NCBI GenBank assembly: GCA_016215645.1
Contig: JACRIX010000056.1
Location: 1 to 32,855 of the forward strand
Length of the DNA: 32,855 bases
Direction of reading: 5' to 3'
Source of the DNA: Rhodocyclales bacterium
Lineage (GTDB): Bacteria > Pseudomonadota > Gammaproteobacteria > Burkholderiales > Rhodocyclaceae
The notes under the pieces were generated by a model. The model did not search any database, was not told where the DNA came from, and worked only from the letters and a program-made list of their open reading frames with translations. This document shows positions 1 to 32,855 of this stretch, in pieces. How positions within the stretch are numbered: the stretch's first letter is position 1; each line of letters starts with the position of its first letter. The translations under genes were made by a program, and so were the position numbers.

Positions 1-894
1 CCACGAGGCCAGGTTGTCCAGCGCCGTGCCCCACAGCACGGCCTTCTTGCCGCCGGCATTCATGGCGATGTTGCCGCCGATGCAGGAAGCATCGGCCGAG
101 GTCGGGTCGCAGGCGAAGACGCGGCCGGCTTCCTCGGCGCGCTCCATGACGCGGCGGGTGACTACGCCGGCGCCGGTGTGGATCGTCGCGTAGGGGCGCG
201 TGACGCCCGGTAGCATGGCCTCGGTCACCGGCCCCATGTCGATCAGCTTTTCGGTGTTGATCACCGCGGAGCGCGCGTCCAGCGGCACGGCGCCGCCGGT
301 GTAGCCGGTGCCGCCGCCACGCGGGATGATGGTCAGGCCCAGCGCGATGCAGTCGCGCACCAGCGGTGCCACTTCGGCCTCGGTATCGGGCGTCAGCACG
401 ACGAAGGGATATTCGACGCGCCAGTCGGTGGCATCCGTCACGTGCGCGACGCGGGACAGGCCGTCGAAGCAGACGTTGTCCTTGCGGGTGTGCCGGGCCA
501 GGGTCTTGAGTGCACTGGCGCGCAACTGGCGGGTGTCGTCGAACCAGCGCTCGAAGTCGCGCACGGCGTCCTGAGCCGCCGTCAGCAGGCGGGCGACACG
601 CTGGTTGCCTTCGCGCCGCTTGTCGATTTCGCGCAGGCGGTGGCGTAGCGCCTCGACCAGCGCCTCGCGCCGCTCGCGGTTGCCCAGCAGGTCGTCTTCG
701 AGGTAGGGATTGCGTCGCACCACCCAGATGTCGCCCAGCACTTCGTAGAGCATGCGCGCCGAGCGGCCGGTGACACGCTCCCCGCGCAGCTCGGTCAGCG
801 TCGCCCAGGCCTCGGCTCCGAGCAGGCGAATGACGATTTCGCGGTCGGAAAACGAAGTGTAGTTGTAGGGGATTTCGCGCAGGCGGGCGGTCAT
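1..894 (-). CDS. DUF3683 / FAD-linked oxidase, N-terminal part (truncated by window edge)
   Basis: The first 298 codons of a large flavoprotein run off the left edge. The start ATG at 894 begins [20 protein letters not shown], the typical opening of the DUF3683 domain in betaproteobacterial FAD/FMN-binding oxidoreductases. From about residue 160 an FAD_binding_4 (PCMH-type) domain follows, with the flavin loops [11 protein letters not shown] and, further on, [20 protein letters not shown]. Known relatives are very long (over 1,200 residues) and combine a D-lactate/glycolate dehydrogenase-like flavin domain with C-terminal Fe-S and cysteine-rich regions, none of which is visible here. A membrane-associated D-2-hydroxyacid dehydrogenase is the likely role, but the substrate cannot be read from this part. 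The gene appears intact as far as it is visible. Confidence 0.85.
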
Positions 895-1004
895 GCGTAG
901 CTTCGAACGAGAAAGGCCGCTATTCTAGGCGAAGGGCCATAGCAGAGGCCCCGGTACGCTCTTGTAGTACGAAAAGGCTTTTGAGCGAAGAGTCGGTCGG
1001 GGCG

Positions 1005-1547
1005 CTATTGGGTGGCACAACCGTCCGGATTGCAGGTCAAATTGCAGTCTGCGGTATATGGCCGGCAGATGGCGCGCATTTCGTTGTTCCCCTTGAAAAT
1101 TGCCACTAGCCAGGCATCACACTGCTGCAAATGACTCCATGGCGATATTTCGAAGCGCAAATGGTCTGGCGCAAGCTCTGCAAGGCTGGGCGAAAGAAAG
1201 GACTGAAGATTCTTCAGACGGTCCAATGCAGTGCGCGTTAAGTTCGAGGTGGGGCGATACTTTTCAGCCTCCTTGAGAACCTCAAGTGGTCCAATGGGTA
1301 CCAGGGCGGTTCCAACCGAAATGGAGAGACCCCTGCTGGTCACTTTCCTCTCAGCCGCTTTCTTCGCCAGCGACAAGGCATTCAACAGCGATGCCTCCGC
1401 GTCCCTTTGAAGCAATGTAGATTCAGGTTCATATCCGATACAGACCTCGATTGTGGATCGACCCCCGAGCAGCACCGTTGCATAGGCACTCTGCGTCAAC
1501 GCGCCAAGGCCAAGCGAGAAACAAAGGACGGCCTGGACGAATTTCAT
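1005..1547 (-). CDS. Hypothetical secreted protein, no recognised family
   Basis: A 180-residue protein. I chose the ATG at 1547 because GGAG lies at a good distance upstream and the protein then begins with a signal peptide (MKFVQAVLCFSLGLGALTQS, cleavage likely near AYA). The frame stays open upstream to 1667, but that extension is basic and low in quality. The mature part has several cysteines, with a cysteine-rich C-terminus (CRPYTADCNLTCNPDGC) that suggests disulfides, and a middle segment containing VTSRGLSISVGTALVPIGP that hints at an OmpA-like or beta-rich periplasmic fold; this is only a guess. Base composition is visibly lower in GC than its neighbours, as in the adjacent toxin-antitoxin pair, so this 1.2-kb stretch may be acquired. 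Confidence 0.6.
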   Translation of the reverse strand: MKFVQAVLCFSLGLGALTQSAYATVLLGGRSTIEVCIGYEPESTLLQRDAEASLLNALSLAKKAAERKVTSRGLSISVGTALVPIGPLEVLKEAEKYRPTSNLTRTALDRLKNLQSFLSPSLAELAPDHLRFEISPWSHLQQCDAWLVAIFKGNNEMRAICRPYTADCNLTCNPDGCATQ

Positions 1548-1673
1548 TTGTTGAGATCTCCAAATTCGACGACAAGCAGGACGAGGAATGGATTCCCGAC
1601 GCTTGGGGGCGTTGGTACGGCGCGAGTTATCGGAGTTGGCTTCGGAATAGCTTTCCCGACATGGCATTTCCCG

Positions 1674-1695
1674 AAAGTCGGCGCTTGCAGGACGG
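1674..1695 (+). repeat. 22-bp dispersed repeat, copy 1
   Basis: It matches AAAGTCGGCGCTGG-N4-ACGG except that the first G of the GG is T (GCGCTTG). It lies 3 nt beyond the stop codon of the toxin gene and forms a direct repeat with copy 2 on the other side of the toxin-antitoxin pair. Confidence 0.75.
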
Positions 1696-1698
1696 CGG

Positions 1699-1998
1699 TC
1701 AACTGCGCTGCAGACGCCTTGTGATAGATGCCGGATCCTGTCGGCAGTCGAGCACGGCCACGACGGTCGCGATGTCTCCTTTCAGGTCGTAGTAAATCGC
1801 GAAAGGAAAGCGTTTGGCGAGCGTTCGATGCAGGTTCTCAACTGGCTTGGGATGGATACCGGCGAAAAGTACCAGCGCATCTATGTCGGAGAAAAGGCTG
1901 TCAAGAAAATACTCGCCGATGCCCGCCTGTTGCTCCTCATAAAATGCATAGCCTTCGAGCAGGTCAGTCTCCGCCGAGTGGGAAATCCTGATTTGCAT
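1699..1998 (-). CDS. RelE/ParE family toxin
   Basis: A 99-residue protein that begins MQIRISHSAETDLLEGYAFY, with the middle and end AKRFPFAIYYDLKGDIATVVAVLDCRQDP, which is the typical order of the ParE/RelE fold (an opening beta strand, two helices, then the FPFxIYY strand and a final strand). Relatives either cut mRNA at the ribosome (RelE) or poison gyrase (ParE); which applies here cannot be told. It starts with an ATGA overlap on the antitoxin stop codon, so the two are translationally coupled, antitoxin first. The cysteine in VLDCRQDP is common in this plasmid-stabilisation subgroup. The length is normal for the family. Confidence 0.85.
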   Translation of the reverse strand: MQIRISHSAETDLLEGYAFYEEQQAGIGEYFLDSLFSDIDALVLFAGIHPKPVENLHRTLAKRFPFAIYYDLKGDIATVVAVLDCRQDPASITRRLQRS

Positions 1999-2222
1999 CA
2001 GTGAGACTTGATTTGGGCGCGAATGCGTTCCTTGGCTTCGTTCCAGGGCGCTATCGATTCCTTACCACTGGCGATGCGGCGCAGGCGCAGCCCAAGCACC
2101 TCGCCATGCCACGCGGGCAGTTCCATGTTTCCACTGGATTGCAAACACAGCGAGTCCCAGAGAGTTTCCATCAGCTTCAACTTTTCCGCAACCGGCATGG
2201 CAACGATGTCAACGGGGGTCAT
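1998..2222 (-). CDS. Addiction module antitoxin (Unstab_antitox-like)
   Basis: A 74-residue protein with the pattern of the putative addiction-module component family: an N-terminal VAEKLKLMETLWDSL helix, then LPAWHGEVLGLRLRRIASGKESIAPWNEAKERIRA. This family is found upstream of ParE/RelE-like toxins, as here. It lacks a recognisable DNA-binding domain of RHH or HTH type, so how it autoregulates is unclear. GGAG 9 nt before the ATG serves as ribosome binding site. The upstream region, 2223-2290, holds copy 2 of the 22-bp repeat. Confidence 0.82.
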   Translation of the reverse strand: MTPVDIVAMPVAEKLKLMETLWDSLCLQSSGNMELPAWHGEVLGLRLRRIASGKESIAPWNEAKERIRAQIKSH

Positions 2223-2268
2223 CAGGGCACTCCTTGTCTTGGTGCAGCTATGGGGCCGATGCTATCAA

Positions 2269-2290
2269 AAAGTCGGCACTGGTGACACGG
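2269..2290 (+). repeat. 22-bp dispersed repeat, copy 2
   Basis: It matches the full consensus (variable bases TGAC) with one change, GCACTGG for GCGCTGG. It is one of only two copies that are not inside a gene. It lies between the antitoxin start (2222) and the lemA promoter region. Confidence 0.8.
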
Positions 2291-2309
2291 CAATGAATTC
2301 ATGGTCCCC

Positions 2310-2338
2310 TTGCAATCGCACTCCATCGCCGCCATATT
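2310..2338 (+). promoter_or_regulatory. Possible sigma-70 promoter for lemA
   Basis: TTGCAA (2310-2315) and CATATT (2333-2338) are separated by 17 bp, each matching 4 of 6 consensus bases. They lie 33-61 bp ahead of the lemA start. This is tentative, based on sequence match only. Confidence 0.35.
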
Positions 2339-2370
2339 CCGGATTGTTTCCCTACCTTATGGAGACCTCC

Positions 2371-3030
2371 ATGCGCACCCGCCTGCTTGTCCTACTCGCC
2401 TTCGCCGCCACCTTGCTCTCCGGTTGCGGCTACAACCAGATCCAGATCAACGACGAAACCGTTACCGCAGCGTGGTCGGAAGTTGTGAACCAGTACAAGC
2501 GCCGCGCCGACCTGATCCCGAACCTGGTATCGGTGGTGCAGGGCTATGCATCCCACGAAAAGGAAGTCCTGACCCGGGTCAGCGAGGCCCGCGCCAACGT
2601 CGCCGGGATCAAGGCGACACCCGAGCTGATCAATGATCCGGCGGCGTTTGCCAAGTTCCAGAAGGCGCAGAGCGAACTGGGCGGTGCGCTCGGACGCCTG
2701 CTGGCGGTTTCGGAAAACTACCCCCAGCTCAAGGCCGACGCCAATTTCCGCGATCTGCAGGCGCAGGTGGAAGGCACCGAGAACCGCATTACCGTGGCGC
2801 GCAACCGCTACATCAAGGCGGTGCAGGAGTACAACATTTCGGTGCGCACCTTCCCCAACAACCTGACCGCCATGGTCATGGGCTGGCAGACCAAGCCCAA
2901 TTTCACGGTGGATGACGAGAAGGCGATCTCGGCGCCGCCGACGATCAAGTTCGACGCGCCGCCGGCGAATCCGGCCGCTGCGCCCGCCGTAGCACCAGCG
3001 CCGACTCCTGCCCCCGCGGCGGCCAAGTAA
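2371..3030 (+). CDS. lemA: LemA family lipoprotein
   Basis: A 219-residue protein. The start at 2371 is favoured over an in-frame ATG at 2359 because GGAGAC sits just ahead and the product then opens with a lipoprotein signal, MRTRLLVLLAFAATLLSGCG (lipobox LSGC). The LemA core follows: VVNQYKRRADLIPNLVSVVQGY, a long helical middle, then ENRITVARNRYIKAVQEYN and VRTFPNNL. LemA proteins are helical, membrane-anchored proteins of uncertain biochemical role, often encoded beside TPM-domain proteins, as here. The tail after about residue 195 is rich in Ala and Pro and contains the antisense copy 3 of the 22-bp repeat. The next gene starts 4 nt after the stop, so it is co-transcribed with the two TPM genes. 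Confidence 0.92.
   Translation: MRTRLLVLLAFAATLLSGCGYNQIQINDETVTAAWSEVVNQYKRRADLIPNLVSVVQGYASHEKEVLTRVSEARANVAGIKATPELINDPAAFAKFQKAQSELGGALGRLLAVSENYPQLKADANFRDLQAQVEGTENRITVARNRYIKAVQEYNISVRTFPNNLTAMVMGWQTKPNFTVDDEKAISAPPTIKFDAPPANPAAAPAVAPAPTPAPAAAK
2987..3008 (-). repeat. 22-bp dispersed repeat, copy 3 (within lemA)
   Basis: On the minus strand it reads GGAGTCGGCGCTGG-TGCT-ACGG, which contains the exact 12-mer core. On the lemA strand it encodes part of the low-complexity AVAPAPTP tail at residues 206-213, shortly before the stop. Confidence 0.7.
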
Positions 3031-3034
3031 GACC

Positions 3035-3877
3035 GTGAAGCAGGTCTGGCCGGCCTGGCTGGCCATTCTCTGGCTGGCCTTGCCCTTCGCGGCACGGGCC
3101 GCCGAGCCGCTGCTGCTGCCGGCCTTGCAGACGCGCGTCACCGATCTCACCGCCACGCTGGACGCCACCCAGCGCGGCCGGCTAGAAGCGCAGCTTGCCG
3201 CCATTGAGCGCGCGGGCAGGGCCCAGGTCGCCGTGCTGTTGCTGCCGACGACGCAGCCCGAGACCATCGAGCAATTCGGCATTCGCCTCGCCGAGGCCTG
3301 GAAGATCGGCCGCAAGGGTGCCGATGACGGCTTGATCATCATCGTCGCCAAGGACGATCGCACGATGCGCATCGAGGTCGGCTACGGCCTCGAAGGCAAG
3401 CTGCCGGACGCGATTGCCAGCCGCATCGTCAACGAACGCATGGCGCCAGCCTTCAAGCAGGGCGACTTTTTCGGCGGCCTGCAGGCGGCGATCACGGCCG
3501 CGGACCAGGCGCTGGGCGGTGCCGGCAGCCCGGGCGAGGCCGCCCCGGCGCCGGCGGTCATGCAGCAGGGCGGCGGTCAGGCGGACTGGATCGAATGGCT
3601 GTTCCTGGTGGTTGCCGGTGCCGGCGTGCTGCGCATGATGTTCGGCCTGCTCGGTTCGCTGGCGGCCGCGGCCATCGGCGGCTGGCTGGGCTTCATGGTC
3701 TTCGGCTCCCTGGGCATTGCCGCCGGCGCGGCGGTGCTGGTGTTCCTGTTGTCCTTCGTCAGCCTGTTCTCCGGCGGTCGCGGTGGCGGTGGCTTCGGCG
3801 GCGGCATGTCCGGCGGCGGTGGATTCTCGGGCGGTGGCGGCGGTTTCGGTGGCGGCGGCGCCTCGGGGAGGTGGTGA
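3035..3877 (+). CDS. TPM-domain membrane protein (YgcG-like)
   Basis: A 280-residue protein with a GTG start 4 nt after lemA. A signal peptide (about residues 1-23, ending AARAAE) is followed by a TPM domain at about 30-160: LTATLDATQRGRLEAQL, QVAVLLLPTT, GADDGLIIIVAKDDR and MRIEVGYGLEG are the standard motifs. Two or three membrane segments follow at about 185-250, then a glycine-rich tail (repeated GGGGFGGG) ending GASGRW. The family is known as TPM_phosphatase; plant members act in photosystem II repair, and the bacterial role is unsettled. It is coupled to the next TPM gene (1 nt between stop and ATG) and probably acts with LemA at the cell envelope. Confidence 0.88.
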   Translation: MKQVWPAWLAILWLALPFAARAAEPLLLPALQTRVTDLTATLDATQRGRLEAQLAAIERAGRAQVAVLLLPTTQPETIEQFGIRLAEAWKIGRKGADDGLIIIVAKDDRTMRIEVGYGLEGKLPDAIASRIVNERMAPAFKQGDFFGGLQAAITAADQALGGAGSPGEAAPAPAVMQQGGGQADWIEWLFLVVAGAGVLRMMFGLLGSLAAAAIGGWLGFMVFGSLGIAAGAAVLVFLLSFVSLFSGGRGGGGFGGGMSGGGGFSGGGGGFGGGGASGRW

Positions 3878-3878
3878 G

Positions 3879-4376
3879 ATGAATCCCATGCGCATGTTGA
3901 AGCACTTGCTGCTGCCCGACTGGTGGCGCCGCCGCGTGTTTGCCGCCGCCGACCTGGCGGCGATCGGCAACGCGGTAAGCGCCAGCGAGCAAACACACCG
4001 GGGCGAAGTGCGCTTTGTCGCCGAAGCCTCGCTGACGGTGTCGGCACTGTGGCGCGAGCTGTCGCCGCGACAACGCGCGGCGGAGGTCTTTGCTGCCGAG
4101 GGCGTCTGGGACACCGAAGAGAACAGCGGCATCCTGATCTATGTGCAGCTTGCCGACCGCCGCGTCGAGATCCTCGCCGACCGCGGTATCGCCGCGCACG
4201 TGCCGCAAGCCGAATGGGACGCCATCTGCCGCGGCATGGAGCAGGCCTTCCGTGCCGGGCAGTGGCGTCAGGGCGCGCTACAGGCCGTGGCGCGCGCCGG
4301 CGACTTGCTGGCGGCGCACTTTCCCGCCGCTGCGACCAATCCCAACGAACTGCCCGACCAGCCCCTGATGCTGTGA
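3879..4376 (+). CDS. TPM-domain protein, soluble type
   Basis: A 165-residue protein, second TPM-domain gene of the lemA cluster. The ATG at 3879 follows the previous stop by 1 nt, with GGGAGGTGG as ribosome binding site. Family landmarks are the N-terminal LPDWWRRRVF segment, EVRFVAEASL, LSPRQRAAEVFAAEGVWDTE, SGILIYVQLADRRVEILADRGI and QAEWDAICRGMEQAFRAGQW. No signal peptide or membrane helix is evident, unlike its upstream partner. The combination LemA, membrane TPM protein and soluble TPM protein recurs in betaproteobacteria. The molecular function is not established. Confidence 0.88.
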   Translation: MNPMRMLKHLLLPDWWRRRVFAAADLAAIGNAVSASEQTHRGEVRFVAEASLTVSALWRELSPRQRAAEVFAAEGVWDTEENSGILIYVQLADRRVEILADRGIAAHVPQAEWDAICRGMEQAFRAGQWRQGALQAVARAGDLLAAHFPAAATNPNELPDQPLML

Positions 4377-4411
4377 CGCGGCCGGCCGATTCGCTCGGCT
4401 AGACTGCCGCA

Positions 4412-5779
4412 ATGTCCCCCTCCCGCTCCCTGCCGCGCGAACTGTTGCACCTGGCCTGGCCGGTGCTGATCGCCCAGGCGGCGGTGATGGCCACCAGCGT
4501 GATCGACACCCTGATGGCCGGTCGTCTTTCGGCGCTGGATCTGGCCGCCGTCGGCATCGGCGCCAGCATCTATGCCACGGTTTTCGTTACCGCCATGGGC
4601 GTGCTGCTGGCGCTGACTCCGGTGGTCTCGCACCACTACGGCGCCGGCCGCTACACCGAGATCGGTGCCGACGTGCGCCAGTGCGCCTGGCTGGCGGTGC
4701 TGCTGTCGATCGCCACCTTTGCGCTGCTGAAGAACCCCGATCCGCTGCTGGCCATCTCGCGCCTGACGCCGGAGGTCGAGGTCCGGGTGCGCGCCTACCT
4801 CGACGGCGTGGCCTGGGCGGCGCCCGGCGTGCTGTTCTTCCGCGTCTTCTTCGGCTTCACCACCGGCATCGGCCGGCCGCGCCCGGTGATGGCCTTCAAC
4901 CTGCTCGGCCTGTCGCTGAAAGTGCCGCTCAATGCCGTTTTCATGTACGGCCACCTCGGCCTGCCGGCGCTGGGCGGCGCCGGTTGCGGCTGGTCCACGG
5001 CGGTCACCGCCTGGATCATGACGCTGGCGGCATGGTGGTGGTGCCGGCGCGACGCCGACTACGCGCCCTATGCAGTCTTCGCCCGCTTCGATCCGCCGCG
5101 CCCGCGAGCCCTGCGCGAACTGCTGAAACTCGGTTTGCCGATGGGCATCACCTTCCTGGTCGATGTCACCGCCTTCACCTTCATGGCCCTGTTCATCGCC
5201 CGCCTTGGCGCCGCCACGTCGGCCGCGCACCAGATCGCGGCCAACGTCGCGGTCTTCGTCTTCATGGTGCCGCTGGCCCTGGGCAATGCCACCGGCGTGC
5301 TGGTCGGCCTGGCCCTGGGCGCCGGTGAAAGTCGGCGCGCACGACACGCCGGTTTGCTCGGGCTCGGCGTCGCCTGCGGCATCGCCGGCGCGACCGGCGG
5401 CGCGATCTGGTTCGGCGCCGGGCTGATCGCCCGCGCTTACACCACCGACCTGGCGGTGGCCGCCGCCGCGACCAGCCTGCTCGCCATCGTTGGGGTCTAT
5501 CACGCGGTCGATGCGGTGCAGGCAGTGATGGCCCAGGTGCTGCGCGGCTACAAGCGCGCCACCGCGCCGATGCTGATCTATGCCGTATCGCTGTGGGGCG
5601 TGGGCCTCGGCGGCGGCTACCTGCTCGGCCTCACCGATGCGTTTGGCGCAGCGCGCGGTGCGGCCGGGTTCTGGACGGCGGCGGTGGGTAGCCTGACGCT
5701 GGCGGGGGCCGGGGTGACGGGGTATTTTCTGTGGGTTTCGCGTCAGAGCATGCCGACGCCGGAGGCGACCACCAGATAG
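4412..5779 (+). CDS. MATE family multidrug/Na+ efflux transporter
   Basis: A 455-residue protein of normal MATE length, with about 12 hydrophobic segments in two related halves. Typical motifs include LAWPVLIAQAAVMATSVIDTLMAGRL in helix 1 and the second-half counterpart LLKLGLPMGITFLVDVTAFTFMA. The family exports cationic drugs and dyes in exchange for Na+ or H+ across the inner membrane (NorM-like); the substrate is not readable here. Copy 4 of the 22-bp repeat falls in the loop GAGESRRARHAGLL (residues 306-313). The 3' end overlaps the convergent yqaA-like gene by 37 bp. No strong ribosome binding site is seen before the ATG. Confidence 0.9.
   Translation: MSPSRSLPRELLHLAWPVLIAQAAVMATSVIDTLMAGRLSALDLAAVGIGASIYATVFVTAMGVLLALTPVVSHHYGAGRYTEIGADVRQCAWLAVLLSIATFALLKNPDPLLAISRLTPEVEVRVRAYLDGVAWAAPGVLFFRVFFGFTTGIGRPRPVMAFNLLGLSLKVPLNAVFMYGHLGLPALGGAGCGWSTAVTAWIMTLAAWWWCRRDADYAPYAVFARFDPPRPRALRELLKLGLPMGITFLVDVTAFTFMALFIARLGAATSAAHQIAANVAVFVFMVPLALGNATGVLVGLALGAGESRRARHAGLLGLGVACGIAGATGGAIWFGAGLIARAYTTDLAVAAAATSLLAIVGVYHAVDAVQAVMAQVLRGYKRATAPMLIYAVSLWGVGLGGGYLLGLTDAFGAARGAAGFWTAAVGSLTLAGAGVTGYFLWVSRQSMPTPEATTR
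5328..5349 (+). repeat. 22-bp dispersed repeat, copy 4 (diverged, within MATE gene)
   Basis: It reads AAAGTCGGCGC and ends GACACGC; 17 of 22 positions match the majority consensus. The middle GCAC replaces TGGT. This is the weakest of the ten copies and could be chance. Confidence 0.45.
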
Positions 5780-6171
5780 CGCGCGCCTTTGCCCAGCGCC
5801 ATCCACAGGGTGCAGGCCAGCGCTGGCAGGCGCAGCCAGCCGGCGGCGGCGCACAGCGCGTCGCCGATCACGGGTGCCCAGGCCAGCAACAATGCGGGCG
5901 CGCCGTGGCGGCGCAGGGTTTCGAGGTGGCGAGTCGCCGTGTCTCCAGCGCCGACTCTTTGCGGCAGCAGGCGGCCCATGGCATAAGTGCTCATGCCGCC
6001 CAGCGTGTTGCCCAGCGTGGCCAACACCAGCGCCGGCATGGCCTGCTCCGGATGGGCCAGCAACAGCGCCGCGAGCACCGCCTCCGAGCCGCCCGGCAAT
6101 AGCGTTGCGGCAAGGAAGCTGGCAAGGAAAAGGCCGGCCAGGCCGGCCTCTGCGGTGAAGGCGAAGTCCAT
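5743..6171 (-). CDS. yqaA: YqaA-like VTT/DedA-related inner-membrane protein
   Basis: A 142-residue protein with the E. coli YqaA pattern: FLASFLAATLLPGGSEAVLAALL, ATLGNTLGGMSTYAMGRLLP, HGAPALLLAWAPVIGDALC, AAGWLRLP and GKGARYL. It carries about four hydrophobic segments, and the SNARE-associated/VTT-type domain is associated with lipid scramblase or transport functions; the precise role of YqaA is unknown. The loop after MGRLLP (residues 72-78, RVGAGDT) is encoded by copy 5 of the 22-bp repeat, in a position that varies between homologues. It is divergent from ilvA, with only 46 bp between the start codons, so the two probably share a promoter region. Confidence 0.82.
   Translation of the reverse strand: MDFAFTAEAGLAGLFLASFLAATLLPGGSEAVLAALLLAHPEQAMPALVLATLGNTLGGMSTYAMGRLLPQRVGAGDTATRHLETLRRHGAPALLLAWAPVIGDALCAAAGWLRLPALACTLWMALGKGARYLVVASGVGML
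5937..5958 (-). repeat. 22-bp dispersed repeat, copy 5 (within yqaA)
   Basis: On the minus strand it reads AGAGTCGGCGCTGG-AGAC-ACGG, with the exact 12-mer core. It is in the sense orientation of the gene and its codons start in register, giving R-V-G-A-G-D-T. Confidence 0.8.
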
Positions 6172-6217
6172 GCCGCATGTTACCCTCTGCGGTTACCGCC
6201 CTTTTCACACCGCCGTC

Positions 6218-7735
6218 ATGGACTACCTCGAAAAAATCCTCAACGCCCGCGTCTATGACGTGGCCATCGAAACGCCGCTGGAGCTGGCACCCATCCTGTC
6301 GGCGCGCAGCGGCAACCGCATCCTGTTCAAACGCGAGGACATGCAGCCGGTGTTCAGCTTCAAGCTGCGCGGCGCCTATAACAAGATCGCCCACCTGCCG
6401 CCGGCGCAGCGCAAGCGCGGGGTGATCTGCGCCTCGGCCGGCAACCACGCCCAGGGCGTGGCGCTGTCGGCGCAGAAGCTGGGCATTCGCGCGGTGATCG
6501 TGATGCCGACCACCACGCCAGCGATCAAGATCGATGCGGTGAAGAAGCGCGGTGGCGAGGTGGTGCTGGCCGGCGATTCCTACGATGCCGCCTACACCCA
6601 TGCGCTGGAACTGGAGAAGAAGCAAAAGCTGTGTTTTGTGCACCCCTTCGACGACCCGGACGTGATCGCCGGCCAGGGCACCATCGGCATGGAGATCCTG
6701 CGCCAGCATCCGGACCCGATCGACGCCGTGTTCTGCTGCGTCGGCGGCGGCGGCCTGATCGCCGGCGTGGCGGCCTACATCAAGCGCCTGCGGCCGGGTA
6801 CCAAGGTGATCGGCGTCGAGGCCATGGATGCCGATGCCATGGACCGTTCGCTGAAGGCCGGCAAGCGCGTGCGCCTGGAATCCGTGGGCCTGTTCGCCGA
6901 CGGCGCGGCGGTGAAGTACGTCGGCCAGGAAACCTTCCGCCTCTGCCAGGAGTACGTTGATGAGATGGTGCTGGTCGATACCGACGCCATCTGCGCCGCG
7001 ATCAAGGATGTGTTCGAGGACACGCGTTCCATCCTTGAGCCGGCCGGCGCGCTGGCCGTGGCCGGCGCCAAGGAATGGGCGCGGCGCAACAAGGCGCAGG
7101 GCAAGACCCTGGTCGCGGTGGCCTCGGGCGCCAACATGAATTTCGATCGGTTGCGCTTCGTCGCCGAGCGCGCCGAGGTCGGCGAACAGCGCGAGGCGGT
7201 GCTGGCGGTGACCCTGCCGGAGAAGCCCGGCGCCTACAAGAAGTTCGTCGCCCTGATCGGCAGCCGCAACATCACCGAGTTCAACTATCGCTACCACGAT
7301 GCCGGCGAAGCCCATGTCTTTGTCGGCATGCAGGTGGCCAACCGCGTCGAATCGACGCGCCTGGTCGAGCAGTTGACCAGGCACGGCTATGCCACGCTCG
7401 ACCTGACCGACGACGAGATGGCCAAGAACCACGTCCGTCACATGGTCGGCGGCCATGCGCCGCAGCTCAGTGGCGTCAAGTCGAACGAGTTGCTCTACCG
7501 CTTCGAGTTCCCCGAGCGTCCCGGCGCGCTGATGAATTTCCTCAACCGCATGAGCGCCGGCTGGAACATCAGCCTGTTCCATTACCGCAACCACGGCGCC
7601 GACTACGGCCGGGTGCTGGTCGGCATGGAAGTGCCGCCGAAGGAGATGAAGGATTTCCGCGCCTTCCTCAAAAACCTCGGTTATCGGCACTGGGACGAGT
7701 CGAAGAACCCGGCCTACCGCCTGTTCCTGGGATAA
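6218..7735 (+). CDS. ilvA: Threonine ammonia-lyase, biosynthetic (threonine dehydratase)
   Basis: A 505-residue PLP enzyme that deaminates threonine to 2-oxobutanoate, the first step towards isoleucine. The PLP lysine is Lys49 in FSFKLRGAYNK; SAGNHAQGVA and the glycine loop CCVGGGGLIAG bind the cofactor phosphate. Two ACT-like regulatory domains follow from about residue 325 (EKPGAYKKFVALIG and ERPGALMNFLNRM), as expected for the isoleucine-inhibited, valine-activated long form. I chose the ATG at 6218 because it matches the family N-terminus (MDYLEKILNARVYDVAIETP); the frame is open upstream but that part overlaps yqaA. The next gene starts 1 nt after the stop. Confidence 0.95.
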   Translation: MDYLEKILNARVYDVAIETPLELAPILSARSGNRILFKREDMQPVFSFKLRGAYNKIAHLPPAQRKRGVICASAGNHAQGVALSAQKLGIRAVIVMPTTTPAIKIDAVKKRGGEVVLAGDSYDAAYTHALELEKKQKLCFVHPFDDPDVIAGQGTIGMEILRQHPDPIDAVFCCVGGGGLIAGVAAYIKRLRPGTKVIGVEAMDADAMDRSLKAGKRVRLESVGLFADGAAVKYVGQETFRLCQEYVDEMVLVDTDAICAAIKDVFEDTRSILEPAGALAVAGAKEWARRNKAQGKTLVAVASGANMNFDRLRFVAERAEVGEQREAVLAVTLPEKPGAYKKFVALIGSRNITEFNYRYHDAGEAHVFVGMQVANRVESTRLVEQLTRHGYATLDLTDDEMAKNHVRHMVGGHAPQLSGVKSNELLYRFEFPERPGALMNFLNRMSAGWNISLFHYRNHGADYGRVLVGMEVPPKEMKDFRAFLKNLGYRHWDESKNPAYRLFLG

Positions 7736-7736
7736 G

Positions 7737-8888
7737 GTGGATTTCGATTTCGACACGCCGGTGGAGCGCGCCGGCAGCGATTCGATGAAGTGGGCGAAGT
7801 ACCCCCCCGGCGTGCTGCCGCTGTGGGTGGCCGACATGGATTTCGCGGTGCCGCCGCCGGTCCTGGCGGCATTGCACCGGCGCATCGACCACGGCGTGTT
7901 CGGTTACAACCTGCCGACGGCGAGCCAGACCGAATCCGTCGTGACCTACCTGGCGCGCAAGTTCGACTGGGCCGTAGCGCCGGAATGGATCGTCTGGCTG
8001 CCCGGTCTGGTGTCGGGGCTCAACGTTGCCTGCCGCGCCGTGGGCGAGCCGGGCGACGCGGTGTTCACCGCGACGCCGATTTACCCGCCCTTCCTCAGCG
8101 CACCGGTCGATTCCGGCCGGCGGGTCGCCAGCTTGCCGCTGGTGCGCGATTCCGCCGGCTGGTTGTGGGATTTCCCGGGTGTCGATGGCGCGCTCAAGGG
8201 CAGCGCGGCGAAACTGTTCCTGCTCTGCCATCCGCACAATCCCACCGGCCGCGTATGGACCGAAGACGAGCTGTGGCAGATCGCGGCACTGGCCGAGAAG
8301 CACGCCCTGGTGCTGTGTTCCGACGAGATTCATAACGGCCTGGTGCTCGATCCCGGATGTCGCCACCGTGTTCTGGCGACCCTTTCACCGGAAGTGGCAG
8401 CGCGCACCATCACCTTGATGGCGCCGTCCAAGACCTTCAACATTCCGGGACTCGGCGCTGCCTTCGCGATCATTTCCAACCCGGCGCTGCGGCGGCGTTT
8501 TCGCGCCGCGATGAGCGGCATCGTGCCCCATGTCAATGCACTGGGCATGGTCGCGACCGAGGCCGCGCTGCGACAATGCGACGACTGGCATGCGGCGCTG
8601 CTCGATTACCTGCGCGGCAATGCGCGCGCCGTCGAGCGTGCGGTGGCCGCCTTGCCCGGGCTGGACATGCGGCCGATCGAAGCGACCTACCTCGCCTGGA
8701 TCGACGCGCGCGACTTTGCCGCCGATCACGGCATCGCCAACCCCGCCAGGCATTTCGAGCAGCATGGAGTGGGGCTGTCCGACGGCGCCGATTTCGGCGC
8801 GCCGGGATTCGTGCGACTCAATTTCGGCACACGGCGAAACTTGCTCGACGAGGCGCTGGAGCGTCTGGCGCGCGCGACGTCGACCTAG
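7737..8888 (+). CDS. PatB/MalY-type aminotransferase class I/II (cystathionine beta-lyase-like)
   Basis: A 383-residue PLP-dependent enzyme with a GTG start 1 nt after ilvA, using GGGATAAG as ribosome binding site. The MalY/PatB signature is clear: LPLWVADMDFAVPPPV near the N-terminus, CHPHNPTGRVWT, CSDEIHNGLV and the Schiff-base lysine Lys232 in APSKTFNIPGLG. Enzymes of this group cleave the C-S bond of cystathionine or cysteine S-conjugates to give pyruvate, ammonia and a thiol; some also act as aminotransferases. Its place behind ilvA and in a window with metH fits sulfur amino-acid metabolism, although the substrate is inferred. The stop overlaps the convergent neighbour by 4 bp. Confidence 0.88.
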   Translation: MDFDFDTPVERAGSDSMKWAKYPPGVLPLWVADMDFAVPPPVLAALHRRIDHGVFGYNLPTASQTESVVTYLARKFDWAVAPEWIVWLPGLVSGLNVACRAVGEPGDAVFTATPIYPPFLSAPVDSGRRVASLPLVRDSAGWLWDFPGVDGALKGSAAKLFLLCHPHNPTGRVWTEDELWQIAALAEKHALVLCSDEIHNGLVLDPGCRHRVLATLSPEVAARTITLMAPSKTFNIPGLGAAFAIISNPALRRRFRAAMSGIVPHVNALGMVATEAALRQCDDWHAALLDYLRGNARAVERAVAALPGLDMRPIEATYLAWIDARDFAADHGIANPARHFEQHGVGLSDGADFGAPGFVRLNFGTRRNLLDEALERLARATST

Positions 8889-9484
8889 CCGAAACGCACC
8901 ACGCCCGCTTCGGTGACCACCGCATCGAGCCGTACATCGTGTGCCTGCGGCCGGATGTCAGCGACCCGCCCCAACTCGAAGCCGACGCCAATTGCCAAGG
9001 GGCGCGGAACCCGCGTCGCCAGGCTGCGGTCGAAGTAGCCACCACCGTAACCGAGGCGATAGCCGGCGGCGTCGAAAGCCACCAGCGGCAGCAACACGAT
9101 GTCCGGATCAATCTCGGCGCCATCGCGCGGAATGGGGATGCCATGGCGGTCCTCGGCCATTGCGCAGCCGGGCGTCCAGCGACGGAAAATCATCGGCGCG
9201 GCGGGGGCGATGACCACCGGCTGTGCCGCCTTCCATCCCTTCGCCAGCAAGCTGCCGACCAGCGGGCCGGCATCGAATTCGCCGCGCACCGGGGCACAGA
9301 AGGCCAGGGTTTGCGGCGGCAGGTCGTTGAGCAGGGCCGCAAGATGTGCGGCGATCCGGGTCGAGAGCGTAGCGCGGTCCGCGGCTCCCAGCGCCACGCG
9401 TGCCGCGAGTTTTTCGCGGCGCAGCGCGGCACGAAAAGCCGAGCAATCGGCATCGTGTTCGGGCGACGGTGGCTGCGCATTCAT
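8885..9484 (-). CDS. 5-formyltetrahydrofolate cyclo-ligase
   Basis: A 199-residue protein that converts 5-formyl-THF to 5,10-methenyl-THF with ATP, clearing an inhibitory folate form. Landmarks are the N-terminal basic helix (LRREKLAARVAL), the middle EFDAGPLVGSLLAKGW and the C-terminal DIVLLPLVAFDAAGYRLGYGGGYFDR, whose GYGGGYFDR loop is diagnostic for nucleotide and folate binding. The gene is divergent from the lytic transglycosylase gene with 41 bp between starts, an arrangement I associate with betaproteobacteria. In many of these bacteria 6S RNA lies beside this gene; none is visible here. Confidence 0.93.
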   Translation of the reverse strand: MNAQPPSPEHDADCSAFRAALRREKLAARVALGAADRATLSTRIAAHLAALLNDLPPQTLAFCAPVRGEFDAGPLVGSLLAKGWKAAQPVVIAPAAPMIFRRWTPGCAMAEDRHGIPIPRDGAEIDPDIVLLPLVAFDAAGYRLGYGGGYFDRSLATRVPRPLAIGVGFELGRVADIRPQAHDVRLDAVVTEAGVVRFG

Positions 9485-9525
9485 GTGCTAACGTTAAAGT
9501 GAGTAGTGTCGAAGCGAAATCCCGG

Positions 9526-11472
9526 ATGAACTATAAGCGTAAACCCCCTCTTTCCCGCAGCGCACTGGCGCTGCTGGTGCTGCTCGCCAGCCTGCCGGCG
9601 ATGGCGGCACCCGCCGAGCGCGGTGACCTGGCTTTCCTCGCGGCGCGTGACGCGTATCGCAATGGCGAGCGGGTGCGCCTGGCGCGCCAGATCGATGCCA
9701 TGCAGGGCCATCCCTTGCAGGCCTGGGCAGAGTACTGGTCCTTGCGCCTGAAGCTCGATGACGGCGACACCGACGGCGTAGCCGACTACCTGGCGCGGCA
9801 TCCCGGCGCCTACCTTGCCGAAAAGCTGCGCGGCGACTGGTTGCGCGGCCTGGGCAAGAAGGCCGACTGGGAAAGTTTCCGTCGCGAACTGCCGGCCCTG
9901 GCGCTGCCGGACGCCGAGATCAACTGCTATGCCGCGCAGGCCACCGGCACGACGGAAATGGTGCGCCCGCTCTGGACCGGCGGCCAGGACCTGCCGCAAG
10001 CCTGCGAGCAGCTGGTCGATCAACTGGTGGCGGCAGGCGGTCTGAGCGTCGAGGATGTCTGGCAGCGGGTGCGGCGCCTGTTCGAGGCCAAGCGTGTCGG
10101 CGCCGCACGCAGCGCCGCCGCCTACCTGCCCGCCACCCAGGGCTGGGAGGGACGTGGTCTGGAATCGATCGCCCAGTCGCCGGCACGGCATCTCGACAAA
10201 CTGCCCGCCGGCTGGGATGCCCGTCGCGGCGCGCGCGAAGTCGCCTTGTTCGCGGTGCAGCGGCTGGCGCGTAGCGATCCGCCGGATGCCGCCAAGCGCT
10301 TTGCCCGCATCGAAAGCCGCTTCGGCGATGAAGAACGCGCCTACGCCTGGGGCCAGATCGCCATGCAGGCGGCGCAGCGCCACTTGCCGGAAGCATTGTC
10401 CTGGTACGGCCAGGCGACGGGAACGCGGCTTTCCGACGAACAACTGGCCTGGTGGGTGCGTGCCGCGCTGCGTGCCAACGACTGGGCGGCGGTGCGCGCC
10501 GTGATCCCTGCCATGCCGCCGGCACTTGCCGCGCAACCCGACTGGATCTACTGGCAGGGGCGGGCGCTGGCCGCCGCCGGACGCGCCGACGAGGCGCGTG
10601 CGAACTACCTGAAGATCAGTGGCCAGCCGAATTTCTACGGCAACCTGGCCGACGAGGAACTCGGTCGCGTCATCGAAGTGCCACCGCATGCGTCGGCGCC
10701 GAGTGCCGAGGAACTTGCCTTGGCCGGCGCGAATCCCGGCTTTCAGCGCGCGCTGGCGCTGATCCGCACCGACATGCGCATCGAGGGCGTGCGCGAGTGG
10801 GTCTGGTCGCTGCGCGGCATGGACGACCGGGCCTTGCTCGCCGCCGCCGAATTCGCCCATCGCCACGAAGTCTGGGATCGCGCCATCAACACCGCCGACC
10901 GTACCCTGAAGCAGCACAACTACAGCCTGCGCTATGTGGCACCGTTCAGTGACCAGGTGCGACCGAAGGCCGACCAGTTGGCGCTGGACAACGGCTGGGT
11001 ATATGGCCTGATGCGCCAGGAATCGCGCTTCATCATGAACGCCAAATCCTCGGTGGGCGCCAAGGGCCTGATGCAGCTGATGCCGGCCACGGCGAAATGG
11101 GTGGCGAAGAAGATCAACCTGAGCAACTTCCATCCCAGCCGCGTCACCGAGATGGATACCAATGTCACGCTCGGCACCCACTACATGAAGATGGTGCTCG
11201 ATTCGCTGGACAACCATCCGGTGCTGGCTTCCGCCGCCTACAACGCCGGCCCGGGCCGTGCCCGTCGCTGGCGCGCCGACCAGCCGCTGGAAGGTGCGAT
11301 CTATGCCGAAACCATCCCCTTCAGCGAGACTCGCGATTACGTCAAGAAGGTCATGAGCAACGCCGTGTATTACAACGTCCTGTTCGACGGCCGTCCGCAA
11401 TCGCTCAAGGGCCGGCTGGGCACGATACGCGCACGCGGGCAGGGTGAAAACGGCGTGGAGCAACTGCCTTGA
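9526..11472 (+). CDS. slt: Soluble lytic murein transglycosylase (Slt70 type)
   Basis: A 648-residue periplasmic enzyme that cleaves the MurNAc-GlcNAc bond of peptidoglycan to give 1,6-anhydro-muropeptides. A signal peptide (MNYKRKPPLSRSALALLVLL, cleavage after AMA) is followed by a long helical superhelix domain to about residue 480, then the goose-lysozyme-like catalytic domain: YGLMRQESRF with catalytic Glu499, SSVGAKGLMQLMPATAKW, NVTLGTHYMKMVLD and SAAYNAGPGRARRW. The start at 9526 is chosen for the signal peptide; the frame is open further upstream but overlaps the divergent gene. The next gene's TTG start overlaps this stop. Confidence 0.94.
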   Translation: MNYKRKPPLSRSALALLVLLASLPAMAAPAERGDLAFLAARDAYRNGERVRLARQIDAMQGHPLQAWAEYWSLRLKLDDGDTDGVADYLARHPGAYLAEKLRGDWLRGLGKKADWESFRRELPALALPDAEINCYAAQATGTTEMVRPLWTGGQDLPQACEQLVDQLVAAGGLSVEDVWQRVRRLFEAKRVGAARSAAAYLPATQGWEGRGLESIAQSPARHLDKLPAGWDARRGAREVALFAVQRLARSDPPDAAKRFARIESRFGDEERAYAWGQIAMQAAQRHLPEALSWYGQATGTRLSDEQLAWWVRAALRANDWAAVRAVIPAMPPALAAQPDWIYWQGRALAAAGRADEARANYLKISGQPNFYGNLADEELGRVIEVPPHASAPSAEELALAGANPGFQRALALIRTDMRIEGVREWVWSLRGMDDRALLAAAEFAHRHEVWDRAINTADRTLKQHNYSLRYVAPFSDQVRPKADQLALDNGWVYGLMRQESRFIMNAKSSVGAKGLMQLMPATAKWVAKKINLSNFHPSRVTEMDTNVTLGTHYMKMVLDSLDNHPVLASAAYNAGPGRARRWRADQPLEGAIYAETIPFSETRDYVKKVMSNAVYYNVLFDGRPQSLKGRLGTIRARGQGENGVEQLP

Positions 11473-12425
11473 AGAACATCCTCGTCATCGGCGGCAGCGG
11501 ATTTTTGGGTAGCGCCATCGTGCGCGAACTGGCTCGCCGTTCCTGTCACCCCGGCGCAGGCCGGGGCAGCGCCGTCCGAGTGGATACCGCTACGCATAAC
11601 TCTTGTTTCACGCTGCCGACGCGGCGCGAGTCCGGTGCCAAGCACCTCAGCGTGCTGCCGACGGCCCGCGTCGTCGAGGCCGACGTGCATGATCCGGCGA
11701 CGCTGGCGCGGCTGATGGTCGACCAGGACGTCGTCATCAGTCTGGTCGGCATATTGAAGGGTGGAGAGGGCGAGCCCTATGGCCAGGGCTTTGCCCGCGC
11801 CCATGTCGAGCTGCCGCAGAAGATCGCGGCGGCGGCCAGGGCCGCCGGTGTGCGCCGCGTGCTGCATGTCTCGGCACTCAAGGCGGCGGCGGATGCGCCC
11901 TCCGGTTACCTGCGCTCGAAGGCGGCCGGCGAGGCGGCCTTGCAGGCGGCCGGGCTCGACCTGACGATCTTCCGTCCCTCGGTGATCTTCGGCCGCGGCG
12001 ATTCCTTCCTCACGCTGTTCGCGCGCATGGCGAAAATCGCGCCCTTCTTTCCGCTGGCCGGTGCCGATGCGCGCTTCCAGCCGATCTGGGTCGAGGACGT
12101 TTCGGCGGCGGTGGCCGACAGCCTTGGGCGCGCCGAGAGCATCGGCAAGACTTACGACCTGTGCGGGCCGACGCAGTACGCGCTGGCCGATCTGGTGCGC
12201 TACGCCACCGCCATATCCGGCCATCGGCGCGCGGTGATCGGCATTCCCGAGGCCATCGGCTGGCTGCAGGCCTGGGCCATGGAGTTCATTCCCAACGGGC
12301 CGATGACGCGCGACAACATCCGCTCGATGCGCGTGCCCAGCGTTTGCGACGCCGGCTGCGGCCTGCCCTTCGGCCGCGTCGCCACGGCGCTGGAAGTCGT
12401 TGCGCCAAGCTATTTGCGCGGCTGA
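11469..12425 (+). CDS. Complex I NDUFA9-like NAD(P)-binding protein (atypical SDR) with in-frame insertion
   Basis: A 318-residue Rossmann-fold protein with a TTG start overlapping the slt stop. The dinucleotide loop is GGSGFLGSAIVREL; later landmarks are LVGILKGGEGEPYGQGF, RRVLHVSALKAAADAPSGYLRSKAAGE, LTIFRPSVIFGRGDSFL and FQPIWVEDV. Relatives include the complex I accessory subunit NDUFA9 and quinone-related epimerases; the bacterial function is unproven. After residue 26 a stretch of about 20 residues (SCHPGAGRGSAVRVDT and onward to SCF) replaces the short GHxV turn that normally joins the first helix to the VPTRR strand. It is encoded by a palindromic element, so the second Rossmann strand is displaced but not destroyed. 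The gene otherwise looks intact. Confidence 0.85.
   Translation: MKNILVIGGSGFLGSAIVRELARRSCHPGAGRGSAVRVDTATHNSCFTLPTRRESGAKHLSVLPTARVVEADVHDPATLARLMVDQDVVISLVGILKGGEGEPYGQGFARAHVELPQKIAAAARAAGVRRVLHVSALKAAADAPSGYLRSKAAGEAALQAAGLDLTIFRPSVIFGRGDSFLTLFARMAKIAPFFPLAGADARFQPIWVEDVSAAVADSLGRAESIGKTYDLCGPTQYALADLVRYATAISGHRRAVIGIPEAIGWLQAWAMEFIPNGPMTRDNIRSMRVPSVCDAGCGLPFGRVATALEVVAPSYLRG
11547..11606 (+). repeat. Palindromic element inserted in frame in NDUFA9-like gene
   Basis: A 60-nt (20-codon) stretch that starts CACCCC and ends TCTTGT. It holds a perfect 7-bp stem, CCCCGGC-GCAG-GCCGGGG (11549-11566). Flanking TCCTGT and the terminal TCTTGT look like an imperfect target duplication. The boundaries are inferred from the expected protein alignment and from the related element at 22148-22189. 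Confidence 0.6.
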
Positions 12426-12434
12426 ACGACGACG

Positions 12435-13664
12435 ATGAAGACTTACGTCGTCGGCGGTGCCGTGCGCGACGAGTTGCTCGGCCTGCCGGTCAAGGACCGC
12501 GACTGGGTGGTGGTCGGCGCGACACCGGAGCAAATGCTGGCGCAGGGCTATGTCCAGGTCGGCCGCGACTTCCCCGTCTTCCTCCATCCGCAGAGCCACG
12601 AGGAGTACGCCCTGGCGCGCACCGAACGCAAGACGGCGCCGGGCTACACCGGCTTCGTGGTGCATGCCGCGCCCGAGGTGACGCTGGAAGACGACCTGCT
12701 GCGCCGCGACCTGAGCATCAACGCCATTGCCAAGGATGACGACGGCGAACTGATCGATCCCCATGGCGGTCGCGCCGACCTCGCCGCGCGCGTGATGCGC
12801 CATGTCTCGCCGGCCTTCGCCGAGGACCCGGTGCGCATCCTGCGCGTGGCGCGCTTCGCCGCGCGCTTTGCCGATTTCACGGTGGCGCCGGAAACCATGG
12901 CGCTGATGCGCGAGATGGTGGCCGCCGGTGAAGTCGATGCCCTGGTGGCCGAGCGGGTCTGGCAGGAACTGGCGCGCGGCCTGATGGAGCCCACGCCCTC
13001 GCGCATGTTTGCCGTGTTGCGCGAGTGCGGCGCGCTGGCGCGCCTGCTGCCGGAAGTCGATGCCCTGTGGGGCGTGCCGCAGCGCGCCGACTACCATCCG
13101 GAGATCGATACCGGCGTACATGTGATGATGGTGATCGACATGGCCGCGCGCCTCGGCGCGGAGCTGCCGGCGCGCTTCGCCGCGCTGACCCACGACCTGG
13201 GCAAGGCGAAGACCCCGGCCGACATCCTGCCGCGCCACCACGGCCACGAAACAAAAAGCGTGGCCCTGGTCGAGGCGGTCTGCGAGCGCCTGCGCGTGCC
13301 CGTCGAGTGCCGCGACGTCGCCCGCCTGGCGGCGCGCTTCCACGGCGACATGCACCGTGTCGAGGAACTGCGGGCCGATACCCGGCTGACGATACTCGAA
13401 CGCTGCGACGCGCTGCGCCGGCCGGAGCGCTTCGAACTGATCCTGCTCGCCTGCGAGGCCGACCATCGCGGCCGGCTGGGATGGGAAGAGCGGCCCTATG
13501 CGGCGGCGGCGACCTGGCGGGCGACGCTGGCGGCGGTGCGCGCGGTGGATGCCGGCGCGATTGCGCGCGAGCTGGCGGCGCAGGGGCGCGACCAGGCGCA
13601 AGCCATCGCGCAAGCCGTGGCCGCCGCGCGCGTCGAGGCGATCAAGCGCCTGCCGGCGCTATAG
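12435..13664 (+). CDS. cca: Multifunctional CCA tRNA nucleotidyltransferase
   Basis: A 409-residue enzyme that builds and repairs the 3' CCA end of tRNA. It closely follows the E. coli class II enzyme: [28 protein letters not shown] (GGAVRD binding loop and DxD metal site), [39 protein letters not shown], the flexible [12 protein letters not shown] motif, and [16 protein letters not shown] leading to the HD phosphohydrolase domain ([10 protein letters not shown], His near residue 252). The HD domain of this long gammaproteobacterial/betaproteobacterial form gives phosphatase and 2',3'-cyclic phosphodiesterase activity. The 3' end overlaps the convergent DUF2905 gene by 6 bp. Confidence 0.96.
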
Positions 13665-13856
13665 CAGCCAGCCGATAAGCCCGGCGATCAGCGAGAACAC
13701 CACCGCCGAGGCGAAGGGGAAGGAATACTCCCGGCCGCGCAGGCGGAAGCGGATATCGCCCGGCAGGCGGCCCAGCGGCATCCGGCGCGCGATGCGCGGC
13801 TGCAGCAGGCCGACCACGAACACGGCGGCAAACAGGACGATCAGCCACTTCAGCAT
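13659..13856 (-). CDS. DUF2905 family small membrane protein
   Basis: A 65-residue protein with two membrane helices: [20 protein letters not shown] and [18 protein letters not shown]. Between them lies the conserved [20 protein letters not shown] stretch that defines DUF2905. The start at 13856 matches family length; an in-frame ATG at 13889 would add 11 residues, and neither has a convincing ribosome binding site. The function is unknown. It is convergent with cca. Confidence 0.85.
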
Positions 13857-13960
13857 CGGGGGTGCGCGGTAGAATCGGGAAAACAACATCTTAAAGCGGA
13901 GCTGCGACGGATGCCCCCGGAAATGAGGCGGTTTTCCTTCGACTCTGCCCGTCCCCGACG

Positions 13961-14764
13961 ATGAATTCTCCCCGTTCCGAGGCCAACGAAGTCCTCACGC
14001 GCCTGCCAAGCGGCAAGGCCAGGCCGACGCCGCTGCTCTTCATCCACGGCGCCTATGCCGCGGCCTGGTGCTGGGAAGACCACTTCCTACCCTTCTTCGC
14101 CGAGGCCGGTTACGCCGCCCATGCGCTGAGTTTGTCGGGCCACGGGGCTTCACCGGGCCGTCGCCACCTCGACAGTTTTTCGATTGCCGACTACGTGCGC
14201 GACGTCGCTGACATGGTCGACAGCCTGCCGACGCCGCCGGTACTGATCGGTCATTCGATGGGCGGCTTCGTGGTGCAGAAGTACCTTGAAGACCATGTCG
14301 CGCCGGGCGCCGTGCTGATGTGTGCGGTGCCGCCGCAGGGCCTGATGTCGGCCGCGGTCGGCCTGATGTTCTCCAAGCCCAGCCTGATGAAGGACATGAA
14401 CACGCTGATGAGCGGCGGCAAGAGCTCGATCGATACCCTGCGCGAGGCGCTATTCGCGCAAGAGGTCTCGCTCGACGACCTCAAGCGCTACTACAAGAAC
14501 TCGCAATCCGAATCGCACCGCGCGATCTGGGACATGTCGCTGTTCGGCATGCCGCGCACCAGCCGCATCAAGCGCACGCCGCTGCTGATCCAGGGCGCCG
14601 AGTTCGACCACCTGATCCCGGCGTCGCTGGTGGAAATGACCGCGCGCTCCTATGGTGTCGAAGCGAACATCTTCCCGGCCATGGGCCACGGCCTGATGCT
14701 GGAGAAGGATTGGCGCAAGCCCGCCGGGCAGATCCGCGACTGGTTGATGGAGTTGACACTGTGA
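13961..14764 (+). CDS. Alpha/beta hydrolase
   Basis: A 267-residue serine hydrolase of the alpha/beta fold. LLFIHGAYAAAWCWEDHFLPFF gives the HG oxyanion region, LIGHSMGGFVVQKYL the nucleophile elbow with Ser99, GAEFDHLIP the likely acid Asp, and GHGLMLEKDW the catalytic His. A cap region (about residues 125-190) is rich in Met and Lys. No signal peptide is seen, so it is cytoplasmic. The substrate cannot be predicted; relatives act on lipids, lactones or aromatic ring-fission products. It is coupled to the DUF1840 gene by a GTGA overlap. Confidence 0.85.
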   Translation: MNSPRSEANEVLTRLPSGKARPTPLLFIHGAYAAAWCWEDHFLPFFAEAGYAAHALSLSGHGASPGRRHLDSFSIADYVRDVADMVDSLPTPPVLIGHSMGGFVVQKYLEDHVAPGAVLMCAVPPQGLMSAAVGLMFSKPSLMKDMNTLMSGGKSSIDTLREALFAQEVSLDDLKRYYKNSQSESHRAIWDMSLFGMPRTSRIKRTPLLIQGAEFDHLIPASLVEMTARSYGVEANIFPAMGHGLMLEKDWRKPAGQIRDWLMELTL

Positions 14765-15105
14765 TCGTTACGTTTCAGTCGCCGGCGTCCGGCGACGTCA
14801 TCATGTTCGGCGATGTCGCCCAGCGCATGATGAAGCTGATGGGCAAGGAGCCCAGCGACAAGGGCATCGTCACCGTCGAGCAACTGCCCGAAGCGATCGC
14901 CCGGCTCAAGGCGGCGATCGAGGAGGATAGGCGCGATCGCGCCGGCAGGAGCCCGGAGGACCTGCCGCAGACCGAAAAGGCCGAAGGTGGCGATGGCAAG
15001 GTAAGTTCGCGGCCCTTCGTCAGCCTGAGTCAGCGCGCCCTGCCGCTGCTGGAATTGCTGGAGTGGTCACTGAAAAAGAGCAAGCCGGTGGTCTGGGGCG
15101 TCTGA
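14761..15105 (+). CDS. DUF1840 domain protein
   Basis: A 114-residue protein. Its GTG start overlaps the hydrolase stop (GTGA). It opens MIVTFQSPASGDVIMFGDVA, followed by QRMMKLMGKEPSDKGIVTVEQLPEAIARLKAAI, and ends FVSLSQRALPLLELLEWSLKKSKPVVWGV; this is the DUF1840 layout, with a variable acidic linker in the middle. The family is small, cytoplasmic and of unknown function, common in betaproteobacteria. A perfect 8-bp inverted repeat with a 3-nt loop (GTCGCCGG/CCGGCGAC) lies in codons 7-13, which could fold in the mRNA just after the start. Confidence 0.85.
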   Translation: MIVTFQSPASGDVIMFGDVAQRMMKLMGKEPSDKGIVTVEQLPEAIARLKAAIEEDRRDRAGRSPEDLPQTEKAEGGDGKVSSRPFVSLSQRALPLLELLEWSLKKSKPVVWGV

Positions 15106-15126
15106 TCCGCGCTTCTCGCGCCTGGC

Positions 15127-15597
15127 TCAGTGCGGCTTGCTCAGGCCGCCGATGAAGGACACCGGAAACACCGCCTCGGGCCCGGCGCCTTTGGCCGGCT
15201 GGGCGTTGTAATCCGGCATCTGCTCGCCGATGCCGGCGGCCTGGGTCAGTTTGCCAAGCAGGATCTGCAACTGGTCGGTGAGCCAGTCGTCCTCGCAGTG
15301 CGTCGGCATGTAGAGCAACTCGCGCACGCGGTCGGGGATTTCCTCGGCGGGGATCACGTCGTTGGCGGCATAGGCCGAGGTGAAAAACGGTCCGGCGACG
15401 AAGCGCAGGATCCAGCCTTCGTCTTCGTCGGGCAGCAGCAGGAAGACGCGCGCGCCTTCGGCCGTGGCGTCCGCGTCATCCTCGTCGTCGCCAAACACCG
15501 GCATCGCAGCGAAGGCCGCCTTGCCGGTTTGTTGCACAAAGGCCACGGCTTCGTTGAAGCTCAGGCGCTCGGGTAAGTGATTCAGGGCTTCCTGCAT
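15127..15597 (-). CDS. Hypothetical acidic protein
   Basis: A 156-residue protein; the start at 15597 is supported by AAGGAGA upstream. The frame is open to 15684 but that part overlaps metH. The sequence opens MQEALNHLPERLSFNEAVAFVQQ and has a strongly acidic patch (FGDDEDDADATAEGARVF), then LLLPDEDEGWILRFVAGPFFTS and MPTHCEDDWLTDQLQILLGKL. No signal peptide or membrane segment is present. I do not recognise a family. It lies 16 nt downstream of metH on the same strand, so it may be co-transcribed with it. Confidence 0.65.
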   Translation of the reverse strand: MQEALNHLPERLSFNEAVAFVQQTGKAAFAAMPVFGDDEDDADATAEGARVFLLLPDEDEGWILRFVAGPFFTSAYAANDVIPAEEIPDRVRELLYMPTHCEDDWLTDQLQILLGKLTQAAGIGEQMPDYNAQPAKGAGPEAVFPVSFIGGLSKPH

Positions 15598-15613
15598 CCG
15601 ATTCTCCTTGGGG

Positions 15614-19312
<3,699 letters not shown>

Positions 19313-19393
19313 GCGTCTCTCCAATCCATGACCGGGGCGGGGAGCGATGCCGATGTGCTGCTCACCCTGTGCCCCGGGGGATGTCCTCGGGTT

Positions 19394-19474
19394 GGTGAGC
19401 GCCGTTGAAAACAGGTTCCGAGCCTAGGGTCGCGGCCCGCAGATGCAGGCCCGACCTTGCAGCGCTCCTCGAAA
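19394..19474 (-). ncRNA. S-adenosylhomocysteine (SAH) riboswitch upstream of metH
   Basis: The minus strand reads 5' to 3': TTTCGAG, then GAGCGCTGC, a variable GC-rich hairpin, AGGCTCGGAA, a short linker, and AACGGCGCTCACC. TTTCGAG pairs with CTCGGAA to close stem P1 (seven pairs, one G-U), and GAGCGC... can pair with the 3' GGCGCTC segment as the pseudoknot. These are the conserved blocks of the SAH riboswitch class, known upstream of ahcY and metH in beta- and gammaproteobacteria, where SAH binding turns expression on. It ends 81 nt before the metH start. The call rests on motif recognition and pairing by eye. Confidence 0.88.
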
Positions 19475-19484
19475 GCGAGGCGCG

Positions 19485-19490
19485 ATTATA
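19485..19490 (-). promoter_or_regulatory. -10 box of the metH riboswitch transcript
   Basis: A perfect TATAAT on the minus strand, placed so that transcription would start about 10 nt ahead of the riboswitch stem P1. No good -35 hexamer lies 17 bp upstream (AGTCGA at 19508-19513 is a poor match), so an activator such as a MetR-type protein may be involved; that is inference. Confidence 0.6.
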
Positions 19491-19525
19491 ACGCCGCGGC
19501 GCGGGCGTCGACTCTCAGGGGCGCA

Positions 19526-19960
19526 TCAGCACTGTGCCTTGCAGGTGTCGACCGGCAGGCCGCGCTTGAGCCAGCCCGGCCCGGCGCCGCTGCCGGCCAT
19601 GCCTTCCTTGACGTTGTACACCTGCGTAAAGCCCTGGCTCTGCAGGTAGCGCTGGACCTGGGTGGTGCGGTTGCCGGTGCGGCAGATCAGGGCGATCGGC
19701 GCATTCTTGTCGCCCTTCAGCTTGTCCAGCAGGGCATTGGTGAAGCCGGGCGCACCCTGGGGATGCAGCATGTTGAGCAGCTGGGCGCCCTTGGCGACGC
19801 CGGTTTCCTTCCACTCCGGCGGGGTGCGGATGTCGATCAGGGTGATCTTGCCGGCGCTGACGGCAGCGGCGGCTTCGGGGGCGGTCAGGTCGGGGTCGGC
19901 GCTGGCGGCGGCGGCCCAGGCAAGTAGCGCGGCGCCAAGCGAGATGCGGATGAATTTCAT
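19526..19960 (-). CDS. Periplasmic rhodanese-domain protein
   Basis: A 144-residue single-domain rhodanese with a signal peptide (MKFIRISLGAALLAWAAAAS, cleavage after ASA). Catalytic Cys93 sits in the loop ICRTGNRTT; upstream landmarks are LIDIRTPPEW and GAQLLNM. Rhodaneses carry sulfane sulfur as a cysteine persulfide; the donor and acceptor here are unknown. The C-terminus (PVDTCKAQC) holds two more cysteines that could form a disulfide. It is probably co-transcribed with the BamE-like gene upstream (58 bp gap), and it ends 36 nt before the metH -10 box. Confidence 0.88.
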   Translation of the reverse strand: MKFIRISLGAALLAWAAAASADPDLTAPEAAAAVSAGKITLIDIRTPPEWKETGVAKGAQLLNMLHPQGAPGFTNALLDKLKGDKNAPIALICRTGNRTTQVQRYLQSQGFTQVYNVKEGMAGSGAGPGWLKRGLPVDTCKAQC

Positions 19961-20018
19961 GTTGGATTCCAGGAAAGATGATGAGTGCCGCGATCCGACC
20001 GGATCATCGGCGAAGAGT

Positions 20019-20504
20019 TCAGCCGGCCAGCTCCTCGCGGCGCGAGGTGCCGGTGACGACGCCATCGAGGTTGAAATGGACATGGAAGAAGGCATTGTTG
20101 CCACGCGCCGTCGGCTCGATTCGCCACTCCCAGACCAGCTCGGGCTTGAGCGGGAACGTGACCTCGCTGCGCGGCTTGCCGAGCAGGCGCCGCACCTGCA
20201 TTTCGCTCCAGCCCCTCTCGACGCGGGCAAGGTTTTCGGGGGTCAGGGCCTGCTCGATTTTTTGCAGCACGCCGGCCTGGTTCAGGGTCAGCATCCAGCA
20301 TTCGAAACCCTCGGGTTGGCGTGTGTATTCCCAGGTCACGCTGCCATCGGCGTTGGGCCATTCGGCACCCGGCGTGCCCAGGCGTTCGCGGACTTCCTGC
20401 GCTGTCGACAGGCCGGGCTTGAGCTGCGCCAGATGGGCACCGTCGCAGCCGTAGAAGCCGAGGATCGAGGCCAGCGCGGCAAGAAATCGGGAGAGCGGAT
20501 TCAT
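20019..20504 (-). CDS. BamE/SmpA-like domain lipoprotein
   Basis: A 161-residue protein. The start at 20504 gives a signal peptide MNPLSRFLAALASILGFYGC with Cys20 in a slightly atypical lipobox (FYGC). The mature part has two BamE-like beta-alpha-alpha-beta units: LKPGLSTAQEVRERLGTPGAEWPNADGSVTWEYTRQP, and GWSEMQVRRLLGKPRSEVTFPLKPELVWEWR. BamE proteins belong to the outer-membrane protein assembly machinery, but this duplicated form is a relative rather than BamE itself. It ends with a third strand region HVHFNLDGVVTGTSRRE. It is divergent from the cytoplasmic rhodanese gene at 20579. Confidence 0.75.
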   Translation of the reverse strand: MNPLSRFLAALASILGFYGCDGAHLAQLKPGLSTAQEVRERLGTPGAEWPNADGSVTWEYTRQPEGFECWMLTLNQAGVLQKIEQALTPENLARVERGWSEMQVRRLLGKPRSEVTFPLKPELVWEWRIEPTARGNNAFFHVHFNLDGVVTGTSRREELAG

Positions 20505-20578
20505 GCCGCGATGATACCGGAGCGCGGCCGGCGGCAAGGCCAGTGGTCTACAATGCGCTTATCGACAAAGGAGTTGCC

Positions 20579-20971
20579 ATGGAACACCTGACCCCCAAGG
20601 AAGCCGCCCAGTTTCTTCATGACAACCCCAAGGCCCTGTTCGTCGATTGCCGCAGCGAAATGGAGTTCCTCTTCGTCGGCCATCCGGCCGGTGTGTTGCA
20701 TGTGTCCTGGAACGACGGCCCCGATTGGGAGGTCAATCCCCACTTCGTCGGTGAGGTGAAAAAGTATGCCGGCCATTCCCACGACCGCCCGGTAGTGTTG
20801 ATCTGCCGCAGCGGCAACCGCTCGGTCGATGCCGGCAATGCGCTGGAGGCCGCCGGGTTCACCAGCGTCTTCAACGTCCTGCACGGCTTCGAGGGCGAAC
20901 TCGACGACAGCCACCATCGCGGTTCGATGAACGGCTGGCGCTTCGAAGGCCTGCCCTGGGAACAGTGCTGA
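20579..20971 (+). CDS. Cytoplasmic rhodanese-domain sulfurtransferase
   Basis: A 130-residue single-domain rhodanese without a signal peptide. AAAGGAG lies 6 nt ahead of the ATG at 20579, which decides the start. Catalytic Cys76 is in ICRSGNRSVDAGNALEAAGF; the N-terminal half has LFVDCRSEMEFLFVGHPAGV, and the C-terminal half has VFNVLHGFEGELDD. The pattern resembles single-domain thiosulfate sulfurtransferases of the GlpE/PspE class. TACAAT at 20549-20554 is a possible -10 box. It is convergent with the DUF3135 gene. Confidence 0.88.
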   Translation: MEHLTPKEAAQFLHDNPKALFVDCRSEMEFLFVGHPAGVLHVSWNDGPDWEVNPHFVGEVKKYAGHSHDRPVVLICRSGNRSVDAGNALEAAGFTSVFNVLHGFEGELDDSHHRGSMNGWRFEGLPWEQC

Positions 20972-20988
20972 GCTGACCGGGCCGGCGC

Positions 20989-21342
20989 TCAGGCCTGGCG
21001 GGCGCCGGTATCGGAGCGCAGGGCCAGCGCCAGTCGTGCGGCCCCCTGGTGGGTCGTAGCGTCGAAATCGCGCATGCAGCTGCCGAGCGTTTCGAGTTCT
21101 TCGCTGAGGAAGGCCACCTGGTCCCACATCATTTTCGATATCGCCGACAGCGCCGCCTGGGGCGTTCCGGCGCGGCCGATTTCGTAGTCGATTTCACGTT
21201 GCAGTGCGTTGCCCAGCCTGCGCTGCGCGTCGCCGGAGGTGTCGAGGAAGGCCTTGATGGCCGCCCGACGACGCACTTCGAAGCCCTCTGGCGATTCCTT
21301 CGCCAGAAGCGCCCACTCCTGAAAATCAAATCCGGTTTCCAT
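20989..21342 (-). CDS. DUF3135 family protein
   Basis: A 117-residue protein; GGAGGGGAC precedes the ATG. The DUF3135 pattern is evident: FDFQEWALLAKESPEGFEVRRRAAIKAFL, QRRLGNALQREIDYEIGRAGTPQAALSAISKMMWDQV. The rest is a helical extension with no known motif. The function is unknown, and the protein is expected to be cytoplasmic and mostly helical. Confidence 0.78.
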   Translation of the reverse strand: METGFDFQEWALLAKESPEGFEVRRRAAIKAFLDTSGDAQRRLGNALQREIDYEIGRAGTPQAALSAISKMMWDQVAFLSEELETLGSCMRDFDATTHQGAARLALALRSDTGARQA

Positions 21343-21468
21343 GTGCTGTCCCCTCCAGGAATTCACATAGCAATGTGCCAGCGGTATCACCCACGCGCCA
21401 TCCGGCAACACCGCGTAACCAGAATAGCAAGTTGAAGCCTGAAAGAATAGCGAGGAATTCACGCACAC

Positions 21469-21487
21469 CGGCGGGAAATGCCCGCCG
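21469..21487. repeat. Inverted repeat ahead of the ScsD-like gene
   Basis: CGGCGGG-AAATG-CCCGCCG, a perfect 7-bp stem just upstream of the ATG at 21497. It could be an operator or an mRNA hairpin that hides the start; there is no T tract, so a terminator is unlikely. The rest of 21343-21496 shows no clear element. Confidence 0.45.
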
Positions 21488-21496
21488 TCGGCTACC

Positions 21497-22105
21497 ATGT
21501 CGACGATGCGTTTTCCCCAGCTACCCAATCCCTTTGCCTCACTCAAGCGCTGGCAACGCCTTCTGCTGGAAGGCGCGCTGATCCTCGCCGTGATCCTCGG
21601 CGCCCAGTATTGGCAGACGCGCGGTTTGCCGGAAGGTGCTGCGCCGCCGCTCGAGGGCGTGCTTACCGACGGAACAACTACAAGAGTCGGCGCTGGTGAA
21701 GCCCCTGCGCAGCAGGGCGGTCGAGCAAAAAACGCTCTCCTCGCCGCTGCGGATGATAAGACGGCGAATGCCCCCACCCTGGTCGCCTTCTGGGCGACCT
21801 GGTGTCCGGTGTGCTCGGCGGAAGAGGGCAACATTGTTGCGGTGGCGAAGGATCATCGTGTCGTTTCGGTGGCGATGCAGTCGGGCGACGCCGCGACGGT
21901 GACGAAACACTTGAAGGAGCGCGGCATCGCGCTGCCGGCACTGGTCGATGTCGATGGCCGCCATGCGCAGAACTGGCGGGTGCGCGGTGTGCCGACGCAC
22001 TTCGTCGTCGATGGCGCCGGCAACATCCGCTTTCGCGTGGTCGGCTATGCGACGACCTGGGGCCTGAAAGCTCGGCTGTGGTGGGCGGAGACATTTCCGG
22101 CGTGA
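21497..22105 (+). CDS. Membrane-anchored thiol oxidoreductase (ScsD/TlpA-like) with in-frame insertion
   Basis: A 202-residue protein with one N-terminal membrane anchor (about residues 22-38) and a periplasmic thioredoxin fold. The active site is WCPVC (Cys103 and Cys106) in FWATWCPVCSAEEGNI; the cis-proline loop is GVPTHFVVDG and the end is GLKARLWWAETF. Relatives such as ScsD and TlpA reduce or shuttle disulfides in the periplasm. Between the first strand (LEGVLTDG) and the strand before WCPVC there is an unusually long, low-complexity stretch, residues 60-92, encoded by copy 8 of the 22-bp repeat plus a palindrome. The MFS gene follows with a GTGA overlap. Confidence 0.83.
   Translation: MSTMRFPQLPNPFASLKRWQRLLLEGALILAVILGAQYWQTRGLPEGAAPPLEGVLTDGTTTRVGAGEAPAQQGGRAKNALLAAADDKTANAPTLVAFWATWCPVCSAEEGNIVAVAKDHRVVSVAMQSGDAATVTKHLKERGIALPALVDVDGRHAQNWRVRGVPTHFVVDGAGNIRFRVVGYATTWGLKARLWWAETFPA
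21683..21704 (+). repeat. 22-bp dispersed repeat, copy 8 (within ScsD-like gene)
   Basis: AGAGTCGGCGCTGG-TGAA, with the final ACGG replaced by GCCC. It is sense and in codon register, giving R-V-G-A-G-E-A at residues 63-69. The palindrome CCCTGC-GCA-GCAGGG follows directly. Confidence 0.75.
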
Positions 22106-23457
22106 GTGCTCCTGCACCAAAGTCCGCGGCAGCGGACCAAACTCGGTCACCCCCTTTCCCGGAAAGGGGGCCGGGGGGAAAGCTCTTGTTTCCACCGACC
22201 ACGCTTGCGTGGTCGGTCTGGGGCCTCGGTGCACTGCTCTACCTGATCGGTTTCTACCTGCGCGTGGCGCCGGCGGTGATCACCGACCAGCTGATGACCG
22301 AGTTCGCCATCACCGGCGCGGCACTGGGCAATCTCTCGGCCTTCTATTTCTATTCCTACGTGGCGATGCAGATCCCGACCGGCATGATCGCCGACCGCTG
22401 GGGCCCGCGCCGCCTGCTCACCGTCGGCGCCGGCGTCGCGGCGCTGGGCACGGCGCTGTTCGCCTTCGCGCCGACCATCTTCTGGGCCAATATGGGGCGG
22501 CTCTTGATCGGCGCCTCGGTGGCCGTGGCGTTCGTCTCGATGCTGAAGCTGGCCAGCCACTGGTTCGCGCCGAAACAATACGCGCTGGCCTCGGGCATGG
22601 CGCTGTTGATGGGCGTGGTCGGCGGCGTGGTGGCGGGGGTGCCGCTGCGTTACCTGGTCGAGCTTTTCGGCTGGCGTTCGGTGATGGGCGTCTCGGCGGC
22701 GCTGACGGCGGTGCTCTGTGTCGCCACCTGGCTGCGCGTGCGCGACGATCCGGTGGAGCGCGGTTACGCCAGCCACTATCAGGGCGCGCATGGCGCCCAT
22801 GGTTCCGGCTCGCTGCTGCGCGGACTGATCGATGTGCTGTCCTATCGCAACATCTGGATCCTGACCGCGGTGCCGATCGGCTTTTCCGGCGCGGTGCTGA
22901 CCTTCGCCGGGCTCTGGGGCGTGCCCTACCTGCGTCAGGTGCATGGCCTGGACCCCAAGGCCGCCGCCGCCATCACCTCGATCCTGCTGGTGGCCTGGGC
23001 GCTGGGCGGGCCCATGCTCGGCAGCTGGTCGGAACGCATGGGCCGGCGCAAGCGGCTCTACCTGGCCGCCTCGGGCGTGGCGCTGCTCGGCTGGGTAGCG
23101 ATCATCTTCCTGCCGCTGCCCTTGTGGGCGCTGGTGCTGCTGCTGATCCCGACCGGTTTCGCCTCGGGCAACATCATCATCGGCTTTGCCTGGGCCAAGG
23201 AATCGGTGCCGCTGCGGCTGGTGGGCACGGCCTCGGGCTTCTGCAACATGGGGCCGCTGCTGGGCGGCATGCTGCTGCAGCCGGCAGTGGGCTGGATGCT
23301 CGACCGGCGCTGGGACGGCGCCCTGCAGGCCGGGGTGCGGGTCTATGACGCCACCGCCTACCGCGACGGCTTTGCGCTGCTGGTCGGGGTGATGGTCGTC
23401 GCCGGCGTGATCCTGATTTTCGCCCGCGAAAGCCATTGCAAACAGATGCACGATTGA
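22102..23457 (+). CDS. MFS transporter
   Basis: A 451-residue protein if the GTG at 22102, overlapping the previous stop, is used. The core begins at about residue 35 (AWSVWGLGALLYLIGFYLRVAPAVITDQL). About 12 membrane helices are present, with the MFS signature loop MIADRWGPRRLLTVGAG between helices 2 and 3 and the second-half counterpart GSWSERMGRRKRLYLAASG. An alternative TTG start at 22186, with GGGGGA ahead, would leave out an odd 28-residue N-terminus (ADQTRSPPFPERGPGGK and neighbours) that is encoded by two palindromes and fits no known MFS sequence. The substrate is unknown. Confidence 0.85.
   Translation: MSAPAPKSAAADQTRSPPFPERGPGGKLLFPPTTLAWSVWGLGALLYLIGFYLRVAPAVITDQLMTEFAITGAALGNLSAFYFYSYVAMQIPTGMIADRWGPRRLLTVGAGVAALGTALFAFAPTIFWANMGRLLIGASVAVAFVSMLKLASHWFAPKQYALASGMALLMGVVGGVVAGVPLRYLVELFGWRSVMGVSAALTAVLCVATWLRVRDDPVERGYASHYQGAHGAHGSGSLLRGLIDVLSYRNIWILTAVPIGFSGAVLTFAGLWGVPYLRQVHGLDPKAAAAITSILLVAWALGGPMLGSWSERMGRRKRLYLAASGVALLGWVAIIFLPLPLWALVLLLIPTGFASGNIIIGFAWAKESVPLRLVGTASGFCNMGPLLGGMLLQPAVGWMLDRRWDGALQAGVRVYDATAYRDGFALLVGVMVVAGVILIFARESHCKQMHD
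22122..22192. repeat. Two adjacent palindromes at the ScsD-like/MFS junction
   Basis: GTCCGC-GGCA-GCGGAC (22122-22137) is followed by the near-perfect palindrome CCCCCTTTCC-C-GGAAAGGGGG (22150-22170). The second sits in an element bounded by CACCCC (from 22148) and CTCTTGT (to 22189), the same ends as the element at 11547-11606. CTCTTGTTTC is identical at both sites. Confidence 0.6.
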
Positions 23458-23458
23458 G

Positions 23459-24235
23459 ATGAGCCCCGACATCCTTTGCCAACGCGATGGCGAGATCGCC
23501 ACCGTCACCCTGTTCAATCCGACCAAGCTGAATGCGCTGAACGCGCACATGTGGGCGCGCCTGCGCCAGGTGATGCACGAGCTGACGGCGGACCGCTCCT
23601 TGCGCTGCGTGATCTTGCGCGGCGAAGGCAGGACTTTTGCCGCCGGCGGCGACCTGGAGGAATTCAAGACCGCGCGCGCCGATGTCGATCGGGCCCTGGC
23701 CTATCACGAGGCGGTGGGCGAAGCGCTGACGGCGATCGAGTCCTGTCTCCACCCTACCGTGGCGGCGATCCAGGGCGCCTGCGTCGGCGGCGGTCTGGAA
23801 ATCGCCAGCGCCTGCGACCTGCGCATCGCGGGCGAGGGCGCGAAGTTCGGCGCACCGATCATGAAGCTCGGCTTTTCCATGTATCCGGGCGAACTGGCGG
23901 GCTTTCTCAAGCTGGCCGGCCCGGCCGTGGCCAAGGAGATCCTGCTCGAAGGTCGCCTGTTCGGCGCCGCCGAGGCCTATGCCAAAGGCCTGCTGACGCG
24001 CGTGGTGGCCGACGATGCGGTGTCGGCCGAAGCGCAGGCCACGGCGGCGCGCATCGCTGCCGGAGCACCGCAGGTGGCGCGCTGGCACAAGCAGTGGATT
24101 GCGCGCCTGATGGAGGCTCGTCCGCTGACGCTGGAAGAGAAGCGCGCCTCGTTCGCCTTTCTTGGCACCGAGGATTACGCCGAAGGCATGGTGGCCTTTG
24201 CCGACAAGCGGCCACCGCGCTTCACCGGGAAATAG
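23459..24235 (+). CDS. Enoyl-CoA hydratase/isomerase family protein
   Basis: A 258-residue crotonase-fold protein; the ATG follows the MFS stop by 1 nt. Oxyanion-hole segments are GRTFAAGGDLEEF and IQGACVGGGLEIASACDLRI. The first of the two catalytic glutamates of true hydratases is kept (GGGLEIA), whereas the second, expected in the PEI motif after GAKFG, is replaced: the text reads FGAPIMKLGFSMYPGELAG. Family knowledge says loss of that residue argues against standard hydratase activity, so isomerase, lyase or thioesterase activity is as likely. A helical C-terminal trimerisation segment is present. The gene ends before a compound hairpin. Confidence 0.85.
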   Translation: MSPDILCQRDGEIATVTLFNPTKLNALNAHMWARLRQVMHELTADRSLRCVILRGEGRTFAAGGDLEEFKTARADVDRALAYHEAVGEALTAIESCLHPTVAAIQGACVGGGLEIASACDLRIAGEGAKFGAPIMKLGFSMYPGELAGFLKLAGPAVAKEILLEGRLFGAAEAYAKGLLTRVVADDAVSAEAQATAARIAAGAPQVARWHKQWIARLMEARPLTLEEKRASFAFLGTEDYAEGMVAFADKRPPRFTGK

Positions 24236-24240
24236 CCTCT

Positions 24241-24288
24241 CAAGAAACACGAAGGGCCGCCCCGAGTGTTTCTTGGCCCCTTGAGGGG
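24241..24288. terminator. Compound hairpin between convergent genes
   Basis: CAAGAAACAC (24241-24250) pairs perfectly with GTGTTTCTTG (24266-24275), followed by CCCC-TTGA-GGGG (24277-24288). It fills the 88-bp gap between the crotonase and GST stop codons. The 10-bp stem could end transcription from both sides, although no T tract of the classical kind follows; it may equally be an intergenic palindromic repeat. Confidence 0.5.
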
Positions 24289-24323
24289 AGAAACGAGCAA
24301 AGCGAGTTTTTCGGGGTGGGCGT

Positions 24324-25097
24324 TCAGTACGGGCTGGGCCCCTCAAAGTCGGCGCTGGCGCCACGGTGACGTGAGTAGATGTCGCGCACCCATTGTGCCG
24401 CCGGATGCTTCTGGAAAGGCGCAATCAGTTCGGCGAACAGGGAGTCGAGCGGTTGCGGGCATTGCATCGGCGAGTTCGCCGGCCGCACCAGGGTAGCGAG
24501 GGTGCTTGCGGCGGTGATGTCGGCGAGGGTGAAACGATCGCCGACCAGGTAGCCGGTGGCGGTGGCCTGTGCCGCGACGAACTCCATGGCTTCGCGGCCG
24601 GCGGCGATGCCGTCGGCAACCGCTGCCGCGCCGGTGATGCCGTTGCCCTTCCTGACGATGGGTGCCGCCAGTGGCACGATCAGGGAATACAGGCGCCGCT
24701 TCAGCGGCGACTCGGCTTCGCCGAAGACGGCGGCGAAGTAGCGCGGACGGCGCAGCAGGGCATCGAGCACGGCGCGGCGGATGCGTGGTGTGATGTCCTC
24801 GTCGAAACGGCGCTGGATTGCCAGCATCTGCTCGCGTTGCGCGGGATCGTCCGGCATCAGCCGTGGTTCGGGATGCCGTTCTTCCAGCCAGTCGAGGAGG
24901 CGCGCCGAGCCGTCGATCACGGCGCCGTCATCCATCACCAGCACCGGTGTCTGGGTGCGCCCGGTGAGCTTCTTCACCACGCCCATGTGCGGCCCCGGCA
25001 GCAGGCTGCGACGGCGGTGCGGCACACGCTTCAGATCCAGCGCCCAGCGCAGCTTCTCGTTGTAGGGGGAATGGCGGAACTGCAGCAGCTCGATCAT
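24324..25097 (-). CDS. Glutathione S-transferase family protein
   Basis: A 257-residue protein; GGAGG lies ahead of the ATG at 25097. The thioredoxin-like N-terminal domain has MIELLQFRHSPYNEKLRWAL with the Ser/Tyr pair common in this subgroup, VLVMDDGAVIDGSARLLDWLEE (the glutathione-binding SAR/ES loop equivalent) and PQP-less cis-Pro at TQTPVLV. The helical C-terminal domain follows from about residue 90, with YLVGDRFTLADITAAS. The last seven residues before EGPSPY (residues 245-251, RGASADF) are encoded by the antisense copy 9 of the 22-bp repeat, so the C-terminus is probably altered. It is the last gene of the dsb operon. Confidence 0.85.
   Translation of the reverse strand: MIELLQFRHSPYNEKLRWALDLKRVPHRRRSLLPGPHMGVVKKLTGRTQTPVLVMDDGAVIDGSARLLDWLEERHPEPRLMPDDPAQREQMLAIQRRFDEDITPRIRRAVLDALLRRPRYFAAVFGEAESPLKRRLYSLIVPLAAPIVRKGNGITGAAAVADGIAAGREAMEFVAAQATATGYLVGDRFTLADITAASTLATLVRPANSPMQCPQPLDSLFAELIAPFQKHPAAQWVRDIYSRHRGASADFEGPSPY
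24345..24366 (+). repeat. 22-bp dispersed repeat, copy 9 (GST C-terminus)
   Basis: AAAGTCGGCGCTGG-CGCC-ACGG, exact core, antisense to the GST gene. It encodes its residues 245-251 and ends 21 bp before its stop codon. The compound hairpin at 24241-24288 lies nearby. Confidence 0.8.
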
Positions 25098-25117
25098 GTG
25101 TGGCCTCCGGCAGCAGA

Positions 25118-25768
25118 TTACGTCGCGGCGCGCAGCGCCTGGTCGACCAGCTCCTTCAAGGCTTCGTAGCCGAAGCTCGGCAGCGGCCGGCCGTTGACGA
25201 AGAAGTCCGGGGTCTTGCGCACACCCAGTGTTTGGGCGTCGAGCAGGTCCTGGTCGATGACGCTGGTGATTTCCGGCGCCGCCATGTCGCTGCGCAGGCG
25301 CTGCAGGTCGACGCCGGCCCTTTCCAGCAGCGGCCAGATGCGCCCGGGCTGCACGGCGTGGTTCTGCACCCATTCGCCCTGGCTGGCCAGCAGCGCTTCC
25401 AGCGCCGGCCACAGTTTGTCCTGTTTGCGCGCGGCTTCGAGCGCCGCCACGACCTGGTCCGAGCCCGTGTGGAAGGGTGCGTAGCGCAGCACCAGGCGGA
25501 TCTTTTGCGGGTTGGCGGCGAGCAACTGCTTCACCATCGGGTAAAAGGCGGCGCAGGTCTCGCAGGCCGGATCGATGAACTCGACAATCACCACCGGCGC
25601 ATCCTGCGGGCCGAGGCTCGGCGAATGCATGCGCAGCAGCGCGGCCTGATTGGCGCTGGCGAGCCGCGTGGCCTGATCCTCACGCTCGACGTTGTAGATC
25701 AGGGTGGCGATGATGAAGGCCATGAAGAGGCTCACCAGGGCGACCGTGAACAAGGTCTTGCGCTTCAT
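25118..25768 (-). CDS. DsbA/DsbG-like periplasmic thiol-disulfide protein
   Basis: A 216-residue protein with an N-terminal signal anchor (LFTVALVSLFMAFIIATLIY) and a DsbA-like thioredoxin fold with the active site CETC (Cys69 and Cys72, in FIDPACETCAAFYPMVKQ). The helical insert runs from about 95 to 165, and the cis-proline loop is VRKTPDFFVNGRPLPSFG. The N-terminal ATG overlaps the dsbB stop (ATGA), so it is the partner of the DsbB-like protein upstream. The CxxC pair CETC differs from classical CPHC and is expected to change its redox potential, though the direction is not predictable by eye. It likely oxidises periplasmic proteins. Confidence 0.88.
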   Translation of the reverse strand: MKRKTLFTVALVSLFMAFIIATLIYNVEREDQATRLASANQAALLRMHSPSLGPQDAPVVIVEFIDPACETCAAFYPMVKQLLAANPQKIRLVLRYAPFHTGSDQVVAALEAARKQDKLWPALEALLASQGEWVQNHAVQPGRIWPLLERAGVDLQRLRSDMAAPEITSVIDQDLLDAQTLGVRKTPDFFVNGRPLPSFGYEALKELVDQALRAAT

Positions 25769-26220
25769 GCCGTGCTCCTGGCGCGCGCCACCAGCAGCAG
25801 CGCGATGATTGCGGAAAACGCCGTTACGGACAGCAGCGGGATGGTCACGAAGCCGAACCAGACGGCGACGGTTTGCGAACAGGGTACTCCCTGGGTACAG
25901 GCCTTGATGTTTTCCGGGATCACGCCCGCGACCAGCAACAGGTGAAACAGGGCCAGCAACAGGCCGGGCGCGGCCAACGCCAGGCAGTAGCGGATCAGCT
26001 TGCGGTCGAGCGGGAACAGGCCGAGCGGCAGGATCAGGGCCAGCGGAAACATGAAAATGCGCTGATACCAGCACAGCATGCAGGTCGGCAGGTTCATCAC
26101 TTCGCCGAAGAACAAGGCCCCCAGGGTAGCGGTGGCGGCGATCATCCAGGCGACAAAGAGCGCTCGCCAGGCAGCGGTATCCGCCATCTCCGGACCATCG
26201 GGCAGGTTCCTGGCGACCAT
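25765..26220 (-). CDS. dsbB: DsbB-like disulfide bond formation protein (BdbC-type)
   Basis: A 151-residue inner-membrane protein with four hydrophobic segments and two cysteine pairs on periplasmic loops: CMLC (Cys47 and Cys50, in NLPTCMLCWYQRIFMFPL) and Cys108/Cys114 in ACTQGVPCSQ. The loop order is the standard DsbB/BdbC design, which passes electrons from DsbA to quinone. The start at 26220 lies 2 nt after the LolA-like stop; MADTAAW at residue 12 is another possible start. It forms a pair with the CETC protein that overlaps it. Confidence 0.9.
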   Translation of the reverse strand: MVARNLPDGPEMADTAAWRALFVAWMIAATATLGALFFGEVMNLPTCMLCWYQRIFMFPLALILPLGLFPLDRKLIRYCLALAAPGLLLALFHLLLVAGVIPENIKACTQGVPCSQTVAVWFGFVTIPLLSVTAFSAIIALLLVARARSTA

Positions 26221-26222
26221 GT

Positions 26223-26966
26223 TCAGCTTCCGGCGCCGGTCGCGTCACGCCCGGAAGCCGCGGCGCGCTGTTCGGATGACGGCGGGTCGAAAGTCGGCGC
26301 TGGCAACACGGCGGGGAACTCGACGTCTTCCAGCGTGGTGCTGCCGATGTATTGCCCCATGGCGAAATGGCGTTCGGTCATGGCGACGCGGCGGCCGGAA
26401 ACGGTTTGGTAATTTTCGTAGCCGGTGGCGAATTCCATCGAGGAATTGTTGATCGTCAATATGCCGCGCGAGCGCATGATCAGCCGGGTTTCCGGATCGA
26501 TTTCGATGATCATCCGGATGCCGTCCCGTACCCGCCATTCCAGGCTGCGGACCTGCTTGCCGTTGCCCAGCGGCAAGGCGCCGAGGTCGCGGACCTGTTC
26601 GACGTTGTCGCGCAGCCGCCAGGGCAGGGCCATGCGTGCCGCCTGCAACACCACCGCGCCGTGAAACGCCGGTGTCGCCGGCTGGCCCTGCTGCCAGGCG
26701 TCGGCGCCGCGCATCAGCCGGGATTCGGGCGCGCCCGGATAACGGATCTCGATGCGGAAGCGGTCCGGCGCCAGCCACCAGCGTTCCACCGGGCCGTTGC
26801 CACGACGCAGGGATTCGGTACTGCCGCGCTCATGGATTGCGCTTGGCGTTGCGCCGCCGCCATGCGCGGCGACCACGTCGGCGAGAAAGTCGCCGAGGTC
26901 GGCACGCGTCGCGCCGGTGAACAGCAGTGCGACAAGGGCGAACAACAGCCTGGCGGAATTGGGCAT
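26223..26966 (-). CDS. Periplasmic LolA-like protein of unknown function
   Basis: A 247-residue protein with a signal peptide (MPNSARLLFALVALLFTGAT, cleavage near TRA). The sequence SRLMRGADAWQQG, QVRSLEWRVRDGIRMIIEIDPETRLIMRSRG and GRRVAMTERHFAMG is reminiscent of LolA/LppX-type half-barrel proteins that carry lipids or lipoproteins, but the similarity is structural-pattern only. The last 30 residues, a Pro/Ser/Ala-rich tail, include LPAPTFD encoded by the antisense copy 10 of the 22-bp repeat (residues 219-226). It lies in the middle of the operon, upstream of dsbB. Confidence 0.6.
   Translation of the reverse strand: MPNSARLLFALVALLFTGATRADLGDFLADVVAAHGGGATPSAIHERGSTESLRRGNGPVERWWLAPDRFRIEIRYPGAPESRLMRGADAWQQGQPATPAFHGAVVLQAARMALPWRLRDNVEQVRDLGALPLGNGKQVRSLEWRVRDGIRMIIEIDPETRLIMRSRGILTINNSSMEFATGYENYQTVSGRRVAMTERHFAMGQYIGSTTLEDVEFPAVLPAPTFDPPSSEQRAAASGRDATGAGS
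26290..26311 (+). repeat. 22-bp dispersed repeat, copy 10 (LolA-like C-terminus)
   Basis: AAAGTCGGCGCTGG-CAAC-ACGG, exact core, antisense to the LolA-like gene. It encodes LPAPTF in the variable tail. Confidence 0.8.
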
Positions 26967-27000
26967 CGTGGCGATGGCGGAAGCGGGAGGCCGTATCCTA

Positions 27001-28113
27001 TCAAGTGCCGGCCGACAATGTCGCCGCCACGTAATCGGCCAGTGCCAGGCTGGCGGTCAGCCCCGGCGATTCGATGCCGAAAAGATTCACCAGGCCGCGG
27101 ATGCCGTGTTCGGCCGGACCGGCAACCATGAAGTCGCACGCGGCATCGCCGGGCGCATGCGGCTTGGGGCGGATGCCGGCATAGGCGGGTTGCAGGGCGC
27201 CATCGGGCAAATCCGGCCAGTAGCGGCGCACTTCGGCATAGAAGGCATCGGCGCGCGCCGGATCGACATGGTAGTCGATGGTGTCGATCCACTCGACGTC
27301 GGGACCGAAGCGCGCCTGGCCGCCGAGGTCGAGCGTGAGGTGCACGCCCAGCCCGGCCGCTTCCGGTACCGGATAGATCAGCCGCGAAAACGGTGCGCGC
27401 CCGGCCAGCGCGTAGTAATTGCCTTTGGCATAGTGCAGCGGCGGCACGGTTGCCGGCGGCAAGCCGTGCAGGCCACGGGCGAGGTGCTGGGCGCCGAGGC
27501 CGGCACAGTTCACTACGCTGCGGGCGTGCAGCGCGGTGCGCTCGCCGCCACTGTCGACCTCGAGCACGATGCCGTCCTCGCCGACGCGGCCACCCGCTAC
27601 CCGGCTGTGGGTCGCCAGTACGGCGCCCGTGCGCTCCGCGTCGCCCAGCAGCGCAAGCATCAGGCCGTGGCTGTCGATGATTCCGGTCGCGGGCGAGAGC
27701 AGCGCGGCGCGGCACTCCAGCGCCGGCTCCAGGGCGCGTGCTTGTGCCCGGTCGAGCCGTTGCAGGTCGTCGACGCCGTTGGCCCGGGCGCGGGCGGCGA
27801 TGCCCGCAAGCTGTGCGCACTGGTCATCGCCGCCGGCGACGATCAGTTTGCCGCAGCGCCGGTGGGCGATGCCGCGTTCGGCGCAGTAGCGGTAAAGCTG
27901 CTGCCTGCCGGCAACGCAAAGCCGCGCCTTGAGCGACCCGGCGGGATAGTAGATGCCGGCGTGGATCACCTCGCTGTTGCGGGCGCTGATGCCGGTACCG
28001 AAGGCGTCTTCGGCCTCAAGGATCAGCACCTCACACCCGCGGGCGCCGAGTTCGCGTGCCACGGCAAGGCCGACAACGCCGGCGCCGATGACGACGCAAT
28101 CGATTTTTTCCAT
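27001..28113 (-). CDS. FAD-dependent oxidoreductase (LhgO/DAO family)
   Basis: A 370-residue flavoprotein. The dinucleotide-binding loop is [17 protein letters not shown] (residues 7-23), followed by [30 protein letters not shown], a signature of the L-2-hydroxyglutarate dehydrogenase/oxidase group; [19 protein letters not shown] and the C-terminal [22 protein letters not shown] complete the DAO fold. LhgO-type enzymes oxidise L-2-hydroxyglutarate to 2-oxoglutarate and pass electrons to quinone; related enzymes use glycerol-3-phosphate or other 2-hydroxyacids. It is the likely first gene of the minus-strand operon and is divergent from the DsrE gene (55 bp between starts). Confidence 0.88.
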
Positions 28114-28168
28114 CGTGCTTTGTGGCAGAGTAGTCAGCACCAAGAATAGTCGAAACGGAGGCATCGCG

Positions 28169-28603
28169 ATGAAACCGCTGCACAGGGTAATGCTGGCCTT
28201 TGCCGCACTGGTGTCCCTCGTCCCCGGGCTGGCCGCCGCGCAGGCCGGAACGGCGCCGGGCGCGGTGACGAACCGCATCGTGTTCCAGGTCAATGAGGAC
28301 GACGCGCGCAAGTGGAACACGGTGCTGGCCAACATCAACAATGTCCAGGAGGAACTCGGCAAGGTCGAGGTGGCGGTGGTGGTGATCGGCCCGGCGCTGG
28401 GCATGCTCAAGGCCGACGCGCTGACCGCCAACAAGGTGCAGGACGCCATGGCGGCCGGCGTGCGCTTCGTCGCCTGCGGCAATTCGATGAAAGCGCAAGG
28501 CCTGACCAGGGATGACATGATCGACCACATCGATTACGCCCGCGCCGGCTATGTCGAGCTGATGCAGCGGCAACAGCGGGGCTGGACCTACCTGCGACCC
28601 TGA
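28169..28603 (+). CDS. DsrE-family periplasmic protein
   Basis: A 144-residue protein with a signal peptide ([20 protein letters not shown], cleavage after AAA). ACGGAGG lies ahead of the ATG. The DsrE/DsrF-like domain has [47 protein letters not shown] and [17 protein letters not shown] with Cys103, the sulfur-binding position in active members. Families of this type take part in persulfide relay or sulfur binding; the partner is unknown. It belongs to a group of secreted DsrE proteins that often lie near oxidoreductase genes. Confidence 0.8.
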
Positions 28604-28644
28604 ACAATTCGCCGCCGGGTGGCGGTGGGCGGCGGTCGCCTGCT

Positions 28645-29427
28645 ATGCTTGGTGCACTGCGCGTCAGACGCAAGCCGCTCCACCGGAGGAGATCCGCCAT
28701 ACAAACCCTTGCTTCAGCCCCTGTCGTGGCCGCCGACCCGCTGGTTGACTGGTCGCGCGTCGACACCGTCCTGCTCGACATGGACGGCACGCTGCTCGAC
28801 CTGAATTTCGACAATCACTTCTGGCAGGTGCACCTGCCGCAACGCTATGCCGCCGCGCGCGGCGTTTCGCTGGAGCTCGGGCGCGAGGAGCTGATGGCCC
28901 GCTACCATGCCCGCGCCGGCACGCTGGACTGGTACTCGGTGGATTTCTGGGAAACCGCGCTCGAACTGGACATCATGCAGCTCAAGGAAGAAGTCGCGCA
29001 CCTGATCGACATCCATCCGCATGTCACCGATTTTCTCGCCGCGGTGCGTGCCTCCGGCCGACGCATGGTGCTGGCGACCAACGCCCACCACAAGAGCGTG
29101 ACGCTGAAGATGGCGCGCACCGGGCTGGCACCGCAGTTCGATGCCATCATCAGCTCGCACGCGCTGGGCGCGGCCAAGGAGGAGCAGGAATTCTGGCGTC
29201 GCCTGTGCGAGCGCGAGCCCTTCGATCCGGCGCGTACGCTGCTGGTCGACGACAGCCTGCCGGTGCTCGACAGTGCGCGCCGCTTCGGCATCGCGCAGCT
29301 GGTGTCGGTGAAGCGGCCCGACACCACGCGCCAGGCCAACGACACGCGCGACTACCCGGCGATCGATGATTTTTCGCAGTTGATGCCGGGCGCCGCCGCG
29401 CCGCGCCGGGAAGTGGCCCATGGTTGA
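28645..29427 (+). CDS. yrfG: HAD-family nucleotidase (YrfG-like), start uncertain
   Basis: A HAD hydrolase of 260 residues from the first in-frame ATG at 28645. The conserved part starts at about residue 36, VDTVLLDMDGTLLDLNFDNHFW (nucleophile and acid Asp in DMDGT), followed by motif II LATNAHHK and motif III-IV SSHALGAAKEEQEFW and LLVDDSLPVLDSARRFG. The E. coli homologue is a GMP/IMP nucleotidase. A strong ribosome binding site, GGAGGAG (28685-28691), stands 7-8 nt ahead of an ATA codon at 28699 in this frame, which would give a natural 243-residue product. The ATG at 28645 has no such site. It overlaps the malonyl-CoA decarboxylase gene by 8 bp. Confidence 0.83.
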   Translation: MLGALRVRRKPLHRRRSAIQTLASAPVVAADPLVDWSRVDTVLLDMDGTLLDLNFDNHFWQVHLPQRYAAARGVSLELGREELMARYHARAGTLDWYSVDFWETALELDIMQLKEEVAHLIDIHPHVTDFLAAVRASGRRMVLATNAHHKSVTLKMARTGLAPQFDAIISSHALGAAKEEQEFWRRLCEREPFDPARTLLVDDSLPVLDSARRFGIAQLVSVKRPDTTRQANDTRDYPAIDDFSQLMPGAAAPRREVAHG

Positions 29428-30754
29428 GGGCCTGGTCCAGCGGCTCAAGGCCATGGTCGGCGCCCGCGGCATGGTGAGCGCGCAGCCGAGGCAGGTCGAC
29501 GAGTGGCGCCAGCAACTGCGCGAATGCGCCGAGGCCAGGGGTGGCGAAGTTTCCGCGCGCACCCGCGCGGCGGCGTTGGCGCAAACCTACCTGCAGCTCG
29601 ATGACATCGGACGCAAGGCCTTCCTCAAGTTGATCTCGCTCGAATTCGGCCCCGATCCGGCGCGCGTGGCGACGGCGCACGAGGCCTATCAGGCGGCCGT
29701 CGGCGGCGATGGCCAGTGGGATGCCGAGGCCGAGCTGCGCGCCGCGCTGCGCTCGGCGCGCATCCGCATCCTCACCCAGTTCAACGCCATTCCGCAGGGC
29801 GTCAAGTTCCTCGTCGACCTGCGTGCCGACCTGCTGCGTTACCTCGACGCCGAGCCGGGGCTGGCGCCGCTCGACCGCGAGCTCGAATCGCGCCTCGCCG
29901 CCTGGTTCGACGTCGGCTTCCTCGAACTGCAGCGCATCACCTGGAACTCGCCGGCGGCGCTGCTGGAAAAGCTGATCCAGTACGAGGCGGTGCATGCCAT
30001 CCGCTCCTGGACCGACCTCAAGAACCGGCTCGATTCCGATCGCCGGCTGTATGCCTTCTTCCACCCGCGGATGCCCATGGAGCCGCTGATTTTCGTCGAG
30101 GTGGCGCTCACCGACCGGCTGGCCGACAGCATCCAGACCCTGCTCGATGAGCAGGCGCCGGTGTTCGACGCGCAGCGCGCCGACACGGCGATCTTCTATT
30201 CGATCTCGAATACGCAAGCCGGTCTGCGCGGCGTTTCCTTCGGCAACTTCCTGTTGAAGCGCGTGATCGACGATCTGCAACGCGACTTTCCCAAGCTGCG
30301 CCACTTCGCCACCCTGTCGCCGCTGCCCGGGTTTGCTGCCTGGGTGCGCAAGAACCCGGAAGCGCTTGCCGCCGAGGCCCTGGAACTCGACGCCACGGCG
30401 CTGGCGACCGGCGCCTGGGCCGCGGATGCCACGGTGGCGCGGCGCATCAACGACGCGCTGGCGGAACTGGCCGCGCGCTACCTGACCCTGGCCAAGGTCG
30501 GGCGAGGTGATGGCCGCCTGCCGCTCGACCCGGTGGCGCGCTTCCACCTCGGTAACGGCGCCACCATCGAGCGCATCAATCCGCTTGGTGACAATTCCGC
30601 CAAGGGCCTGCAGCAGTCTTTCGGCATCATGGTGAATTACCTGTACGACCTCGACGAGCTGGAACAGAATGTCGAGAACTTTGCCTGCGAGGGCAGCATT
30701 GCCACCTCGGCCACCGTCAGGCGGCTGGCGCGGCCGAAAAACGGCAGCACATAA
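29420..30754 (+). CDS. Malonyl-CoA decarboxylase
   Basis: A 444-residue enzyme that converts malonyl-CoA to acetyl-CoA and CO2. The N-terminal helical domain (RARIRILTQFNAIPQGVKFLVDLRADLL) is followed by the GNAT-like catalytic domain: HPRMPMEPLIFVEVALT, SISNTQAGLRGVSFGNFLLKRV, LRHFATLSPLPGFAAW and, near residue 375, FHLGNGATIERINPLGD with the catalytic His. The length is standard for bacterial members. It overlaps yrfG by 8 bp and is followed after 15 bp by TRAP transporter genes, so it is probably the catabolic decarboxylase of a malonate utilisation (Mat-type) cluster. The expected malonyl-CoA synthetase gene is not in the window. Confidence 0.95.
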   Translation: MVEGLVQRLKAMVGARGMVSAQPRQVDEWRQQLRECAEARGGEVSARTRAAALAQTYLQLDDIGRKAFLKLISLEFGPDPARVATAHEAYQAAVGGDGQWDAEAELRAALRSARIRILTQFNAIPQGVKFLVDLRADLLRYLDAEPGLAPLDRELESRLAAWFDVGFLELQRITWNSPAALLEKLIQYEAVHAIRSWTDLKNRLDSDRRLYAFFHPRMPMEPLIFVEVALTDRLADSIQTLLDEQAPVFDAQRADTAIFYSISNTQAGLRGVSFGNFLLKRVIDDLQRDFPKLRHFATLSPLPGFAAWVRKNPEALAAEALELDATALATGAWAADATVARRINDALAELAARYLTLAKVGRGDGRLPLDPVARFHLGNGATIERINPLGDNSAKGLQQSFGIMVNYLYDLDELEQNVENFACEGSIATSATVRRLARPKNGST

Positions 30755-30769
30755 CGGAGGAGACAAACC

Positions 30770-31792
30770 ATGCGACGCACGTTCCTGAAAACCTCACTCG
30801 CGGTGGCCGGAGCACTGGCCCTGAGCCTGCCCGGCGCATCCCTGCTGGCCCAAACCAAGACCATCAAGATTTCCCACCAGTTCCCCGGCGGCACCCTCGA
30901 CGAGGGCGACTTCCGCGACCGCATGGTGCGCAAGTTCGCCGCCGAGGTGGAGAAGCAGACCAAGGGCGCGCTCAAGTTCGAGATCTATCCGTCCGGTTCG
31001 CTGGTCAAGCCGGTCGAGCAGTGGGGGGCGATGGCCAACGGCTCGCTCGACATGTCGCTGTATCCGCTGGCCTATGCCGGCGGCCGCGTGCCCGAGCTCA
31101 ACATCGGCCTGATGCCGGCGCTGGTGACCAGCTACGACCAGGGCCTGCGCTGGAAGGACGCGCCCATTGGCAAGGAGCTGACGCGCATCGTCGAGGAGAA
31201 GGGCGTCAAGATCATCACCTGGGTCTGGCAGGCCGGCGGCATCGCCTCGCGCGGCAAGCCCATCATCAGCCCGGACGACGTCAAGGGCCTCAAGTTCCGC
31301 GGCGGCAGCAAGGAGATGGACGTCATGCTGAAGGCCGCCGGCGCCTCGCCGACCAACGTGCCCTCGTCGGAAATCTACAACGCCATGCAGTCCGGCGTGC
31401 TCGACGCGGCGCTGACTTCCAGCACCTCGCTGATTTCCTTCCGCCTGCACGAGCACGCCAAGCACGTCACCACGGCGCGCGACAAGACCTTCTGGTTCAT
31501 GTTCGAGCCGATCATGATGGCGAAATCCACCTTCGACAAGCTGACTCCCGAGCAGCAGAAGATCGTCATGGACGTCGGCGCCAGCCTGGAGAAGTTCGGC
31601 ATGGACAACGCCAAGGTCGACGACCAGAAGCTGGCCGAGGTGTTCAAGGCCGCCGGCGACGCCGTGCATGACATGAACGAGGCGGCCTTCGCCAAGTGGC
31701 GCGAAGTGGCGCGCGGTTCGGCCTGGAAGGATTTCGAAGAGAAGATCCCCAATGGCAAGAAGCTGCTCGACATGGCGGTGGCGGTCAAGTAA
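30770..31792 (+). CDS. dctP: TRAP transporter substrate-binding protein (DctP family)
   Basis: A 340-residue periplasmic binding protein; GGAGGAGAC precedes the ATG. The signal region MRRTFLKTSLAVAGALALSLPG contains RRTFLK, close to a Tat motif. The body follows the DctP pattern: IKISHQFPGGTLDEGDFRDRM, LKFEIYPSGSLVKPVEQWGAMANGSLDM, DVKGLKFRGGSKEMDVMLKAAGASPTNVPSSEIYNAMQSGVLDAALTS, where the last block carries the conserved Arg that binds the substrate carboxylate. Context with malonyl-CoA decarboxylase suggests malonate as ligand. It overlaps dctQ by one base (TAATG). Confidence 0.93.
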   Translation: MRRTFLKTSLAVAGALALSLPGASLLAQTKTIKISHQFPGGTLDEGDFRDRMVRKFAAEVEKQTKGALKFEIYPSGSLVKPVEQWGAMANGSLDMSLYPLAYAGGRVPELNIGLMPALVTSYDQGLRWKDAPIGKELTRIVEEKGVKIITWVWQAGGIASRGKPIISPDDVKGLKFRGGSKEMDVMLKAAGASPTNVPSSEIYNAMQSGVLDAALTSSTSLISFRLHEHAKHVTTARDKTFWFMFEPIMMAKSTFDKLTPEQQKIVMDVGASLEKFGMDNAKVDDQKLAEVFKAAGDAVHDMNEAAFAKWREVARGSAWKDFEEKIPNGKKLLDMAVAVK

Positions 31793-32316
31793 TGCGCCGG
31801 GCGTGGCGCGGCGTTGCCGGCGCGCTGACCACCGCCAACCTGTGGCTGGGCTATGCCGCCGGGATCCTGATCGCGGTCTCGGCGGTGGTCCTCACCGGCG
31901 AGGTTCTGGGCCGCTACTTCCTCGACCGGCCCACCGACTGGGCCCTCGAATTGTGCATCTTCATGCTCATCGCGGCGACCTTCCTCGCCGCCGGCCACAC
32001 GCTGGCGGCCAAGGGCCACGTCAACATCGACATCGTCGACCACCTGCTGCATGGCACGGTCAACCGCTGGCGCCTGCTGCTGGCCGACCTCGGCGCCGCC
32101 GGCCTCTGCGGCTTCGTCGCGGCCAATGCCTGGCGGCTGACGGCGGTGGCCTACCGGGAAGGCTGGGTGGCGAACTCGATCTGGGGCCCGAAGCTGTGGA
32201 TCCCCTTTGCCTTCATCGCCGGTGGCATGAGCCTGCTGGCGCTGCAATACATCGTGCAGATCGTGGACGAACGCGTGCTGCCGCTGCTGCGAGGGGGCCG
32301 CGATGGGCGTACTTGA
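31792..32316 (+). CDS. dctQ: TRAP transporter small permease (DctQ)
   Basis: A 174-residue protein with four membrane helices, at about 15-40, 55-78, 95-118 and 135-158. Family landmarks are VVLTGEVLGRYFLDRPTDWALELCIFMLIAATFLAAGHTLAAKGHVNIDI and the end LLALQYIVQIVDERVLPLL. It starts at the ATG that overlaps the dctP stop and ends 14 bp inside the dctM gene, a compact translationally coupled operon. It supports the large permease in Na+-driven uptake. Confidence 0.92.
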   Translation: MRRAWRGVAGALTTANLWLGYAAGILIAVSAVVLTGEVLGRYFLDRPTDWALELCIFMLIAATFLAAGHTLAAKGHVNIDIVDHLLHGTVNRWRLLLADLGAAGLCGFVAANAWRLTAVAYREGWVANSIWGPKLWIPFAFIAGGMSLLALQYIVQIVDERVLPLLRGGRDGRT

Positions 32317-32855
32317 AATCGGCCTGCTGTACCTGGGCGCGGCGCTGCTGCTGCTGTTCTCCGGCATGCCGATCGCCTTCGCCCTGGGCGGCGTGGCGCT
32401 GGCCTTCATGTTCTTCTTCATGCCCGCCAGCAACCTGGAAAACATCGCCGAGACGCTGTATTCCGAGCTTAACAACTTCACCCTGCTCACCATCCCGCTG
32501 TTCATCCTGATGGGCGCCGCGATCGGCAAGACCCGCGCCGCCGCCGATCTCTACGAGGCGGCGCATCGCTGGCTCTACAAGCTGCCGGGCAGCCTGGGCG
32601 TGGCCAATGTCTTCGGCTGCTCGGTGTTCGCCGCGATGTGCGGTTCCAGCCCCGCCACCTGCGCCGCGATCGGCGGCATGGGCATCCCCGAGATGAGGAA
32701 GCGCGGCTATTCCGAGGAGCTCGCCACCGGCCTGATCGCCGCCGGTGGCACGCTCGGCATCCTGATCCCGCCGTCATTGACGCTGATCATCTACGGCATC
32801 ATCACCGAGCAGTCGATCGGCAAGCTGTTCATCGCCGGCGTCATCCCCGGCATCC
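32303..32855 (+). CDS. dctM: TRAP transporter large permease (DctM), truncated by window edge
   Basis: The first 184 codons of the large, ion-coupled permease, open at the right edge. It begins MGVLEIGLLYLGAALLLLFS, followed by GMPIAFALGGVALAFMFFF and NNFTLLTIPLFILMGAAIGKT, then VFGCSVFAAMCGSSPATCAAIGGMGIPEM, RKRGYSEELATGLIAAGGTLGILIPPSL. Family members are about 430 residues, so more than half is missing. The ATG at 32303 overlaps dctQ by 14 bp, with GAGGGGG ahead as ribosome binding site. Confidence 0.92.
   Translation, partial: MGVLEIGLLYLGAALLLLFSGMPIAFALGGVALAFMFFFMPASNLENIAETLYSELNNFTLLTIPLFILMGAAIGKTRAAADLYEAAHRWLYKLPGSLGVANVFGCSVFAAMCGSSPATCAAIGGMGIPEMRKRGYSEELATGLIAAGGTLGILIPPSLTLIIYGIITEQSIGKLFIAGVIPGI

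Follow-up and report, generated by a model that had tools for sequence, protein, structure and literature searches.

A two-part word of about 26 bp with a dialect-specific middle occurs in hundreds of copies per genome in environmental relatives of Sulfuritalea. Judged from its sequence and distribution, this word is likely a DNA uptake sequence, i.e. a self-tag for DNA of the cell's own kind, that belongs to an independent system. We also think it likely that the word is a third, independently evolved candidate uptake code, with AAAGTC and ACGG held exactly 12 bases apart and the middle acting as a species dialect, in a clade of Rhodocyclaceae and, with a rewritten middle, in a distant genus. 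The two recorded cases of self-specific uptake are known mainly from animal-associated bacteria. In the cited part of a 2025 paper, uptake sequences (DUS and USS) are known only from Neisseriaceae and Pasteurellaceae (PMC12616744), so the origin, spread and dialect change of self-specific DNA uptake rest on two cases. If our reading is true, the word would add a third case, this one environmental, in which the two-part code is longer and comes in at least five dialects, one genus shows an apparent loss and the family abounds in motif-poor relatives, and would provide a natural experiment on the origin of an uptake code, its co-evolution with a receptor and its loss.

The window, meaning the whole stretch of 32,855 nucleotides analysed, contains ten listed copies of the word, which we scored for mismatches against the 18 specified bases of a 22-bp pattern:

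1674 to 1695, plus strand: motif copy, one mismatch, intergenic by our gene calls
2269 to 2290, plus strand: motif copy, one mismatch, intergenic by our gene calls, upstream of lemA (2371 to 3030)
2987 to 3008, minus strand: motif copy, two mismatches, within the LemA gene, in the C-terminal tail
5328 to 5349, plus strand: diverged copy, four mismatches, within a MatE transporter gene (4412 to 5779)
5937 to 5958, minus strand: motif copy, one mismatch, in a gene (5743 to 6171) with a VTT-domain match just under the Pfam cut-off
15614 to 19312, minus strand: metH, B12-dependent methionine synthase, with two copies inside; basis of the 30-genome comparison
17398 to 17419, minus strand: motif copy, one mismatch, lying between two Pfam domains of metH, where it is read as K-V-G-A-G
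18272 to 18293, plus strand: motif copy, no mismatch, on the strand opposite to metH, between two Pfam domains (PRRPASADF)
21683 to 21704, plus strand: half copy, four mismatches, in a thioredoxin-like gene (21497 to 22105), second half lost
24345 to 24366, plus strand: motif copy, no mismatch, in a GST-like gene (24324 to 25097, minus strand), near its 3' end
26290 to 26311, plus strand: motif copy, no mismatch, in a predicted gene without a Pfam match (26223 to 26966, minus strand), near its 3' end

An earlier note had listed these ten copies from the window's letters; eight are strong (at most three mismatches), and AGTCGGCGCTGG stands unchanged in seven copies and with a single altered base in two others, just as that note said. 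The copy at 5328 was rightly called diverged and may be a relic or a chance match, while the one at 21683, whose lost second half had passed unflagged, retains its first 14 bases with one change. The repeat proposed in that note was borne out, although its 22-bp consensus was somewhat short: in a logo of 68 sites, information spans about position -2 to +24, and the full word of ~26 bp consists of AAAGTC, 12 bases and ACGG, with both ends fixed. Beyond these ~26 bp, the solo copies that we sampled share no flanking sequence.

The repeat is real and, as the earlier note had held, far above chance. At three or fewer mismatches, the window has 8 sites compared with 0.05 expected from dinucleotide shuffles, 413 kb of the window's genome has 71 sites compared with 0 to 5 in ten order-5 Markov simulations, and the whole genome has 570 sites compared with 13 for the reversed pattern. 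Both strands are used equally (35/36 among the 71 sites, 272/298 genome-wide). The description of the copies as lying mostly inside genes also held, with 53 of the 71 sites intragenic, 16 intergenic and 2 partial; given a gene cover of 90.6% in this sample, intergenic sites are nevertheless enriched (p 0.0007). We sampled a second genome, G080 (genus g19, one contig), in 20 stretches holding 86 sites, and 24 of these 86 were intergenic (p 4e-6). Within genes, the motif runs in the direction of the gene more often than against it (raw counts 31 vs 22 in the window's genome, 35 vs 25 in G080), and same-direction sites prefer one reading frame (26/31 and 23/35, respectively). Counts per 5 kb were slightly more even than random in the two sampled genomes (variance/mean 0.75, p 0.046, and 0.76, p 0.055).

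The word is restricted to part of the family. More than 100 copies were found in 22 of 199 family genomes, which represent seven genera and carry 225 to 792 copies each. A separate draw from the order included 13 family genomes, of which 4 had more than 100 copies, and 386 genomes from other families, of which none did. Only single exact copies turned up in a record named Sulfurisoma sediminicola and in Sulfuritalea-labelled MAGs. In a tree of MetH (one gene, 30 chosen genomes), all 22 rich genomes fall in one 24-genome clade (support 100/98), whose other two members are a low-copy genome (G029) and a medium-copy genome (G023). Logos of the seven genera differ in dialect, with at least five dialects, and the dialects share a conserved core and follow the subclades of this single-gene, 30-genome tree. 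One distant genus has kept both ends and changed the middle, and has done likewise at a MetH site where relatives have the main form. In genus g10, three genomes carry 405 to 467 copies of the skeleton and the fourth carries 7, a pattern that resembles a loss. We searched for de novo words in 80 kb from each of seven genomes with few copies of the main word, and a dispersed motif emerged in G010 only; none was found in the 80 kb searched of G053, G050, G015 (5 kb of which is N), G018, G042 and G057. The output for G042 was a simple tandem repeat. Since the skeleton-bearing G010 stands apart from the main clade in the MetH tree, a single origin would need losses or transfer.

The metH gene allowed individual sites to be compared between genomes. 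A copy at three or fewer mismatches, at one of several positions, was present in 20 of the 22 motif-rich genomes and in none of the eight others. Several genera have a copy at the same site, with the reading frame intact, and the peptide encoded there differs between motif-bearing and motif-free genomes; the copies are therefore not accounted for by protein coding, in line with the earlier argument. The suggestion that copies avoid conserved domain cores fared less well when examined in MetH: both window sites do lie between Pfam domains, but copies in relatives at about residue 1060 fall inside the activation domain.

The DUS has the sequence GCCGTCTGAA and typically occurs in inverted pairs, which in uptake-sequence systems can act as terminators, and REPs are intergenic palindromes. 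Like the DUS of Neisseriaceae, which is read by the minor pilin ComP, the word occurs in hundreds of copies on both strands, in and between genes, has dialects around a conserved core and, in one genome (G080), shows inverted pairs. An inverted partner accompanies 13 of the 86 G080 sites, with 12 of the 13 in predicted genes, but only 1 of 71 in the window's genome, and the paired stems reach 19 bp without a U-tract, which counts against the uptake reading. The word differs from the DUS in its unrelated sequence and in its two blocks over ~26 bp as opposed to a continuous motif, and no DUS-specific receptor was found among the pilins that we examined; in the logos of the seven genera, the word is longer than the DUS proper and unlike it. 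With the USS of Pasteurellaceae, the word shares a long discontinuous form, a genome-wide distribution, a commoner orientation in genes and carriage by phages, as genes of predicted phage contigs bear the motif. In contrast with the USS, its two blocks lack AT-rich flanks in the logos and its middle varies between dialects, and none of the logos shows the USS proper, a AAGTGCGGT or ACAAGCGGT core with AT-rich regions. REP/BIME-type repeats are likewise short, dispersed and present in hundreds of copies, and some units in G080 are palindromic, but the word is mostly intragenic and its single copies are not palindromes. The cited parts of the literature describe the DUS as a continuous motif of up to ~13 nt, the USS core as AAGTGCGGT or ACAAGCGGT followed downstream by AT-rich regions, and the USS receptor as predicted to be ComN/PpdA (PMC12616744). 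They further describe intragenic DUS as common and intergenic regions as permissive (PMC3630211), one orientation of DUS and USS as commoner in reading frames (PMC2346458), and temperate phages of USS hosts as carrying USS (PMC6776037). The claim that the word is longer than known uptake signals holds for its strongly specified part, which exceeds the 9-12 nt of the DUS and USS cores, but not for the USS including its AT-rich flanks, which reaches 32 nt (PMC12616744; cited part).

Three explanations had been offered unranked: an uptake-type signal, a small mobile unit and a chromosome-organising site. The first fits best, on account of the copy number, the use of both strands, the placement in genes, the frame preference, the clade-bound distribution and the dialects, all of which are observed, as is the two-part form. 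It is unlikely that the copies are sites, spread genome-wide, at which a protein that organises or repairs the chromosome binds (sites of a nucleoid protein, or FtsK-guiding or Chi-like sites), although their even spacing and within-clade conservation would fit and dialects could track a co-evolving DNA-binding protein. Guiding and Chi-like sites are short and strongly polar. The strands were mildly unbalanced in the first ten G080 stretches (13 plus, 27 minus; unadjusted p 0.04), but the second ten had 22 sites on the plus and 24 on the minus strand, and totals over whole genomes are balanced; strong strand polarity was absent across the 20 stretches of this one-contig genome, so that replication polarity was set aside and the chromosome-organising reading is weakened. 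Moreover, ~500 copies of a ~35-bit word far exceed the numbers known for matS, parS and SlmA sites.

A self-copying element, either a small mobile one or one of REP type, is a still more improbable source of the repeat. In its favor, some G080 copies lie in compound elements built from the motif, in which copies are spaced 53-54 bp apart and an inverted arm is present. However, the fit is poor because solo copies have no common flanks outside the ~26 bp, and three quarters of the copies lie within predicted genes, the MetH site is common to several genera with its frame intact, and each genus has its own dialect. We give scarcely any credence to the idea that the self-tag is read not at the pilus but within the cell, as by a nuclease or a system akin to restriction. 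Multi-subunit DNA enzymes do have two-part sites with a fixed spacer, which the word resembles, and phage genes carrying it could gain protection, but Type I sites are far shorter than ~26 bp and the word is abundant in only a minority of genera.

If the word is an uptake sequence, it would be read during DNA uptake, with a type IV pilus receptor, presumably a minor pilin, binding it and DNA from the same or related species being preferentially taken up and recombined. Fragments with a copy would enter more often, copies arising by mutation would thereby be favored, and uptake with homologous recombination would maintain and spread the word; the receptor would be expected to change along with the dialect. 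A tag added to DNA might then ease transformation of these sulfur-oxidising, aromatic-degrading bacteria. ComEC is encoded in 21 of the 22 motif-rich genomes, the exception being the window's own MAG (80% complete), but its presence in 66 of 68 genomes overall means that it does not track the motif. Type IV prepilins were present in the six genomes searched, and of the ComP_DUS, GspH and N_methyl matches that we examined, none was a minor pilin co-distributed with the motif. ComP_DUS (PF16732) matched in 65 of 68 genomes and in a further 13 of 13 (two repeated), with and without the motif alike, and GspH/FimT-type pilins (PF12019) in 43 of 47, motif-bearing or not. GspH matches were lacking in four genomes (G045, G046, G138 and G010), each of which bears the motif or the skeleton. 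As G045 has no ComP_DUS match either, neither profile is needed, unless diverged members were missed by it; a FimT-like frame is present in G046. An apparent orphan GspH class mostly resembled, by eye, an MSHA-type pilin operon. We also clustered 72 prepilin frames that a regular expression picked out in four motif-rich genomes, the poor G029, the intermediate G023 and part of the window's genome. Only the four motif-rich genomes contributed to one FimT-like cluster, and only two of them to a pair of small T2SS-like clusters. When pilin frames from 45 genomes were compared by eye (not both partners in each), the FimT-like lead was dropped, as the same C-terminal tail occurs in the motif-poor G003, G018, G031, G053, G081, G083 and G155.

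AT-rich windows are depleted in the word (0.19 vs ~1.0 sites per 5 kb). Avoidance of foreign islands was rejected as the cause, since ten genes that we took from six of the eight windows with the lowest GC in the sample of the window's own genome look chromosomal; these ten are ordinary ones, with cbb3 oxidase, ilvB/ilvC, pepA and lptF among them.

Eight of the ten copies claimed in the window by the earlier note lay within two mismatches of AAAGTCGGCGCTGG-N4-ACGG when checked coordinate by coordinate. The copy at 5328, described there as diverged, carried 4 mismatches; the one listed at 21683 had kept the first half of the word but lost the second (4 mismatches). The window held 8 sites at ≤3 mismatches versus 0.05 expected, and the source genome (3.41 Mb in 106 contigs, 79.6% complete) held 272 forward and 298 reverse sites versus 13 for the reversed-pattern control. 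A 413-kb sample of this genome that included the window contained 71 sites compared to 0-5 in ten order-5 Markov simulations, and five scrambled control words gave 0-1 matches at ≤3 mismatches in the same sample.

The logo of 68 sites and their flanks contained information from -2 to about +24, with little further out, and its consensus was roughly [CT][GA]RRAGTCGGCGCTG[GA][CT]G-nn-ACGG[CT]Ga. The word carried ~35 bits, a figure conditioned on the search word used to collect the sites. The spacer between AAAGTC and ACGG was fixed at 12 nt, with 26 matches at this spacing versus 1 at the other spacings from 8 to 16 combined (380 kb of the source genome); likewise, 31 matches versus 1 were found in 400 kb of G080, a one-contig comparison genome of genus g19.

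We counted sites at ≤2 mismatches in 199 genomes of 68 genera drawn evenly from a larger group, the surveyed family being taken as Rhodocyclaceae from the names of relatives (NCBI taxonomy places Sulfuritalea in Sterolibacteriaceae). Twenty-two genomes from 7 genera carried 225-792 sites, the next highest counts were 43, 23, 18 and 14, and controls gave 0-4. When 399 genomes were surveyed across the order, only four were rich, all of them among the 13 sampled members of the family; none of the 386 genomes from other families was rich (maximum 5 sites). Among the matches listed, named records with exact copies included Sulfuritalea MAGs, Sulfurisoma sediminicola, Rugosibacter MAGs and many Rhodocyclaceae MAGs, mostly with one or two copies per locus, as well as some with other labels, for example Thiobacillus, Tepidicella and Casimicrobiaceae. 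The closest named relatives of the window among these matches were Sulfuritalea MAGs (78-79% over about 3.5 kb), and another contig of the source genome matched a Sulfuritalea MAG at 86.7% over 1.6 kb. Three otherwise motif-poor genomes, G056 (contigs C66 and C104), G209 and G279, had few copies, many of them exact and some clustered on particular contigs, which may reflect binning contamination or recent transfer.

The B12-dependent methionine synthase MetH (window 15614-19312) was present in all 30 genomes chosen for comparison. In 20 of the 22 motif-rich genomes MetH carried one or more copies at ≤3 mismatches, compared to none of the 8 others; the two motif-rich exceptions, G181 and G045, had partial genes. 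The totals were the same whether copies were counted in the longest open frame per locus, which was a shadow frame on the opposite strand in four motif-poor genomes and was cut in G151, or in the exact gene span. Copies occupied several positions on either strand, falling between Pfam domains near residues 340 and 630 and within the activation domain near residue 1060. Since the peptide at the motif site was PRRPASADFSLRL in genomes with the motif and PRAIPQIERKLRL in those without, the conserved item at these sites, judged by sequence comparison, is the DNA rather than the protein. The inter-domain stretches varied among genera in length and sequence, and two of them held motif copies (window 18272 and 17398). 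In a tree of this one gene from the 30 genomes, the 22 motif-rich genomes formed one clade (100/98) with G023 (43 copies), which sits inside it on a long branch, and with G029 (6 copies), which lies unresolved at the clade base.

Logos from 11 to 86 sites each had a common skeleton, AAAGTC-N12-ACGG, in the seven genera and differed in details: the word ended in ACGGCAC in g19 and ACGGYGa in the window's own genus, and read AAAGTCGACG in g45. An 11-mer scan of 80 kb of G010, which is poor in the main word, returned AAAGTCAGTCC 9 times versus 0.01 expected, and 12 of the 14 sites within one mismatch of it closed with ACGG at identical spacing. The MetH site near residue 340 reads AAAGTCAGTCC...ACGG in G010 and the main dialect in its relatives. 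Searched at zero mismatches, the skeleton had >100 matches in 25 of the 199 genomes (controls up to 27), with G010 (467), G073 (405) and G121 (461), all of genus g10, joining the 22. G155, the fourth g10 genome drawn, had 7 skeleton copies versus 405-467 in these three, an apparent loss of the word within the genus; this contrast is useful for the receptor hunt. Counts were intermediate in G023 (94), G149 (68) and G114 (38), whose dialects, read by eye, were AAAGTCAGCGCCGGCG- (from the 44 sites listed out of 94), AAAGTCAG[CT]CGT- and a looser AAAGTCAG- form, respectively. G023, of genus g23, had two dialects together: besides a AAAGTCAGC- form, 8 of the 44 sites listed had exact copies of the main dialect, a coexistence perhaps like the 'peregrine' DUS that PMC3630211 mentions. 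Outside the family, none of 386 genomes had >22 skeleton matches (maximum G279, control 7), and no dispersed word was found de novo in 80 kb of each of six further motif-poor genomes. In G042 (L530-L533), a tandem CTTTGGCTTTGG repeat unrelated to the motif was over-represented (9 copies in 80 kb).

Genes were called with a simple purpose-made codon-usage finder, giving coding shares of 90.6% in the source-genome sample and 89.7% in G080. The 71 sample sites were 53 intragenic, 16 intergenic and 2 across a gene edge, compared to 60, 24 and 2 of the 86 in G080. Given these coding shares, intergenic sites were therefore enriched two- to threefold (p 0.0007 and 4e-6, respectively), although intragenic sites were still the majority. 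The motif ran with the gene at 31 sites and against it at 22 in the sample (35 and 25 in G080), and same-direction sites favoured the frame AAA-GTC-GGC-GCT (26/31 and 23/35). Counts per 5 kb were slightly evener than random (variance/mean 0.75, p 0.046, and 0.76, p 0.055). The AT-richest fifth of windows was site-poor (0.19 and 0.44 per 5 kb), which might be read as avoidance of foreign DNA; ten proteins showed that six of the eight lowest-GC sample windows hold ordinary genes, so this scarcity is no evidence for such avoidance and we dropped the reading.

This combination of features is what marks the uptake sequences of Neisseriaceae (DUS) and Pasteurellaceae (USS), described in PMC12616744 as the sole families known for such DNA discrimination. 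PMC3630211 treats DUS dialects, placement and inverted pairs, and PMC2346458 treats orientation within reading frames. None of the papers matching the motif and further strings in open-access PMC was related, judging by titles and abstract starts among the matches listed; none of the listed papers had uptake in this group as its subject by title, and no paper there joined 'uptake sequence', 'Rhodocyclaceae' and 'natural transformation', an absence that is not proof. If the word is an uptake sequence, a copy on free DNA would be recognised by a pilus-borne receptor, and the DNA would enter via ComEC and replace the homologous stretch, gradually enriching copies. Of this chain, enrichment alone is demonstrated. 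Of 68 genomes, 66 encoded ComEC; among the motif-rich genomes the figure was 21 of 22. Comparing ComP_DUS pilins, GspH pilins and the prepilins of seven genomes singled out no receptor: PilE-like and FimT-like neighbours with identical tails occurred, by eye, in both motif-rich and motif-poor genomes, and the GspH match was absent in 4 of 47 genomes (G045, G046, G138 and G010), all of which have the motif or skeleton.

G080 also contained compound units of motif, inverted copy and motif at 53-54-bp spacing, each of which may be a motif-derived repeat. Five folded units had inverted-pair stems of up to 19 bp, no U-tract and z of -1.5 to -3.9.

Compound units in G080
L212:3717-3850, compound unit
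L213:4257-4335, compound unit
L208:9815-9893, compound unit
L217:19286-19365, compound unit
L204:7570-7645, compound unit

Temperate phages of USS hosts carry USS (PMC6776037). Exact copies of the present word occurred in at least 120 IMG/VR stretches, of which 80 loci were analysed; their density was 0.062 per kb (leaving out the one copy through which each contig was found) versus 0.15-0.18 in two hosts. Among ten genes overlapping exact copies, some matched the families listed below.

Family matches on predicted phage contigs (IMG/VR loci L368-L447)
L428, terminase large subunit
L401, phage transposase
L411, reverse transcriptase

In L368-L447, 60 of 100 exact copies lay outside genes predicted with the host-trained finder, a larger share than in the hosts. 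L399:883-2237 contained five exact copies, one per tandem unit, the first four spaced at 316 bp and the last 385 bp beyond them; by eye, these units look like putative integron cassettes with attC-like ends.
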